Of a stretch of DNA of 64,000 nucleotides, positions 1 to 64,000 are shown piece by piece. Within the stretch, counting starts at the first letter, position 1, and each line of letters begins with the position of its first letter. Below the pieces are notes generated by a model. That model worked only from the letters and a program-made list of their open reading frames with translations, was not told the origin of the DNA and did no database searches. Source of the stretch: Sagittula sp. P11. GTDB taxonomy: Bacteria; Pseudomonadota; Alphaproteobacteria; Rhodobacterales; Rhodobacteraceae. Made by a program: the position numbers and the translations under genes. The stretch lies in assembly GCF_002814095.1 (NCBI RefSeq), contig NZ_CP021913.1, positions 3,788,501 through 3,852,500 on the forward strand. The letters run 5' to 3'.

Positions 1-67
1 TCCACAGGACGCCGAGGGAACACCCGCCCAGAAGCACCAGCGGCATCCAGAATTCATAGGCTGTCAT
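1..67 (-). CDS. small membrane protein, N-terminal fragment cut by window edge
   Basis: Only the first 22 codons lie inside the window, so the product cannot be named. The minus-strand ATG at 67 follows a good AAGGAG ribosome-binding site 7 bases upstream. The start overlaps the last 14 bases of the upstream 79-residue membrane gene, so the two are probably translationally coupled. The visible residues begin MTAYEFWMPLVLLGG and are hydrophobic from about residue 8, which suggests a membrane or exported protein. The rest lies beyond base 1. Confidence 0.55.
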   Translation of the reverse strand, partial: MTAYEFWMPLVLLGGCSLGVLW

Positions 68-293
68 CGGCAGACTCCTTGTGCAGTCTTCCCAACATAT
101 AGTGCGAAAGCGCGTGAAATGCCAGTGCAATGACCGCCCACCACAACGAGGACAGCTCCAGCGAGAGCGCCGTGTCGGTCGCCGGACGCAGCACCGCAAA
201 GCCCAGAAGCCCCAGCGCGATGGCGTTCAGCGACGTCGCGACCAGCTTGATCCGTTCGTTGTAGACCAGAAGCTCGTCGCGCAGCCGTTTCAT
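54..293 (-). CDS. small hypothetical membrane protein (79 aa)
   Basis: The protein has a basic N-terminus (MKRLRDELLVYNERIKL) and two hydrophobic stretches at about residues 17-35 and 50-66. It is probably a two-helix inner-membrane protein with both ends in the cytoplasm. I recognise no family. Its 3' end overlaps the start of the next gene on the same strand, so the pair looks like a small operon downstream of gatB, 39 bases beyond the gatB stop. The function is unknown. Reality of the gene is supported by composition, the coupled downstream start and lack of any better frame. Confidence 0.6.
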   Translation of the reverse strand: MKRLRDELLVYNERIKLVATSLNAIALGLLGFAVLRPATDTALSLELSSLWWAVIALAFHALSHYMLGRLHKESADDSL

Positions 294-332
294 CCCGAGG
301 TTCCCCCGCCGGATCGCATCACCGGCGCCGCG

Positions 333-1847
333 TCACTGCGCCAGCTTCTGCGCGACGATCTCGTTGACCGCCTTGGGGTTGGCCTTGCCGCCGGTCGCCT
401 TCATCACCTGGCCCACGAACCAGCCCGCCAGCTTGGGGTTCTGCTTGGCTTTCTCCACCTGCGCAGGGTTGGCGGCGATGATCTCGTCCACCGCCGTCTC
501 GATCGCGCCGGTGTCGGTGACCTGCTTCATGCCGCGCTCTTCGACGATCTTCTCCGGGTCGCCGCCCTCGGTATAGACGATCTCGAAAAGGTCCTTGGCG
601 ATCTTGCCGGAAATCGCGTCCGACTTGATCAGCTTGATGATCGCCGCCAGCTGACCGGGCGCCACCGGGCTGTCGGTGATGTCGCGGTCGTCCTTCTTCA
701 GGCGGCCGAAAAGCTCGTTGATGACCCAGTTGGCCGACAGCTTGCCGTCGCCCGCCTCCGTCACGACCTGCTCGAAATAGGCGGCGTTCACCGTCTCGGC
801 GGTCAGCACGTTGGCGTCATACTCCGTCAGGCCGAAATCGCCCATGAAGCGCGCCTTCTTCTCGTCCGGCAGTTCCGGCAGCGAGGCGGCGATGTCGTCG
901 ACCCAGGCCTGCTCGATCTCCAGCGGCATCAGGTCGGGGCAGGGGAAGTAACGATAGTCGTGCGCCTCTTCCTTCGACCGCATGGAGCGCGTCTCGTTCT
1001 TGTCCGGATCGTAGAGCCGCGTTTCCTGGTCGACCTTGCCGCCGCCTTCGACGATGGCAATCTGGCGGCGCGCCTCGTATTCGATGGCCGCCTGGATGAA
1101 CCGCATGGAGTTCATGTTCTTGATCTCGCAGCGCGTGCCGAGATGGCCGAAGTCCTGCGTCTCCTGGTACTTCTCGTAGGCGCCGGGCAGGCAGATCGAC
1201 ACGTTCACGTCGGCCCGCAGGTTGCCGTTCTGCATGTTGCCGTCGCAGGTGCCGAGGTAGCGCAGGATCTGGCGCAGCTTGGCGATGTAGGCAGCGGCCT
1301 CTTCCGGCCCGCGGATGTCGGGGCGGCTGACGATCTCCATCAGCGCGACGCCCGTGCGGTTGAGGTCGACGAAGGACATGTTCGGGTCCATGTCGTGGAT
1401 CGACTTGCCCGCGTCCTGTTCGACGTGGATGCGCTCGATCCGCACCTTGCGCGCGATCCCCGGCTCCATGTCCACGAGGATTTCGCCCTCGCCGACCAGC
1501 GGGTGGTAGAGCTGGCTGATCTGGTAGCCCTGCGGCAGGTCGGGGTAGAAGTAGTTCTTGCGGTCGAAGGCGGACACGAGGTTGATCTGCGCCTTAAGGC
1601 CAAGGCCCGTGCGCACGGCCTGCTCGATGCAGTATTCGTTGATGACCGGCAGCATCCCCGGCATGGCCGCGTCCACGAAGGACACGTTGGAGTTCGGCTC
1701 CGCCCCGAACTGGGTCGAGGCACCGGAGAACAGCTTGGCCTTGGACGCGACCTGCGCGTGCACTTCCATCCCGATGACCAGTTCCCAGTCGTGCTTCGCC
1801 CCGGCGATCACCTTGGGTTTCGGGGTCTCGTAGGTCAGATCCAGCAT
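333..1847 (-). CDS. gatB: Asp-tRNA(Asn)/Glu-tRNA(Gln) amidotransferase subunit B
   Basis: GatB is the tRNA-binding kinase/transamidation subunit of GatCAB. The complex converts Glu-tRNA(Gln) and Asp-tRNA(Asn) into Gln- and Asn-tRNA in the cytoplasm. The 504-residue length is normal. The N-terminal catalytic part starts [13 protein letters not shown], and the GatB signature is visible around residues 185-220 ([20 protein letters not shown]). The C-terminal part is the helical YqeY-like tail ending in [13 protein letters not shown]. gatA and gatC are not in the window, which is common in alphaproteobacteria because gatB is often unlinked. The start at 1847 matches the family N-terminus ([14 protein letters not shown]). 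Confidence 0.97.
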
Positions 1848-2084
1848 GTCGGGGCCTCGCGATGCTCAAGAATGGGTTGCGGTCTAGAACACCGGGCGGG
1901 GCGGAGCAAGGCCCCGGCGCCGGACCGCCCGCGCATCATGGCGCGGGGCCGCGCGCTGCGCCAGCCGGAACCCGCCGCGCGACGGGCTCTTGTGCTGCAT
2001 CTGTGCAAAATCCGGCCTGTCCGGTGTCCGGTCACGGCATACGCGTTTGGAGGCTGCAAAGCCGCAGCCAATTCGCTACGGCCT

Positions 2085-3287
2085 TCAATCCCCCTTCAGC
2101 ATCCGCACGCCGTCCGGCGTGAAGACGAGGCGTCGGCCCACGTCCAGCGCCGGGGCGTAATACTCGGCCATGGTGGAAATCGCCCGCACCCGGCCGCGGC
2201 GGACGGTGTCCTGCGAATCCTCCGGCGGCAGGGGGCGACCGGGGGAGGGGGCGTTGGCCCAGATCTCCGGGTGCAGTTCGCGCAGGTAGTCCTGCGTGAT
2301 CCAGCCGAAGGCATCGCCAAGGCGGCGGCGGGCAGAGCCCGGGTCGGACGGGCCGCCCAGCGTCAGCCCGGTGAAGGCCGCCATCCGGTTGGCCATGTCC
2401 TGCGTCGGGTGGCGCTGCAATATGTCGTGCAGCCCTTCGGTGAAGAGCTCGGCATCGACCCGGCGCAGTGCGCCCGCGTCCCGCTCCAGCGCGCCGATAT
2501 AGACCCATGTGTAGCCCGCCATGCCCCAGATGTCGCAGGTCTGGCCGATCACGCGGCGGGCTTGGCTGTCGAGCATTTCCCAGCTGCCGAAGCGGCGCGG
2601 GCGCAGGTCGTGTCCCAGCGCCATCATGTGGGCGGGCACCTCCGGCGCCAGTTCGACGAGGTCCTCGTAATCGTCGGCGACACGGGCGGCGGGCGCCGGG
2701 TCCGCCTCCAGCACGGCGCAGCGCAGCGCGGCCCAGTAGGACGATCCCGCCTCGAACGCGTCGTGACGGTCGGCGAGCGCGCGCGCCTCTCCCATGTGCC
2801 AGGCATAGGCGGCGCGGCGCTGTGCCGAAAGCTGTGCCGGGGCGGAAGCGCCGCGCCACGAGAGCGCCACGTCCACATGCGCCAGCGCCGCCAGCCCGTC
2901 GAGCGGAGGGCCCGCGTCCTCATCCTCCAGAGCCGCGCGGAAGGCGGCGAGGATTGCGCGTGCCGTCTTCGGCTCTCCGCGGCGGACCAGTTCGCGGGCG
3001 GCCTGCACCACGTCCGACCGCGCCCCCTGCGCCAGCAGCAGCGCCACCGGGAACAACCCGTCGGTCAGTTGCCCGCCCCGGTCGGCGGCGGCGATCAGTT
3101 CGGCCAGCTCGTCCCAGGCCTCCTGCCGCGCAAGGTGGCGGCCCCGTGCGATGTGGTCGGCCCGCTGCGCCGCGTCGGGACCGGGTGCGCGCACCGCGAT
3201 CTCCACCCGAGGGCGCAGCGGCGGCAGCGTGGCCGTGCCAAGGCGGGCGCGCAGGGCTCTCTGGTCGGCATAGCGGTTCGGGCGCAT
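2085..3287 (-). CDS. conserved hypothetical protein (400 aa)
   Basis: The protein is soluble and rich in Ala and Arg, with no signal peptide or membrane segment. Its N-terminal half is a run of amphipathic helices (ARQEAWDELAELIAAADRGG; VVQAARELVRRGEPKTARAI) with a TPR/HEAT-like look. The C-terminal half has a more conserved feel (QTCDIWGMAGYTWVYIGAL; RMAAFTGLTLGG; FGWITQDYLRELHPEIW). I do not recognise a named family. It stands alone, 237 bases downstream-side from gatB on the same strand and divergent from the transglycosylase-like gene. The ribosome-binding site before 3287 is weak, so the exact start is uncertain. Confidence 0.75.
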   Translation of the reverse strand: MRPNRYADQRALRARLGTATLPPLRPRVEIAVRAPGPDAAQRADHIARGRHLARQEAWDELAELIAAADRGGQLTDGLFPVALLLAQGARSDVVQAARELVRRGEPKTARAILAAFRAALEDEDAGPPLDGLAALAHVDVALSWRGASAPAQLSAQRRAAYAWHMGEARALADRHDAFEAGSSYWAALRCAVLEADPAPAARVADDYEDLVELAPEVPAHMMALGHDLRPRRFGSWEMLDSQARRVIGQTCDIWGMAGYTWVYIGALERDAGALRRVDAELFTEGLHDILQRHPTQDMANRMAAFTGLTLGGPSDPGSARRRLGDAFGWITQDYLRELHPEIWANAPSPGRPLPPEDSQDTVRRGRVRAISTMAEYYAPALDVGRRLVFTPDGVRMLKGD

Positions 3288-3586
3288 GGTGAGGATGGTT
3301 CCGGGCAGGCAGCAGCAGGATGCAGGCCCCCAGTCTGTCGGCGCATGTGGGCCAAAAGACGGCGGCTTCGCGGAACCGCCCCGACCTATATCCGACGTTT
3401 TTCGGAACGTCTGCCTGCGGCCGCCGCATTGGTTACCCGACCGTTAACAATCCCCGTCCCGGGCCATGCCGTCCGCAAAGCGGTGCGATCTTCATCAGCG
3501 CCTTCGTGGGTGCGGCAATCCTGCGCAATTTTGCATCATTTGGCGGTATTGCGAATCCGGATCGTTTCCGGCAGGGTGCCGCGGTC

Positions 3587-4471
3587 ATGTTGCGTGCTGC
3601 TGCCCTTATCACGCTCATCGGGACATCGTCGGTCTGGACCGCTGCGGATGCCAATCCGTTGCTGTCACAGGTCGGGCCCGTGCCAACCGTAGCTGCCCCC
3701 GAGCAGGCGGTGATGGCATCGGTGCGCCCGAAACAGCGTCGCCTCGCCGTCCCGGATGCAAGATGGGACACCAAACCCGGTCGCAAAAGCTGGACTCTCG
3801 CCGTCCTCAAGGGATTGCGGAGCCATGCCCACGCACTCCCCGATATTGTGCCGAGGGATATCGCTTCGTACTGCCCGGCGTATCCGACCGCAAGCCGCGA
3901 ACAGCGCGAAGCCTTCTGGGTGGGCCTGATTTCTTCGCTGGCGTGGCACGAAAGCACACATCGCCCCACCGCGGTGGGCGGCGGCGGCCGCTGGTACGGT
4001 CTGACGCAGATCCTGCCCGACACCGCACGTCGCTATCAGTGCAAGGCAAAGAGCGGATCGGCCCTCAAGGACCCGGAGGACAACCTCTCCTGCGCGCTGC
4101 GAATCATGGCCGTGACGGTCAAGCGCGACAAGGTGGTCAGCGCGGGCATGCGCGGCGTCGCCGCCGACTGGGGCCCGTTCCACTCCTCGCGCAAGCGCAG
4201 CGACATCATGGACTGGACCCGCAGCCAAAGCTACTGCCAGGGCATCGCCCGCTCGCTGCGCCCCGTCGCGCGGCCCGACGAACTCCAGCAGCAGTGGGAG
4301 ACCGAGCGCATGCGCACGATCCTCGCCTCGTTCGAGAACGTCCGCCCGGAGGCCCGCCCGATCTCCGTCTTCGCCCGCGCCCTGAAGGACGCGCTGCCGC
4401 CGGTGGAAACCCTGCGGGAGGCGATGGACAACCCGGTCCGGATGCTCATCAGCACCCAATCCGAAGGCTGA
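3587..4471 (+). CDS. secreted lytic transglycosylase-like (SLT-domain) protein
   Basis: This is a probable peptidoglycan-cleaving or lysozyme-fold protein of 294 residues. I chose the ATG at 3587 because it gives a clean Sec signal peptide (MLRAAALITLIGTSSVWTAADA), whereas upstream in-frame codons give a non-coding-like extension. The SLT features are WHESTH at about residues 115-120, carrying the likely catalytic Glu, and YGLTQIL about 15 residues later, which matches the family GLTQI motif. Four Cys (SYCPAYP, YQCKAK, LSCALR, SYCQGI) could form disulfides in the periplasm. It sits alone and ends in a strong terminator at 4502-4531. Substrate preference is not deducible. Confidence 0.8.
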   Translation: MLRAAALITLIGTSSVWTAADANPLLSQVGPVPTVAAPEQAVMASVRPKQRRLAVPDARWDTKPGRKSWTLAVLKGLRSHAHALPDIVPRDIASYCPAYPTASREQREAFWVGLISSLAWHESTHRPTAVGGGGRWYGLTQILPDTARRYQCKAKSGSALKDPEDNLSCALRIMAVTVKRDKVVSAGMRGVAADWGPFHSSRKRSDIMDWTRSQSYCQGIARSLRPVARPDELQQQWETERMRTILASFENVRPEARPISVFARALKDALPPVETLREAMDNPVRMLISTQSEG

Positions 4472-4501
4472 TCGCCGCAAGCCGCCAGACACCCGGAAAA
4501 C

Positions 4502-4531
4502 AAAAAGGCCCGCCAGAGTGCGGGCCTTTCG
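4502..4531. terminator. bidirectional rho-independent terminator
   Basis: A 10-bp perfect stem (AAAGGCCCGC at 4504-4513 pairing with 4520-4529) with a 6-base loop is flanked by an A-run on the left and a T-run on the right. It lies between the convergent ends of the transglycosylase-like gene (+, ends 4471) and the acyltransferase gene (-, ends 4553), so it can serve both. Confidence 0.85.
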
Positions 4532-4552
4532 CTTGTCAGATGCGCAAAGCCT

Positions 4553-5416
4553 TCAGGCCTTCAGCCAGCTCGGCCGCCGCGTCGCGTCCAGAAGGCTCAC
4601 CGCAGGTGCCTTCGGCCCGCCCAGCGACAAGGTCGCCCGGCGCAGGATCTCGATGCCTTCCTCGCTCTTCGCCGGCAGCGCAGAGGGAGAGATCGGCTCG
4701 CCCACGGTGATGCGGAACGGCTGGCGCGCCTTGTTCAGCGTCTCGTGGAACAGGGAAATGTCGCGCAGCGTCGGGTGCAGAAGGTCGAACAGGTAGAACA
4801 TCACCGAGTTGCGCGCGCGGATGTTGACCGGGATCACCGGCAGGTCCAGCTTGCGCGCGATCATCGCCGCACTCGCCATCCAGGGCCGCTCGTGCAGCGA
4901 CAGGCCGCGCCGCTTGGCCAGACGGCCCGAGGGGAAGATCACGCCGAGCCGGCCGTCTTCCACCGCGCGGCGGCAATATGCCATGGTCTCGCGCGTCTTG
5001 GCATGCGAGCGCTTCTCCTGCCGCCATTCCACCGGGCAGACGATGTCGTCGAGCTGCGGCAGGACGCGCACCACGTCCTTGTTGGCAAAGAAATAGGTGT
5101 CGGGCCGGATCGTCCCCAGCGCATTGTAGAGGATCACGCCGTCGGCCAGCCCCGTGGGGTGGTTCGACACGATCAGCGCCGGTCCGTGGCGCGGGATATT
5201 GTCGAGGCCGGAGATCTCGACGTCCTTGGCGATCAGGCTGCCCAGCAGGCGGAAACCGTCCTGCGCCGTCATGTGGTCGAGCTGACCGGCCACCTCCAGC
5301 GTGTGGTCATATGTCAGCAGCCGTTCGAGGACGGCGCGGGCAGCGGCAACGAAAGAATTCTGCCGCGAGAACCATGGCGCGCGTTCCTCGATCAGGGGGT
5401 CGATACGGTCTTTCAT
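4553..5416 (-). CDS. lysophospholipid acyltransferase family protein (PlsC-like)
   Basis: This is a glycerolipid acyltransferase of the PlsC/LPLAT superfamily, 287 residues long. The acyl-transfer motif HX4D is visible as SNHPTGLADGV near residue 88. The substrate-binding FPEG block appears as FPSGRLAKRRG near residue 162, followed by a VIPVNI block. There is no clear transmembrane helix, so it is probably a peripheral membrane enzyme at the inner leaflet. The donor and acceptor cannot be told; roles in phospholipid or ornithine-lipid synthesis are possible. The gene is monocistronic as far as the sequence shows. Confidence 0.8.
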   Translation of the reverse strand: MKDRIDPLIEERAPWFSRQNSFVAAARAVLERLLTYDHTLEVAGQLDHMTAQDGFRLLGSLIAKDVEISGLDNIPRHGPALIVSNHPTGLADGVILYNALGTIRPDTYFFANKDVVRVLPQLDDIVCPVEWRQEKRSHAKTRETMAYCRRAVEDGRLGVIFPSGRLAKRRGLSLHERPWMASAAMIARKLDLPVIPVNIRARNSVMFYLFDLLHPTLRDISLFHETLNKARQPFRITVGEPISPSALPAKSEEGIEILRRATLSLGGPKAPAVSLLDATRRPSWLKA

Positions 5417-5593
5417 TCGTCAGCCATGATCACAAGTTGTTAAAGTTTCCATGACAGACAGGGGCGCAGCTGTCCAGACGACAGTGCACCGCTGCGTCAT
5501 GGCGGTTAACAGCCGCCGGTGGGGACAGTCCGACCGGCGCTCCGGAATACGTCCTGCTATACATAACGCACCGGACGTGCAGGGAAAGGGCGG

Positions 5594-6043
5594 CTAACGG
5601 TCCGGGCGCAGGCCGAAATGGTGACGCTCCGTCGTGACGTTACGTCGCCTCAGCGCCTCCTCCAGCGCGGGCGGCTGCGGCAGGCAGTCCTGTGGCAGGG
5701 TGATGCGGCGCCCGTCGTCGGTGACGAGGCGGGCGCGCACCGACAGGTCCAGCCGGGTCTCGAAACGCGCGGTCCGGATGCGCGCCAGCGCGATCTCCCC
5801 CTCGCTGCCGCCCGACCGCCAGGCCAGCGTCCGGTCGTCCAGCCGCAGCCCGGCCTGCCGGTCGCGGGCAAAGTCGAGCGCGGCGGGCAGGGTGACCAGC
5901 ATCAGCAGCGCCACGATCCAGCCCGCGGCCTCCAGCACCAGCCAGAGCGTCAGGATCGCCAGCCACACGAGGATCAGCGCCAGCGCCGCCCAAGGCGTCC
6001 GCCCCGAGGCGCGATGTTCCAGAACCGGCAGGTTTCCGGTCAC
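5594..6043 (-). CDS. small membrane-anchored hypothetical protein (149 aa)
   Basis: I chose the GTG at 6043 because it overlaps the stop codon of the preceding SDR gene in a GTGA arrangement, a standard coupling signal. In the same frame further upstream the reading would run through the SDR gene. The protein has two close hydrophobic helices (about residues 18-38 and 42-58), then a soluble C-terminal domain (DFARDRQAGLRLDDRTLAWR) that resembles bacterial PH-like membrane proteins. The function is unknown, and a link to the SDR is suggested only by the overlap. Confidence 0.65.
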   Translation of the reverse strand: MTGNLPVLEHRASGRTPWAALALILVWLAILTLWLVLEAAGWIVALLMLVTLPAALDFARDRQAGLRLDDRTLAWRSGGSEGEIALARIRTARFETRLDLSVRARLVTDDGRRITLPQDCLPQPPALEEALRRRNVTTERHHFGLRPDR

Positions 6044-6792
6044 CGCCCCCCGGCCACGTCGAGGATCGAGCGGGTGACATAGGAGGCGCGCTCCGACAGC
6101 AGCCAGAGGACCGCCTCCGCCACCTCGTCGGCGGTGCCGGGGCGACCCATGGGCGGCGTCTTCCCCAGCTTCTCCAGCCGGTCGGGTACACCGCCCTTGG
6201 CGTGGATGGCGGTCTCGATCAGACCGGGCCGGATGGCGTTGACCCGGATGCCCTCCGGCGCCAGCTCGTCCGCAAGCCCCAGCGTGAAGGTGTCGATGGC
6301 GCCCTTGCTCGCGGCGTAATCGATGTACTGGTTGGCCGATCCCAGCCGCGCCGCCGCAGACGAGATGTTGACGATACTGCCGCCCTTGCCCCAGGCCCGC
6401 ATCAGGCCAACCGCCTGCCGCGCTACCTCGATGGCGCCCAAGACGTTGACGGCAAAGACCTTCTCCACCCGCTCCGGCGTCAGGTCCATGATCGTGCCGG
6501 TCTGCGCCACGATCCCGGCGTTGTTCACCAGTCCGACCCGCCCCGGTTTCATGCCCGAGATGGTGTCGAACATCTTCTGGACGGCCTTCGGTTTCGAGAC
6601 ATCGGCCTGCAACAGGTAGGCCTGCGCCCCCATGCTCTCCACGACCGAGGCGGTCTCCTCGGCGCCCGCCTTGTCCTGCCCGTAATGCACCACGATGCGC
6701 GGCCAGCCGTTGAAGGCGGCGTTGCGTGCCGTGGCAGCCCCGATCCCGGCAGAGGCACCGGTGACGATCAGCACCCCGCTCACGCCGCACAT
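6040..6792 (-). CDS. short-chain dehydrogenase/reductase (SDR)
   Basis: This is a classical NAD(P)-dependent oxidoreductase of 250 residues. The Rossmann cofactor motif TGASAGIG lies at residues 12-19, and NNAG at about 90-93. The catalytic Ser is in NISSAAA (about 143), and the YxxxK pair is visible as YAASKGAI (about 158-162), followed by the INAIRPG-type segment (VNAIRPGLIETAI). Substrate is not predictable. The downstream 149-residue membrane protein overlaps its stop codon. The first residues MCGVSG precede the first beta strand as expected. Confidence 0.9.
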   Translation of the reverse strand: MCGVSGVLIVTGASAGIGAATARNAAFNGWPRIVVHYGQDKAGAEETASVVESMGAQAYLLQADVSKPKAVQKMFDTISGMKPGRVGLVNNAGIVAQTGTIMDLTPERVEKVFAVNVLGAIEVARQAVGLMRAWGKGGSIVNISSAAARLGSANQYIDYAASKGAIDTFTLGLADELAPEGIRVNAIRPGLIETAIHAKGGVPDRLEKLGKTPPMGRPGTADEVAEAVLWLLSERASYVTRSILDVAGGR

Positions 6793-6943
6793 CCCGTCAT
6801 GAAATTCCCGAAATCTCTGTTGCTGCTCATGGACCCCATTCTCCCGTCTGACCGGCGCGCAAGGCTAGACCCGGCCGTCCCACATCTGCAAGGCGCGCCC
6901 GGCCCGAAGGCCCCGGCGCGCCCGCCATTGCCAAGCGAATATG

Positions 6944-7013
6944 CTTCATCTTGGCCCAAATACCTTGGGGGTGTGGGGGCAAGGCCCCCACCGGATCGCT
7001 GCCGCAGGCAGCG
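6944..7013 (-). repeat. 3' hairpin element with GGTATTTnnGCCAAGATGAAG motif, copy A
   Basis: Read on the minus strand just past the pepN stop (7057), two perfect hairpins come first (7013-6997 and 6991-6973, the latter with stem GTGGGGGC). They are followed by CCCCCAAGGTATTTGGGCC and AAGATGAAG down to 6944. The same arrangement recurs at 61637-61664, and a shorter form at 32107-32140, each time downstream of a gene in the same orientation. It is probably a terminator or 3' end element common in this bacterial family. Confidence 0.6.
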
Positions 7014-7056
7014 AAACGCCCCGAATGGCCGAAGGCTCCGGCCGGACGCCCCGCCC

Positions 7057-9609
7057 TCAGGCGCCGAGAATACGGCTCACCATCTCGTCCACGTCGCGGC
7101 TCAGCTTCGGCTTCGACCGGATACGCTCCAGCTCCGCCCGGATCATCTCCTGCCGCCCGGCATCGTAGCGCCGCCAGGTCTGGAAGGCAGAACACATCCG
7201 CGCCGTGGTCTGCGGGTTCACGTCGTCGAGCCGGATCAGCCAGTCCGCCAGCAGGCGATAGCCCGCACCGTCTACCGAATGGAAACCGGCATGGTGCATC
7301 ATCATTGCCCCCATGACGGCCCGGAAGCGGTTGGGATTCTTCCAGTCGAAGGCCGGATGCGCGGTCAGCGCCTCGGTCCGCGGCACCACCTTCTCCGGCG
7401 TGGTGGCCGCGATCTGCAGGCCGAACCACTTGTCCATCACCAGACGGTCGCCCTGCCACTGGTCGTGGAAGGCCTTCAGCGCCGCATCGTCCCGGCCCGC
7501 GCGGATCAGGTTCGACAGGGCCGAAAGCTGCAGGGTCATGTTGTCGGCGCGGCCAAACTGCGCCTCCGCCGCGGCCCCGCCGTCGAGCCGGGTCTGCAGC
7601 GACAGCACCGCCGCGCCAAGCGCCCGGCGGGCCGACTGTTCGGCGTCGGCGCTGTAGGGGGCGGTGACCTCCGCCTCCGCGGCGAGGCGCGGCAGGAGGT
7701 CGGTCCAGCGCTCCGCCTTGACCTGCGCCAGCGTCTCGGCGGCCTGCCAGATGGCATCGGGATCGGGGACGTGCCCGCGGTCGGCCAGCACCTGTGCCAG
7801 CTCCGACTGGGAGGGCGTGCCCATCATCAGCGCCCGGTAGGCGGGGTCGAGGGTTTCGTCGCGAAGCACCGCCTCCAGCCCGTCGATATAGGCCATGTCG
7901 GGCGTCGCGCCGGTCAGGACCATGTCCACCAGCGTCTCGCGGGCAAGCTGCCGGCCGGCGTCCCAGCGGGTGAAGGTGTCGGTATCGTGGGCCAGGAGGA
8001 ACGCCTGCTCGTCGCGGCCCGCCTCCCGGTCCAGCACCACGGGGGCGGAGAATCCGCGGAGCAGGGAGGGCACAGGTTTCGCCGCGAAACCACTGAAATT
8101 AAAGGTTTGTTCAGACTGGTTAAACTCGAGGAGCGTGGTCGGCAGCACCTCGTCGCCGTTCGGGTTCAGCAGCCCCACGGCCATCGGGATCACCTGCGGC
8201 GCCTTCTCGGGCTGGCCGGGGGTGGGCGGGGTCTCTTGCCGGAAGGTCAGCGAATAGGTGCCGTCCGCGAAGGATTCGGACACCGACACGCGCGGCGTGC
8301 CTGCCTGGCTGTACCAGCGCTTGAACTGGGCAAGGTCACGGCCCGTCGCATCCTCGAAGACCTTCAGCCAGTCCTCGATCGTGCAGGCCTGCCCGTCGTG
8401 GCGGTCGAAGTAGAGGTCGAGCGCCCTGGCATAGGCCTCGTCCCCCACGAGACGCTTGAGCATGCCGATCACCTCGGCGCCCTTCTCGTAGACCGTCGCG
8501 GTGTAGAAGTTATTGATCTCCTGAAAGCTTTCCGGGCGGACGGGGTGCGACAGCGGGCCCTGGTCCTCCGGGAACTGGCGGCCGCGCAGGTCGATCACGT
8601 CGGAGATCCGCTTGACCGGCTCCGACCGCATGTCGGAGGTGAACTGCGCGTCGCGGAAGACCGTCAGGCCCTCCTTCAGGCAAAGCTGGAACCAGTCGCG
8701 GCAGGTGATGCGGTTGCCGGTCCAGTTGTGGAAGTACTCGTGCGCGATGATCGCCTCGACCCGTTCGAAGTTCGCGTCGGTCGAGGTCTCCGGCGAGGCC
8801 AGCACGCAGGAGGAGTTGAAGACGTTCAGGCCCTTGTTCTCCATCGCGCCCATGTTGAAGTCGTCGACGGCCACGATGTTGAAGATATCAAGGTCGTATT
8901 CACGTCCGTAAACGTCCTCGTCCCACTTCATCGACTTCTTCAGCGCCTCCATCCCGAAGGCGCACTTGTCCTCGTCGCCGGGGCGGACCCAGATGTTCAG
9001 CTCCACCTCCTTGCCGGACATGGTGGTGAAGGCGCCCGGAAAGTTCACGAGGTCGCCGGCCACCAGTGCAAAGAGGTAGGCGGGCTTCGGCCAGGGATCG
9101 TGCCATTCGGCAAAGCCCTCTCCCGCTTCCTGCGGGTTGCCGTTCGACAGTTTCACCTTCTCGTCGCCCTCGATCCGGACGGTGAAGGTCGACATCACGT
9201 CGGGGCGGTCGGGGTAGTAGGTGATCTTGCGGAAACCTTCGGCCTCGCATTGGGTGCAGTACATGCCGTTCGACATGTAAAGCCCTTCGAGCGCGGTGTT
9301 GCCCTTCGGGTCGATTTCCACCTCCGCTTCCCAGAGGAAGGCGCCGGAGGGGACGGTGACGGTCAGGCCCTCTTCGGTCACGTCCGGGGTGACGGGTGTG
9401 CCGTCGATCTTCGCACCGATCAGTTTCAGCATCTCGCCGTGCAGGAAGAAGTCCTGTGCCGGGGCGTCGGGGTTGGGGGCAAACCGGATCTTCGACAGCA
9501 CGCGGGTGCTGTTCGGCGCCAGACGGAAAGTGAGGTGCACGCTTTCGACGTGCCAGCCGAACGGGGTGTAGTCCTTGAGATAGATGGTCTGGGGGGCTTC
9601 GGCCTTCAT
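7057..9609 (-). CDS. pepN: aminopeptidase N (M1 metallopeptidase)
   Basis: PepN is a cytoplasmic zinc aminopeptidase that removes N-terminal residues from peptides. The 850-residue length fits the bacterial PepN type. The exopeptidase motif GAMEN (DFNMGAMENKG) lies near residue 250. The zinc motif HEYFH with the downstream Glu (LKEGLTVF) lies near residues 285-310, giving the HExxH-x18-E pattern. I chose the ATG at 9609 because AAGGAG lies 7 bases upstream and the N-terminus MKAEAPQTIYLKDYTPFGW matches the family. It is transcribed divergently from the 71-residue membrane protein gene. Confidence 0.96.
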   Translation of the reverse strand: MKAEAPQTIYLKDYTPFGWHVESVHLTFRLAPNSTRVLSKIRFAPNPDAPAQDFFLHGEMLKLIGAKIDGTPVTPDVTEEGLTVTVPSGAFLWEAEVEIDPKGNTALEGLYMSNGMYCTQCEAEGFRKITYYPDRPDVMSTFTVRIEGDEKVKLSNGNPQEAGEGFAEWHDPWPKPAYLFALVAGDLVNFPGAFTTMSGKEVELNIWVRPGDEDKCAFGMEALKKSMKWDEDVYGREYDLDIFNIVAVDDFNMGAMENKGLNVFNSSCVLASPETSTDANFERVEAIIAHEYFHNWTGNRITCRDWFQLCLKEGLTVFRDAQFTSDMRSEPVKRISDVIDLRGRQFPEDQGPLSHPVRPESFQEINNFYTATVYEKGAEVIGMLKRLVGDEAYARALDLYFDRHDGQACTIEDWLKVFEDATGRDLAQFKRWYSQAGTPRVSVSESFADGTYSLTFRQETPPTPGQPEKAPQVIPMAVGLLNPNGDEVLPTTLLEFNQSEQTFNFSGFAAKPVPSLLRGFSAPVVLDREAGRDEQAFLLAHDTDTFTRWDAGRQLARETLVDMVLTGATPDMAYIDGLEAVLRDETLDPAYRALMMGTPSQSELAQVLADRGHVPDPDAIWQAAETLAQVKAERWTDLLPRLAAEAEVTAPYSADAEQSARRALGAAVLSLQTRLDGGAAAEAQFGRADNMTLQLSALSNLIRAGRDDAALKAFHDQWQGDRLVMDKWFGLQIAATTPEKVVPRTEALTAHPAFDWKNPNRFRAVMGAMMMHHAGFHSVDGAGYRLLADWLIRLDDVNPQTTARMCSAFQTWRRYDAGRQEMIRAELERIRSKPKLSRDVDEMVSRILGA

Positions 9610-9720
9610 CGCGGTGCTCCTTCTGGTCGTGCCCGATGGAACCCGGGCGGCTGCCCGAGTGTTATTCCTGTAACCGACGAGCGGCAACCGCGCCGCAGTT
9701 GCAAATGGAAAGAGGTTGAT

Positions 9721-9936
9721 ATGTCCGCCCCAGAGACGAACATTCACAAACAAGAGAAACGCCACGCAGGCCCGCTGACGGGCATGCGCGTGCTTCTGAT
9801 CGTTGTCGGCATCATGCTGCTGGGCTGGGTCGGCTGGGTCGTGATCCAGGGCCAGGACCCGCAGGGCGCCGAGACCCAGATCGAGGTCGTGCCGGGCGTC
9901 GGTGCCGAAGAGGTGCCGGGACCGGCTGCCGATTGA
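9721..9936 (+). CDS. small single-pass membrane protein (71 aa)
   Basis: The ATG at 9721 is preceded by an AAAGAGG ribosome-binding site. The protein has a polar N-terminus ([19 protein letters not shown]), one strong hydrophobic helix at about residues 23-43 and an acidic C-terminal tail ending EEVPGPAAD. This implies an N-in membrane protein with a small periplasmic tail. No family is recognised. A perfect terminator follows at 9959-9986. A much longer open frame runs upstream of this start but is antisense to pepN and not real. Confidence 0.65.
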
Positions 9937-9958
9937 TCCTCGCGCAATCGTGTTTCAG

Positions 9959-9986
9959 AACGCGTCCGGTTTCCGGGCGCGTTTTT
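9959..9986 (+). terminator. rho-independent terminator
   Basis: An 11-bp stem (9959-9969 with 9973-9983, one G-T pair) closes a TTT loop and runs into a T-tract ending at 9986. It lies 22 bases after the stop of the 71-residue membrane protein and just before the DUF2256 start. Confidence 0.85.
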
Positions 9987-10000
9987 CGTATGTGGGGACG

Positions 10001-10153
10001 ATGTCAAAGGCTGTGAAGAAACGCGATCTGCCTGTGAAGACCTGCGCCACCTGCGGGCGACCGTTCACGTGGCGCAAGAAGTGGGCGAAGGTCTGGGACG
10101 AGGTCCGCTATTGTTCGGAACGGTGCAGGCGGGAGCGGTCCGAAAAGCGGTAG
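10001..10153 (+). CDS. DUF2256 family zinc-ribbon-like small protein
   Basis: A 50-residue protein with the DUF2256 pattern: [14 protein letters not shown] followed by YCSERCRRE, giving four Cys in a CxxC...CxxxC arrangement that probably binds zinc. The ATG at 10001 follows GGGG at the right spacing and gives the usual N-terminus [11 protein letters not shown]. The function of the family is not established. In other genomes I recall it next to photolyase/cryptochrome genes, but no such gene is present here. Confidence 0.85.
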
Positions 10154-10326
10154 GCCGTTAAGGGAGCGGTTTGCCCTTCCGGGCACGATAATCTTTATTT
10201 TCCATCGCTTTAATTGAATAAGCGGCGATTGGTCCTTTAACCTGACAGCACACGTCCTTCACCAGTTGTTAGCGCTTTTTGTGCACCCTCCGGAAACATT
10301 CCATCGGAATGCAGAAAGGAGGAAAA

Positions 10327-10407
10327 ATGTCCGAAAACACCTATCGCGTGCTGACTGTCGGTCTGATGGTCCTGACGATTGTCGTCATGGTCCTGATAGG
10401 CCGATAA
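10327..10407 (+). CDS. 26-residue single-helix membrane peptide
   Basis: The frame codes for MSENTYRVLTVGLMVLTIVV followed by MVLIGR and a TAA stop. A near-perfect Shine-Dalgarno (AAAGGAGG) ends a few bases before the ATG, and a 12-bp perfect hairpin follows the stop at 10413-10442. The product would be a polar N-terminus plus one hydrophobic helix and a terminal Arg, typical of regulatory membrane micropeptides. There is no recognised family. The gene lies alone between DUF2256 and the end of the RND pump gene, which runs the other way. Confidence 0.6.
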   Translation: MSENTYRVLTVGLMVLTIVVMVLIGR

Positions 10408-10412
10408 AAGCA

Positions 10413-10442
10413 GTCCCCGGGATGCGGCAACATCCCGGGGAC
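10413..10442 (+). terminator. hairpin after the 26-residue peptide gene
   Basis: A 12-bp perfect stem (GTCCCCGGGATG at 10413-10424 pairing with 10431-10442) closes a CGGCAA loop. No long T-run follows, so it may be a weak terminator or an RNA-stabilising 3' hairpin. It begins 5 bases after the TAA of the peptide gene. Confidence 0.65.
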
Positions 10443-10535
10443 ACTTAGAAAGCAGGTGTTTGTCCGAAACAAACCTATCGCTACACCCAATTACCTTTTC
10501 CTTGCGAAAAAATCAAGATCGGCAGCGTTCCATGG

Positions 10536-13500
10536 TTACTCCGCCGCGCGCAGCGGAAGGTTGAGCTGCGGGTCGTCGGTCGACGGTTCTGCGGGCGGGG
10601 CAGGGCGGCCGATCTCTTCCCACAGGATCTCCGGCGCCTTGATGCGTCTTGCCTCGCGGGCGAGGGCCCAGTCGCGGGCGATGCGGCTGCCGCGGCCGAA
10701 GGACAGGCGGGCGAGCAACTGGGCGAACCACTTGACGTAGGTCGTGAACCAGACGCGGATCGCCAGCATCGAGGGGGTGAAGACCAGCGTCAGCACCGTC
10801 GCGATGCCAAGTCCGAAGACCACCGCCGTGGCGAGGTTCTTCCACCAGAGCGCGGTGGGGCTGTCGATGGAGTAGCCGCCCGCGAAGAAGTCGAGGCTGA
10901 GGCCGAACATCATCGGCGCGAGGCCCGCCATCGTCGTGATCGTGGTCAGCAGCACCGGGCGGATGCGGTCCTCGGCGGTGCGGGTGATCGCCTCCAGCCG
11001 CGGCATGTAGCGCGCGTATTCCTGGTAGGTGTCGATCAGCACGATGTTGTTGTTCACCACGATCCCGGCGAGTGCCACGATCCCGGTGCCGGTCATGATG
11101 ATCGAGAAGAACTGTCCCATGATGATCATGCCCCAGAGCACACCCGCGACCGACATCACGACGGCCAGCAGCACCAGCACGGAGTTGTAGAAGCTGTTGA
11201 ACTGCGCCAGCAGGATGATGAACATCAGCCCCAGCGCGCCTGCGAAGGCGGATTGCAGGAAGGCCTGGGATTCCGCCTGATCCTCCTGATCGCCGGTCCA
11301 TTCCCAGTCGATGCCAACGGGGAGCGGGCGGGTGTCGAGCCACTCGGTCATCAGGGCGATGCGCTCGTTGGCGGTGATCGGCTGGGCGGTCATGTCGCCC
11401 TCGCGCAGCGCCGTGCCGAGCTGTTCCGGCGAGGTGCCAGTGTCGAGCGACAGGACCTCGTAGCGGCGGTCCTCGAAGCCGGTGACGGTGGCGTGACCGG
11501 GTTTCGCCTCTGCCCCGTCGACAAGCTGGCGGAGGGTGGCGCCGGCCTCGGGCACCTTGAAGAGGTTCGGGCTGACGTCGGCCTTCAGGTCGAAATAGCG
11601 CTTCTGGTCGATACGGTTGATCTCGGCCAGTTTCTCGACCGGCGTGCGGGTGATGAAGTTCGAGAGCGGCACGAGGCCGTCGGCGGTGCGCACCTTCAGC
11701 GTGTCGAGGGTCGACAGGACGCGGTATTCCTCCGGCAGGCGGACGCGGATGTCGATTTCCTCGTCGGAGCTTTCGACCCGCATGGTGTCGAGCAGGATGC
11801 CGCGGGTGACAAGCTGGACCATGGCGCCCACGGTGGCGACGTCGGCGCCGTAGAGGCCGGCCTTCTCCACGTCGACGTCGATCTGCCAGTCGATGCCGGG
11901 CAGGGGGCGCGTGTCCTCGATCAGGGTCAGGCCGGGGGTGTCCTCGAACCGGGCGCGGGCAGTGGCGACGGCGGCCAGCAGGTCCTCCCAGTTGTCGCCC
12001 TTGAGCCGCAGGTGCAAGGGCTTGCCGGAGGCGGGGCCGCGGGCCTGGGCCAGGATCTCGATCTCCGTGCCGGGGATCTGTTCCAGCTTGGCGGTCAGGT
12101 CCTCGATGATGACGTCGCCGTCGAGCTGGTCGAGGGTGATGTCTTCCGGATGGGCGGCGGCATAGGCCGGGCGGTCCTCCCACGGGATGGTTTCCAGCTG
12201 GACCTGCCCGATGGTGTCCTTGGGGGCCTCGGCGCCGCCTGTGTTGTTGTTCAGTCCGCCGTCCCCCGCGAAGGCGAAGGCGTTCTTGATGCCGGGGTGG
12301 TTCAGCACGATCTCCTCGGCCCGCTTCACGATGGCGTCCTTCTCGGTCAGGCTGAGGTTGCCGCGCGCGCGGACGTAGACGATGGCCTGTTCCGGCTCGC
12401 TTTCGACGAAGAACTCCACCCCGTTGTTGTGGGTGCCGAAGTAGCTGAAGGTGAACATCACGAAACCCACCACCGCGCCGACGGTGACGATGGGCATGAT
12501 CGGGTTGCCGGAGATGAAGTTGATGAAGTGGCCGAAGAGCGTGCGACGGTAACGGCCGTCGACCCGCTTGGGTTTGCGGCGCGGCGCGGCGGCATCCATC
12601 ACCACCGAGGAGATGACCGAGAAGATCATGAAGACCACGACGCCGGGCAGGCGGGCGGCAAAGCCCGTGGCCTCCGTCGGGCCGAGGTAGTCGGGGTTCA
12701 GCACCATCATCGCGCCGACGAACAGCCCGAACAGCGCCACCGGCACCAGCGCCGCGCGCAACCACCAGGGCGCGGCGGCGCGCAGGGCGTTGCCCATCCG
12801 GCCGACGTTGCGCGACCAGCGGCCCGAGACGCCGCCCATCACCGGCAGGTAGACCAGCGCCACCACGAGCGACGCGGACAGCACGAAGATCAGCGTGACG
12901 GGGAGCATCCCCATGAATTCGCCCGCGACGCCGGGCCAGAACAGCATCGGCAGGAAGGCGCAGAGCGTCGTGGCGGTCGAGGAGACGACCGGCCAGAACA
13001 TGCGGTGCGCGGCCTCCACATAGGCGTGCATCGGGCCGGAGCCTTCCTCGATACGCTTGTCGGCGTATTCGACGACCACGATCGCGCCGTCCACCAGCAT
13101 CCCCACGGCAAGGATCAGACCGAACATCACGATGTTGGAGATCGACACGCCCATCAGCGCCAGCAGCAGGAAGCACAAGAGGAAGGAGGTCGGGATCGCG
13201 AAGCCCACCAGCAGCGCGGGCCGGAGGCCCAGCGAGGCGAGGACCACGATCATCACCAGCGCGATGGCGGTCAGCACCGACCCTTCGAGCTGGCTGACCA
13301 TGGAGGCCACCTGCCGCGACTGGTCGTTCGACGCGCCGATATCGAGGATCGCCTGAAGCTCAGGCGGCCATGCCTTCTGCGCCTCGTCGATCACCGCGCG
13401 CACCTCGTTGGCGGTGTCGATGATGTTGAACCCCTTGCGCTTGACCACCTGCAGGGCGACCGTCGTCTCGCCGTTGAAGCGGGCGGTGCCCTTGCGGTCC

Positions 13501-14294
13501 TCGAAGGTCAGGCGGATGTCGGTCAGCTCGCCCAGCGTCACGGTGCGCTGGCCGTTGGTCTTGACCGGCAGGTTGTAGATGTCCTGGCTCTCCTCGAAGG
13601 AGGCGGGGATCTTGATGGCAAAGGTGCCCTGATCGGTTTCCACCTCGCCCGCGGCGATCAACTGGTTGTTGTTCTGGACCGTCGCGATCAGCTCGCCCGC
13701 GGTGACGTTGTAGCTTTCGAGGCGGAGCGGGTCGATCACCACCTCCACCATCTCGTCGCGGTTGCCGGCGATCCCGGCCTCCAGCACGGAATCGAGCCCT
13801 TCGACGCGGTCCTGCAGGTCCTTGGCGACCTTGGTCAGCGTGCGCTCCGGCACCGGGCCGGTCAGGTTGACGATCAGGATGGGAAATTCGGAGAAGTTGA
13901 TCTCGTTGATCGAATAGTCCTCGGCGCCGTCGGGGAACTGCCCTTCGGCGTTGTTCATGGCGTCGCGGACATCGGCCAGCGTCTTGGTCTTGTCCCAGCC
14001 GAACTCGAATTCCAGCGCCACGCCAGCATAGCCTTCGGAGGCGGTGCCGGTCATGGTCTTCAGCCCGTCGAGGTCGGACAGCTCCGTCTCCATCGGCTTG
14101 ACCAGCAGCTTTTCGCTGTCGGCGGCCGAGATGCCGGGGAAGGGGACAGAGACGAAAAGCGCCGGGATCTCGATGTCCGGTTCGCCCTCCTTGGGGAGGC
14201 TGACGTAAGCGTATCCGCCCACGGCAAGGGACAGGACGATGAAGGCGATGACCATCCGGGCGCGCGCGGCGGCCCAGTCGATGATTCCGGTCAT
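10536..14294 (-). CDS. RND family efflux/transport permease, enlarged
   Basis: This is an inner-membrane proton-driven RND transporter (AcrB/HAE1-like), working with the adaptor encoded immediately upstream; the ATG overlaps the adaptor stop by 4 bases (ATGA). The usual pattern is clear: TM1 at residues 10-30, a large periplasmic loop, TM2-6, a second loop, then the C-terminal helices. The conserved TM4 stretch is VGMLVDGAIVVVEYADK, and the C-terminal half has the typical GIVVNNNIVLIDTYQEY block. At 1252 residues it is about 200 longer than AcrB. Part of the excess is an insert at about residues 490-585 with two additional hydrophobic segments. No outer-membrane channel gene is linked, and substrates are unknown. 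Confidence 0.92.
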   Translation of the reverse strand: MTGIIDWAAARARMVIAFIVLSLAVGGYAYVSLPKEGEPDIEIPALFVSVPFPGISAADSEKLLVKPMETELSDLDGLKTMTGTASEGYAGVALEFEFGWDKTKTLADVRDAMNNAEGQFPDGAEDYSINEINFSEFPILIVNLTGPVPERTLTKVAKDLQDRVEGLDSVLEAGIAGNRDEMVEVVIDPLRLESYNVTAGELIATVQNNNQLIAAGEVETDQGTFAIKIPASFEESQDIYNLPVKTNGQRTVTLGELTDIRLTFEDRKGTARFNGETTVALQVVKRKGFNIIDTANEVRAVIDEAQKAWPPELQAILDIGASNDQSRQVASMVSQLEGSVLTAIALVMIVVLASLGLRPALLVGFAIPTSFLLCFLLLALMGVSISNIVMFGLILAVGMLVDGAIVVVEYADKRIEEGSGPMHAYVEAAHRMFWPVVSSTATTLCAFLPMLFWPGVAGEFMGMLPVTLIFVLSASLVVALVYLPVMGGVSGRWSRNVGRMGNALRAAAPWWLRAALVPVALFGLFVGAMMVLNPDYLGPTEATGFAARLPGVVVFMIFSVISSVVMDAAAPRRKPKRVDGRYRRTLFGHFINFISGNPIMPIVTVGAVVGFVMFTFSYFGTHNNGVEFFVESEPEQAIVYVRARGNLSLTEKDAIVKRAEEIVLNHPGIKNAFAFAGDGGLNNNTGGAEAPKDTIGQVQLETIPWEDRPAYAAAHPEDITLDQLDGDVIIEDLTAKLEQIPGTEIEILAQARGPASGKPLHLRLKGDNWEDLLAAVATARARFEDTPGLTLIEDTRPLPGIDWQIDVDVEKAGLYGADVATVGAMVQLVTRGILLDTMRVESSDEEIDIRVRLPEEYRVLSTLDTLKVRTADGLVPLSNFITRTPVEKLAEINRIDQKRYFDLKADVSPNLFKVPEAGATLRQLVDGAEAKPGHATVTGFEDRRYEVLSLDTGTSPEQLGTALREGDMTAQPITANERIALMTEWLDTRPLPVGIDWEWTGDQEDQAESQAFLQSAFAGALGLMFIILLAQFNSFYNSVLVLLAVVMSVAGVLWGMIIMGQFFSIIMTGTGIVALAGIVVNNNIVLIDTYQEYARYMPRLEAITRTAEDRIRPVLLTTITTMAGLAPMMFGLSLDFFAGGYSIDSPTALWWKNLATAVVFGLGIATVLTLVFTPSMLAIRVWFTTYVKWFAQLLARLSFGRGSRIARDWALAREARRIKAPEILWEEIGRPAPPAEPSTDDPQLNLPLRAAE

Positions 14295-16237
14295 TGGATC
14301 ACTTCCTCGAAGCTGGGCACCACGGGGACGCCGTCGGTGACGTATTCCTGTCCGAGGACGATCAGGTCCACGGTGTCCGGCAGGCCGGTGACCCAGACGC
14401 CTTCGCGGGTGTCGCGCAGGATGGTCACGGGGATGAACTTCGCCGTCTCCTCCTCGGTCACGGTGCGCACGCCGAGCGCGCCCTCGTCGTCGAGCGTGAG
14501 GGTCGACTGTGCGACGAGGTGGCCCTTGGCGCCTTCGGCCTCGATCAGGATGTCGGCGGTCTGGCCGTCGCGGATGGTCAGGTCGGGGTTGGCGACCTCC
14601 AGTTCCACGCGGAAGGTGCGGGTGGCCGGATCGGCGGAGCGGGAGACGAAGGCGACGATGCCCGCGACCTCGCGCCCGTCGGCAAGGCGCGCCCCGGCCT
14701 GCGCGCCGAGGTCGATGCGCGAGACGGAGGTTTCCGGCACGTAGGCCACGATCTTCACCGGGTCGAGCTGGATGACCGTCGCGCAGGCGGAGCCGGGCTG
14801 CATCAGCGCGCCCAGTTCGGCGGTATCGGTCTCCAGCAGGCCCGCGAAGGGGGCGGTGATCGACAGGCGGTCGATGTCCTTCTGCGCGGCGGCCACGGCG
14901 GCCTCGGCGGACTGGATGGCCGAGAGGGCGCTTTCCTCGCCGGTCCTCGCGGACTGGATCCCGGCCTGCGCGCCTTCGAGCTGGCTGTTGGCGGAGATCA
15001 CGGCGGCCTTCGCGCCCTCGACGTTCGAGAGCGCGGTGGAGACGCGGGCGCGGGCGCCCTCGACCTGGCTCTGGGCGGTCTGGACCCCGGCCTTGGCGTT
15101 CTCGATCTGGGTCCGGGCGGCGATCACCCCGGCCTCGGCGTTGCGGATGCCGGAGCGGGCAGCCTGCACCGCGGCGCGGGCGGCCTCGATGTTGCTGCGC
15201 GCGGTCTCGACCCCGGCGTGGGCGCCTTCGAGGCCGGAACGGGCGGCCTGGATGCCGGAGGCGGCGGCCTTCAGCCCGGCCTGCGCGGTCTGGACGGAGG
15301 CCTTGGCGGTCTCGTAGGCGGCTTCGGCGGAGGCGAGGCGGGTCTGGGCGGCGAAGCCATCCTTGGCGAGCGAGCTGGCGGCGGTCAGGTTGATCTCGGC
15401 CTCGCGGACCTGAGCCTCGGCCTGCCGGACGCGGGCCTCGGCCTCGGGGACACGGGATTCGGCCTCTTCCAGCGCGGCTTCGGCGGCGGGGACGGCGGCT
15501 TCGGCCTCCCTCAGGCGGGCCTCTGCGGCGGGGACGGCGGCCTCGGCCTCTGCCAGCCGGGATTCGGCTTCGGGGACGCGGGCCTTGGCCTCTTCGAGAC
15601 GGGCCTCGACCTCCGGCACGCGGGCCTCGGCCTCCTTCTGCGATGCCTCGGCCGCGGGGATGCCGGCGCGCGCTTCGAGCAGGGCTGCTTCGGCGGCGGG
15701 AACGGCGGCCTCGGCCTCCGTGATGCGGGCGCGGGCGGCGGGGATCTGGGCCTCTGCCTCAGCCAGGCGGGCGCGGGCCTCGGGCACCATGGCCTTTGCC
15801 TCCGCCAGACGGGCACGCGCCTCCATCAGCGTGACCTCGCGGGTGCCGGGATCGAGTTCACACAGAAGCTGTCCCTCTTCGACGAGGGCGCCCTTGCGCA
15901 GGGGCGTGGAAATCACCTTGCCTGCGGTTTCGGCGCGGACCTCGACCTGGCGCAGGGCCTGCGTCTCGCCGCGGAGCTGCACGGCGCTGTCGATTTCCTG
16001 CGCGACGGAGCGGTTGGCCATCACCCGGACCGCGTTTTCAGGCGTCTCGCGCGCCTCCATGGCGCTTTCGACAGGGGCCACTTCGGGGGCGGGGGCCGGA
16101 TCGGTGGCGGCCTCGGCGCGCTCCTCGGCAGAGGGGGACAGCCGCGCGGTCCAGGAAAGCAGCGCATCGCGTTTCAGGACCACACCGTAGAGGACGGCCG
16201 CGACAAGGATCGCCGTGATGATGGACACAATTCGCAT
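14291..16237 (-). CDS. RND periplasmic adaptor (HlyD/MFP family) with giant repeat hairpin
   Basis: This membrane-fusion protein links the RND pump to an outer-membrane channel. An N-terminal membrane anchor spans residues 3-21. The first lipoyl half-motif lies near residues 95-130 (VRAETAGKVISTPLRKGALV), and the second half resumes near 458 (ITAPFAGLLETDTAELGAL), followed by beta-barrel and membrane-proximal domains to residue 648. Between the lipoyl halves, residues 137-290 and 301-454 each consist of eleven consecutive 14-residue repeats, separated by a 10-residue turn (AKDGFAAQTR). This is far longer than the usual adaptor hairpin. The first arm has Pro at position 2 of nine successive repeats. 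The gene is first in a two-gene operon with the RND permease. Confidence 0.93.
   Translation of the reverse strand: MRIVSIITAILVAAVLYGVVLKRDALLSWTARLSPSAEERAEAATDPAPAPEVAPVESAMEARETPENAVRVMANRSVAQEIDSAVQLRGETQALRQVEVRAETAGKVISTPLRKGALVEEGQLLCELDPGTREVTLMEARARLAEAKAMVPEARARLAEAEAQIPAARARITEAEAAVPAAEAALLEARAGIPAAEASQKEAEARVPEVEARLEEAKARVPEAESRLAEAEAAVPAAEARLREAEAAVPAAEAALEEAESRVPEAEARVRQAEAQVREAEINLTAASSLAKDGFAAQTRLASAEAAYETAKASVQTAQAGLKAAASGIQAARSGLEGAHAGVETARSNIEAARAAVQAARSGIRNAEAGVIAARTQIENAKAGVQTAQSQVEGARARVSTALSNVEGAKAAVISANSQLEGAQAGIQSARTGEESALSAIQSAEAAVAAAQKDIDRLSITAPFAGLLETDTAELGALMQPGSACATVIQLDPVKIVAYVPETSVSRIDLGAQAGARLADGREVAGIVAFVSRSADPATRTFRVELEVANPDLTIRDGQTADILIEAEGAKGHLVAQSTLTLDDEGALGVRTVTEEETAKFIPVTILRDTREGVWVTGLPDTVDLIVLGQEYVTDGVPVVPSFEEVIQ
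14876..15829 (-). repeat. 42-bp tandem repeats inside the adaptor gene
   Basis: The two helical arms of the adaptor are encoded by degenerate 42-bp units. Bases 15368-15829 encode arm 1 (eleven units, pattern VPEAEARLAEAEAA) and 14876-15337 encode arm 2 (eleven units, pattern VQAARSGIENAKAG). Base-level similarity between neighbouring units is high in arm 1, with recurring GCCTCGGCCTC on the plus strand. Confidence 0.85.
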
Positions 16238-16616
16238 GCTTCGTTTCCCGTCGTCCTGAGGCGCCGCAATCCCGGCGATGTCACACTTCTTACGGTCTCT
16301 ACCGAGAGGCGGACCAATCGCCCTGGCAAATGGTGAACCGTTTGGTTCAGTTTCTTAGGGTGCCGTAACGGCGTCTTCAAGACGGAGTGATCGCCGGAGC
16401 CCCTTTATAGGTGTATTTTTCACGATTTCCTGTCAGCAACTGGCAAGAGTGTCACGTTTCCACGCCGGTTCTCCTTCGTCCTGTCCTGCGCGACGTGATG
16501 GCGGGGGTGTTGGCAAGGCCGGGGGCAGCCTGTAAGAGGGGCCAAAATCAGGCCCGCGCGCGGGTTTGCGACGGGTCGGCCCTCGGGGCGCCCTGGGCAC
16601 ATTTGGGGGGACGCAG
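16238..16616. other. divergent intergenic region, adaptor/RND operon and YfgM-like operon
   Basis: This 379-base gap holds the divergent promoters of the RND operon (minus) and the YfgM-like/bamB/der genes (plus). It contains the perfect inverted repeat at 16334-16349 and a GGGGGG ribosome-binding site just before the GTG at 16617. Short open frames here have no coding character. I see no RNA gene. Confidence 0.5.
16334..16349. promoter_or_regulatory. candidate operator for the RND efflux operon
   Basis: TGAACC-GTTT-GGTTCA is a perfect 6-bp inverted repeat with a 4-base spacer, 97 bases upstream of the adaptor ATG. Position and symmetry suit a TetR-type repressor site, as often precedes RND pump genes. 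No tetR gene is adjacent, so the regulator would be encoded elsewhere. Confidence 0.4.
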
Positions 16617-17273
16617 GTGAGCGACACCGACAGTTTCATCGACGAGGTGACCGAAGAGGTCAAACGCGACCGGCTGTTCGCGATGATGAAGCGCTATGGC
16701 TGGATCGCGGTGGTGATCGTGCTGCTGCTGGTCGGCGGCACCGCCTGGCGCGAATACCAGATCTCGAGCCGGGAGTCGGCTGCGCAGGCCTTTGGCGACA
16801 GCGTGCTGGACGCCATGGACGCGAACGACGCCGCGGCGCAGGCCGCCGCTCTGGAAGAGCTGTCTTCGGACACGCCCTCGGCGCGCGCCGTGCTGGAAAT
16901 GCTGACCGCCGATGCGGAGCAGTCCGCAGGCGAGACGGCGGCGGCGGTCGAGCGTCTGCAGGCCGTGGCCGCGGACGCGGAGGTGCCCAACATCTACCGC
17001 CAGATCGCCAGCTACAAGGCGATGACGCTGGGCGCGGAGGTGCTGTCGGTCGAGGAGCGGCGTGCCGGGCTCGAGGCGCTGGCCGTGCCGGGACAACCGC
17101 TGCGTCTGCTCGCCGAAGAGCAATTGGCGCTGGTCGAGGTCGAGACGGGTGAGCGGGAAGCCGCCCTCACGCGGCTTCAGGGGATGCTCGACGATTCCGA
17201 GATCACCGCGGGCTTGCGTCGCAGGGCAAGTCAGTTGATTGTGGCTCTGGGCGGCGACCTGCCGGAGAGCTGA
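16617..17273 (+). CDS. YfgM-like tetratricopeptide membrane protein (SecYEG/BAM-associated)
   Basis: A 218-residue protein with a cytoplasmic N-terminus, one transmembrane helix at about residues 27-47 (WIAVVIVLLLVGGTAW) and a periplasmic alpha-helical TPR-like domain. This is the architecture of the YfgM/TPR_21 family, which assists protein translocation and outer-membrane protein folding. I chose the GTG at 16617 because GGGGGG lies just upstream and the sequence MSDTDSFIDEVTEEVKRD is the typical start. The order YfgM-like, bamB, der is the same as in E. coli, which supports the assignment. Confidence 0.82.
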   Translation: MSDTDSFIDEVTEEVKRDRLFAMMKRYGWIAVVIVLLLVGGTAWREYQISSRESAAQAFGDSVLDAMDANDAAAQAAALEELSSDTPSARAVLEMLTADAEQSAGETAAAVERLQAVAADAEVPNIYRQIASYKAMTLGAEVLSVEERRAGLEALAVPGQPLRLLAEEQLALVEVETGEREAALTRLQGMLDDSEITAGLRRRASQLIVALGGDLPES

Positions 17274-17391
17274 CGCCCCCGCGCCGCCGGATCGGCCTGA
17301 TGCGGCGGCGGACTTGGGACGGGAAGACGGGCCCGGGACGGTGGCACATTGAAGGCCACGCGGGTCCGGCGGGCAGAATGAGGACGAAACG

Positions 17392-18717
17392 ATGCGGCGC
17401 AAGGCTATTCTTCTGACCACGCTGGGTGTGCTGGCTCTGGCCGGCTGCGAGGAGAAGGACCCGGTGCTGGCCGGTGAACGCCTCAACGTGCGCGACGTGC
17501 TGGAAACCCGCGCCGGCGCCGACGAGGCGCCGCAGCCGGTGAGCCGCGCGTTCTCCACCCCGCAGATGGTCAACAACGCCAGCTGGACGCAGAGCCCGGT
17601 GTCGCCGTCGGTGCGCACCACGAATGCCGCGCTGTCGAGCGCGCCGCAGCCGCTGTTCTCGACGCCGATCGGCACGGGTGACAGCCGCCGCATGCGGCTG
17701 GACGCGGAGCCGGTGGTGGCCGACGGGCGGATCTTCACGATGGACGCGCGCAGCGTGGTGAAGGCCATCGGCCTGAACGGCGAAACCCTGTGGTCCACCG
17801 ACCTGACGCCCGCGCGCGAGAAGACCGCGCTTGGCGAGGGCGGCGGTCTGGCAGTGGGCGGCGGGCGTCTCTATGTCACGACATCCTACGGCGAGCTGGT
17901 GGGGCTGGACCCGGCGACGGGCGCGACGCTCTGGACGCAGGGGTTCGGCAACACCTCGACCGGCGCGCCGAGCTATGCCGACGGGCTGGTCTACGCGGTG
18001 TCCGGCGACACGACCGCCTGGGCGGTGGAGGCCGCGGATGGCAAGGTGCGCTGGCAGATCGACGGGCAGGGCGACGTGAGCAACGTCGCGGGCGGCCCGG
18101 CGCCGGCCTTCGGCGACCAGCACGTGGTCTTTTCCTACGGATCCGGCACGGTGCAGGGCGCCTTCCGGCAGGGCGGCCTGCGGCTCTGGAGTTCCGAGCT
18201 GCTGGGGCGGCGTCCGGGCGTGACGCTGGCGGGCTTCGACGACGTGACCGGCGATCCGGTGATCTCGGGCGACACGGTCTATGCGGGCAACCATTCGGGC
18301 CGCGTGGCGGCGATGTCGGTCTACACCGGCGAACGGATCTGGGAGGCGCCCTATGGCGCCGAGGGGCCGATGTGGCCCGCCGGGGATTCGGTGTTCTTCG
18401 TCTCCGATCTCAACCAGCTTGTCCGTCTCGATGCCGCGACGGGGCAGGAGATCTGGACCACCGATCTGCCGGGCTACGTGCCGCGCCGCAAGCCGAACAA
18501 GCGTCGCGACCGGGCCTATGCGAACATGGGGCCGATCATGGCGGGCGGACGGCTGATCGTCGCCGGGTCGGACGGGCTGATGCGAGCCTTCAACCCGGCG
18601 GACGGTGCACTGGTCCAGACCATCGACGTACCGGGCGGTGCGACGACGCGGCCGATCGTGGCCGGGGGCACGCTTTATGTCGTCTCCAAGAAGGGCGTGC
18701 TGCACGCCTATCGGTGA
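17392..18717 (+). CDS. bamB: BamB-like outer-membrane assembly lipoprotein (PQQ beta-propeller)
   Basis: A 441-residue lipoprotein with lipobox LALAGC, so Cys-19 would be lipidated. The mature part is a run of PQQ-type propeller blades (GLNGETLWSTDL; DPATGATLWTQG; AADGKVRWQID; YTGERIWEAPYG; DAATGQEIWTTDL), the fold of BamB in the beta-barrel assembly machine at the outer membrane. Position between a YfgM-like gene and der matches E. coli bamB. The Asp/Ala-rich linker after the lipid anchor is longer than in E. coli. Some databases would only call it a PQQ-binding-like repeat protein. Confidence 0.85.
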   Translation: MRRKAILLTTLGVLALAGCEEKDPVLAGERLNVRDVLETRAGADEAPQPVSRAFSTPQMVNNASWTQSPVSPSVRTTNAALSSAPQPLFSTPIGTGDSRRMRLDAEPVVADGRIFTMDARSVVKAIGLNGETLWSTDLTPAREKTALGEGGGLAVGGGRLYVTTSYGELVGLDPATGATLWTQGFGNTSTGAPSYADGLVYAVSGDTTAWAVEAADGKVRWQIDGQGDVSNVAGGPAPAFGDQHVVFSYGSGTVQGAFRQGGLRLWSSELLGRRPGVTLAGFDDVTGDPVISGDTVYAGNHSGRVAAMSVYTGERIWEAPYGAEGPMWPAGDSVFFVSDLNQLVRLDAATGQEIWTTDLPGYVPRRKPNKRRDRAYANMGPIMAGGRLIVAGSDGLMRAFNPADGALVQTIDVPGGATTRPIVAGGTLYVVSKKGVLHAYR

Positions 18718-18856
18718 TATTGCCACGGGCCGCGCGGGGTGATCCCGGGGCGGCCTGACGGGCGAGGATGCCCCGTGCCGACCGGTGCGGTCCGCGGGGC
18801 CTTTCGCAGGCGCGGAAAATGCGTTACATGCGCGATCTGATCCGCGGAGCCTTTGC

Positions 18857-20323
18857 ATGTCCTTCTCCCTCGCCATCGTCGGACGCCCCAATGTGGGCAA
18901 GTCGACCCTGTTCAACCGTCTCGTCGGCAAGCGGCTGGCGCTGGTCGACGACCAGCCTGGCGTGACCCGCGACCTGCGGGAGGGCGAGGCGAAGCTGGGC
19001 GACCTGCGGTTCACCGTGATCGACACGGCGGGCCTTGAGAACGCCAACGACGATTCCCTTCCGGCACGGATGCGGCGCCTGACCGAGCGGGCGGTGGACA
19101 TGGCGGATGTCTGCCTGTTCCTGATCGACGCGCGGGCGGGCCTGCTGCCGGACGACCACGTCTTTGCCGAGATCCTGCGCAAGCGCGCCAAGCACGTCAT
19201 CCTCGCGGCCAACAAGGCCGAGGGCTCTGCCGCCGACGCCGGTGTGTTCGAGGCCTTCGAGCTGGGTCTGGGCGAGCCGATCCGCCTGTCGGCGGAGCAC
19301 GGCGAGGGGATGCCGGAGCTCTACTCGGTGCTGGCGCCGCTGGCGGACGGGTACGAGGAGGAGCGCGCCGACGACGCGCCGGAGGTGGATGTCGCCGTCT
19401 CCGAAGACGACGAGGACGACGACAGCGTGCCGGTTCCGACCCGCGCGCGGCCCCTGCAGATCGCCGTTGTGGGGCGCCCGAACGCGGGCAAGTCGACGCT
19501 GATCAACCAGATCATCGGCGAGGACCGGCTGCTGACCGGGCCCGAGGCGGGGATCACCCGCGACGCCATCTCTCTGACCCACGAGTGGGGCGGTGTGCCG
19601 ATGCGGATCTTCGACACCGCGGGCATGCGCCGCCGGGCGAAGGTGCAGGAGAAGCTTGAGAAGCTGTCGGTCTCTGACGGCATCCGGGCGGTGAAGTTCG
19701 CCGAGGTGGTGGTCGTGCTGCTGGATGCGGCCATCCCGTTCGAGACGCAGGACCTGAAGATCGCCGACCTTGCGGAGCGCGAGGGGCGTGCCGTGGTCGT
19801 GGCGGTCAACAAGTGGGACATCGAGGGCGAGAAGCAGGAAAAGCTGAAGTGGCTGCGCGAGCAGTTCGAGCATGTCCTGCCGCAGCTCCGCGGCGCGCCG
19901 CTGGTGACGGTCTCGGCCCGGACGGGCAAGGGGCTGGACAAGCTGCAGGAAGCGGTGATGAAGGCCTACACGGTCTGGAATCGCCGCGTGTCGACCGGGC
20001 AGCTCAACCGCTGGCTCGAGGGCATGATCTCGCGCCATCCGCCCCCGGCGCCGCAGGGCCGCCGGATCAAGCTGCGCTACATGACGCAGGCGAAGACCCG
20101 GCCGCCGGGCTTCGTGGTGATGTGCTCGCATCCCGACAAGCTGCCTGAAAGCTATTCGCGCTACCTGGTGAACGGGCTGCGCGAGGACTTCGACATGCCG
20201 GGCACGCCGATCCGTCTGCACATGCGCGGGCAGGGCGACAAGAACCCCTACAAGGGCCGCCGGACGAAGAACGCGGGGGCGCTGAAGAAGCACCTCGGGT
20301 CGCTTCAGAAGAAGAAGGACTGA
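18857..20323 (+). CDS. der: ribosome biogenesis GTPase Der (EngA)
   Basis: Der is a double GTPase needed for 50S ribosome assembly. The first G domain begins at residue 4 with GRPNVGKST, and the second near residue 208 with GRPNAGKST. Each has its DTAG switch-II motif, and the NKxD motifs are NKAEG and NKWD. The C-terminal KH-like domain includes [16 protein letters not shown] and ends in Lys. An acidic linker (SEDDEDDDS) joins the two G domains. The ATG at 18857 follows GGAG and directly precedes the first beta strand, as usual. Length (488) is normal. Confidence 0.97.
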
Positions 20324-20656
20324 TCCGGTGGAATGGGCGCCCTTTGGGCGCCCATGCTGTTTGCCTCACCGCCCGCCTTCGGCGGTCGGCTCGGGTTGGC
20401 GGGGGTCCATGTTGGGCGATACCGTTGACTGCGGAAGGCCGCGCAAGCTGAAGTGCCGGACGCTGCGCGTCTGACGTGGTGACTGACGTTTTCCCGACGC
20501 GATGCGTGACCTTGCGTTTTCACTGCAGTCGAAAGGCGCGGCTGTTCCAGGCCGGGCGTGCTTGGCGGCGCTCTCAAGGGGCCGGTCTCGGGACATTGCA
20601 GCCGTTTCGTTGCGGCGCTATAGAACGGCCCTTCGCCAGCCCGGAGGATGACCGTC
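20324..20656. other. intergenic region after der
   Basis: This 333-base gap contains the terminator hairpin at 20333-20355, a second short GC hairpin near 20370-20391 and the ribosome-binding site of the P-loop gene (GGAGG at 20643-20647). I see no coding frame with plausible composition and no RNA gene. Confidence 0.5.
20333..20355 (+). terminator. hairpin terminator after der
   Basis: A 9-bp perfect stem (ATGGGCGCC at 20333-20341 with GGCGCCCAT at 20347-20355) closes a CTTTG loop and begins 10 bases after the der stop codon. The T-run is poor, so termination strength is uncertain. Confidence 0.6.
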
Positions 20657-21217
20657 ATGCCAAAGCTGTATCTGCTGGGGGCCTCGTGCTCCGGCGTGTC
20701 GACACTGGGCGCGGTTCTGGCTGAACGACTCGACGTCCCGCAGATCGACGTCGACGATTACTACTGGATGCCGACCGATCCGCCGTTCAGCGTCAAACGC
20801 GACCCCGAAGAGCGCGTCCGTTTGATCGGCGCGCGCCAAGAGATCGCCGAGGACTGGGTGCTGACCGGCTCATTCATGGGGTGGGGCGATGCGCTTGTCG
20901 AAGAGGTCGATCTGATCGTCTTTATCCATACTCCGACACCGATACGCCTTGAGCGCCTTGATCGGCGCGAGGCACAGCGCCATGGCGCGCGCATTCTGCC
21001 GGGCGGCGACATGCACCGATCCCATCTGGCGTTCCGGGACTGGGCGTCCCGGTACGACGATCCGTCCTTTTCCGGGCGCAACCTTGTGCAGCACGAGCGA
21101 TGGCTGGAGGCGCAAGGCGCGCCGGTTCTTCGCCTCGATGGTCAGCGCCCGGTCGGGGAACTCGCAACAAAGGTTTTGGAGACGATTCTCGGTTCACGTG
21201 ACCGGAACAATCACTGA
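20657..21217 (+). CDS. P-loop nucleotide kinase-like protein lacking Walker-A lysine
   Basis: A 186-residue protein of the adenylate/shikimate-kinase-like P-loop fold. The phosphate loop reads LGASCSGVST near residue 7, so the invariant Lys of GxxxxGK[ST] is replaced by Val. Related proteins with GSGTST/GSGTTT loops exist, so it may still bind nucleotide. A DDYYW segment near residue 35 and a LERLDRRE segment near residue 95 resemble the lid region. I chose the ATG at 20657 because GGAGG lies 9 bases upstream, while it abuts the earlier ATG at 20648 with no spacing. Substrate unknown. Confidence 0.7.
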   Translation: MPKLYLLGASCSGVSTLGAVLAERLDVPQIDVDDYYWMPTDPPFSVKRDPEERVRLIGARQEIAEDWVLTGSFMGWGDALVEEVDLIVFIHTPTPIRLERLDRREAQRHGARILPGGDMHRSHLAFRDWASRYDDPSFSGRNLVQHERWLEAQGAPVLRLDGQRPVGELATKVLETILGSRDRNNH

Positions 21218-21220
21218 GCT

Positions 21221-21261
21221 GACACCCGGCCGGGCAGGAAACTCCTGCCCGGCCGGGTGTC
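21221..21261. terminator. very strong bidirectional hairpin
   Basis: A 19-bp perfect inverted repeat (21221-21239 with 21243-21261) with a 3-base loop lies between the convergent P-loop and GNAT genes. It touches the GNAT stop codon (21260-21262). There is no T-run on either side. It probably stops transcription from both directions. Confidence 0.75.
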
Positions 21262-21712
21262 ACGCCCTCAGATGAAGCGCCGCGTTGGGGTATGGATCAC
21301 CGGAATCGTCCACATCCCGGCGCGACACCTCGGTAAAGCCGAGCGTGCGGTAGAAGCGGACGGCCTGCTCGTTGGCGGTGTAGACCTCCAGCGACAGCTC
21401 TCCCTTCAAGGCCAACGCATGGGCAATCAGCTTGCGGCCGATGCCCAGACCTTGCCGATCGGGCGCAATGAAGATCCCGCCGACAAAATTGCCGAGCAGG
21501 CTGATGAAGCCGACCGCGTCCCCGCCGCAACAGGCGACCCAGGTCTCCGATTTCGGCAGGTATGTCTCCTCGATCAGCGTGCGCTGTTCCACGAGCTTCG
21601 GTTCACCGATGAAGGGATGCGCCTTGAGGGAGGCGGCAAACCAGATGTCCGACAGTCTTTCGGTATCCGCCACCCCATCGAAGGGCCGGATCGATATGTC
21701 GTTGTTCTCCAT
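21260..21712 (-). CDS. GNAT family N-acetyltransferase
   Basis: A 150-residue acetyl-CoA-dependent acetyltransferase. The acetyl-CoA binding loop is visible as APDRQGLGIGRKLIAHAL (Q/RxxGxG/A) near residues 83-100, and the C-terminal part has the usual N/Y/F block (ANEQAVRFYRTLGFTEV). I chose the ATG at 21712 because GGAG lies upstream with good spacing and MENNDISIRPFDG leads directly into strand beta-1. The substrate is not predictable. It is not adjacent to any toxin gene. Confidence 0.85.
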   Translation of the reverse strand: MENNDISIRPFDGVADTERLSDIWFAASLKAHPFIGEPKLVEQRTLIEETYLPKSETWVACCGGDAVGFISLLGNFVGGIFIAPDRQGLGIGRKLIAHALALKGELSLEVYTANEQAVRFYRTLGFTEVSRRDVDDSGDPYPNAALHLRA

Positions 21713-21926
21713 GAGAACTCCACGGAATTCATGCAAAAGGGATCGGCAGCGATGTGCCGATGCGAAGCCGCTACATGCGGTTCAATCGAGGCCTCTGTGC
21801 ATGAATCTCCTTCTGAGACGGCCACAGGATAGATGGCCATGTCATCACGTTCAATGACCGAGACAGGGATCGGAGGGGTTCGCGCCGGATGGATGCGGCG
21901 GGCAGGCGCGGACGCCCGCCCGGTTG

Positions 21927-22628
21927 TCATTCGGTGTCGGTGGCGCGCAGCGACAGGATCGCGACGATGCCCAGCAGGGCGAGGCCCGCAACGGCGGCGT
22001 TGAACGGCTGGGAGTTCTGGATGATCACGCCCACCAGCGCCCAGATCACCGTGATGCCGTATTCCGGCGCGCGGTGCAGGCGGTACTGGACGATGACGGC
22101 CAGCGCCAGCGCCAGAGAGAGCGAGATCAGCGCGGCGATCGTCGGCGAGAAGATCTCGTACCCGCCGAGTACCACGCCAAGCGCCACGAAGGCCGCGGCT
22201 GTCAGCCAGCCGGAGTAGATCGCGACCGGCGCCTGTTGCAGCCAGCGGTCGGTGTCGCCGACGCGGAAGAGCGCGCGCAGCGCCGCCGCCAGCATCAGGA
22301 ATATGAGGACCGTTGCCGCCAGCGGCGAGACGCTGGCCACGGGCAGCCATGTCGCCCCCAGCGCGAGGCTGAGCGCCAGCCAAGGGCGCATCGGCATCCA
22401 GTCCTCGTCGTCGGAGCGGCGGACCGCGCCGAAGACCGCGCCGACCAGCAGCCAGACGTAGATCAGCCCCCAGATCGCGAAGGCGTAGCCCGAGGGCTGG
22501 ACCGGCGGTTCCTCGATGACATTCGGAAACTGGTCGGGGGTGAAGCCGTTGAAGTCGGGCACGACGAAATACGACGCGATGAACGCCAGCGTCGCCAGAA
22601 GACAGGCCCAGGCCCAGAGGCGTTGCAT
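21927..22628 (-). CDS. TspO/MBR-like tryptophan-rich membrane protein
   Basis: An integral membrane protein of 233 residues with about six hydrophobic helices. The segment QPSGYAFAIWGLIYVWLLVG near residue 46 resembles the PxWxFxxxW-type region of the TspO/MBR superfamily, proteins that bind tetrapyrroles or act as sensors. Trp content is high. I chose the ATG at 22628 because GGGGGG lies just upstream and it directly starts the first helix (MQRLWAWACLLATLAFI). It is encoded 17 bases after the serS stop on the same strand, so they may be cotranscribed. Confidence 0.6.
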   Translation of the reverse strand: MQRLWAWACLLATLAFIASYFVVPDFNGFTPDQFPNVIEEPPVQPSGYAFAIWGLIYVWLLVGAVFGAVRRSDDEDWMPMRPWLALSLALGATWLPVASVSPLAATVLIFLMLAAALRALFRVGDTDRWLQQAPVAIYSGWLTAAAFVALGVVLGGYEIFSPTIAALISLSLALALAVIVQYRLHRAPEYGITVIWALVGVIIQNSQPFNAAVAGLALLGIVAILSLRATDTE

Positions 22629-22645
22629 GATCGCGCCCCCCGGTC

Positions 22646-23938
22646 TCAAACCAGGTTCCCGGAGGCGTCGAGGCGCGTCCTGCCGCGCAGCCATGGGTGC
22701 AGCGCCTCGGGCAGGTCGACGGAGCCGTCCGCCTGCTGGCCGTTCTCCAGCACCGCGATCAGCGCCCGGCCCACGGCAAGGCCGGAGCCGTTCAGCGTGT
22801 GCAGGAAGCCGGGCTTGCCGCCCTCCGCGGGCTTGTAGCGGGCGTTCATCCGCCGCGCCTGGAAATCGCCGCAGGTCGAGACGGAGCTGATCTCGCGGTA
22901 GGTGTTCTGGCCTGGCAGCCAGACCTCGATGTCGTGGGTCTTCTGCGCGCCGAAGCCCATGTCGCCGGTGCAGAGCACGACGGTGCGGTAGGGCAGGCCC
23001 AGCTTTTCCAGGATGGTTTCCGCGCAGCGGGTCATGCGCTCGTGTTCGGCCAGCGATTTGTCGGGGTGGCAGACGGTCACCATCTCGACCTTCTCGAACT
23101 GGTGCTGGCGGAGCATGCCGGCGGTGTCTCGGCCGGCGCTGCCTGCCTCGGACCGGAAACACTGCGAATGGGCGGCGTAGCGGCGGGGCAGGTAGCCCTC
23201 GTCCACGGTCAGCCCGTTGACGATGTTGGTCAGCGTGACCTCCGACGTGGGGATCAGCCACCAGCCGTTGGTGGTCTCGTAGCTGTCCTCGCCGAACTTC
23301 GGAAGCTGGCCGGTGCCGTACATCATCTCCGGCCGCACGAGGACCGGGGTCCAGGTCTCGGCAAGCCCGTGTTCCTCCACGTGGGTGTCGAGCATGAACT
23401 GCGCCAGCGCGCGGTGGATGCGGGCGACCCCGCCCGAAAGCAGCACGAAGCGCGAGCCGGAGAGCTTCGCGGCGGTTTCGAAATCCATGCCGGGCTTCAC
23501 GCCGTCGAGCTCGTAATGCTCCTTCGGAGCGAAGTCGAAGCTGCGCGGCTCGCCCCAGCGGCGTATTTCCACGTTGTCGTTTTCGTCGGCGCCGTCGGGC
23601 ACCTCGGCCAGCGGCAGGTTCGGGACGCCCAGCAGGAGGTCGGTCAGCTGCGCGTCCAGCGCCTTGGCCTTCTCCTGCATTTCGGCGACCTCGGCCTTCT
23701 TCTCGGCCACCAGGGCGCGGAGGCGTTCGAACTCCGCCTCGTCGCCGGAGGCCTTGGCCTTGCCCACGTCCTTCGACGCCTTGTTCTGATCGGCCTGCGC
23801 CGTCTCGGCGGCGAGGATCGCGGCGCGGCGGTCGGCGTCGAGGGCGAGGATGGCGGACGACATCGGCTCTGCCCCGCGGCGGCTGAGGGCCGCATCCCAG
23901 GTTTCCGGGTTCTCTCGGATGGCGCGGATGTCGTGCAT
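22646..23938 (-). CDS. serS: seryl-tRNA synthetase
   Basis: SerS charges tRNA(Ser) with serine. The N-terminal long coiled coil occupies about residues 30-105 ([20 protein letters not shown]). The class II catalytic core follows, with motif 2 around [15 protein letters not shown] and HQFEKVE, and motif 3 near the C-terminus in [17 protein letters not shown] chose the ATG at 23938 because GGAG lies 7 bases upstream and [15 protein letters not shown] is the canonical N-terminus. Length 430 is typical. Confidence 0.97.
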
Positions 23939-24155
23939 TTGGGTCTCCACGGAAGAATGCTGTCGAGTCGCAGCGCTTATGCCCGAAGTTTCAGGGGGAG
24001 TGTAGGGGCCAGCCTGCCGCGGGTCCATCTGGCGCCCGACGGCCATTGTTCAATGCCCGTCGACAATCCTTTGCCGTTTAACGGGATTTTTTCGTTTGAA
24101 GGCCATGATCCCCGAAACCGCGGGACACGGGCGCCCGGGATCGAGGAGCAATCAC

Positions 24156-24908
24156 ATGGGGTTCGGCCTGATGGCGGTCGTCGGTGCGATGGTGCTGATG
24201 GCTCTGCAAGGAATGATGGAAGACGTCCCGGAGCCGGGCGAGGACGTGATCCGCGAAGACGACACCGTGGTCGGCAGCGATGACGACGACGTCATCATGG
24301 GCAACGGCGGGGCCGAACTGCTGCTGCCGGACGACGGCAACGACCTGGTGCGCGGCGGGGGAGGGAACGACACGATCTCTGACCTGCGCTGGGACGAGGA
24401 TGCGGTGATGACGGATGCGGGTCCTGTCAATCCGAACTGGAGCAGCGACACGCTGTTCGGCGGTACGGGCGACGACGTCATCACCGCGACCGGCGGGCAG
24501 GACGACGTGAACGGCGGCGCGGGCGACGACCGGATCAACACCATCGACCTGCACCCCGACCAACCCTTTGCGCCCGACCGCTTGTTCGGCGCCGCGGGCG
24601 ACGACTGGCTGGTGGGCGACGACGGCGACACGATGATCGGCGGGGAGGGGGCGGACTTCTTCTCCAACCTCATCGACGAGCCGGAGGACCAGCCGGTGAT
24701 GATCCGCGACTGGCAGAGGGGCGAGCAGGTGGAACTGCTGCTCTATCACCCCTCGCTGATCCCGGCGGACGGCAGCGCGCCGGTGGCGGAACTGCGCGAC
24801 AGCGACGCGGGTGCGGTGCTGTCGGTCAACGGCCACGACGCGGCGGTCTTTGCCGACGCTCTTGCGCGCGACCTGAACGGGCATGTCCGGGTGGTGAGCC
24901 GCGTCTGA
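24156..24908 (+). CDS. RTX/hemolysin-type calcium-binding repeat protein
   Basis: A 250-residue acidic protein with degenerate RTX nonapeptides (GGXGXDXUX): DDVIMGNGG, NDLVRGGGGNDTI, DTLFGGTGDDVI, DDVNGGAGDDRI and DWLVGDDGD, spread over residues 35-165. They fold into a calcium-bound beta-roll and usually mark type I secretion substrates. The N-terminus is hydrophobic (MGFGLMAVVGAMVLMALQG), so it may instead be membrane-anchored. GAGGAG lies 7 bases before the ATG at 24156. No secretion genes are adjacent. It ends convergently with the protease gene. Confidence 0.8.
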   Translation: MGFGLMAVVGAMVLMALQGMMEDVPEPGEDVIREDDTVVGSDDDDVIMGNGGAELLLPDDGNDLVRGGGGNDTISDLRWDEDAVMTDAGPVNPNWSSDTLFGGTGDDVITATGGQDDVNGGAGDDRINTIDLHPDQPFAPDRLFGAAGDDWLVGDDGDTMIGGEGADFFSNLIDEPEDQPVMIRDWQRGEQVELLLYHPSLIPADGSAPVAELRDSDAGAVLSVNGHDAAVFADALARDLNGHVRVVSRV

Positions 24909-24937
24909 GGTTTACCGTGCTGACTTTTGGGCTGATG

Positions 24938-24970
24938 ACCGGCCGGGCATTCGGGTGTCTGGCCGGTTTT
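24938..24970 (+). terminator. rho-independent terminator after RTX gene
   Basis: ACCGGCC at 24938-24944 pairs with GGCCGGT at 24961-24967, followed by TTT. The 16-base loop is long. It lies 30 bases after the RTX gene stop. Confidence 0.55.
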
Positions 24971-25135
24971 CCTTGTCGCGTTGGAGGTCTCCGTTACGAG
25001 GCCGGACGTCAGAGCGCGTCGGTGCCGGGCGATGCGGGGAGGCTTGTCCGGGTCTCTGGCATATCCGCCGCCGTTCCCCTGTCTTCCGTGTTGGTTGAAG
25101 GGCTGGCTCCGCAGCGTCTGACGCTCAGGGAGAGG

Positions 25136-25783
25136 TCAGTCGCGGAGGTTGGCGAGTTGGGCGAGGAGCCAGCTGTCGACGGGGACGACGATGGCCTCTT
25201 CCTCTACCACCGCGGCGATGACGGCGACGATGCGGCGGGCGCGGTCCTCGCCCAGGAAGACCGGGCCGCCTGACTGACCGGGTTCCACCCGGCAGCGGAG
25301 CCGCCAGAGCGGGCCTGTCTCGTCGCCGTAACACAAAGGCGTGATCGTCAGCCGGTGCGGGACGGAGCGGCGGTAGCCCATCAGGGTCATCGGTCCCGGC
25401 GGAACGCCAATGCCGACAGGCAACGGCGCGACTTCCAGCAGCTGGTCGAGCGTCACAAGCGCGATGTCGTGGGCGATGTCGAAACGCCCGTTGTCGTAGG
25501 CCTTCGGATGCACGGTCACCGCCTTGATTCGCGCAGCCCCTGCGTGATGCTCCCCGTCCCAGCCCGCGACGAAGGTCATGTCCCCGATCCGCTTGAGATA
25601 TCCGTCGGCTGGCGTTGTGACGCAGTGCGCCGCGGTCAGCGCGATATCGGGGGCCACGAGCGTCGCCGTGCACATCTCGCGGTGGCGGTAGCCGGCGAGG
25701 TTCAGACGGCCCACCGCGTCCTCCGCAGGGGCGGGGACGGGCAGGAGGGCGGCGGCCAGCGCCAGGAGCAATACCCGTAACAT
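25136..25783 (-). CDS. secreted trypsin-like serine protease
   Basis: A 215-residue S1-family protease with a Sec signal peptide (MLRVLLLALAAALLPVPAPA). The catalytic triad is visible: His in LTAAHC near residue 53, Asp in AHDIALV near residue 105, and Ser in EPGQSGGPVFL near residue 170. It is therefore a periplasmic or secreted endopeptidase. There is no PDZ domain, so it is not DegP-like. It is divergent from yajC. The ATG at 25783 gives the intact signal peptide, and the longer upstream frame is not needed. Confidence 0.88.
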   Translation of the reverse strand: MLRVLLLALAAALLPVPAPAEDAVGRLNLAGYRHREMCTATLVAPDIALTAAHCVTTPADGYLKRIGDMTFVAGWDGEHHAGAARIKAVTVHPKAYDNGRFDIAHDIALVTLDQLLEVAPLPVGIGVPPGPMTLMGYRRSVPHRLTITPLCYGDETGPLWRLRCRVEPGQSGGPVFLGEDRARRIVAVIAAVVEEEAIVVPVDSWLLAQLANLRD

Positions 25784-25931
25784 GGCCGCAGCATAGCGCG
25801 GGACGGGCCTGCGCGACCATCTGCCAGCCTGCCGCGCACCTTGCATCCCGGCGCAGGGCCGCATAGGTAACGGCCAATTTAGCGGGGGATGCCCCGCAGA
25901 TCCGACACAGAGATCCAGCAGGGAGCATCCA

Positions 25932-26219
25932 ATGGACCAGAACGCCCTTTCCTCTTTCGTGATGATGGGCCTGATCTTCGCGATCATGTATTTCCTCCTC
26001 ATCCGCCCGCAGCAGAAGAAGGTGAAGGAGCACAAGGCGATGATCGAGGCGATCCGCCGCAACGACATCATCGTCACCCAGGGCGGGATCATCGCCAAGG
26101 TCGTCAAGGTCAAGGACGACGCCGAGGTCGAGGTCGAGATCGCCGAAGGCGTGAAGGTGCGCATCATGCGCTCCACCATCGCGGCGGTGAAATCCAAGAC
26201 CGAACCCGCAGAGGCCTGA
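25932..26219 (+). CDS. yajC: preprotein translocase subunit YajC
   Basis: A 95-residue single-pass inner-membrane protein that associates with SecDF and YidC at the Sec translocon. The hydrophobic helix FVMMGLIFAIMYFLLIRPQQ ends in the RPQQKK hallmark. The C-terminal domain has the family DIIVTQGGIIAKV block. GGGAG lies upstream of the ATG. It starts the operon yajC-secD-secF-Mth938 and probably the ccm genes. Confidence 0.97.
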   Translation: MDQNALSSFVMMGLIFAIMYFLLIRPQQKKVKEHKAMIEAIRRNDIIVTQGGIIAKVVKVKDDAEVEVEIAEGVKVRIMRSTIAAVKSKTEPAEA

Positions 26220-26226
26220 GACCCAA

Positions 26227-27894
26227 ATGCTGCAGATCGACGCCTGGAAGCGCTGGCTGATCTGGCTCACCGTCGTGGTGGGCCTGCTTCTGGCCATTCC
26301 GAACCTGTTCTACGGACGGGTCGAAAGCCACAACGACGCCGTCAAGGCCATCGAGGCGGGCGCCGACACGTCGGAGAACCGCGCGGCAGAGGCCCAGTGG
26401 CCGTCTTTCCTGCCGTCGGGGCTGGTGAACCTCGGGCTCGATCTGCGGGGCGGTGCGCACCTGTTGGCGCGGGTGCAGACCACGGACGTCTACAAGTCCC
26501 GGATGGAGTCGCTCTGGCCGGAAGTGCGGGACCTGTTGCGCGACGAGCGTGACACGGTGGGCACGATCCGCTGGAACTCCGAGGCCGTCGACCGCGGCGA
26601 ACTGCGGGTCAAGCTGTCGAATCCGGAAGGCATGCAGCGCGCCATCGAGGTGGTGCGCGGGCTTGCGCAGCCGGTCGTGACGCTGACCGGCGCGGGCGCG
26701 TCAGACATCGAGGTGCGCGGCGAGGGCGACGAACTGGTCGTCACGCTGTCGGAAGCCGAGAAGCAGGCAACCGACGACCGCACGCTGCAACAGTCGCTGG
26801 AGATCATCCGCCGCCGCATCGACGAGGTGGGCACGCGCGAACCGACGATCCAGCGGCAGGGGTTCGACCGCATCCTGATCCAGGTGCCGGGCATCGGCTC
26901 TGCGGCGGAACTGAAAGAGATCATCGGCACCACGGCGCAGCTGACCTTCCAGCCGGTCGTCGGCCGGACCACCAACCAGAACGACGCGCCCGGACCGGGC
27001 AACGAGCTGCTGCCCTCGCTGGACGAGCAGGGGCTGTATTACGTGCTGGAGCAGACCCCGGTCGTGACCGGGGAAGAGCTGACCAACGCGCAGCCGACCT
27101 TCGACCAGAACGGCCGCCCGGCGGTGAGCTTCAACTTCAACCCCGGCGGCGCGCGCAAGTTCGGCGACTACACCGCCGAGAACATCGGCTCGCCCTTCGC
27201 CATCGTGCTGGACGACGAGGTGATCTCTGCCCCCGTGATCCAGAGCCACATCGGCGGTGGCGCGGGCATCATCACCGGCAACTTCACGGTCGAGGAATCG
27301 ACCAACCTCGCCGTGCTGCTGCGCGCAGGCGCTCTGCCCGCGGGACTGGAGTTTCTCGAGGAACGGACCATCGGTCCGGAACTGGGGCAGGACAGCATCG
27401 AGGCCGGCAAGTTGGCGACGGGTGTGGCCTTTGTCGCGGTGCTGGGCTTCATGGTGGCGAGCTACGGTCTCTTCGGTGTCTTCGCCAACATCGCGCTGAT
27501 CCTGAACGTCGCGCTGATGTTCGGCCTGCTGAGCCTGATCGGGGCGACGCTGACCCTGCCGGGGATCGCGGGGATCGTGCTGACGGTCGGCATGGCTGTG
27601 GACGCCAACGTGCTGATCTTCGAGCGCATCCGCGAGGAGCTGAAGACGGCGCGCGGACCGGCGCGGGCGATCGAGCTGGGCTATGAAAAGGCGCTGAGCG
27701 CCATCGTCGACGCCAACATCACCACCTTCATCACTGCCGTGATCCTCTACGTGATGGGTTCCGGCCCGGTGCGGGGCTTCGCGGTCACGCTGGGTTTCGG
27801 CATCATCACTTCCGTCTTCACCGCGATCTTCGTGACGCGGGTGCTGATCGTGACGTGGTTCGAACGCCGCCGCCCCAAGACCATCGAAGTTTGA
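26227..27894 (+). CDS. secD: protein translocase subunit SecD
   Basis: SecD is a proton-driven inner-membrane subunit that helps pull exported proteins across the membrane. The 555-residue protein has TM1 at about residues 13-30, the family motif LGLDLRGGAHLL near residue 70, a periplasmic P1 domain, and TM2-6 near the C-terminus (GIAGIVLTVGMAVDANVLIF; YEKALSAIVDANITTFI). It starts 7 bases after the yajC stop. Confidence 0.98.
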   Translation: MLQIDAWKRWLIWLTVVVGLLLAIPNLFYGRVESHNDAVKAIEAGADTSENRAAEAQWPSFLPSGLVNLGLDLRGGAHLLARVQTTDVYKSRMESLWPEVRDLLRDERDTVGTIRWNSEAVDRGELRVKLSNPEGMQRAIEVVRGLAQPVVTLTGAGASDIEVRGEGDELVVTLSEAEKQATDDRTLQQSLEIIRRRIDEVGTREPTIQRQGFDRILIQVPGIGSAAELKEIIGTTAQLTFQPVVGRTTNQNDAPGPGNELLPSLDEQGLYYVLEQTPVVTGEELTNAQPTFDQNGRPAVSFNFNPGGARKFGDYTAENIGSPFAIVLDDEVISAPVIQSHIGGGAGIITGNFTVEESTNLAVLLRAGALPAGLEFLEERTIGPELGQDSIEAGKLATGVAFVAVLGFMVASYGLFGVFANIALILNVALMFGLLSLIGATLTLPGIAGIVLTVGMAVDANVLIFERIREELKTARGPARAIELGYEKALSAIVDANITTFITAVILYVMGSGPVRGFAVTLGFGIITSVFTAIFVTRVLIVTWFERRRPKTIEV

Positions 27895-27907
27895 GAGAGA
27901 GCCTGAC

Positions 27908-28876
27908 ATGCGACTGAGACTGGTCAAGGACGATCTGAACTGGGACTTCTTCTCGAGATCGAAGCTGTGGCTCGGCATCTCGGGGGTGATGGTGGTCATC
28001 GCGCTGGCAAGCTTCTTCATCCAGGGGCTGAACTACGGCATCGACTTCCGCGGCGGCACGACGATCCGGACCGAGAGCGCGGAGCCGGTCGACGTGGGCG
28101 CCTACCGCGACGCGCTGGCGCCGCTGGGGCTGGGCGACACGGTGATCTCGGAGGTGTTCGACCCGAACTTCCGCGACGACCAAAACGTCGCCATGGTGCG
28201 CATCGGTGCGCAGGACGGCGAGGAAGCGGTCAGCACCGAGGTCATCGATTCCGCCGAAGCAGCCCTGAAGGAGGTCGCTCCGGATATCCGCTTCACCTCT
28301 GTTGAATCGGTGGGTCCGAAGGTCTCGCAGGAGCTGATCCATACCGCCGTGTTGGCGGTGTGCCTCGCGATTGCGGCGGTGCTGGTCTACATCTGGCTCA
28401 GGTTCGAATGGCAGTTCGCGCTGGGGGCGGTGATCGCGCTGATCCACGACGTGGCGCTGACCATCGGGATCTTCAGCGAGTTGCAGATCCGCTTCGACCT
28501 GGCGATCATCGCGGCGCTGCTGACCATCGTCGGCTATTCGCTGAACGACACGGTGGTGGTCTTCGACCGGGTGCGCGAGAACCTGATCAAGTACAAGTCG
28601 AAGGACCTCAAGGAGGTCCTGAACATGTCCATCAACGAGACCATGAGCCGGACGGTCATGACCTCGCTGACCACGCTTCTGGCGCTGATCGCGCTTCTGG
28701 TGCTGGGCGGCGACGTGATCCGCGGCTTCGTCTTCGCCATGACGTGGGGCATTATCGTCGGCACCTATTCGTCGATCTTCGTCGCCTCCGCCATCCTGCT
28801 GCGGCTTGGGGTGAAGCGCGACTGGTCGAAACCCGCGGACACGCCGGGCACGCAGTTCGGTGACGTCGACGCCTGA
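27908..28876 (+). CDS. secF: protein translocase subunit SecF
   Basis: Partner of SecD in the SecDF complex; 322 residues. It shows TM1, the GIDFRGGTTIR motif near residue 42, a short periplasmic domain and five C-terminal helices with GYSLNDTVVVFDRVREN near residue 210 and NETMSRTVMTSLTTLLAL near residue 240. The gene starts 13 bases after secD in a typical secDF operon. Confidence 0.98.
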   Translation: MRLRLVKDDLNWDFFSRSKLWLGISGVMVVIALASFFIQGLNYGIDFRGGTTIRTESAEPVDVGAYRDALAPLGLGDTVISEVFDPNFRDDQNVAMVRIGAQDGEEAVSTEVIDSAEAALKEVAPDIRFTSVESVGPKVSQELIHTAVLAVCLAIAAVLVYIWLRFEWQFALGAVIALIHDVALTIGIFSELQIRFDLAIIAALLTIVGYSLNDTVVVFDRVRENLIKYKSKDLKEVLNMSINETMSRTVMTSLTTLLALIALLVLGGDVIRGFVFAMTWGIIVGTYSSIFVASAILLRLGVKRDWSKPADTPGTQFGDVDA

Positions 28877-28890
28877 ACGACGGAGGCCAC

Positions 28891-29244
28891 ATGCGCCTGA
28901 ACGAGATCATCTATACCGACGCCCGGCCCGTGGACGGCTACGGACCGGGCTTCTTCCGTGTCGGCGGCGAGGTGCATGAAGGTGCGCTGCTGCTGTGGGA
29001 CAAGGGCAAGGCCGGTTGGGGCGGTTTCGAGGACGAGGGCAGCCTGCTCAGTTTCGTCGACATGGTTGACGTGATCCTCGTGGGCACCGGGGCCGAGATC
29101 GCCTTTCTCCCGACGGAGTTGCGGGAGCGGCTGGAGTCCGAGGGGCTGGGGGTCGAGGTGATGAGTTCGCCCTCTGCCTGCCGGACCTACAACGTGCTGA
29201 TCAGCGAAGGGCGCCGCGTCGCGCTGGCGGTGCTGCCGGTCTGA
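28891..29244 (+). CDS. Mth938-like domain protein (DUF498)
   Basis: A 117-residue cytoplasmic protein of the Mth938/NDUFAF3-like fold. The core reads [20 protein letters not shown] with a GTG loop, and the C-terminus reads [20 protein letters not shown]. The eukaryotic relative NDUFAF3 is a complex I assembly factor; the bacterial role is unknown. It is 14 bases after secF and 38 bases before ccmA. I recall this order as usual in Rhodobacteraceae. Confidence 0.88.
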
Positions 29245-29262
29245 GGCGGAGGACGCATTTCC

Positions 29263-29286
29263 ATGACAAGTCAGGGCCTTCGGTGA
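29263..29286 (+). other. possible 7-codon leader ORF coupled to ccmA
   Basis: ATG ACA AGT CAG GGC CTT CGG TGA (MTSQGLR) follows GGCGGAGG by 10 bases. Its TGA overlaps the ccmA GTG start (GTGA). The good ribosome-binding site serves this mini-ORF better than it serves the ccmA GTG, which suggests translational coupling. It could also be chance. Confidence 0.3.
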
Positions 29287-29897
29287 CGGTTTTGCAGGTA
29301 TCCGGTCTGGGGGTCGCGCGCGGGGGCGTGCCGGTGCTCGAAGGGCTGACCTTCGGGATCGGCGCCGGCAGGGCGCTGGTTCTGCGCGGTCCGAACGGGT
29401 CAGGCAAGACGACGCTGTTGCGCACCATCGCCGGGCTTCAGCCGCCGCTGGAAGGGCAGATCGAGGGCGCCGGAGAGCGCATCGCGTACGCTGCCCATTC
29501 CGACGGTCTGAAGTCCATGCTGACGGTCACGGAAAACCTGAGGTTCTGGGCGCAGGTCTTTGGCACCGCAGGCATTTCCCCCGCCATCGAGGCCTTCGAC
29601 CTGATCCCGTTGCGGGACCGGCTGGCGGGCAGCCTGAGTGCCGGTCAGAAGCGTCGGCTTGGGCTGGCGCGGCTGATGGTGACGGGCCGCCCGGTGTGGG
29701 TGCTGGACGAGCCGACGGTGTCGCTGGACACGGCCTCTGTCGCACTCTTCGCCGATGCGGTGCGCGCGCACCTTGCGGGCGGGGGATCGGCGCTGATGGC
29801 GACGCACATCGACCTCGGGCTGGAGGCGGACGTGCTGGACGTGACCCCTTTCAAGGCGAAGCCGCGCGTTGCCGTGGAAGACGAGGCCTTCCTGTGA
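29283..29897 (+). CDS. ccmA: heme exporter ATP-binding protein CcmA
   Basis: CcmA is the ATPase of the CcmABCD complex that releases holo-CcmE in cytochrome c maturation. The 204-residue ABC domain has Walker [10 protein letters not shown] near residue 36, signature [14 protein letters not shown] near residue 119 and Walker [13 protein letters not shown] near residue 140. The GTG start at 29283 gives the usual N-terminus ([15 protein letters not shown]). A short upstream mini-ORF ends within it. Confidence 0.96.
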
Positions 29898-30550
29898 TCG
29901 CGCTGCTGGTCAGGGACCTGCGGCTGGCGGTGCGGGCGGGCGGGGGCTTTGGCCTCGGGCTCGCGTTCTTCCTGATCGTGACGGTGCTGGTGCCTTTCGG
30001 CGTGGGGCCGGAGACGGGTCTCCTGTCGACCATCGCGCCCGGCGTGCTGTGGATCGGCGCCCTTTTGGCCTGCCTCTTGTCGCTGGACCGCATCCTCGCC
30101 CTCGACTGGGAAGACGGGTCGCTCGACCTGCTGGCCACGGCGCCGCTGCCTATGGAGGGGATCGTCAGCGTGAAGGCGCTGGCGCACTGGATCACCACGG
30201 GTCTGCCGCTGGTGGTCGCGGCGCCGATGCTGGGCGTGCTGCTGAGCCTGCCGGCCGAGGGCTACCTGTGGGTCTTCGTCAGCCTCGCCCTGGGGACGCC
30301 CGCGCTGTCGGTGATCGGCACCTTCGGGGCGGCCCTGACCGTTGGGCTGAAGCGCGGCGGCCTCCTGATGTCGCTGCTGGTGCTGCCGCTTTACGTGCCG
30401 ACGCTGATCTTCGGCGCAGAGGTGGCGCGGCGCGGGGCAGAGGGGCTGCCGGTGGCGACGCCGCTGGCGATGCTGGCCGGGATCAGCTTTGGGGTGATCG
30501 CGCTTTTGCCGTTTGCCAGCGCCGCCGTCCTGCGGATCAACCTCAGGTGA
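29894..30550 (+). CDS. ccmB: heme exporter protein CcmB
   Basis: CcmB is an integral membrane subunit of CcmABCD; 218 residues with six hydrophobic helices. The family blocks [17 protein letters not shown] near residue 72 and [15 protein letters not shown] near residue 160 are present. The GTG start overlaps the ccmA stop (GTGA), and [18 protein letters not shown] is the typical beginning. Confidence 0.95.
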
Positions 30551-30635
30551 GGTGGGCCGTCGGGCACCCGGGGACATATTGCCTCGGGCCGATATTTGGG
30601 GTTCATGGAAACCGGAGGCGAAGGTAGGGAGAGCC

Positions 30636-31385
30636 ATGGCGTCGATCTGGGAATATGCCAATCCGGTCAAGTTCATCCGGACCACGGACAGGGTGCTGCC
30701 CTGGCTCTCGGCCGCGGCTGTCGTGGCGCTGGTGGGCGGCCTCTTCTGGGGGTTCTTCCTGACGCCGGACGACTACCGGCAGGGGTCGACCGTCAAGATC
30801 ATCTACCTGCATGTGCCTGCGGCGCTGATGGCGATCAACGCCTGGCTGATGATGCTGGTCGCCTCGCTGATCTGGATCGTGCGGCGCCACCACGTGAGCG
30901 CGCTGGCGGCCCGGGCCGCGGCGCCGGTGGGGGCGGTGATGACGCTGATCGCACTGGCGACGGGCGCGATCTGGGGCCAGCCCATGTGGGGCACGTGGTG
31001 GGCATGGGACCCGCGGCTGACATCCTTCCTGATCCTGTTTCTCTTCTACCTCGGCTACATGGCGCTTTGGGAGGCGATCGAGAACGACGACACGGCGGCG
31101 GACCTGACGTCGATCCTGTGTCTCGTGGGTTCGGTCTTTGCGATCCTCAGCCGCTACGCCGTCAACTTCTGGAACCAGGGTCTGCACCAGGGTGCCTCGG
31201 TCATGCGCGCGGGCGCGCTGGCCGGCGACACGGAAGAGCGGGTGTCCAACGTCTACGCGGTGCCGCTGTTCGTCTGCATGGCGGGCTTCGTGCTGCTGTT
31301 CATCGCACTGGTCTTCCTGCGCACCCAGACGGAGATCCGGGCGCGACGGACAAGGGCGCTTCTGGCGCGGGAGCGGGTGGCATGA
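30636..31385 (+). CDS. ccmC: heme exporter protein CcmC
   Basis: CcmC transfers heme to CcmE on the periplasmic side of the inner membrane. The 249-residue, six-helix protein carries the Trp-rich heme-handling motif WGTWWAWDPRLT near residue 117, with His residues in YLHVPAALM near residue 53 and in NQGLHQGAS near residue 175. The ATG at 30636 follows a purine-rich AGGGAGAG. There is an 85-base gap after ccmB. Confidence 0.96.
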   Translation: MASIWEYANPVKFIRTTDRVLPWLSAAAVVALVGGLFWGFFLTPDDYRQGSTVKIIYLHVPAALMAINAWLMMLVASLIWIVRRHHVSALAARAAAPVGAVMTLIALATGAIWGQPMWGTWWAWDPRLTSFLILFLFYLGYMALWEAIENDDTAADLTSILCLVGSVFAILSRYAVNFWNQGLHQGASVMRAGALAGDTEERVSNVYAVPLFVCMAGFVLLFIALVFLRTQTEIRARRTRALLARERVA

Positions 31386-31534
31386 TCCCGGAACTCGGCA
31401 AGTATGCGGGGCCCGTGCTGGCCTCTTACGCGGTGTCGCTGGCGCTGCTGGGGCTGCTGATCGTGGCTTCGGTCCTGCGCTCGCGGCGCGTGAAACGCGA
31501 ACTGGAACAGGTGGAGGGCCGCAAGGATGGCTAA
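31382..31534 (+). CDS. ccmD: heme exporter protein CcmD
   Basis: A 50-residue single-helix protein (MIPELGKYAGPVLASYAVSL then a hydrophobic run and a basic tail RSRRVKRELEQVE). Short length, the aromatic/GKYA start and the basic C-terminus match CcmD, which helps release heme-bound CcmE. The ATG overlaps the ccmC stop (ATGA), and its end overlaps ccmG by 8 bases. Confidence 0.9.
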   Translation: MIPELGKYAGPVLASYAVSLALLGLLIVASVLRSRRVKRELEQVEGRKDG

Positions 31535-32069
31535 GGTGTCGCCGCTGATGATCCTGCCGCCGGTGATCTTCGCCGCCTTCGGGGTGATGGCCTACCTCGG
31601 GCTGAAGAACAGCGACGAGACGCACCGGCTTGAATCGGTTTTCGAGGGCAAGCCCGCCCCGGCGGTGACGGATGTCGCGCTGGAAGGCTACCCCGGCATC
31701 ACGCCTGAGATGCTGGCCCGGGGCGAGGTCGTTCTGGTCAACTTCTGGGCCTCTTGGTGCCCGCCGTGCCGGGCGGAGCATCCGCAACTTCTGGCGTTGC
31801 AGGCCGACGGGGTGCCGATCCTCGGCGTGAACTTCAAGGACCAGGCGAAGAACGCCAGGTCCTACCTCGAGGACGAGGGCAGCCCCTTCGAGGCAGTGGC
31901 CTTCGACCCGAACGGCCGCACGGCGATCGACTGGGGCGTGACCGCGCCGCCGGAGACCTTCATCGTGGACGGAGACGGCACAGTTCTGTTCAAGTTCGTG
32001 GGGCCGCTGGTTGGCTCGGACTACGAGCAGCGGTTCGTGCCGGAACTGGAGAAGGCGCTGGCCGACTGA
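31527..32069 (+). CDS. ccmG: thiol:disulfide interchange protein CcmG/DsbE
   Basis: A membrane-anchored periplasmic thioredoxin-like protein that keeps apocytochrome c Cys pairs reduced for heme attachment. The anchor helix is residues 7-24. The active site WASWCPPCRAEHP lies near residue 77, and the cis-Pro block GVTAPPETFIVD near residue 137. Length 180 is typical. It is the last gene of the ccm run and is followed by a hairpin element at 32107-32140. Confidence 0.95.
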   Translation: MAKVSPLMILPPVIFAAFGVMAYLGLKNSDETHRLESVFEGKPAPAVTDVALEGYPGITPEMLARGEVVLVNFWASWCPPCRAEHPQLLALQADGVPILGVNFKDQAKNARSYLEDEGSPFEAVAFDPNGRTAIDWGVTAPPETFIVDGDGTVLFKFVGPLVGSDYEQRFVPELEKALAD

Positions 32070-32106
32070 CCCTTGCCCGGCGCGGGTGCGCGTGGGCAGG
32101 GCGGAT

Positions 32107-32140
32107 GCCTCCGGCGGAGGTATTTTTCACCAAGATGAAG
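32107..32140 (+). repeat. 3' hairpin element with GGTATTTTTCACCAAGATGAAG, copy B
   Basis: CCTCC-GGC-GGAGG hairpin (32108-32120), then TATTTTT and CACCAAGATGAAG. It lies 37 bases after the ccmG stop in the same orientation. The hairpin plus T-run is a credible terminator. The trailing CAAGATGAAG is shared with copies A (6944-7013) and C (61589-61664). Confidence 0.65.
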
Positions 32141-32153
32141 GGGGGGGGCGTCG

Positions 32154-32282
32154 TCAGAGATCGCAGACGGTGGTTTCCTGGCGGGTGTCGCAGGGGGCCT
32201 TGCTGTCCTGCGTGCCTGCGTATGCACCGATCACGGCGAGCAGCAGCAATGCGCCTGCCTGCAGAAGGGTAATCACTTTCAT
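32154..32282 (-). CDS. small secreted two-cysteine protein (42 aa)
   Basis: A hydrophobic signal-like N-terminus (MKVITLLQAGALLLLAVIGA) is followed by a short polar tail with two Cys (APCDTRQETTVCDL). This suggests a periplasmic peptide with a possible disulfide. A purine-rich AGAGAGG lies upstream of the ATG at 32282. No family recognised. It stands alone, antiparallel to ccmG. Confidence 0.45.
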   Translation of the reverse strand: MKVITLLQAGALLLLAVIGAYAGTQDSKAPCDTRQETTVCDL

Positions 32283-32722
32283 CTCTGGGCGCCTCTCTGT
32301 TCGGTCTCTTTCGTGGGCCGTGGCTGTGAAATGGTCCCGTCGCCGGGGAATTAAAGGGGTCGTGCCTGCGGGCATAGGGGATGCCGTGCGGGGCGAGGAA
32401 AATCTGCGCGGTGGCCTGCCGGTTGCCGCGAAATTCGGCAAGCTCCTGCCGAGGCGGGAGCGGCGGGCCCGTTTGTGATAATTGATACTGATGGCAAGCG
32501 GCAGGTCAGGAAAGCCTGACCCATGGGCTTGTCCCGTGCGGGTGGGGTGGCTATCTAGGACGCCAAGGCCCGATCCCGGGCCGATGGAGTTTGCATGTTG
32601 GAGAATGTGGCGGGCCGCTGAGGGCCGGGCTCACAGGATGAACACCGGTCCCGACGAGACCTGACCTTCCGCGCGCCGGCCGGAGGGTTGGCGGCTGACG
32701 TCTGATCCGGACATGACTTCCA
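32283..32722. other. intergenic region before yjhX, no gene seen
   Basis: 440 bases without a credible coding frame. It holds a small hairpin (GTCAGG at 32505-32510 with CCTGAC at 32515-32520) and an AT-richer patch at 32474-32492 that could carry a promoter. No tRNA-like cloverleaf or known riboswitch pattern is apparent to me. Confidence 0.4.
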
Positions 32723-32980
32723 ATGAACATCTCGAAATACGAACAGCGCGTCTTGCACGTGCTGGCTCAGGGCGGCGCGATTTCCTTCGAACGCGGCGCC
32801 AATGGCAAATTGCTGGACGTGACCTGCGTGACACGCGACGGCCACGTGCTGAACGACTGCACGCTGGCGGTGGTGGAGCGCCTGAAGAAGCGGCGGCTGA
32901 TCCGGTCGCGGGGCGGGGCGGCTTACCGCGTCACCCGGGCGGGGCTGGCCGCCGTGCGGGCGCAGCTCGACCAGCGCTGA
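32723..32980 (+). CDS. yjhX: YjhX family toxin (UPF0386)
   Basis: An 85-residue protein clearly of the YjhX family: [20 protein letters not shown] at the start, then [36 protein letters not shown] at the end. In E. coli, YjhX forms a toxin-antitoxin pair with the acetyltransferase YjhQ and is reported to inhibit topoisomerase I. No yjhQ-like gene lies next to it here; the flanks are 440 bases of apparent non-coding DNA and the acnA terminator. It may act alone as a winged-helix-like regulator. Confidence 0.88.
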
Positions 32981-33032
32981 GCGGGGCGACACGGGGTAGG
33001 GCGGGGCTGTGCGCCGCCCTGCCTTGAACGAA

Positions 33033-33060
33033 GAAAGCGCCCCTTTTCGGGGGCGCTTTC
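33033..33060. terminator. bidirectional terminator between yjhX and acnA
   Basis: An 11-bp perfect stem (GAAAGCGCCCC at 33033-33043 with GGGGCGCTTTC at 33050-33060) and a TTTTCG loop lie between convergent yjhX and acnA. The A/T-rich outer ends of the stem suit termination in both directions. Confidence 0.8.
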
Positions 33061-33096
33061 GGATCATTCGGCAGTGGCTTCAGGCCGCGGCCCGGC

Positions 33097-35886
<2,790 letters not shown>

Positions 35887-36338
35887 GGGAACCTCCGATG
35901 GGTGACGGAATGTGATAGCCGTGTCATGCCGCAACGCCGCAAACAACTCAAGGGGTCTGTGGCGTTTTGTATGCCATTGTACACAGAAAATTGTCGCAGC
36001 CGCGCGTCCTGTCCAGATTGCCGGTTTCCCTGTGTGTGTCACGGGTCAAGCGCCGCTGCCGGGCGGGGCAGGGGCCCGATTGGTGAAGAATGCGGCGGCC
36101 ACTGTTGCGGCCCCAAGCGCCACTCGAAGAATGGTGTGAGACGCTGCCTTGTTCTGGACGGAAATACCTCGCGGGCGTGTTCGAAGAGGACGGGGCAGCG
36201 CGCCTATGCCGCCCTCTGGCCGCGCGCCGCGATCCTCGACCCGACCGGTTCCGGCACGCATCCCCCAAACGTATCGCGCCACGGCTCCCGGGAACCGTGG
36301 CGCAATGACTCTTCCGACTGAAAGAGGGGCTACCCTTA
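35887..36338. other. intergenic region between acnA and the catabolic cluster
   Basis: A 452-base gap. The side next to acnA must contain its promoter, with an AT-rich stretch at 35966-35998. Near the other end a 9-bp perfect hairpin (36276-36284 with 36295-36303) lies just beyond the cupin stop and may terminate that operon. A hydrophobic minus-strand reading frame at about 36046-36160 has no start codon and is not called a gene. Confidence 0.45.
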
Positions 36339-37295
36339 TCAGGCCGCGCGGGTCGGACCGGCGGGGTCTCCGGTTCCGGTGATGCGGTAGAGCGCGGCGT
36401 CGCCAGTCATGGAGGGCGCGACACGGTAGGAAAGGTTCTCGGGGACGCTCATCGTGTCGCCGGGGGCGAGGATGGCGTGTCCATCCGTCCAGTCCACCCG
36501 CCAGTGGCCCGTCACCGGCATCAGCACGGTCGGGTGCGGCGCGGCGGGCTGTTCGCCACCGGCGGAGGCGCGGGTGATGAAGTCGACCTCGAAGCCGGGC
36601 CGGTCCTTCAGCAGGCCCGTGGCGCCGATGACCTTGCAGGGCGTGCGGTCGGCCAGGGCCACCATGTCCCAGTAGCGTGCGACGTGGTTGGGCAGGACCT
36701 CGGCCGTGGTGGGTTCCGGCCGCTTCGCCAGTTCCTCGTCCGACATCAGCGGCATGGGATTCACACCCTCGGGCAGGCGCTGCTGGCGCTTGGTGTCGTA
36801 GAGCTTGCCGTCGTCGCCCAGCACGAGCCCGTGCGCGCGGGCATCCTCGATCACCTGCGGCGCCCACATGACGCCGCCGCCCGCGTCGTCGCCGCCGAGG
36901 ATCGCCATGATCATCCCGTAGTCGGTGCCGATGTTCTCGAACCCGCGGAAGATGCCGGTGGGGATGTTGAAGATGTCGCCCGCCTCGAGCACCACCTCTC
37001 CGGCGGTGCCCCAGCGGCCCCAGAAGAACCGCCACCGGCCCGAGAGGACGAAGAACGCCTCGGCGGTGTGGTGGTCGTGGAGCGAGTTGCGGCACCGGGG
37101 CGGCTGGCCTGCGGCACCGATGTTGAAGCCGTGCGGGATCGAGATGTGGACGTGCTGATCGGGCGATTCCGACACGCCGCCGCCGATGATGGTGAAGTTT
37201 TCCTTCTGGTCCGAGCCCGGCGTGTGGGCGTCGATGAAGGCGGTCTTGCAGGGCTGAAGCTCGCCGTAGCGGACGATGCGGTCAGAGAGATCCAT
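36339..37295 (-). CDS. cupin-domain protein (bicupin) of the LacI-controlled cluster
   Basis: A 318-residue protein with a metal-binding cupin domain: the motif LHDHHTAEAFFVLSGRWRFF at about residues 72-91, then AGDIFNIPTGIFRGFENIG. A second, more degenerate cupin-like half near the C-terminus reads VTGHWRVDWTDGHAILAPGD. The function could be a dioxygenase, isomerase or ligand-binding role. It starts 3 bases after the HisD-like gene stop, so it belongs to that operon and to the inferred LacI regulon. Confidence 0.7.
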   Translation of the reverse strand: MDLSDRIVRYGELQPCKTAFIDAHTPGSDQKENFTIIGGGVSESPDQHVHISIPHGFNIGAAGQPPRCRNSLHDHHTAEAFFVLSGRWRFFWGRWGTAGEVVLEAGDIFNIPTGIFRGFENIGTDYGMIMAILGGDDAGGGVMWAPQVIEDARAHGLVLGDDGKLYDTKRQQRLPEGVNPMPLMSDEELAKRPEPTTAEVLPNHVARYWDMVALADRTPCKVIGATGLLKDRPGFEVDFITRASAGGEQPAAPHPTVLMPVTGHWRVDWTDGHAILAPGDTMSVPENLSYRVAPSMTGDAALYRITGTGDPAGPTRAA

Positions 37296-37298
37296 GGA

Positions 37299-38648
37299 TC
37301 AGGCTTTCTCGGGGGTTGCGGTTTTCTCGGAGGGCAGGACGGGCGCCGCCTCGGCGTAGGGCACGTTGACGCCGCCGTATCGGCGCACACGAAGGTTGCA
37401 TTGCTCGGCATGCCCGGCGAACCCCTCCAGCATGCACAGCCGGGAACCGGCGGCGCCGATGCGGGCGGCGGCCTCGTCGGTGGTGATGCGCTGGTAGCTG
37501 TGGGTCTTCAGGAACTTGCCCACCCAGAGGCCACCGGTGTAGCGGCCCGCCTTCCGGGTTGGCAGGGTGTGGTTGGTGCCGATCACCTTGTCGCCGTTGG
37601 CCACGTTGGTGCGCGGCCCGAGGAAGAGCGCGCCGTAGCAGGTCATGTTCTCGAGGAACCAGTCGTCGCGGTCCGTCATGACCTGCACGTGTTCGGAGGC
37701 AATGTCGTCCGCGACCGCCAGCATCTCGTCGTAGGTGTCGCACAGGATCACCTCGCCGTAGTCGGTCCAGGAAGCGCGGGCGGTGTCGGCGGTGGGCAGG
37801 ATGGCAAGCAGGCGCTCGATCTCTGCCAGCGTGTCGTAGGCCAGCCTCTGGGAGTTGGTCAGCAGCACGGCGGGGGAGTTGTAACCGTGTTCCGCCTGTC
37901 CCAGCAGGTCCGTGGCGCAAAGCTCGGCGTCCACGGTGTCGTCCGCAATGACCATCGTCTCGGTCGGGCCGGCGAAGAGGTCGATGCCGACGCGCCCGAA
38001 GAGCTGGCGCTTGGCTTCGGCGACGAAGGCGTTCCCGGGACCGACGAGCATGTGCACCGGCTGCATCGTCTCGGTGCCGATGGCCATGGCGCCGATGGCC
38101 TGGATGCCGCCCAGGACCCATATCTCATGCGCGCCGCCGAAGTGCATGGCGGCGATGACGGCGGCGTTGGGCTGGCCTTTGAAGGGCGGGGTGCAGGCGA
38201 CGATGCGCGGCACCCCGGCGACCCGCGCCGTCGCCACCGACATATGCGCCGAGGCGACCATGGGAAACTTGCCGCCGGGCACGTAGCAGCCGACCGATTG
38301 CACGGGAATGTTCCTGTGGCCGAGGATCACGCCGGGGAGGGTCTCGACCTCGATGTCCTGCATGGAGGCGCGCTGCGCCTCGGCAAATTTCACCACCTGT
38401 GCCTGTGCAAAGCGGATGTCGGCGATCTCCTGTTCCGACAGGGTGGCGATCAGGGCATCGATCTCGTCCTGCGACAGGCGGAAGCTGTCCGGCGTGTAGC
38501 CGTCGAACTTCTGCGACAGGTCGCGGACGGCGGCATCTCCGCGCGCCTCGATGTCGGCGAGCGTGGTTTCGACCGCGGTGCGGACCTGCGCATCGTCCTG
38601 TCGGCGGTCCGCGTCCGCCTTGCCGCGTTTCAGATACGTGATGGCCAT
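37299..38648 (-). CDS. HisD-family NAD-dependent dehydrogenase, catabolic paralogue 1
   Basis: A 449-residue zinc- and NAD-dependent dehydrogenase of the histidinol dehydrogenase fold, a family that oxidises an alcohol through the aldehyde to a carboxylate. Zn-site positions of HisD are conserved: Q and H in [11 protein letters not shown], Asp in [14 protein letters not shown] and His in [10 protein letters not shown]. The catalytic Glu-His pair is in ASEHVQVMT. The N-terminal [11 protein letters not shown] and [14 protein letters not shown] segments look like the sulfopropanediol dehydrogenase HpsN type, not biosynthetic HisD. I chose ATG 38648 because GAGGGG lies just upstream. Operators lie 16 and 71 bases upstream. 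Confidence 0.82.
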
Positions 38649-38663
38649 GATCCCCTCGCCACT

Positions 38664-38679
38664 TTGCATACGTTTGCAA
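38664..38679. promoter_or_regulatory. LacI-type operator O1 (HisD-like 1/cupin unit)
   Basis: TTGCATACGTTTGCAA, palindromic around a central CG, 16 bases upstream of the HisD-like 1 start codon. One of seven matching sites in the cluster. Confidence 0.8.
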
Positions 38680-38718
38680 TCATGGATAGCGGCACGGCGT
38701 AGCTGCGGCAAGCGTATT

Positions 38719-38734
38719 TTGCATACGATTGCAA
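38719..38734. promoter_or_regulatory. LacI-type operator O2 (HisD-like 1/cupin unit)
   Basis: TTGCATACGATTGCAA, with the symmetry extending to a 20-base palindrome-like site at 38717-38736. It is 55 bp from O1 and has the same core as O7. Confidence 0.82.
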
Positions 38735-38786
38735 AATTGATCGGGCGCGGGGACAGAATGAACGAGGGGCCGCGCGGGCCCCTCGG

Positions 38787-39791
38787 TCAGTCGCGGGTGG
38801 TGCCGCGCGGGATGGGGACGGGCATGATCCGCAGCTTGGTCGCGGGCCTGTCCTCGCCCTCTATCGCGCTGATCAGCTCGTCCACGGCGGTCGAGACCAT
38901 GACGTTCAGCCGCTGCCTTACGGTCGACAGGTTGAAGGACGGCCAGGCCGCCTGCGGGATGTCGTCGAAGCCCACGACGGCCACGTCCTCCGGCACCCGG
39001 AGGCCCAGTTCGTGCCGGATCACGTCGAGCGCGGCCAGCGCCATGTGGTCGTCGGTGACAAACAGGGCGTCGGGCGGGGTGTCCCCCTCGAAGAGTTCGC
39101 GGGTGGCGTCCGCCGCGTCGCTGTAATGGAAGTTGCCCACCGCGCGGGCCACGACGCTCTTGCCGGCCTCGGCCAGTGCCGCGGTGAACCCGGCCTCCCG
39201 GTCGATCTGGGTGGAGGCGCCGTCGAAGCCCGCCAGATGCGCGATCCGCTGCGGGTTGCCCTTCAGCAGCATTTCCGCGGCCAGGCGCCCGCCCGCGACG
39301 TTGTCGGAGGTGACGGCCAGGAGGTCCTCCCTCGGCTGGTCGCGGTTGAACAGCATCACCGGGATGTTGCGTTCGCGGCAGCGGTCGGCCAGCGTCGAGG
39401 ACATGGAGACCGACACCAGGATGATGCCGTCGACCCGGTAGTCGAGGATGGTCTGCACCACCGGCTCCACGTCGCCGACGGTGGTCGACGCCATGAACAG
39501 CAGGACGTGGTAGCCGTTTTCCTGCAGGGCGATCGACAGCTTCTCCACCGCTTCGGGATAGAACTGGTTCTCGAGGTAATAGACCACCAGCCCGATGATA
39601 CGGCTCTTGCCGGTGATCATCGCGCGGGCCAGCACGTTGGGGCGGTAACCCAGTTCGTCGGCGGCCGCCTTGATCTTTTCCGCCATCTTCTTGGACACCG
39701 AGGCGCCGGGCGTGAAGAAGCGCGAGACGGCCGATTGGCTGACGCCGGCCCGGCGGGCCACGTCGACGGAGGTCACAGGTTTGCCGCTCAC
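38787..39791 (-). CDS. LacI-family transcriptional regulator
   Basis: A 334-residue repressor-type regulator. The N-terminal helix-turn-helix reads VTSVDVARRAGVSQSAVSRF, and the hinge (YRPNVLARAMITGKS) carries the Leu-Ala pair that inserts into a central CpG. The rest is a periplasmic-binding-protein-like ligand domain (GIILVSVSMSS; VVGFDDIP). It is the last gene of the ABC transporter operon, so it is probably co-induced. Its best candidate targets are the seven palindromes at 38664, 38719, 45432, 45487, 45554, 51024 and 51078. The ligand is unknown. Confidence 0.93.
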   Translation of the reverse strand: MSGKPVTSVDVARRAGVSQSAVSRFFTPGASVSKKMAEKIKAAADELGYRPNVLARAMITGKSRIIGLVVYYLENQFYPEAVEKLSIALQENGYHVLLFMASTTVGDVEPVVQTILDYRVDGIILVSVSMSSTLADRCRERNIPVMLFNRDQPREDLLAVTSDNVAGGRLAAEMLLKGNPQRIAHLAGFDGASTQIDREAGFTAALAEAGKSVVARAVGNFHYSDAADATRELFEGDTPPDALFVTDDHMALAALDVIRHELGLRVPEDVAVVGFDDIPQAAWPSFNLSTVRQRLNVMVSTAVDELISAIEGEDRPATKLRIMPVPIPRGTTRD

Positions 39792-39861
39792 GCCGGTTGA
39801 GTCTCTTTGACCATAGAAATCCGTCCTCGTCCCTGTCCGGCCTCTTTACCCTTGCACACCG

Positions 39862-40917
39862 TCAGCGGCGCGTCAGATTCTTTCCCGTCTCGACATCGAA
39901 TAGGTGGCAGGTCTCGGCCGGGATATCGGCATGTATAGTCTTGCCGATCTCCGCGCGGAAGTCCTTGGCGGCCTTGAGGTTCACAAGATCGCCGCCGACG
40001 CGCACCGCGGCCATCGACGCCTCGCCCAGAAGCTCCAGCGCGTAGATCGGCGCGTGGATGTCGCCGCCCTCGGGCGCCAGCGTGACGTCCTCCGCCCGGA
40101 AGCCGAGGATCACCTTGCCGTGGTGGCCTTGCGGCAGGCCCGAGAGGCGGATGTTCTCGGCCGAGAAGGTGCCGTTTTCGATGGTGCCCTCGACCAGGTT
40201 CATGGCGGGGGAGCCGATGAAGCCGGCGACAAAGGTGTTGGCGGGGTTGTCGTAAATCTCTGTCGGTGTGGCGACCTGCTGCACCACGCCCCTGTTCATC
40301 ACCACCACGCGGTCGGCCAGCGTCATCGCCTCGATCTGGTCGTGGGTCACGTAGATCGTCGTGGTCTTGAGCCGGTGCTGGAGGTTCTTGATTTCGGCCC
40401 GGGTCGAGACGCGCAGCTTGGCGTCGAGGTTCGAGAGCGGCTCGTCCATCAGGAAGACCGTGGGTTCGCGGACGATGGCCCGGCCAAGCGCCACGCGCTG
40501 CCGCTGGCCGCCCGACAGTTCCGCCGGACGCCGGTCGAGCAGTTCCAGCAGGTCGACCTGTTCCGCCGCCTTCATTACCCGGTCGTGGTGCTGGTCCTTC
40601 GGCACCTTGCGGACCTTCAGCGGGAAGCGGATGTTGTCGTAGACCGTCAGGTTCGGGTAGAGGCCGTAGCTTTGGAACACCATGGAGATGTCGCGGTCCT
40701 TGGGTTCGAGGTTGTTGACGACGCGCCCGCCGATGATGATCTCGCCCTCGGTGACGTCCTCCAGCCCGGCGATCATCCGCATGGTGGTAGACTTGCCGCA
40801 GCCCGACGGCCCGAGCAGTACGAGGAACTCCTGGTCCGCTATATGCAGGTCGAAGTTGTCGACACCGATCACCGTGCCCCACTTCTTGGAGATGTTTTTC
40901 AGGTGAATGTCGGCCAT
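39862..40917 (-). CDS. CUT1 sugar-type ABC transporter ATP-binding protein (MalK/UgpC-like)
   Basis: A 351-residue ATPase with Walker A GPSGCGKST near residue 38, Q-loop FQSYGLYPN near residue 82, signature LSGGQRQRVALGRA near residue 135 and Walker B VFLMDEPLSNLD near residue 155. The C-terminal regulatory TOBE/OB domain (residues 235-351) marks the MalK/UgpC group. It energises the adjacent importer from the cytoplasmic side. It starts 5 bases after the downstream permease stop. Glycerol-phosphate, polyol or oligosaccharide import are all possible. Confidence 0.93.
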   Translation of the reverse strand: MADIHLKNISKKWGTVIGVDNFDLHIADQEFLVLLGPSGCGKSTTMRMIAGLEDVTEGEIIIGGRVVNNLEPKDRDISMVFQSYGLYPNLTVYDNIRFPLKVRKVPKDQHHDRVMKAAEQVDLLELLDRRPAELSGGQRQRVALGRAIVREPTVFLMDEPLSNLDAKLRVSTRAEIKNLQHRLKTTTIYVTHDQIEAMTLADRVVVMNRGVVQQVATPTEIYDNPANTFVAGFIGSPAMNLVEGTIENGTFSAENIRLSGLPQGHHGKVILGFRAEDVTLAPEGGDIHAPIYALELLGEASMAAVRVGGDLVNLKAAKDFRAEIGKTIHADIPAETCHLFDVETGKNLTRR

Positions 40918-40922
40918 TTGGC

Positions 40923-41801
40923 TTACCCCTTGACGGCGCCCGCGGTCAGGCCGCTGACGATCTGGCGTTGGAAGAACATTACGAGGATGAAGAGCGGCAC
41001 GGTGGCGGATACGGTCGCGGCCACGGCATACATGATGGTGCCCTCGGTCTGCACCGTCCCGAGGAAGGAGTTGATCTTGGGCACCATGGTCTGGTTGTCC
41101 TGGTTCAGCAGCATCGCGGTCACGGCGAAGTCGTTGTAGGCCAGAAGGAAGCTGAACAGCCCCGTTGTGATCACCCCCGGCCACATGACCGGCATGATGG
41201 CCCATCGGAACGCCTGGAAGCGGGTGCAGCCGTCGACCATGGCAGATTCGTCGAGGTCCTTGGGGATCGACATGAAGAACGAGTGCAGCATCCAGATGGT
41301 GAAGGGCTGGTTGATCGCCACCAGCACGATGATCGCGGTGGGCAGGTAGCCCCAGATGTTCATCTCGAAGAACGGTAGCAGGTAGCCCGAGACCAGCGTG
41401 ATGTGCGGCATGGCGCGGAACACCAGCGCGGCGATCAGGATCCAGAAGGTGTACTTTCGGGTGGATCGCGACAGGGCGTAGCCCCCCAGCGTGCCGAACA
41501 GCAGCGAGATCGAGGTGACGCAGACCGTGACGATGACGGTGTTCCAGACAGAGTGGTAGAACTCCCGCTCCACCCATGCGCCGCGGTAGCCGTCCAGCGT
41601 GAAGGCGCCGCCGGTCTGGCGCTGGGTGGCCGGGCCGAAGATCGCGTTCCAGAAGGACTCGCGGCTGAAGAAGTCCGCCTGCACCTTGAACGACCCCCAG
41701 ACCGTCCAGAAGAAGGGGAAGGCGGCAAGGATCAGCCAGACCAGGAGGATCAGGCCCGAAGTCACGGCCAGCGTGCGGGAGTGTCCGATTTGCGTGCTCA
41801 T
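40923..41801 (-). CDS. CUT1 ABC transporter permease (MalG-like)
   Basis: A 292-residue inner-membrane permease with six hydrophobic helices. The EAA-type coupling loop is DLDESAMVDGCTRFQAF near residue 195. The ATG overlaps the stop of the first permease (ATGA). It pairs with that MalF-like protein to form the translocation pore of the importer. Confidence 0.92.
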   Translation of the reverse strand: MSTQIGHSRTLAVTSGLILLVWLILAAFPFFWTVWGSFKVQADFFSRESFWNAIFGPATQRQTGGAFTLDGYRGAWVEREFYHSVWNTVIVTVCVTSISLLFGTLGGYALSRSTRKYTFWILIAALVFRAMPHITLVSGYLLPFFEMNIWGYLPTAIIVLVAINQPFTIWMLHSFFMSIPKDLDESAMVDGCTRFQAFRWAIMPVMWPGVITTGLFSFLLAYNDFAVTAMLLNQDNQTMVPKINSFLGTVQTEGTIMYAVAATVSATVPLFILVMFFQRQIVSGLTAGAVKG

Positions 41802-42832
41802 CAGCGGGCCTTCCGGTTGAAGTCGCGCCAGGTGCGGATCAGCACCGGCATCAGCAGGACGATCACGCCCAGCATGGTCAGGATCGAGGTCGCCGCCGCC
41901 GAGCCGAAGAGCTGGTCGACCGAGCCGTTCAGGTCGTTGTAGATCGACCAGGACAGCGATGTGGCGTTGGCCTCGGACGAGAAGCCGATGATCGGTTCGA
42001 AGACGCGGAAGTTGTCCATCAGCAGCACGAGCCCCACGAAGGTCGCCAGCGGTGTCAGGTGCGGCATGACCACGTATCGGATGCGCTCCCACCGGTTGGC
42101 GCCGTCGATCATCGCGGATTCGAGCGTGTCCTTGGGCAGGGTCTGGAGACCGGCGTAGAAGACGACGAAGGCGAAGGGGGTCATGTGCCACGTCCCGTAG
42201 ACGATCAGCGTGACCCACGTGAGGAAGGGCGAGGCCTTCAGCGACAGTTCCGGATCGTCGAACACCCATTGCAGCGTCGCGCCGATTACCCCGTCGGAGT
42301 TGATCATCCAGAACAGGATCAGCGAGCCGAGAAGCGGCGTCACGATGTAGGGCAGGAGCGACAGGAAGATCACCGGCCCCTTCCAGAACTTCGGGATGTT
42401 GTTGACCCCGAGCGCCACGGCAAAGCCCATGATCATGCTCAGCGGCGTCACGAGGAAGGTGTAGACCAGCGTGAAGGACAGCGCCTTGTAGAACGGCAGG
42501 TTGTAGACGCGGCTGACCACGTCGCCGAGACCGTTGTTGTCCGACAGGATCGCGCCCAGTTCGTCCACCGCGAGGTGCGCGCGGTTCAGGTAGGTGCCCA
42601 GACCGTTGAACCGGCCCAGAGGGTCCGCCTCCTTCAGGGCGGCGGTGGCGTCGGGGTCGACCTTGGTTTCGGTCTGGCAGCCGAAGGGGCCGCAGTTTTC
42701 CACCGACACCAGCACCTGCTCATGCTCGACGAACAGCGACTGCACCGCCACCGACACGATCGGCAGGGCGATGAACAGGAGCATGGCGAGGGCAGAGGGG
42801 AAGATGAAGGCGGTGAAGTCGCGATGGCGCAT
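41801..42832 (-). CDS. CUT1 ABC transporter permease (MalF-like) with Cys-containing loop
   Basis: A 343-residue permease with TM1 at about residues 9-31 and the EAA loop LPKDTLESAMIDGANRWERI near residue 235. Between TM1 and TM2 is a periplasmic insert of about 80 residues (roughly 35-115) with two Cys in ENCGPFGCQ, which could make a disulfide and contact the binding protein. It overlaps the next permease gene by one codon in the ATGA pattern. Confidence 0.92.
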   Translation of the reverse strand: MRHRDFTAFIFPSALAMLLFIALPIVSVAVQSLFVEHEQVLVSVENCGPFGCQTETKVDPDATAALKEADPLGRFNGLGTYLNRAHLAVDELGAILSDNNGLGDVVSRVYNLPFYKALSFTLVYTFLVTPLSMIMGFAVALGVNNIPKFWKGPVIFLSLLPYIVTPLLGSLILFWMINSDGVIGATLQWVFDDPELSLKASPFLTWVTLIVYGTWHMTPFAFVVFYAGLQTLPKDTLESAMIDGANRWERIRYVVMPHLTPLATFVGLVLLMDNFRVFEPIIGFSSEANATSLSWSIYNDLNGSVDQLFGSAAATSILTMLGVIVLLMPVLIRTWRDFNRKAR

Positions 42833-42892
42833 TTCCGTCTCCTGATGGAAGGACGCCCCCGGCGGAAGAGAGACCGGGGGCGTGAGAGGCGA

Positions 42893-44122
42893 TTACTGGA
42901 GGAAGCCCGCCTCTTTGGCCGCGGTGCGGTAGGCGGCCTCGACGTCGGCCAGGGCCTGCTCGGCGCTTTCGGTGCCCTGCATGAAGTCCGACAGTTCGGC
43001 CCCGAGCGCAGTGTGCATCAGGCCCATGTAGGGCGACATCGGGTAGGGCTTGGCCCCCGCAGCGGCGGTGCCCAGCACACCCTGCGCGGAGGCGGGTGCG
43101 GCGAAGTCCTTCATCAGCCATGTCGCGGCGGAGGGGTTCTCCTGCGCGATTTCCGGGCGGATGCCGTGGACCATCGCGATGAAGGAGGCCTCTGCATCCT
43201 CGTCCGAGATGTTCCTGGCGATGGTGAAGCCGTCCCACCACAGCGCCGCCGCCGGGACCGAGCCGCCGCCGACGGTGGGCGCGGGGGCCAGCACGGTGGC
43301 TTCGCCGATCTCGGGGGCAGGGCCCGCGGGGTCGATATGTCCGTTCACCATGGAGCCCCACTGGGTCATGATCGCCACGTCGCCCGAGAGGTACATCGCC
43401 TTCATCTCGTCGGCGGTGAAGGTCATGTACTCGGGTTCCATGTACTCGGTCATGGCCTTCATCATCTCGAGCGTCTTGATGCCCGCCTCGCCGGAGATCG
43501 CCGGTTCCGCGCTGCCGGCGGCAAAGAACTCGCCGCCGTAGCCCAGGTAGGTGTTGACGAATTCATTGGCCAGGTACCAGCCCGCCTGATCGGCGGCGGC
43601 CAGCGGGTATTCCATGATGCCCTTCTCGCGGATGATCTTCGCCGCCTCGAGGATGCCCTCCATGGTCGTCGGCTGCTCCAGACCGGCCTCTTCCAGCACG
43701 TCGCCGCGGATGAAGAGGTGCTGGCCGTTGCCCATGAAGGCGATGGCCATGGTCTGCCCGTCGATCTTGATGAGCTGCGAGGGCTGGAGCGTGTCGCCGT
43801 ATTTCTCGACGAGGTCGTCCAGCGGACGGATCAGGCCGTTGTTCAGCAGCGGCACGATCGAGTTGTTGGCCACGACCGCGACCGTGTACTGCGCCGGATC
43901 GACGGTGAGCGCGGGCACCTGAAGCGCCTTGTGTTCGGTCGTCATGTTGCTTTCGACGGTGACGCCGTCGCCGGCGCAGGTTGCGGCTTCGTCGATCACG
44001 ATGCCGAGCGCGTCGAAGTCGTTGGCGAGGATGCGGACCGAACCGCTCTCGATGCCGCAACCCGCCTGAGCGGCTCCGGCAGCAAGGATCACGGCCAGCG
44101 CCGTGGAGGTCAGTGTTTTCAT
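42893..44122 (-). CDS. ABC transporter extracellular solute-binding protein (family 1)
   Basis: A 409-residue periplasmic receptor with signal peptide MKTLTSTALAVILAAGAAQA. The fold is that of cluster-B sugar binding proteins: a hydrophobic strand VRILANDFDAL at the start, the conserved block DVAIMTQWGSMVNG near residue 250 and IGEATVLAPAPTVGGGS near residue 275. Two Cys near the mature N-terminus (GCGIE and ATCAGDG) may pair. It delivers the unknown substrate to the two permeases encoded downstream. Confidence 0.92.
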   Translation of the reverse strand: MKTLTSTALAVILAAGAAQAGCGIESGSVRILANDFDALGIVIDEAATCAGDGVTVESNMTTEHKALQVPALTVDPAQYTVAVVANNSIVPLLNNGLIRPLDDLVEKYGDTLQPSQLIKIDGQTMAIAFMGNGQHLFIRGDVLEEAGLEQPTTMEGILEAAKIIREKGIMEYPLAAADQAGWYLANEFVNTYLGYGGEFFAAGSAEPAISGEAGIKTLEMMKAMTEYMEPEYMTFTADEMKAMYLSGDVAIMTQWGSMVNGHIDPAGPAPEIGEATVLAPAPTVGGGSVPAAALWWDGFTIARNISDEDAEASFIAMVHGIRPEIAQENPSAATWLMKDFAAPASAQGVLGTAAAGAKPYPMSPYMGLMHTALGAELSDFMQGTESAEQALADVEAAYRTAAKEAGFLQ

Positions 44123-44203
44123 GGGCTCACTCCTTGTCGGGGTCCGGCGGCGTGTTGGTGCCGCCGCTCGGATGTGGTGCGTGGGGTCATCCCCACGCTT
44201 GTT

Positions 44204-45397
44204 TCAGTTGTCCAGCGCTTCTTCGGCGGATGGTTTGTCGGCAAGCTGCGCGATCCTGATCTGCGCGAGCAGGGCAAGCTCGTCGTAGACCGTCCATTCG
44301 TCGACGATCTTGCCGTCCTTGTAGTGGTAGTGGCTCATCCCCATGACCTGCACACGCTTGCCGGTGGGACCGCCCAGAGAGTCGAGCCCGCCGAAGCCCA
44401 GGTGATGGCCTTCCATGACCCAGCGCACGGCAACCTTGGTGCCGCCTTCGTTGCAGGGGGTGGAGCAGATGTGTTGTGGCGCGAACTGGGCATCGGGGAA
44501 GGCGCCGACCAGCGCAAGCGCCTGATGGGTGACAGAGGCCACGCCGTAGAGCTCCTTCATCAGCGGGCCGTGCCACATGACGGTGGGAGCATAGATGTCG
44601 CGATAGCAGCCGAACATCTTCCTGTTGAACGACTCGTGCAGCCAGGTCAGCGTGTGGCGTTCGAGGTCGGTGTGCGCGATCGACAGATCGGCTTTCTCGG
44701 CAGGCGGGTACTGTCCCAGCATCAGGCCGGTCTCGCCGATGTCGAGCGTTTTGAACCCCTGTGCCAGCCGGCCCTCGGCGATCTTCGTCGCGTAGGCGTC
44801 CACGTCGAGACCGAGCTGCCGAATGATCGCCATCTGGTCGGACACCACCCATTCGCGGTAGATCTTGTTGCGGTGGATCATGCAGTCGGCCACCGTCCGG
44901 CTGACGAAGGGACGGCCGTTCGCCGGGCCGTAGTGGCCGTTCTGCGTGTAGCGGCCCGACCCGGTGACGAGGTGCGAGGTGTAGAACCCGTCCTTGTCAT
45001 TGCCGTTCCAGACGACCTGGGTGGCATTGCCGCGCCGCTCGGGCAGGGAGACGAGCCGCTGGATGGTGTCGCGCACCACGTCCTCGCGGTTGTAGATCGT
45101 CATCGTCGGCAGGTAGAGCACGATATTGTGGGTGTAATGGGTGTAGATCAGGCCCACGTCCCGCTCGTCCCAGATCTTGTGGGTGCAGCGGATGATGTAA
45201 TCGACGATATCGCTGTAACAGGGATCGAAGCCCTCCATTCCCTGCACGGGCGCGCGGCCCTCAGGGACAAGGTCGGTGAAATCGGCGCGCTCGACATTCA
45301 TCACGTTGCCATTGTGCGGGCCATCGTCGCGTTTGTCCCGCGTGGTGACGGATTTCGCCGATTTGGCAAGTGTTGCGCTGTCGTCGTGAGAAGCCAT
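44204..45397 (-). CDS. tandem NTF2/SnoaL-like fold protein (397 aa)
   Basis: The protein appears to contain two NTF2/SnoaL-like domains, at about residues 55-195 (IWDERDVGLIYTHYTHNIVL) and 230-385 (FNRKMFGCYRDIYAPTVMWH). Each has the helix-helix-strand entry and the H-Y-rich curved sheet of ester-cyclase/polyketide-cyclase relatives. Single-domain members include cyclases, isomerases and hydrolases. It is the first gene of the transporter operon, so it may process the substrate or its first intermediate. It starts with a polar stretch of 40 residues. Operators lie directly upstream. Confidence 0.7.
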   Translation of the reverse strand: MASHDDSATLAKSAKSVTTRDKRDDGPHNGNVMNVERADFTDLVPEGRAPVQGMEGFDPCYSDIVDYIIRCTHKIWDERDVGLIYTHYTHNIVLYLPTMTIYNREDVVRDTIQRLVSLPERRGNATQVVWNGNDKDGFYTSHLVTGSGRYTQNGHYGPANGRPFVSRTVADCMIHRNKIYREWVVSDQMAIIRQLGLDVDAYATKIAEGRLAQGFKTLDIGETGLMLGQYPPAEKADLSIAHTDLERHTLTWLHESFNRKMFGCYRDIYAPTVMWHGPLMKELYGVASVTHQALALVGAFPDAQFAPQHICSTPCNEGGTKVAVRWVMEGHHLGFGGLDSLGGPTGKRVQVMGMSHYHYKDGKIVDEWTVYDELALLAQIRIAQLADKPSAEEALDN

Positions 45398-45431
45398 GTC
45401 GTCCTGTCCATTTCGCGGGATGTCCCGCGTC

Positions 45432-45447
45432 TTGCATACCTATTCAA
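45432..45447. promoter_or_regulatory. LacI-type operator O3 (transporter/amidase divergent promoter)
   Basis: TTGCATACCTATTCAA, 35 bases upstream of the NTF2-like gene start. The left half-site is perfect, the right is degenerate and the centre lacks CpG. Confidence 0.65.
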
Positions 45448-45486
45448 TCCAAGGTGACGCAGGTGCGGGCGGCAAGCAACAAGAAA

Positions 45487-45502
45487 ATGAATACCTATGC
45501 AA
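45487..45502. promoter_or_regulatory. LacI-type operator O4
   Basis: ATGAATACCTATGCAA, 55 bp from O3 and 67 bp from O5, in the middle of the divergent promoter region. Confidence 0.65.
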
Positions 45503-45553
45503 AATATTCATCCGGCGGACAGGATAAGCGAACTGACGCTTGCGCACCGGCTG

Positions 45554-45569
45554 TTGAATACATATGCAA
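45554..45569. promoter_or_regulatory. LacI-type operator O5
   Basis: TTGAATACATATGCAA, 35 bases upstream of the start of the small AtzG-like gene on the plus strand. Confidence 0.7.
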
Positions 45570-45604
45570 AATCAGGACGTACGCGGGTTTCGAAAGGGAT
45601 CGGG

Positions 45605-45742
45605 ATGACTGCCAGGGACTTTGCCGAATTGTTGCGCGCCGCCGGGATTGTGCTGTCCGAGCAGGAGGTTCAGGCCGCCTGGCCTTCGGCCCGCAAGCTG
45701 CTGGACCTCGCGAATCAGCTTCCCGGGCCGCGCGATGATTGA
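45605..45742 (+). CDS. small DUF4089/AtzG-like protein, likely amidase partner
   Basis: A 45-residue helical protein (MTARDFAELLRAAGIVLSEQ then EVQAAWPSARKLLDLANQLP). In size, position and helical character it resembles DUF4089/AtzG, a GatC-like stabilising subunit of amidase-signature hydrolases such as AtzE. The ATG at 45605 follows AAAGGG with good spacing. A longer reading from 45497 would cross operators O4 and O5 and looks unlikely. It overlaps the amidase gene by 8 bases. The assignment is by context and pattern only. Confidence 0.55.
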   Translation: MTARDFAELLRAAGIVLSEQEVQAAWPSARKLLDLANQLPGPRDD

Positions 45743-47051
45743 CGCCCCGATCCGCGCGCAGGCCGCTGCCGTGGCTGACGGCACGATCAAGGCCACTGAT
45801 CTCGCGCAGGCCACGCGCGACCGCATCGCCGCACGGGACACCATTCTGCGCAGCGTGGTGCATCGGGCCGACCCCGCGGCGCTGGACGGACCGCTGCACG
45901 GTGTGCCTTTCGGGGTGAAGGACATCATCGACGTGGCGGGGCAGCCGACGCGCTGTGGTTCGCACGCGCACGCCGAGACAGGGCCGGAGGCCACCGCCGT
46001 CACCCGGCTGCGCGCGGCGGGCATGGTGCCGATGGCGAAGCTCGCGACTTATGAATACGCGCTCACCGGCCCGGCATGGGACCAGCCGAACCCGCCCGCG
46101 CGCAACCCGCGGAACCCGGAGCACATCACCGGCGGATCGTCGTCCGGCTCTGCGGCGGCGGTGGCGGGGGGCCTGTTCCGCGTGGCGCTGGGGACCGACA
46201 CCGGCGGCAGCATACGCGCCCCGGCGGCCTATTGCGGTATCGTCGGCCTGAAGCCGACGCATGGCGCGGTGCCGGAGGACGGATGTTTCCCTCTGTCCCC
46301 CAGCCTCGACGTGATCGGCCCGCTGGCCACCACGGTCGAGGACGCCGCTGTCGCGCTGGAGGTCATGGCGCCGGACACCCGTGCCGCGCAGGCGCTGGGT
46401 CAGGGGATCGACGGTCTGCACATCGGCTACGCGCGCGACTGGTTCGCCGAGGACCCGGCCTGCGCGCCCGAGGTGCTGCGTGCGCTGGACGACACAGCCG
46501 CCTTGTTGTCCCGCCTCGGCGCGCGGATCGAGCTGGTGTCATTGCCGGACTATCCGCAGCTTGAGGCCGCCGGGACCGTGATCCTGCAATACGAGGCGTG
46601 GCAGGTGCATCGGTCGCGGCTGGCCGGGCGCTGGGACCGTTACGGCGTGGACGCCCGGCGCAACCTCGTCACCGGCGCGGTGCTGACCGAAGACCATGTC
46701 GCACGGGCGCGCGCCGTGGCCGTGGCATTCAGGGCTGCCGTCGACACGCATTTGGCGCGCCACGCCGCGCTGCTGACGCCGACGACCCTGTCGCCGGCGC
46801 CCAGGTTCTCGGATTTCGAGGATGGGCCGGTCTGGACAGCGATGCGCACGTTGCCGTTCAACATGAGCGGGCATCCGGCGATCTCCGTGCCCTGCGGCTT
46901 TGCCGACAACGGGATGCCGCTTGGCGCACAGTTTGTCAGCGCACACGGGCAGGAGGCGCTGCTCTGCCGGATCGCCGCCGCCTTCGAAAGCGCCTGCGCC
47001 GCAACCGCCTGCAGGGCCATGCCCGCCGACCCCGTTGTGATCGGCGCATGA
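45735..47051 (+). CDS. amidase-signature hydrolase (AtzE-like)
   Basis: A 438-residue amidase of the Ser-cisSer-Lys family. Lys is in GVPFGVKDIIDVAG near residue 60, the cis-Ser in GGSSSGSAAAVAGG near residue 134, and the nucleophilic Ser in GTDTGGSIRAPAAYCGIVG near residue 158. It hydrolyses a C-N amide, carbamate or urea-type bond; the exact substrate is unknown. The pairing with a tiny upstream gene mirrors AtzG-AtzE (1-carboxybiuret hydrolase) operons. It lies in the LacI-controlled cluster just downstream of O3-O5. Confidence 0.9.
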   Translation: MIDAPIRAQAAAVADGTIKATDLAQATRDRIAARDTILRSVVHRADPAALDGPLHGVPFGVKDIIDVAGQPTRCGSHAHAETGPEATAVTRLRAAGMVPMAKLATYEYALTGPAWDQPNPPARNPRNPEHITGGSSSGSAAAVAGGLFRVALGTDTGGSIRAPAAYCGIVGLKPTHGAVPEDGCFPLSPSLDVIGPLATTVEDAAVALEVMAPDTRAAQALGQGIDGLHIGYARDWFAEDPACAPEVLRALDDTAALLSRLGARIELVSLPDYPQLEAAGTVILQYEAWQVHRSRLAGRWDRYGVDARRNLVTGAVLTEDHVARARAVAVAFRAAVDTHLARHAALLTPTTLSPAPRFSDFEDGPVWTAMRTLPFNMSGHPAISVPCGFADNGMPLGAQFVSAHGQEALLCRIAAAFESACAATACRAMPADPVVIGA

Positions 47052-47126
47052 GGCGGGGCACAGCGTCGGGCGGGGATTGACGCAAGGGGCGGATACGGGT
47101 TCGCTGACGCGAAAAGGAGATCGCCC

Positions 47127-47543
47127 ATGCCGGAAGAGATCTACGAAGGCGGTTGCCTCTGCGGGGCGTTGCGCATCACGGCGCGCGGACAACCGCAGCG
47201 CGTCGGTATCTGCCACTGCCTCGACTGCCGCAAGCACCATGGCGCGCTGTTCTATGCCGCCGCGCAGTACGCCCCCGAACAGGTCGCCGTGACCGGGCTT
47301 TCCCACAGCTTCAAGGGGCGTCACTTCTGCCCGACCTGCGGCGGTTCCGTCTTCGCGGAAAGCGACGGTGAGGTCGAGGTGCATCTGGGCGCACTGGACG
47401 AACCCGACCGGCTGACACCCGACTACGAGCTCTGGACCGTGCGCCGCGAAGGGTGGTTGCCGCCCTTCGCGGCGATGGCTCACTATGATCGGGATCGAGA
47501 GGAGCCGGGCGCGGCGACGGATGGCGCGCCCGGCTTCCCGTGA
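47127..47543 (+). CDS. GFA-domain protein (glutathione-dependent formaldehyde-activating-like)
   Basis: A 138-residue zinc protein with three Cys motifs of the GFA/CENP-V family: GGCLCGALRI near residue 9, CHCLDCRKHHG near residue 30 and FCPTCGG near residue 70. Most members with this fold are not proven to bind glutathione or formaldehyde. It lies 75 bases after the amidase on the same strand, so it may be cotranscribed. Its end is 4 bases from the convergent second HisD-like gene. Confidence 0.87.
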   Translation: MPEEIYEGGCLCGALRITARGQPQRVGICHCLDCRKHHGALFYAAAQYAPEQVAVTGLSHSFKGRHFCPTCGGSVFAESDGEVEVHLGALDEPDRLTPDYELWTVRREGWLPPFAAMAHYDRDREEPGAATDGAPGFP

Positions 47544-47547
47544 CGGA

Positions 47548-48837
47548 TCAGGCCTGAACCTGCATCCTGTCCAGCCGCAGTTGCGCGGCGCGGCGGTGAC
47601 CTTCGAGCGTTTCCGAGGCCGCCTGACGTGCCGCCGGGGGCGCCACCTGCTTCACCCCCTCTTCGGTCAGCCACTGGTGGGTCACCGTCTTGATGTAGGT
47701 GCCGACCCACAGCCCGCCGGTGTAGCGACCGGCGCCCATGGTCGGCAGCGTGTGGTTCGTGCCGGAGCATTTGTCGGAATAGACCACAGAGGAGTTCGTC
47801 CCGATGAAGAGCGAGCCGTAGTGGCGCAGCCGTTTGCCCAGCCCGTGCGCATCCTCGGTGTGGACCTGCAGGTGCTCGGCGGCCACGATGTCGGAGTAGG
47901 CGATCATCGCCGCCTCGTTCTCGCAAACGACGATCTCGCCGTAGTCGCGCCACGCCTGACCCGCGGTCTCGGCGGTCGACAGGGTTTCGAGCTGGGCGTC
48001 GACTTCCTTCAGCACGGCATCTGCCAGCGCGGCATCGGTGGTGATCAGGCCGACACGGGTGCGGGTGTCATGCTCGGCCTGCGCGAGGAGGTCGGTGGCC
48101 AGCATCTCGGCATCGCCGGTGTGGTCGGCAAGGATGAAGATCTCGGACGGGCCGGCAAGCTGGTCGATGCCCACGGGACCGAAGACCTGGCGCTTGGCCT
48201 CGTTGACGAAGGCGTTGCCCGGCCCGACGATCTTGTCCACCGCCGGAACGGTTTCGGTGCCCAGTGCCATGGCGGCGATTGCCTGCGCGCCGCCGATGCG
48301 GAAGATCCGGTCGGCGCCGGACAGGTGGCAGCCGGCGATCATCGCCTCATGCGCGTTCGGCGGCAGGCAGGCGATGACCTCTTCACAGCCGGCGACCTTG
48401 GCGGGGACGATGGTCATGATCGGCGCCGACAGCAGCGGGTAGCGTCCGCCCGGTACGTAGCAGCCGACGCGCTCCAGCGGGATGTTGCGGTGGCCGAGGT
48501 GGACGCCCGGGCGCACCTCGATCTCGATCTCCGACAGCGACGCAAGCTGCGCCTCGGCAAAGGCGCGGACGTTGGCAATGGCGAACTCCGTGTCGGCGCG
48601 GGTCTGCGGGTCGAGGTTGGCCAGCGCCTGTTCGCGTTGCTCGGCAGTGACCTCGAAGCTCTCCAGCTCGGCCTTGTCGAAGCGGGCGGAGTAGTCGCGC
48701 ACGGCGGCGTCGCCCTCTGCTTCGACCCGGGCGAGGATCTCGGCAACCAGCTTCTCGACCGGCGCGTTGTCGGCGACGGCGTCGCGGGCGGGGGATTTGA
48801 CGAAGGTCAGGCCTTCGGGAAGGGGGAGACGGGGCAT
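47548..48837 (-). CDS. HisD-family NAD-dependent dehydrogenase, catabolic paralogue 2
   Basis: A 429-residue second HisD-like dehydrogenase. Metal and catalytic positions are conserved ([43 protein letters not shown]). As in paralogue 1, the segment VRPGVHLGHRNIPLERVGCY differs from biosynthetic HisD and resembles HpsN-type enzymes. The two share the same architecture but have clearly diverged, suggesting different steps or substrates. It is the last gene of the SDR-hydrolase-RraA unit. A role in histidine synthesis is unlikely, but homology alone cannot exclude it. Confidence 0.82.
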   Translation of the reverse strand: MPRLPLPEGLTFVKSPARDAVADNAPVEKLVAEILARVEAEGDAAVRDYSARFDKAELESFEVTAEQREQALANLDPQTRADTEFAIANVRAFAEAQLASLSEIEIEVRPGVHLGHRNIPLERVGCYVPGGRYPLLSAPIMTIVPAKVAGCEEVIACLPPNAHEAMIAGCHLSGADRIFRIGGAQAIAAMALGTETVPAVDKIVGPGNAFVNEAKRQVFGPVGIDQLAGPSEIFILADHTGDAEMLATDLLAQAEHDTRTRVGLITTDAALADAVLKEVDAQLETLSTAETAGQAWRDYGEIVVCENEAAMIAYSDIVAAEHLQVHTEDAHGLGKRLRHYGSLFIGTNSSVVYSDKCSGTNHTLPTMGAGRYTGGLWVGTYIKTVTHQWLTEEGVKQVAPPAARQAASETLEGHRRAAQLRLDRMQVQA

Positions 48838-48882
48838 GTGTGTCCTCTGGCGTTACAGGTAGGGGCGGTCCGGAGGGCCGCC

Positions 48883-49578
48883 TCAGGTTCTGGCATTCTC
48901 GAAGGCGGTCCAGGCCGCCTCGAAGCTCTGGAAGTCGAAGTCGGGGGCGCCGGCCGCCTCCATCACGATGGATTCCGTCCGCTGCATCTTCGCGATGGCG
49001 GCGGGCAGTTCGGCAAGGTGCGTCTCGGGGATGACCAGCGCGCCGTGGCGGTCGGCATGGACCCAGTCATCGGGCCGGACGGTCAGACCGAAGACTGTCA
49101 CCGGACCCGCGACCTCGACCACGTGGACGAAGGCGTGGGAGGGCCCGATGTGCCCGGCGACGACAGGGAAGCCCGGGGCCAGGTCGCCCAGGTCGCGCAT
49201 CACGCCGTTGGTCAGCGCACCGCTCAGGCCGAAGCCCTTGTGCACGGTGGTGTTGAGTTCGCCCCAGTAGGCGCCGACCGGGTGCGGGTCGATGTCCTCG
49301 ACCACGGCAACGCGCGGGCCCGCGCCGTCCGCCATGTGGCGGTAGTAGTCCATGCGGCGGGCGCGGATCGTCGCGGCGGGTTCGGAGGGGGGCGCGGCGG
49401 CGCTGATCCGCGCGGTACGCGCCCGGCCGACCATGACGCCTTCGGGATCGCTGGACAGCGGGGTGCCCCGGGTGAAGGCATCGAAGCCGCGCTTGCCGTC
49501 GATCACCTCGATGGCGTTGCAGACGGTCGGCGTGTCGACGCTGCGCAGCAGGGCGAGGATGTCGGTCAGGTCAGCCAT
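48883..49578 (-). CDS. RraA/HMG-aldolase-like protein
   Basis: A 231-residue member of the RraA/MenG-like superfamily. Many members are 4-hydroxy-4-methyl-2-oxoglutarate aldolases or oxaloacetate decarboxylases, and others are RNase E regulators. The family metal/active-site block is visible as SGALTNGVMRDLGDL near residue 120, with TPTVCNAIEVIDGK at the start. In this catabolic setting a lyase role is more likely than RNase regulation. The start overlaps the hydrolase gene end by 13 bases. Confidence 0.82.
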   Translation of the reverse strand: MADLTDILALLRSVDTPTVCNAIEVIDGKRGFDAFTRGTPLSSDPEGVMVGRARTARISAAAPPSEPAATIRARRMDYYRHMADGAGPRVAVVEDIDPHPVGAYWGELNTTVHKGFGLSGALTNGVMRDLGDLAPGFPVVAGHIGPSHAFVHVVEVAGPVTVFGLTVRPDDWVHADRHGALVIPETHLAELPAAIAKMQRTESIVMEAAGAPDFDFQSFEAAWTAFENART

Positions 49579-50249
49579 TGGATCAGGGCCTCCGTTGTCG
49601 TGTCGGGTTGTTCGAGCGTGGGCAGATGGCCCGCCCCGTCGATCACGCGATAGGTGGCGTGAGGCATGCAGCGGTGCATCAGGTCGTGCCTGTCGCGCGG
49701 ACAAAGCCTGTCCTCCGCTCCGGTGAGGATCAGCGCCGGTCCCTTGTAGGCGCGCAGCGTGTCGCATTGGTCGGGCCGGTCGCGCAGGGCGATGCTCTGT
49801 CGGGTGAAAACGTCTGGCCCAAGGTCCAGGGCCATGTCGAGGCAGGTCCGCTCGATCCCGGCATCGGGCGCGGCGAGGTAGCGGGGAATGAAGGTGTCGC
49901 GCATCATCGCCGCCAGTTCACCGGCCTGCGCACGGGCAATCTGGGGGCCGCGGCCAGCCTGAACCGCCGCCGTCTCAGGCAGGGGGTTGGTGTCCAGCAG
50001 GGCCAGCCGTGCGACGCGGTCGGGGGACTGGCGGACGACCTCCATCGCGACGATGCCGCCCATGGAAAGCCCCGCCAGGGCGAAGCGGTCGGGGGCGTCG
50101 GCCAGCACCCGGGTGGCCATCTCCTGCACCGTGTCGTCGCGCGACAGGTCCGCGCAGAGGGGAGCATGATCAGACATCGCGGCCATCTGCGGCGCAAAGA
50201 GCCGGTCGTCACACATCATGCCGGGCAGGAAGAGCAGCGGCAGCGTCAT
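49566..50249 (-). CDS. alpha/beta-hydrolase
   Basis: A 227-residue hydrolase with nucleophile elbow GLSMGG (Ser near residue 80), acid in LTGAEDRLCP near residue 175 and His in IDGAGHLPTLE near residue 205. The start MTLPLLFLPGMMCDDRLF carries the usual HG-like oxyanion segment. It may open a lactone or ester in the pathway. The ATG at 50249 overlaps the SDR stop (ATGA), so it is translationally coupled. Confidence 0.88.
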   Translation of the reverse strand: MTLPLLFLPGMMCDDRLFAPQMAAMSDHAPLCADLSRDDTVQEMATRVLADAPDRFALAGLSMGGIVAMEVVRQSPDRVARLALLDTNPLPETAAVQAGRGPQIARAQAGELAAMMRDTFIPRYLAAPDAGIERTCLDMALDLGPDVFTRQSIALRDRPDQCDTLRAYKGPALILTGAEDRLCPRDRHDLMHRCMPHATYRVIDGAGHLPTLEQPDTTTEALIQWLT

Positions 50250-51001
50250 GCGGCGGTCCATCCGCCGTCCACCATCAGCGCGGTGCCGGTCACCAGCCGC
50301 GAGGCGTCGGAGGCGAGGTAAAGCGCGGCTCCCATCAGGTCCTCGACCTCGCCCACGCGGTCCAGGGCGATCTTGCTCATCACCCATGCGCGCTTGTCCG
50401 GGTCGTTGAAGGTCGGCTCCGTCAGCGGGGTGCGGACGAAGGTCGGGCACAGCGTGTTGATGCGCACGCCCGCCGCGCCCCATTCCAGCGCCATCGCCTT
50501 CACCATACCCTCCAGCGCGTGTTTCGAGGCGCAATAGACCGCGCGATCCGGCCCGCCGACATGACCCATCTGCGAGGAGACGTGGATGATCGACCCTGGC
50601 TTGCCCGCCGCGATCAGCGACCGCGCTGCATGCTGCGACAGGAAATACGCGGCGCGCAGGTTCACCGCCATCACGGCGTCGAAGTCCGCGCCGGTGGTGT
50701 CGAGGGCAGGGGAGTGCCGTGCCATGCCGGCCGCGTTGACCACCACGTCGAACGGCCGGTCGAAGAAGGCCGCTACCTGATCCGTATCGGCAATGTCGCA
50801 GGCCTGTTTCCGGACCGCCCATCCTTCGGCCTGCATGGCCTCGACCGCTTCGGTCAGAGGGGCGGGGCGGCGTGCGACGCAAGTGACCTCCGCCCCGGCC
50901 TCGGCCAGTGCCACGGCGCACCCCAGCCCGATCCCCGAAGAGGCCCCGGTCACGAGCGCGCGGCGCCCGTCCAGTCGGAAGGAAGGTGTACGGGGCAGCA
51001 T
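50246..51001 (-). CDS. short-chain dehydrogenase/reductase of the LacI-controlled cluster
   Basis: A 251-residue classical SDR: TGASSGIG near residue 19, NAAGMA near residue 88, catalytic Ser in HVSSQMG near residue 141 and YCASKHAL (Tyr/Lys) near residue 155. The segment INTLCPTFVRTPL and the C-terminal VDGGWTA are typical of polyol/gluconate 5-dehydrogenase-like enzymes. It is the first gene of the unit SDR, hydrolase, RraA, HisD-like 2. Operator O6 lies 22 bases upstream of its ATG. Confidence 0.9.
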   Translation of the reverse strand: MLPRTPSFRLDGRRALVTGASSGIGLGCAVALAEAGAEVTCVARRPAPLTEAVEAMQAEGWAVRKQACDIADTDQVAAFFDRPFDVVVNAAGMARHSPALDTTGADFDAVMAVNLRAAYFLSQHAARSLIAAGKPGSIIHVSSQMGHVGGPDRAVYCASKHALEGMVKAMALEWGAAGVRINTLCPTFVRTPLTEPTFNDPDKRAWVMSKIALDRVGEVEDLMGAALYLASDASRLVTGTALMVDGGWTAA

Positions 51002-51023
51002 CGTCGGGTCCTCGGCAGTCGTG

Positions 51024-51039
51024 TTGAATACGTTTGCAA
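51024..51039. promoter_or_regulatory. LacI-type operator O6 (SDR unit)
   Basis: TTGAATACGTTTGCAA with central CG, 22 bases upstream of the SDR start codon. Confidence 0.8.
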
Positions 51040-51077
51040 TATCGGTATCCGCGACGCCGCATTCCTGCAAGCGATTT

Positions 51078-51093
51078 TTGCATACGATTGCAA
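51078..51093. promoter_or_regulatory. LacI-type operator O7 (SDR unit)
   Basis: TTGCATACGATTGCAA, 54 bp from O6 and identical to O2 over at least 20 bases including flanks. Confidence 0.82.
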
Positions 51094-51382
51094 AATGAGA
51101 TGGGACCCAGCTGCGCTTGTCGGTCTCATGAGCGTGAAGACCGGCGGGCAGGGCCCTTGGCAACAGTGAGGAAAGGCCCCCGGTCGGACGGTCGCACATC
51201 AGCGATACGCCATTGTTCGCAGGGCCGGGAGCACCGCCGACGAACCAACTGACCGGCGCCCGACGCATGCCGGGATGATGCGCCGGAGCGACATGTGTCA
51301 CTTTCCTCGCCAAACCTTGATTGGCGTTTGAGGCAGGCTGTCGTTAGATCGGGTTGGTCCGACAACAACAGCAGGCAATCTC

Positions 51383-52084
51383 ATGCGAAGGCTTCTCTCA
51401 CTCGGGATGGCGATCTGGATCGGACTCGCCGGCAGCACGGCTGGCGCAGAAACCACCCATCCTGTTGTCGTGGAGTTGTTCACCTCGCAAGGTTGTTCAT
51501 CCTGTCCTCCCGCCGACGAACTGCTGGCGGAACTCGCCGACCGCGAAGACGTGATCCCCCTTGCCCTGCATGTCGACTACTGGGATTACATCGGCTGGAA
51601 GGACGTGTTCGCGACGCCAAAGGCCACCAAGCGCCAGAAGGGTTACGCCCGCGCCAACGGCTGGAAGATGATCTACACGCCGCAGATCATCGTGAACGGG
51701 CGCGAGGACGTGGTCGGATCCCGTCCGGGCCAGGTCGCCGCGCTGATCGAGGAGCACCGCTCCGATGTCAGCCACGTCGAACTCTCGCTGGAGCGGATGG
51801 GCGACCGTGTGCTGATCCGCGCGACCGGCGACGGAACGGAACGCCCCTGTGACATCCACGTGGTGCGCTACCTGCCGTCCGAAGAGGTCTCGATCGGGCG
51901 GGGCGAGAATGCTGGCAAGACGATCACCTACACCCACATCGTGCGCGACTGGGACGTGGCGGCGCGCTGGGACGGGCTAGGCACTTTCGAGGGCGCGGTC
52001 CCGGTGCCTGCGGGCACACCGGTCGTGGTCATCCTGCAGGAGCCGAAGAACGGCGCGATCCTCGCGGCCCGTCGCCTGCGCTGA
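51383..52084 (+). CDS. DUF1223 thioredoxin-like exported protein
   Basis: A 233-residue exported protein with signal peptide MRRLLSLGMAIWIGLAGSTA. The DUF1223 start VVELFTSQGCSSCPPADELL carries a CxxC that looks like a thioredoxin-fold redox site, and YTPQIIVNGRED is the later family block. The role is unknown; a redox function in the periplasm is an inference. It ends convergently with the LpxL-like gene. Confidence 0.87.
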   Translation: MRRLLSLGMAIWIGLAGSTAGAETTHPVVVELFTSQGCSSCPPADELLAELADREDVIPLALHVDYWDYIGWKDVFATPKATKRQKGYARANGWKMIYTPQIIVNGREDVVGSRPGQVAALIEEHRSDVSHVELSLERMGDRVLIRATGDGTERPCDIHVVRYLPSEEVSIGRGENAGKTITYTHIVRDWDVAARWDGLGTFEGAVPVPAGTPVVVILQEPKNGAILAARRLR

Positions 52085-52094
52085 GGCGTGCAGG

Positions 52095-53033
52095 TCAGTC
52101 TGGCGGGGCGGTCTCTGCGGCGCGGTACTTCGCCACGCGCTTGGGTTTCCAGCGCCGATGCGTCCACATCCACTGGCCGGGATCCTCTTCGATCCGTGCC
52201 TCCAGCCGGGCCGTGACCTCCGTCATCATGGTGACCGGATCTGTGTGCGGCACCGGCTCCTCGAACACCGCGTCAAAGCCGTACCGGTCCGCGTGCCGGA
52301 TGCCGAAGTAGGGCAGCAAGAGCGCGTTTGTCCTGAGCGCGATCTCGGCGGGCGACGTTGCGGTGGGCGCGGGCTGGCCGAGGAAGTCGATCAGTTCGCC
52401 CGAGGATTCGAAGACGTCGAAAAGCATCGCCGCCATGCCGCCGGCACGCAGGTACTTCATCAGCCCCAGCGTGCCGCGGCGTCCCTGCACAAAGACCTCT
52501 CCGCCGACGTCGCGATAGTTCTGCACGTAGCGCTCGTTCATGTAGGGGTTGGACATGGCCCTGAGGAACCCCGCCGTCTGGTAGCCGCGGGCCAAAAGGG
52601 CCGCACGGGGCAGGACGGGGCTGCCGTAATGGCCACTGATCAGCAGCACCGGGCGACCCGCGGCGCGCGCCTCTTCCAGCGCGGGCAGGCCCGGTCCGGT
52701 CAGCGGGTAGCGGCTGCCGCGGGCCAGCATCTCCTTGGGGTCGTAATTCTCGATCAGCGCGCGGGCGAGGTTGTCGATGGCCTGTTCCGCGATCTCGCGC
52801 CTGCGCTCGGGCGGGGTGTCCGGCCAGACGAATTCGAGGTTGGCGTCGGCCCGCTTGTACCATCCCAGCGGCGGCGCAAGGCATTTGCGCGTCGTCCACC
52901 CGGCGAGGGCCAGCCGCTGGCGGGCGGGGAGCAGCCGGATCGTTCTGATGAACACGCTGAAGGCGATGTCGGCGAGCCGCTCGCTGAACCGGCCTTCGGG
53001 CGCGTCCTTTGATGTGTCTTCGCCAGTCGCCAA
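52095..53033 (-). CDS. LpxL/HtrB-like lipid A acyltransferase family protein, TTG start
   Basis: A 312-residue inner-membrane acyltransferase of the lauroyl/lysophospholipid group. The family blocks are present (NLARALIENYDPKEM; LLISGHYGSPVLPR; WMWTHRRWKPKR), but in HYGSPV the acidic residue expected five positions after His (HX4D/E) is Val. I chose the TTG at 53033 because GGAAGG lies 7-8 bases upstream, while the in-frame extension up to 53207 reads like non-coding. If the acid is truly missing, catalysis may be altered. It is divergent from the TPP-enzyme gene. Confidence 0.75.
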   Translation of the reverse strand: MATGEDTSKDAPEGRFSERLADIAFSVFIRTIRLLPARQRLALAGWTTRKCLAPPLGWYKRADANLEFVWPDTPPERRREIAEQAIDNLARALIENYDPKEMLARGSRYPLTGPGLPALEEARAAGRPVLLISGHYGSPVLPRAALLARGYQTAGFLRAMSNPYMNERYVQNYRDVGGEVFVQGRRGTLGLMKYLRAGGMAAMLFDVFESSGELIDFLGQPAPTATSPAEIALRTNALLLPYFGIRHADRYGFDAVFEEPVPHTDPVTMMTEVTARLEARIEEDPGQWMWTHRRWKPKRVAKYRAAETAPPD

Positions 53034-53206
53034 GGTCTGCCTTCCCGCGTTTGGCGGTGTTTTAGGTCGGGCGCCGGGCAGCGGCAAGGGGGCGGGCGCA
53101 ACCTGCCGCGTACAGGACGAAGCGGTCCGGACCGGTGCGCCAACCGGCTGGGATATCCCGGAGCGCGGCGGTACAACTGCTCGGGACAAGAGGGAGGCAC
53201 AGGACA

Positions 53207-54907
53207 ATGAAAAGCGCGATCACCGCGGGCGGCGCGATCTTCGGCAAGCTCAAGGCCTTGGGCATCGACTATGTCTTTGCCAACTCCGGCACGGATTTCC
53301 CGCCCGTGATCGAAGGGCTGGTGGAGGCGCGGCGTCAGGGGCTGGATCTGCCGATCCCGGTGACGGTGCCGCACGAGCACGCCGCCGTTTCGATGGCGCA
53401 TGGCGCGTGGCAGGTCACGGGACGCCCGCAGGCGGTGCTGCTGCACACCAATGTCGGGTTGTCGAACGGGGCGACCGGGCTGATCAACGCCTGGTGCGAC
53501 CAGGTGCCGATGATCGTGATGTCCGGGCGGACGCCGGTCACAGAACACACACGTTTCGGCGCCCGGACAGTGCCCATCGGCTGGGGGCAGGAGATGTTCG
53601 ATCAGGAAGCGCTGATCCGCGAGACCACAAAGTGGCACTATGAACTGCGCTTCCCCGAGCAGATCTCCGACCTTCTGGACCGCGCCTGGGCGATTGCCAA
53701 TTCAACGCCGAAGGGGCCGGTCTACCTCAGCCTCCCGCGCGAAGTGCTGTGCGAGCCCTGTCCGCCGGAAGGTCTGGACCGCCCGTCGCGGATTGCGCCC
53801 GTCGTCACCGCGCCCGAACCTGCCGCCGTTCAGCGGGCGGCCGAGGCGCTGGTCGGCGCGGAGCGGCCGCTGATCCTTTCCCAGCGCGGCGCCGGCAGCG
53901 CGGAGGGGTTCGCGGCCCTTTCTCAGTTGTGCGACGACTTTGCCCTGCCGCTTTCGCACTACTGGTCGAACCAGATCGCATTGCCCATCGCGCATCCCAT
54001 GCAGGTCGGTAGCGATCCGGCGCCGTGGCTGGAAGAGGCCGACGTCGTGCTGGTGCTCGACGCGCTGGCGCCGTGGTTCCCGGACAAGGTGACCCTGCGC
54101 GACGATGTGACGGTGATCCAGGCGGGGCCGGACCCGTTGTTCTCGCGCACGCCGGTGCGGATGTTTCCGGCTGCCATCACCCTGTCCGGACCCGTGGACG
54201 GAACGGTTGCGGCGCTCGGGGCGGCGATGTGGGCGCTTCCGCCGGACGCCGCGCGGGTGGAGGCGCGGCGAACCGTTGTTGCACAGGCATCGGACGCGGC
54301 ACGCACCGCTGTTCGGGCGCAGGCAGAGGCGGGCCGGGGCGCCCCCATGAGCAAGGAATGGGTGGCGCTGTGCCTGGGCGAGGTGGTGAAGGGGCGCAAG
54401 GCCACGGTCTTCCACGAGTTGGGCTGCCCCCTGCAATCGCTGATGCTGGACCAGCCCGACAGCTATTTCCAGGAGCCGCATTCCGGCGGGCTGGGTTGGG
54501 GGTTGCCTGCCGCCATGGGGGCAAAGCTTGCCGATCCGGAGCGGCTGGTCTTCGCCACGATCGGCGACGGCAGCTACATGTTCGCCAACCCGACGGCCTG
54601 CCATCTGGTGGCAGAGGCGCAGGGGATCGCGGTCGTCACGCTGGTCCTGAACAACGAGGAATGGGGTGCGGTCCGGCACTCGGTGGAGGGGCTCTACCCG
54701 GAAGGGCACGCGCGGGCGACGAACGAGGTGCCGCTGACCTCCCTCCGGCCCAGCCCCGACTTTGCGCTCACCGCCGCCGCCAGCCGTGCCTGGACGGAGA
54801 CGGTGACGGATGGGGCCGATCTGCCCGCCGCGCTGGAGCGCGCGGTGGAGGCCGCCGATGCAGGACGGCAGGCGCTGCTGAACATCGCCATTGCGCGGGT
54901 GACTTAA
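53207..54907 (+). CDS. thiamine-pyrophosphate-dependent enzyme (acetolactate synthase-like)
   Basis: A 566-residue enzyme with three domains of the TPP superfamily. The N-terminal PYR domain contains the activating Glu in VPHEHAAVSMAHG near residue 53. A central FAD/TH3-like domain lies at about 195-330. The C-terminal PP domain contains the TPP/Mg motif GDGSYMF...NNEEW near residues 450-480. The sequence diverges from IlvB, so oxalyl-CoA decarboxylase-like, benzoylformate-like or other 2-oxoacid chemistry is possible. AGGGAGG lies about 11 bases before the ATG. Confidence 0.87.
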   Translation: MKSAITAGGAIFGKLKALGIDYVFANSGTDFPPVIEGLVEARRQGLDLPIPVTVPHEHAAVSMAHGAWQVTGRPQAVLLHTNVGLSNGATGLINAWCDQVPMIVMSGRTPVTEHTRFGARTVPIGWGQEMFDQEALIRETTKWHYELRFPEQISDLLDRAWAIANSTPKGPVYLSLPREVLCEPCPPEGLDRPSRIAPVVTAPEPAAVQRAAEALVGAERPLILSQRGAGSAEGFAALSQLCDDFALPLSHYWSNQIALPIAHPMQVGSDPAPWLEEADVVLVLDALAPWFPDKVTLRDDVTVIQAGPDPLFSRTPVRMFPAAITLSGPVDGTVAALGAAMWALPPDAARVEARRTVVAQASDAARTAVRAQAEAGRGAPMSKEWVALCLGEVVKGRKATVFHELGCPLQSLMLDQPDSYFQEPHSGGLGWGLPAAMGAKLADPERLVFATIGDGSYMFANPTACHLVAEAQGIAVVTLVLNNEEWGAVRHSVEGLYPEGHARATNEVPLTSLRPSPDFALTAAASRAWTETVTDGADLPAALERAVEAADAGRQALLNIAIARVT

Positions 54908-55103
54908 GCTCCGGAGAGTCTCCGGGTGGCGGGGGTGACCGACGTGCAAATACCGGAGACCGCGGAACGGGCGCTTGGCTGGTTTCCCTGATGCACGCGA
55001 TGGGCGGAGGGGCGCCAAGCGTCTCCTCTGAGAAAGAGGGTTGCCGTCCCGAGGGACCTCCGATCCAAGGCGGGCAATCCACCCCCGGCACGCAAAAGGC
55101 CCT

Positions 55104-56162
55104 CTATTCGTCGGCGTCGGGGTCCAGCAACTCGATCTCGCCAACCGAAACCAGGTCGCGGATGGCAGAGACGACCGCCGCCATGGCCTTTTCCCCGACC
55201 TTCGGCTTGACGGATCCCTTGTTGCCGGCCTCTTCGCGCAGGTTTTCCGCCAGGCGTTTCGACATGTTGGACAGCAGGAATTCCGCGGTGCGCCGGTCCT
55301 CGTCCGAGGTGGCGGCGGCGAGTGCCACAGCAAGCGTATCGGGCGGCACGTCGCGGGTGATCTTCGGCACGTCGATGGCATTCAGCCGCTCCGGGATGTT
55401 GGCGAAGGTGAAGATCGCCTTGCGCACCGCCTCCGCAAACTCGGCGTCTTCCTGTTCGAGCTGCTGGAGCAGTTCCTCGCGCACGGCGCTGTTGGAATAG
55501 TTGAGGATTGCGCCCAGCCGTTCGTCGGGGCGTTTGACGAAGGCCTTTTCCGGCTCCGCGTCGATCTGGGCGGCCAGCGACAGGCCGATCCGGTCAACCG
55601 CATCCGGCGTGACCCCGGTGGTCATCGACACCGCGTAGGAGATCCGGCGCGCCTTGTCGCCGGGCAGTTTTGCCAGCACCTGCGCGGCCTTGCCCACGTC
55701 GATCTTGGACATCATGACCGCCGCGACCTCGGTGCTTTCGGACAGCACGAGCGCCTCCAGCCGTTCTACGGCAAGATCGTTGATGCGGTCCCATGGATCG
55801 CCGGTCTGGCGCACGCCTGCTTCTTTCCTCAGGCGGGACGCGGTACGGGGATTGATCCGCCCGTCCAGCGCGGTCAGCGCACCGGCCATGTCGCCGGGGA
55901 ACGACAGACCGACCGATTCCAGCTCGTCCGAGAATTCCGTCACCACCTGATTCAGGGTCTCGCGGTCGATGTAGCGCATGTTGCCGAGGAGCATGGTCAG
56001 CTCCTCCTGCAGGTCGTCGGGCAGCGAGGCGAGCGGCACATCGCTTTCCTCGTTCAACAGGAATTGCACGATGATCGCCGCCTTCGCCTTCCGTGAGAGG
56101 GGCAGTCTGCCACCGCCGAAGGACGGACTCGGCAGGGCGGCGAGCGCATGCATGTTGGTCAT
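55104..56162 (-). CDS. fliG: flagellar motor switch protein FliG (divergent, solitary)
   Basis: A 352-residue protein with FliG features throughout. The N-terminal domain reads LSRKAKAAIIVQFLLNEE, and the C-terminal motor-interaction helix reads LLSNMSKRLAENLREEAGNK, followed by VGEIELLD. FliG sits in the C-ring and interacts with MotA to generate torque. The middle-domain EHPQ motif is not visible; the aligned place reads LSESTEVAAVMMSKI. No other flagellar gene is in the window, so this copy is unlinked or a paralogue. It is divergent from a response-regulator gene. Confidence 0.85.
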   Translation of the reverse strand: MTNMHALAALPSPSFGGGRLPLSRKAKAAIIVQFLLNEESDVPLASLPDDLQEELTMLLGNMRYIDRETLNQVVTEFSDELESVGLSFPGDMAGALTALDGRINPRTASRLRKEAGVRQTGDPWDRINDLAVERLEALVLSESTEVAAVMMSKIDVGKAAQVLAKLPGDKARRISYAVSMTTGVTPDAVDRIGLSLAAQIDAEPEKAFVKRPDERLGAILNYSNSAVREELLQQLEQEDAEFAEAVRKAIFTFANIPERLNAIDVPKITRDVPPDTLAVALAAATSDEDRRTAEFLLSNMSKRLAENLREEAGNKGSVKPKVGEKAMAAVVSAIRDLVSVGEIELLDPDADE

Positions 56163-56389
56163 TTGCGATCTCCGGGATAGCAGTCCGGATCACTTGCTAG
56201 CGGCTCAAGGTTGCTGGCCCGTTAAGGACGGCGTCCGAGGGCACCGGATTCACGCGATCTCTGGAGAGTTCGAGACAAAGCCGCGTGGCTTCCCCCCGAT
56301 CGCTTAAGACGGCGTTAGGGAGGCCCGGCACACGATGCGGCAAGGACCGGGATTTGATGTTCCGTGGGGCAAAGCGAGAGAGGTTTCAG

Positions 56390-57019
56390 ATGCAACGGAT
56401 TGCCCGAAAACTGGAGTTCCCCGAACCGCAGGCGGTCGCTACGCCGCGGACCCGTTGCCTTGTCGTGGACGACGATGTGTTCGACCGGGCGATGCTGGGC
56501 CGTTGTATCGGCAAGGGCGTGACAGAGGTGGAGGTGCTCGAGGCCGATTCCATCGCGGCGGCGCGCGCCCATCTGGACCGGGTACGGCCAGATATCGTGC
56601 TTGTCGATCACCGGCTGCCGGACGGGCATGGCACGGAGTTCGCCCGGGAACTGATGTCGGATGAGGCGTTTGCCGACGTGCTGATCTGCGTTGTCAGCAG
56701 CGTCGATCCCAGTCTTCTGGATCCCGCCGTCGCCACCTTGCCGAAAGACGCGCTGAGCCGTGTTGGCCTGACGCGCATGGTTGAGGAGTTCCTGGAGCGG
56801 CGGCGCCTTTCACGGGCATCCGCCGACGGCGCGCTCGTCGCGGATTTCGGCGCCCATGTGAGCGACAGCCTCGATGCCGCCGTGGCGCGGATGCTGCGGA
56901 CATTGCGCCGCGCCAAGTCTGGGGCGCGCAGGACGATCCCGCGTAGCGCGATGAACGATCTCGATCAACTGGAGCAGATGCTTCTCGCGCTGTCCGACGT
57001 GCGGCAGCGAGTGCATTGA
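56390..57019 (+). CDS. single-domain response regulator (REC)
   Basis: A 209-residue protein with a receiver domain at about residues 18-135: acidic pair in LVVDDDVFD, phospho-acceptor Asp in IVLVDHRLPDG, and conserved Ser and Lys in VVSSVD and TLPKDAL. The C-terminal part is a basic helical tail (MLRTLRRAKSGARRT) with no DNA-binding or enzyme domain. GAGAGG lies 6 bases before ATG 56390, preferred to 56357 or earlier. It sits opposite fliG, so a motility link is possible but unproven. Confidence 0.82.
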   Translation: MQRIARKLEFPEPQAVATPRTRCLVVDDDVFDRAMLGRCIGKGVTEVEVLEADSIAAARAHLDRVRPDIVLVDHRLPDGHGTEFARELMSDEAFADVLICVVSSVDPSLLDPAVATLPKDALSRVGLTRMVEEFLERRRLSRASADGALVADFGAHVSDSLDAAVARMLRTLRRAKSGARRTIPRSAMNDLDQLEQMLLALSDVRQRVH

Positions 57020-57094
57020 AGCGCGTGGACCGTACCGCGCAACGCCAGGGCGAGAGGGAAGAAGCCCCGGCGCCACCGCGATACGGGAAAGGGG

Positions 57095-57247
57095 TCAGCC
57101 GGTGACGACCTTGCAGCTATGGGTGTCGGCGTCGTAGGCGGAACCTTCAGCGCAGGTCATGGCCTGCTTCTCATGCCACTGGCAGGCAGAGCCCAGCACC
57201 GGGACAAGGGTCAGGGCGGCGGCAGTGAGAATCGTCGTGATCTTCAT
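57095..57247 (-). CDS. small secreted Cys-loop protein (50 aa)
   Basis: A signal peptide (MKITTILTAAALTLVPVLGS) is followed by a short mature part with Cys residues, including CAEGSAYDADTHSC. AGGAGG lies 8 bases before the ATG at 57247, so translation is well supported. The loop C-x2-G-x2-YD-x5-C recurs in the next minus-strand gene. No family name is known to me. Confidence 0.7.
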   Translation of the reverse strand: MKITTILTAAALTLVPVLGSACQWHEKQAMTCAEGSAYDADTHSCKVVTG

Positions 57248-57513
57248 CGGGTCGTCCTCCTGTTGGGATGGACGAAAAGGTAGCACGCAAATGCAACTTC
57301 TCAAAACGCCGGAGCGGAGGAGGGCATCTCACCATTCCGTGATGGCGGGTCAGGGTGTTGAGATTGGGCAGTCCCAATGCGCGAGAAGTCCCAGAAACGA
57401 CCAGAGGTCGGCCAACGGGCGGAACGACAAATTCTCGGTCGCGTCCGCCGGCACGTCGCTGGTTCACAAACGCCCGTCCGTTGCCAGCAAACCGGTCAAG
57501 GGCGCATGGCACG

Positions 57514-58029
57514 TCAGTAGGTGTAGGTCGTACCGGTGGTGATCGCGTCGCGGAGGGAGGCCTCGGCCCATGTGCCGCGCCCGCCGCGGGCGATGATCTC
57601 GTCGTACTGGCGCTTGGCACCGACCCAGTCACCTTCCAGCACGAGGCCCTGGCCCATGTAGCTGCGGGCGAGGAGGTTGTCGGGGTTCTGCGCCAGCGCG
57701 GCATCGTACCAGCGCTTCGCACCGTCCATGTCGCCCGACATCCGCGCGATGAAGCCGCGGTAGGTCAGCACGCCGTCCGCCTTCTGGTCGTCCATGGCGT
57801 CCAGAACCATCAGCGCGTCGGCGAACTTCCCCTCGTATGCATAGCCGCGCACCGCTTCCAGCCGCATCATGTCGTCGACGTGTCCGCTTTGGGGTTTGAC
57901 GCACTTGTCCGACATCACGTCGTAGACGTAGCCGGCCTTGCAGGCGGATTTTGGCGGCGTGGAACTGTCGGTGCCTGCGGCGAAGGCGGCGACGGGCAGC
58001 AGGCTTGTCAGAAGGGCGAGGCAGCGCAT
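57514..58029 (-). CDS. secreted Cys-loop and TPR protein (171 aa)
   Basis: A signal peptide (MRCLALLTSLLPVAAFAAG) precedes a Cys-loop (CKAGYVYDVMSDKC) at about residues 30-43, then two to three tetratricopeptide-like repeats (FADALMVLDAMDD; GAKRWYDAALAQNPDN; GAKRQYDEIIARGGR). It is thus a periplasmic protein-interaction module. The ATG at 58029 gives the cleanest signal peptide; 58053 is an alternative. It lies between the 50-residue Cys-loop gene and purB, all on the minus strand. Confidence 0.78.
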   Translation of the reverse strand: MRCLALLTSLLPVAAFAAGTDSSTPPKSACKAGYVYDVMSDKCVKPQSGHVDDMMRLEAVRGYAYEGKFADALMVLDAMDDQKADGVLTYRGFIARMSGDMDGAKRWYDAALAQNPDNLLARSYMGQGLVLEGDWVGAKRQYDEIIARGGRGTWAEASLRDAITTGTTYTY

Positions 58030-58157
58030 GGCGTTTGTCCCTGTCGATTGCATCCTGCAACAGAGATTAGCATGCGCCTGCCGCTTTTCGAGTGGGGAAT
58101 AGACGGGAGTATGGAATACCCCCGGCTTTCAATGTCCGCGGCGTTTCGGTGAAACCG

Positions 58158-58176
58158 CGCGCCCGATCAGGGCGCG
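58158..58176 (-). terminator. hairpin after purB
   Basis: CGCGCCC at 58158-58164 pairs with GGGCGCG at 58170-58176 around a GATCA loop. It lies 9 bases past the purB stop on the minus strand and is followed there by a short T-containing stretch (GGTTTCACC). Confidence 0.55.
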
Positions 58177-58185
58177 AATGGCGCC

Positions 58186-59493
<1,308 letters not shown>

Positions 59494-59679
59494 CTGGGCC
59501 TCCTGCGGATGTCGGACGCAGGCGGTTTAGGGGCGGCGGGCGCAGGTCTCAAGAGGGTGTGGGGACTTGCGACGAATGGCGGCGGGGCGGGGCCGTGCAT
59601 GCGCGGGGGCGGCGTGCGAAACGGCGACACGTCTGCCGGACCGTGCTAGACAGGAAGACCAAGGCGGATGGAGGCGTCC

Positions 59680-60081
59680 ATGGCAGTGAATTTGGCGGAT
59701 TTCATCGGGTGCTGGCGGGTGGAACGCGAGATCGCCCACGGAGACGGTTCGCGCGGGCGGTTCACCGGGACTGCGGAATGGGTGTCGGGCGAGGAGGGTG
59801 CGGACTACGTGGAGCGCGGCGTGCTGGAAGTCGGCGGCGGCGCGTTCCAGGCGGAGCGAAGCTACCGCTGGGGGCCGGGGCTGGACGTCTATTTCGAGGA
59901 CGGCCGGTTCTTTCACGCGGTGCCGCCGGAGGGCGGAGAGGCCGCGCATTGGTGCGATCCGGACCAGTATGATGTCACCTACGATTTCACCCGGTGGCCG
60001 GAGTGGACGGCGCGCTGGCAGGTCCGGGGGCCGCGCAAGGACTACGTGATGACAAGCCGCTATGCCCCGCTGGCCGGGTAA
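59680..60081 (+). CDS. DUF6314 family protein
   Basis: A 133-residue lipocalin-like protein with alternating strands (FIGCWRVEREIAHGDGSRGR; YRWGPGLDVYFEDGRFF; HWCDPDQYDVTYDF; WTARWQVRGPRKDYVMTSRY). This pattern matches DUF6314, of unknown function. I chose ATG 59680 because GGAGG sits 5 bases upstream, whereas the ATG at 59668 would overlap that site. Confidence 0.75.
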   Translation: MAVNLADFIGCWRVEREIAHGDGSRGRFTGTAEWVSGEEGADYVERGVLEVGGGAFQAERSYRWGPGLDVYFEDGRFFHAVPPEGGEAAHWCDPDQYDVTYDFTRWPEWTARWQVRGPRKDYVMTSRYAPLAG

Positions 60082-60233
60082 GGGCATGTTTTGCCGGGGT
60101 TTTCCCGCTACGCCGTCCGATACCATTGGCTGTATACCGTCGTATCCATGTAACGTGTTGAAATGCTTGCGGAAATGGCTTTACATTGATGCTGCGGCGC
60201 GGCATCAACGCGACCGACCCTTGGAGACCTGAC

Positions 60234-61532
60234 ATGCCGCCGATCACCGATCACCCGCTGCGGTACAAGCTTGCCAACGAGCTTCACGCGCGGCCGTTTC
60301 CGTCGCTGACGACGCCGTGCCGGGCGGTCTACCTCGCGGTGAAACAACCCAAGGACGCGGCGTCCCGGGACCGCGACGAGGACTTTGCCCACCTGATCGA
60401 CCTGCTGGACCGTCACGGCACCGCGCACCCGTCGCCGGGGGCCACGCATTTCAGCGCGCGGATAGGTCAGAACACGGTGAAGTGGGAGCAACATACGGAG
60501 TTCGTGACTTATACGGTTTTCCTGCCGGGGCTGGGGGAACGGCCCTTCGACCCGGCGGATTTCGCGGTTTTCCCGCAGGACTGGCTGGACAAGGCGCCGG
60601 GCGTCCGCGTCACTTCCGCCATGATCCGGGTGGAGCGGCGGATGGACGACGAGGAAATCCGTGCCCGGCTTGAAGACTGGCTGGTGCCCGAGAGCATCGC
60701 GGTCAGCGAGGTCATCGACCGGGAGGCGGTGATCGCCGGGGACTTCCGCATCGACTCCGCCGGCCACCAGCGGTTCGCCGTCTTCACCAAGCCGTCGGTC
60801 GGCCAGCGGCGCGCCGGGCGGATCGTGCAGCGGCTGTGCGAGATCGAGACCTACAAGAGCATGTCCATGCTGGGGTTCACCCGGATGAAGGAGGTCTCGC
60901 CGCGCATGGGCGAGATCGACCGCCAGCTAACGCGCCTGATGCAGGTGATGACGGAAAGCGAGGGGCACGAGGAGGCTACGTTGAAGACCCTGCTGGCGTC
61001 CTCCGCGGAGCTCGAGAAGATCTCGGCACAGGTGTCCTTCCGGCTGGGTGCGACTGAGGCCTACGAGGCCATCGTCGGCCAGCGGATCGCGGTCCTGCGG
61101 GAAGAGCGGTTCCAGGGGCGGCAGACCTTCTCGGAGTTCATGATGCGCCGGTACGATCCTGCCATGCGCACGGTGAAATCCTCTGCCCGTCGGCTGGAGA
61201 GCATGACGGCCCGGGCCACCCGCGCGGCGGACCTGCTGCGCACGCGGGTCGAGGTCGGTCGCTCGGCGCAAAACCAGCGGCTCCTGGAGAGCATGGACCG
61301 GCGGGCGGAGCTGCAATTGCGGCTGCAGCACACGGTCGAAGGGTTGTCGGTGGTGGCGATCAGCTACTACGCGGTGTCGCTGGTGTCCTATCTGTTGTAC
61401 CCGGTGGCCGAGGCTTTGGGGCTGTCCAAAGGCACGATGACAGCGGCAGCGGTGGTGCCGGTGGTGCTGGTGGTCTGGCTGATGATCCGGCGCATCCGTC
61501 ATCACGTCGAACAGGCGGGTCCGGACCTCTGA
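60234..61532 (+). CDS. DUF3422 family membrane protein
   Basis: A 432-residue protein of the DUF3422 family. The N-terminus YKLANELHARPFPSLTTPCR is the hallmark. A long soluble region with helices (residues 200-360) leads to two C-terminal transmembrane segments (VVAISYYAVSLVSYLLYPVA; AAVVPVVLVVWLMI). Function is unknown. GGAG lies 9 bases before ATG 60234. It is followed by the 3' hairpin element, copy C. Confidence 0.9.
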   Translation: MPPITDHPLRYKLANELHARPFPSLTTPCRAVYLAVKQPKDAASRDRDEDFAHLIDLLDRHGTAHPSPGATHFSARIGQNTVKWEQHTEFVTYTVFLPGLGERPFDPADFAVFPQDWLDKAPGVRVTSAMIRVERRMDDEEIRARLEDWLVPESIAVSEVIDREAVIAGDFRIDSAGHQRFAVFTKPSVGQRRAGRIVQRLCEIETYKSMSMLGFTRMKEVSPRMGEIDRQLTRLMQVMTESEGHEEATLKTLLASSAELEKISAQVSFRLGATEAYEAIVGQRIAVLREERFQGRQTFSEFMMRRYDPAMRTVKSSARRLESMTARATRAADLLRTRVEVGRSAQNQRLLESMDRRAELQLRLQHTVEGLSVVAISYYAVSLVSYLLYPVAEALGLSKGTMTAAAVVPVVLVVWLMIRRIRHHVEQAGPDL

Positions 61533-61588
61533 TCGGGTTGCCTTGCGGCGGTGATCATGCGGCCTGCGCCTGCGCGCAGACAGGAAAA

Positions 61589-61664
61589 GCCCGGGCTGTG
61601 CCCGGGCCGCAGGGGGCGCTGCCCCCGCCTTCGGCTCCCCCGAGGTAATTATGCCAAGATGAAG
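61589..61664 (+). repeat. 3' hairpin element with GGTAATTATGCCAAGATGAAG, copy C
   Basis: Two GC hairpins (GCCCGGG arms near 61589-61607; GGGGGC-GCT-GCCCCC near 61613-61626) are followed by CCCCCGAGGTAATTATGCC and AAGATGAAG ending at 61664. It lies 57 bases after the DUF3422 stop in the same orientation and resembles copies A and B. Confidence 0.6.
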
Positions 61665-61671
61665 GCCAGGG

Positions 61672-62727
61672 TCACTCTGCCGGTGCCATGGCGTGGGCGC
61701 CGCGGGGGGCTGTCTTGAGAAGCGCGTTGGTGAGGAGCCCGCCCGCGGCGATGCTTCCGATGGCGAGCAGCGCCGCGAAGGAGAGGGTAGGGACGCCGGA
61801 GAGGCCCGCGCCCACCGTGCAGCCGCCCGCGAGAACGCCGCCAAAACCCATCAGCATGGCGCCGGTCAGATAACGGCCGGTCTCGCGGGGCGTGGAGAAG
61901 CTTTGCCACTGCAGGCGCCCTGCGGCCGCGGCGGAGAGGAAGCTGCCAAAAAGCACGCCGAGGACGAGGCCCACGCCGAACCCTGCCGGGACCGCCGTGG
62001 AAGCGATGACCCAGAAGAGCGTCTCGGACCAGGTGGAGGTGAAGGCGAGGCTCTGCATCACCACCGGATCGAAATCGTCGTAAAGGATGAAGCCGGTGCC
62101 CGCCCAGGCGGCGGGGACGAGGAGGCCCAGTACGGCCGCACCGATGAGCGACAGCGGGCTCGCCTTGGAACGGGCCACGATCAGCAGGGCCACGATGGCG
62201 AGGACGGCGGTCCAGAGCCATGCGCCCCCGGGCAGGCTGGCGAGGCCGGTCGTGGCGCCGAGGTCGACCGTCACGCTGCCGAGCGTGGTGCGGATCGGGG
62301 AGGCGATGCCCTTCAGCAGGGAATGAGCGGTGATCGCGAAGACCGCCAGAACGGTCAGCGCGCGCAGGTTGCCAGTGGCACTGAGCACCGTCAGGCGGGA
62401 GACGCAGCCCCGGGTCAGAACCATGCCTGCGCCGAAGGCCAGACCGCCCACAAGCACGGCCAGCCACGGCAGGTCGGAGGCCATGAAGCGGTGATCGTCG
62501 AAGGTGATCAGGCCTGCCGCCACGGCGGCCTGCGTGCCGATCAGCGCGGTGGCCAGCGCCATGAACCAGACGCCGGACGCGGCGCGGCGGTCTTCACCGA
62601 CAAGCGCGCGGCGGAAACAGAACTTCGTACGTTCGGCGAGCACGCCGAAGAGGAGCCCGAGGCCCACGGCCAAGTAGACCGCGGCCTGCGGCGCGGTGAG
62701 ATTTTCGAAGCCGAGAGATTCGTACAT
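61672..62727 (-). CDS. YeeE/YedE (TsuA-like) sulfur-compound transporter
   Basis: A 351-residue integral membrane protein with nine or more helices of the YeeE/YedE family, which imports thiosulfate (TsuA) or related sulfur species. The family Cys residues are present in TKFCFRRAL near residue 36, LTRGCVSRL near residue 108 and AGGCTVGAGLSG near the C-terminus. I chose ATG 62727 because GGAGG lies 5 bases upstream. No TsuB/TusA-like gene is adjacent. Confidence 0.88.
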   Translation of the reverse strand: MYESLGFENLTAPQAAVYLAVGLGLLFGVLAERTKFCFRRALVGEDRRAASGVWFMALATALIGTQAAVAAGLITFDDHRFMASDLPWLAVLVGGLAFGAGMVLTRGCVSRLTVLSATGNLRALTVLAVFAITAHSLLKGIASPIRTTLGSVTVDLGATTGLASLPGGAWLWTAVLAIVALLIVARSKASPLSLIGAAVLGLLVPAAWAGTGFILYDDFDPVVMQSLAFTSTWSETLFWVIASTAVPAGFGVGLVLGVLFGSFLSAAAAGRLQWQSFSTPRETGRYLTGAMLMGFGGVLAGGCTVGAGLSGVPTLSFAALLAIGSIAAGGLLTNALLKTAPRGAHAMAPAE

Positions 62728-62945
62728 GGGGGCCTCCATCAGGAACAGCGTTCCATCTGGGGCAAAAGGACCGGGCAATCAACACTTCATACTATGTAGC
62801 GCGGTCGGAAAGCGGGGATGGCTTCCCGATTCCGTCCGGATTGATGAAATCGTGGTCTCTTGTGGACCGGCAGGGCCGGAGCGGCTTTTCCCAGGGACGG
62901 GATGGCGCCGCCGGGCGTTCTTATTTTTCAAGGGAGGCCGGAAAT

Positions 62946-62975
62946 GCAAAAGGAGCGCCCCGCAGGGCACTCCTT
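62946..62975 (-). terminator. rho-independent terminator after mmsA
   Basis: An 11-bp stem with one mismatch (AAGGAGCGCCC at 62950-62960 with GGGCACTCCTT at 62965-62975) is followed on the minus strand by TTTTGC. It lies 40 bases past the mmsA stop. Confidence 0.7.
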
Positions 62976-63014
62976 CACCTTATGTGCGCAGCGCATGGAG
63001 ACAGCCGGTCAGGC

Positions 63015-64000
63015 TCAGTCCATGGCTTTGAAGTTGAACTCGCCACCTTCCTTGATGCCGGAGAACCAGCGCGCGGTGACGGTCTTGGTCTTCGTGTAGA
63101 AGCGGAAGGCGTCGGGGCCGTACTGGTTCAGGTCGCCGAAGGCCGATTTCTTCCAGCCGCCGAAGGTGTGGTAGGAGAGCGGCACCGGGATCGGGAAGTT
63201 GATGCCGACCATGCCCACGTTCACCCGGTGCGCGAAGTCACGTGCGGTGTCGCCGTCGGCGGTGTAGATCGCCGTACCGTTGCCGTAGGGGTTGTCGATC
63301 ACAAGGTTCAGCGCATCCTCGTAGCTCTCGGCGCGGACGGTCGACAGGACGGGGCCGAAGATCTCTTCCTTGTAGATGTCCATGTCCGGGGTGACGTTGT
63401 CGAACAGCGACGGGCCACAGAAAAAGCCGTTCTCGTAGCCCTGAAGCTCGAAGCCGCGGCCGTCGATTACCAGCTTGGCGCCCTGGTCCACGCCGGAGGA
63501 GATGAGCCCTTCGATGCGGGTCTTGGCCTGCGCGGTGATGACCGGGCCATAGTCCACGTCTGCGTCCGAGGTGTAGGGGCCGACCTTCAGTTTCTCGACG
63601 CGGGGGACAAGGGCGTCGATCAGCTTGTCGGCGGTTTCCTGGCCCACCGGAACGGCGACGGAGATCGCCATGCAGCGCTCGCCCGCGGCGCCGTAGCCCG
63701 CACCCACCAGAGCGTCCGCTGCCTTGTCGATGTCGGCGTCCGGCATGATGATCATGTGGTTCTTGGCGCCGCCGAAGCACTGGGCGCGCTTGCCGTTGGA
63801 GGCGGCGCGGCCATAGATGTACTGCGCGATGGGGGTCGAGCCGACGAAGCCCACGGCGGCGATGTCCTCGTTGTCGAGGATCGCGTCGACCACCTGCTTG
63901 TCGCCGTTCACCACCTGCAGGACACCGTCTGGCAGGCCGGCTTCCTTGATCAGTTCGGCAAGCCTCAGGGCGGTGGAGGGCACACGCTCGGACGGCTTGA
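63015..64000 (-). CDS. mmsA: methylmalonate-semialdehyde dehydrogenase, C-terminal part (cut by window edge)
   Basis: A CoA-acylating aldehyde dehydrogenase of valine/inositol/thymine breakdown. The visible 327 codons cover the C-terminal two thirds. The catalytic Cys is in GAAGERCMAIS, the cofactor strand in DIAAVGFVGSTPIAQYIY, and the hallmark end is GDLNQYGPDAFRFYTKTKT. The reading frame runs open to base 64000, so the apparent internal GTG at 63983 is not the start. Confidence 0.9.
   Translation of the reverse strand, partial: KPSERVPSTALRLAELIKEAGLPDGVLQVVNGDKQVVDAILDNEDIAAVGFVGSTPIAQYIYGRAASNGKRAQCFGGAKNHMIIMPDADIDKAADALVGAGYGAAGERCMAISVAVPVGQETADKLIDALVPRVEKLKVGPYTSDADVDYGPVITAQAKTRIEGLISSGVDQGAKLVIDGRGFELQGYENGFFCGPSLFDNVTPDMDIYKEEIFGPVLSTVRAESYEDALNLVIDNPYGNGTAIYTADGDTARDFAHRVNVGMVGINFPIPVPLSYHTFGGWKKSAFGDLNQYGPDAFRFYTKTKTVTARWFSGIKEGGEFNFKAMD

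Follow-up and report, generated by a model that had tools for sequence, protein, structure and literature searches.

Paired palindromic sites before four gene units suggest a local LacI-family regulon in Sagittula sp. P11

Results

Seven palindromic sites before four predicted transcription units

Seven 16-nt palindromes are located before four predicted transcription units (A to D) in the 64,000-nt stretch of Sagittula sp. P11 DNA analysed here (the window); they are real, far above chance expectation and confined to the gene cluster. The LacI-family protein encoded at 38787–39791 very probably represses all four units through these sites, forming a local catabolic regulon in which dimers would clamp the promoters. 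The initial annotation had likewise assigned all four units to this single gene, an assignment that the sites, their confinement and their conservation support well at the sequence level. A cluster annotated with terms such as 'histidinol dehydrogenase' and 'ester cyclase' would thereby become a defined, testable catabolic regulon. The putative operators are as follows (strand not applicable).

38664..38679: putative operator, unit A proximal; TTGCATACGTTTGCAA, central CG, 26.6 bits as 20-mer
38719..38734: putative operator, unit A distal; TTGCATACGATTGCAA, central CG, 31.1 bits
45432..45447: putative operator, unit B proximal; TTGCATACCTATTCAA, centre CC, 25.7 bits
45487..45502: putative operator, middle, common to divergent units B and C; ATGAATACCTATGCAA, centre CC, 25.1 bits
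45554..45569: putative operator, unit C proximal; TTGAATACATATGCAA, centre CA, 29.6 bits
51024..51039: putative operator, unit D proximal; TTGAATACGTTTGCAA, central CG, 29.9 bits
51078..51093: putative operator, unit D distal; TTGCATACGATTGCAA, central CG, 31.1 bits

The predicted units comprise the following genes.

37299..38648, minus strand: hisD1, HpsN/HisD-like dehydrogenase, unit A; Pfam Histidinol_dh, nearest solved relatives HpsN
36339..37295, minus strand: cupin protein, unit A; Pfam Cupin_2
44204..45397, minus strand: SnoaL-like protein, first gene of unit B; Pfam SnoaL
42893..44122, minus strand: ABC solute-binding protein, unit B; weak PDB match to sugar/polyol-binding proteins, best 1.1e-09
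41801..42832, minus strand: ABC permease 1, unit B; best relatives (76–92%) annotated sugar ABC transporter permease
40923..41801, minus strand: ABC permease 2, unit B; relatives annotated carbohydrate ABC transporter permease
39862..40917, minus strand: ABC ATPase, UgpC-like, unit B; NF008653, 464 bits vs 432 cut-off
38787..39791, minus strand: LacI-family regulator, last gene of unit B; Pfam LacI HTH and Peripla_BP_3 above cut-off
45605..45742, plus strand: small ORF, 45 aa, overlapping the amidase start, unit C; no Pfam match
45735..47051, plus strand: amidase, unit C; Pfam Amidase, nearest NCBIfam models AtzE, below cut-off
50246..51001, minus strand: SDR dehydrogenase, first gene of unit D; Pfam adh_short_C2
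49566..50249, minus strand: alpha/beta hydrolase, unit D; Pfam Abhydrolase_6
48883..49578, minus strand: RraA-like protein, unit D; Pfam RraA-like
47548..48837, minus strand: hisD2, second HpsN/HisD-like dehydrogenase, unit D; Pfam Histidinol_dh, nearest solved relative R-DHPS dehydrogenase 8wwe

A direct sequence check located each 16-mer at the coordinate given in the initial annotation, and the ATAC core described there is invariant on the plus strand (7/7 sites). The sites at 38719 (O2) and 51078 (O7), reported to be identical over at least 20 bases, share 21. With up to three mismatches allowed, TTGCATACGWTTGCAA recovered six of the seven sites, each on both strands (12 matches; 0.23 expected), the maximum over 100 shuffles being 2; the site at 45487 has four mismatches to it. 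A matrix built from the seven sites scored them at 25.1–31.1, with a runner-up of 11.3 in the window. Measured to the start codons chosen here, the proximal sites end 15 bases before the first codon of hisD1 (start 38648), 34 before that of the SnoaL protein (45397), 35 before that of the small ORF preceding the amidase (45605) and 22 before that of the SDR gene (51001). The earlier placement of the sites 16–35 bases upstream of the first genes is therefore accurate for the four gene-proximal sites (15–35) and incorrect for the distal ones (70–102). Sites 45487 and 45554 are 67 apart and the other neighbours 55, 55 and 54, spacings absent from that annotation.

Confinement to the cluster and conservation in related loci

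A scatter of strong matches over the rest of the genome had been named as evidence that would speak against the regulon. In a scan of the 5.58-Mb genome, matches to the consensus with 0–1 mismatch occurred only in the cluster, and a single two-mismatch match fell outside it (C3:127049, within an open frame reading like an acyl-CoA ligase). The CG-free consensus TTGMATANNTATKCAA also matched cluster sites only at 0–1 mismatch. Strong sites thus occur only around the regulator gene, as in local LacI regulons; a global regulon was not borne out by the scans with either consensus.

When trained on the window's seven sites alone, the matrix found 119 further sites in 55 related loci, compared with a mean of 2.55 when all 56 loci were shuffled and 0.92 with palindrome-keeping permuted matrices. 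Of the 126 sites in total, 123 are found in the 450 bp preceding a mapped cluster gene, and no site falls within such a gene. Six of the 56 loci, several of them truncated by contig ends, yielded no site scoring 17 bits or higher. Forty of the 70 non-self ortholog-search matches were fetched, and nine of another set of 68 loci, those with at least 71%, entered the counts. Loci L094–L097, L101, L102, L104, L108 and L115 (regulators 36–53%) were scanned and excluded from the counts; among them, L095 has one site above 17 bits (24.1, close to a cupin match of 35%), and L096 and L097 have one each (18.9).

A LacI ortholog is carried by 29 of the 31 family genomes with the strict motif, and 28 of the 57 genomes with an ortholog have no exact strict motif. 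G038 and G039 have the strict motif, no LacI ortholog and no mapped cluster genes nearby. In relatives L195, L197, L198 and L201, unlinked exact sites precede either the cupin gene or copies of this ABC operon. The cluster recurs in alphaproteobacteria, in several of them on plasmids.

Site pairs around predicted promoters

Across the related loci and the window, 29 of 47 neighbouring site pairs are 54–56 bp apart. In all 33 pairs spaced 47–57 bp, a TTG (−35) begins 3–6 bases after the upstream 20-mer in the direction of the gene, compared with a shuffle mean of 2.7 and 1/33 on the other strand. The distance from upstream site to −35 is fixed, including in three pairs with 47–48 bp spacing. 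These positions suggest that site pairs tend to clamp a promoter, and three promoters are predicted in the window.

38683..38711, minus strand: predicted promoter, unit A, between its two operators; TTGCCG-17-TATCCA, position conserved over 33 pairs
51042..51070, minus strand: predicted promoter, unit D; TTGCAG-17-TACCGA
45451..45479, minus strand: predicted promoter, unit B; TTGCTT-17-CACCTT, weak −10

We propose that the LacI-family protein (38787–39791) would bind the seven 16-mers and repress units A to D. Unit B, its own predicted operon, encodes the SnoaL protein, the ABC transporter and, at its end, lacI, and is preceded by sites 45432 and 45487. One dimer would sit just upstream of the −35 with its centre near −50, and a second, possibly cooperating, would cover the start region just past the −10 with its centre near +5. 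In the divergent transporter/amidase region, the middle of three sites would serve both directions. Inducer binding to the regulator would free both dimers, the inducer most likely being the imported compound or a breakdown product. A site at about −50 would also suit an activator.

Some LacI-family regulators, such as Cra, do activate, and a dimer beside the −35 might recruit RNA polymerase; the fixed distance of the upstream site, kept in the pairs of 47–48 bp, is in line with this. However, protein bound at the downstream site would lie over the predicted start region and obstruct polymerase, and LacI-family proteins usually repress, which makes activation quite improbable. In E. coli, lac and gal likewise have more than one operator per promoter; spacing and geometry differ, both sites of a pair here abutting the −35/−10 core. 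The window protein ends 7 residues beyond its match to residues 2–323 of the 360-residue Lac repressor and is therefore unlikely to contain the tetramer helix.

The cluster also resembles the LacI-family local regulons described in the available text of a large survey (Ravcheev et al. 2014, PMC4052901), with 16-nt even palindromes before neighbouring transport and catabolic genes, autoregulation and several sites per control region. The spacing peaks named in that text are at 13, 22 and 32 bp, whereas the sites here are 54–56 bp apart around a promoter, so that this clamping arrangement is not among the peaks the survey names in words.

One regulator and two operator classes

The regulator has the domains of the LacI/GalR family (PF00356, 48.6 bits against a cut-off of 27; PF13377, 96.2 against 26.5) and falls in clade A of the tree (14 rows, 100/100). 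The genome has 11 LacI-type HTH matches above the Pfam cut-off, and Gln-Ser as the recognition pair is unique to the one in the window. Gln-Ser regulators are the rule in related loci bearing the same operators.

The initial annotation described near-palindromes around a central CpG, bound by hinge Leu-Ala pairs. All seven sites are 16-nt near-palindromes, but the central CG is limited to the four in enzyme units A and D; the transporter/lacI/amidase control region has CC (45432), CC (45487) and CA (45554). The hinge residue that normally enters this CpG is here not Leu but Met (Ala-51, Met-54, by alignment to the family numbering given in PMC2978694, as far as its available text shows). The survey text lists a central CG for 1173 TFs, another central pair for 49 and a degenerate one for 29 (PMC4052901), while here one operator group lacks it. 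Within the clade of the window regulator, the split by unit is mostly kept, with exceptions at 3/24 and 3/21 sites in clade-A-only loci; weaker third sites in the transporter region of L088 (16.0) and L158 (16.7) are CG-centred, contrary to the split. In G035, whose best regulator is of clade B, an exact CG-free site occurs once, and no mapped cluster gene adjoins it. The Fisher values computed for sites take each as independent, an assumption that related loci do not satisfy.

Since the B/C region carries the CG-free class and the enzyme units the CG-centred class, one regulator probably reads two operator types. The division could instead reflect two proteins, with the CG-free sites of the transporter, lacI and amidase read by the window LacI and the CG-centred enzyme-unit sites by a different member of the family; in relatives, a clade-B paralog might play this second role, and clusters in Alloyangia (L153) and Roseibium (L154) hold both a clade-A and a clade-B LacI. 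We regard this as unlikely. A search of the own genome for a second cognate LacI found none, either at E ≤ 1e-60 or by recognition pair; the nearest other HTH there carries Arg-Thr at the Gln-Ser positions, and its candidate site differs. Moreover, the genomes of L085, L086, L088 and L093 have no second LacI of at least 50% identity, yet L085 and L093 keep CG-centred pairs. Two adjacent operator classes under what is probably one regulator provide a natural experiment on how LacI-family proteins manage operators that lack a central CpG.

Dehydrogenases and the candidate pathway

Both dehydrogenases pass the cut-off of the TIGR00069 hisD model, and for both the nearest structures are HpsN rather than HisD (5.5e-118 for hisD1). 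According to the available text of PMC11382572, His126, which contacts the sulfonate, is diagnostic of HpsN. In alignment to 8v35 and 8wwe, this position is Met in hisD1 and Leu in hisD2, as it is in 46/46 and 14/14 copies of at least 70% identity, respectively, the window's own counted. Another HisD-like gene of the genome (C1:3023017) has the HpsN loop GRYAH.

The accessible descriptions of the Ruegeria pomeroyi regulon for 2,3-dihydroxypropane-1-sulfonate (DHPS) give hpsR-hpsKLM-hpsN-hpsO-hpsP with a TRAP transporter (PMC4334477, PMC11131964). The window cluster resembles it in having a LacI gene beside HpsN-like and SDR dehydrogenase genes (cf. hpsR-hpsKLM-hpsN-hpsO, PMC4334477), which together with the structural match of hisD1 could make it a DHPS pathway with an HpsR variant as regulator. 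It differs in its ABC transporter, its two HpsN-like genes and the added SnoaL, cupin, RraA and amidase genes. DHPS catabolism was set aside as the cluster function because both dehydrogenases lack His126 and the HpsN-type loop lies elsewhere in the genome; given the ABC transporter as well, we consider it very unlikely.

For the local regulon favoured here, the solved relatives of the solute-binding protein point, through a weak match, only to a sugar- or polyol-like substrate, and no informative relatives of the cupin and SnoaL proteins were found among solved structures. AtzE-type amidases have a small partner, AtzG. The window amidase is likewise nearest to AtzE models and preceded by the overlapping 45-aa ORF, relatives of which (44–69%) precede the amidase in L086, L087, L088 and L093. 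It differs in falling below the curated AtzE cut-offs (244.3 vs 461 and 227.5 vs 425.75 bits), and the small ORF matches no Pfam family. A search of main texts in one literature collection found nothing joining 'histidinol dehydrogenase' with 'ester cyclase', and by title none of the 20 matches listed, of 1,485, had an HpsR operator as its subject.

Taken jointly, these features may point to a LacI subfamily of Rhodobacterales and Hyphomicrobiales in which two dimers about 55 bp apart clamp the −35/−10 region, and of which one clade also reads CpG-free operators, mainly at the transporter and regulator promoter. Uptake and enzymes would then have separate thresholds, and the pathway would be an undescribed one whose two dehydrogenases are distinct from both HpsN and HisD. 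This combined reading is tentative, and we would lean against its holding as a whole. The clade assigned the CpG-free class in it has an aromatic residue directly after the recognition-helix Arg.

Operators and gene units

The initial annotation had proposed a local LacI regulon of four units from seven palindromic 16-mers, and each was confirmed at its position (38664, 38719, 45432, 45487, 45554, 51024 and 51078). The consensus offered with them, allowing up to 3 mismatches, recovered six of the seven sites, with 0.23 matches expected. A symmetric matrix built from the seven sites scored all of them at 25-31 bits, the next best score in the 64 kb being 11.3. When the whole P11 genome was scanned (5,576,178 bases, 7 contigs) for scattered matches, all those with 0 or 1 mismatch to the consensus fell in the cluster; the best match outside it, at C3:127049 (2 mismatches, 18.5 bits), lies within an open frame resembling an acyl-CoA ligase. 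The proposal proved right in substance, with strong comparative support. The cluster is a predicted LacI regulon of local scope, which is an ordinary type of system, and two features make it a variant: a predicted 55-bp promoter clamp and a class of operators without a central CG.

Four units were deduced from start codons and gene order, and gaps and overlaps suggest co-transcription within each.

Putative transcription units and predicted promoters
Unit A: hisD1-cupin; promoter TTGCCG-17-TATCCA
Unit B: SnoaL protein-solute-binding protein-two permeases-ATPase-lacI; weaker promoter TTGCTT-17-CACCTT
Unit C, divergent from unit B: 45-aa ORF-amidase, perhaps with ORF 47127-47543; no promoter predicted
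Unit D: SDR-alpha/beta hydrolase-RraA-hisD2; promoter TTGCAG-17-TACCGA

The 45-aa ORF (45605-45742, + strand) overlaps the start of the amidase and matched no Pfam family; it is reminiscent of GatC/AtzG-like partners, and comparable small ORFs, annotated as hypothetical, precede the amidase in relatives. The ORF at 47127-47543 (+ strand), downstream of the amidase, may encode a GFA-type protein.

Conservation across relatives

A LacI ortholog (E<=1e-60) was found in 57 of 149 family genomes. The strict motif TTGCAWWCGWWTGCAA occurred in 31 of the 149, comprising 29 with the ortholog and 2 without (G038 and G039); 28 ortholog-bearing genomes had no exact match, and a reversed control pattern gave 0 matches in the 149 genomes. 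For a wider scan, 40 of 70 non-self matches, nine close named relatives and six plasmid loci were fetched (55 loci; 1,173,948 bases with the window). At a threshold of 17 bits, 126 sites were detected in the 56 loci, 119 of them beyond the window; over the same loci, 20 dinucleotide shuffles gave 2.55 sites (largest 5) and 50 palindrome-keeping column permutations 0.92 (largest 3). Nearly all sites (123/126) lay upstream of a mapped cluster gene, at no more than 450 bp from it, and none of the 126 inside one. Six of the 56 loci (L047, L061, L068, L073, L083 and L092) held no site of at least 17 bits.

Twelve further stretches around exact matches were inspected, ten of them from ortholog-bearing genomes. 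In four of these ten (L195, L197, L198, L201) the site precedes an isolated ABC operon or cupin gene; L196 holds a second cluster, hisD1-SDR-LacI-SnoaL-cupin, and the sole mapped match in L199 is an ATPase at 48%. No mapped gene was present in the stretches L194, L200, L202 and L203, the last of which has a 55-bp operator pair at the contig end, or in those from G038 and G039. Exact sites of either operator class were absent from three congeners without a LacI ortholog (E<=1e-80); G157 has one site with a single mismatch. Some plasmids of Rhodobacterales and Hyphomicrobiales carry versions of the cluster (L153, L154, L155, L156, L157 and L158), and because of these and the three congeners that lack the LacI ortholog the cluster is likely to be mobile.

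A 55-bp operator spacing around the predicted promoters

Among neighbouring sites less than 150 bp apart, 29 of 47 pairs are spaced 54-56 bp, unlike the peaks at 13, 22 and 32 bp in the survey by Ravcheev (PMC4052901, section 9). In gene orientation, a TTG begins 3-6 bases past the upstream 20-mer in 33/33 pairs spaced 47-57 bp; shuffled spacers gave a mean of 2.7 (largest 9 in 1000) and the opposite strand 1/33. Another conserved patch follows 21-26 bases after the TTG begins, as expected for a -10 element at 17-bp spacing. In the three pairs spaced 47-48 bp, the upstream site stays at the -35 element and the downstream site shifts toward the -10.

Two operator classes and two regulator clades

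In a tree of 61 LacI rows, the regulator of the window falls in clade A (14 rows, support 100/100); clade B is our shorthand for the 44 other rows of at least 50% identity, small side branches included. Regulators of both clades are present in Alloyangia and Roseibium. Where the locus has no clade-A regulator, the centre is CG in 69 of 70 sites. Where only a clade-A regulator is in view, CG is absent from 21/24 sites in the SnoaL-transporter/amidase region versus 3/21 in other units (Fisher 8e-7, for sites that are not independent); at the two loci with both clades the counts are 4/5 versus 1/6. In five genomes searched whole (P11 and those of L085, L086, L088 and L093), which hold no further ortholog of at least 50%, sites of at least 17 bits are CG-free in 14/14 cases in this region versus 0/8 in other units. 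A weaker site in the region at L088 (16.0) is CG-centred, as is one at L158 (16.7).

The divergent region carries three sites at L085, L086, L087, L093 and L153, and also at L088 and L158 if weaker ones are counted; with the window included, the spacing is 54-57 bp for the SnoaL-side pair and 67-79 on the amidase side. Exact matches to the CG-free consensus TTGMATANNTATKCAA were present in 4 of 101 relatives: P11 itself; G042, which has a clade-A regulator yet CG in the free centre; G035, without a clade-A regulator; and the AT-rich G184, with no ortholog listed.

The recognition pair Gln-Ser is common to both clades, in all 11 parsed rows of clade A (three of its 14 were not parsed) and 37/44 of clade B, the remainder being Arg-Ser. 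The residue following Arg is Phe or Tyr in 11/11 parsed clade-A rows and Val in 38/44 clade-B rows. Position 54, in a passage of PMC2978694 the residue that usually enters the central CG, is Met in the LacI of the window; in both clades, most rows have Met or Leu there. Of 11 LacI-type HTH matches over the cut-off in the P11 genome, Gln-Ser occurs in the LacI of the window only, and the most similar one has an Arg-Thr pair and, close to its start, a candidate site scoring 14.2 bits. On the simplest reading, the LacI of the window (38787-39791, - strand) alone would serve both operator classes. That most similar regulator, near C1:3234182 (L173), has the same TPGASV stretch, and its candidate operator is TGATGCACAGGTGTGCAAAG.

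Pathway and substrate

The products of hisD1 and hisD2 share 47% identity, and the nearest structures for both are HpsN. At the position aligned with His126, which a passage of the HpsN study (PMC11382572) gives as separating 2,3-dihydroxypropane-1-sulfonate (DHPS) from histidinol dehydrogenases, hisD1 has Met and hisD2 Leu, and these replacements hold in 46/46 and 14/14 copies at 70% identity or more, those of P11 included. Of two additional HisD-like genes in the P11 genome, only one has the HpsN loop GRYAH; this gene (C1:3023017-3024225, L161) is the likelier DHPS dehydrogenase of the organism. The solute-binding protein is sugar/polyol-like, and the compound handled by the cluster is probably a hydroxylated, sugar-like or amide-bearing molecule.

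On pRL8 of Rhizobium johnstonii 3841 (L163), a relative of hisD1 (79%) neighbours genes for transhydrogenase and acetate-CoA ligase; no ABC transporter, cupin or amidase is annotated in this 25-kb stretch. The cluster is also present on a contig whose title names a Halomonas MAG (bin15; L091), with a LacI at 73% of the same clade as that of the window, which could reflect either transfer or mis-binning. On pMaD9 of Marinovum algicola (L155), genes annotated as DMSP demethylase and for DMSP breakdown come after the cluster.
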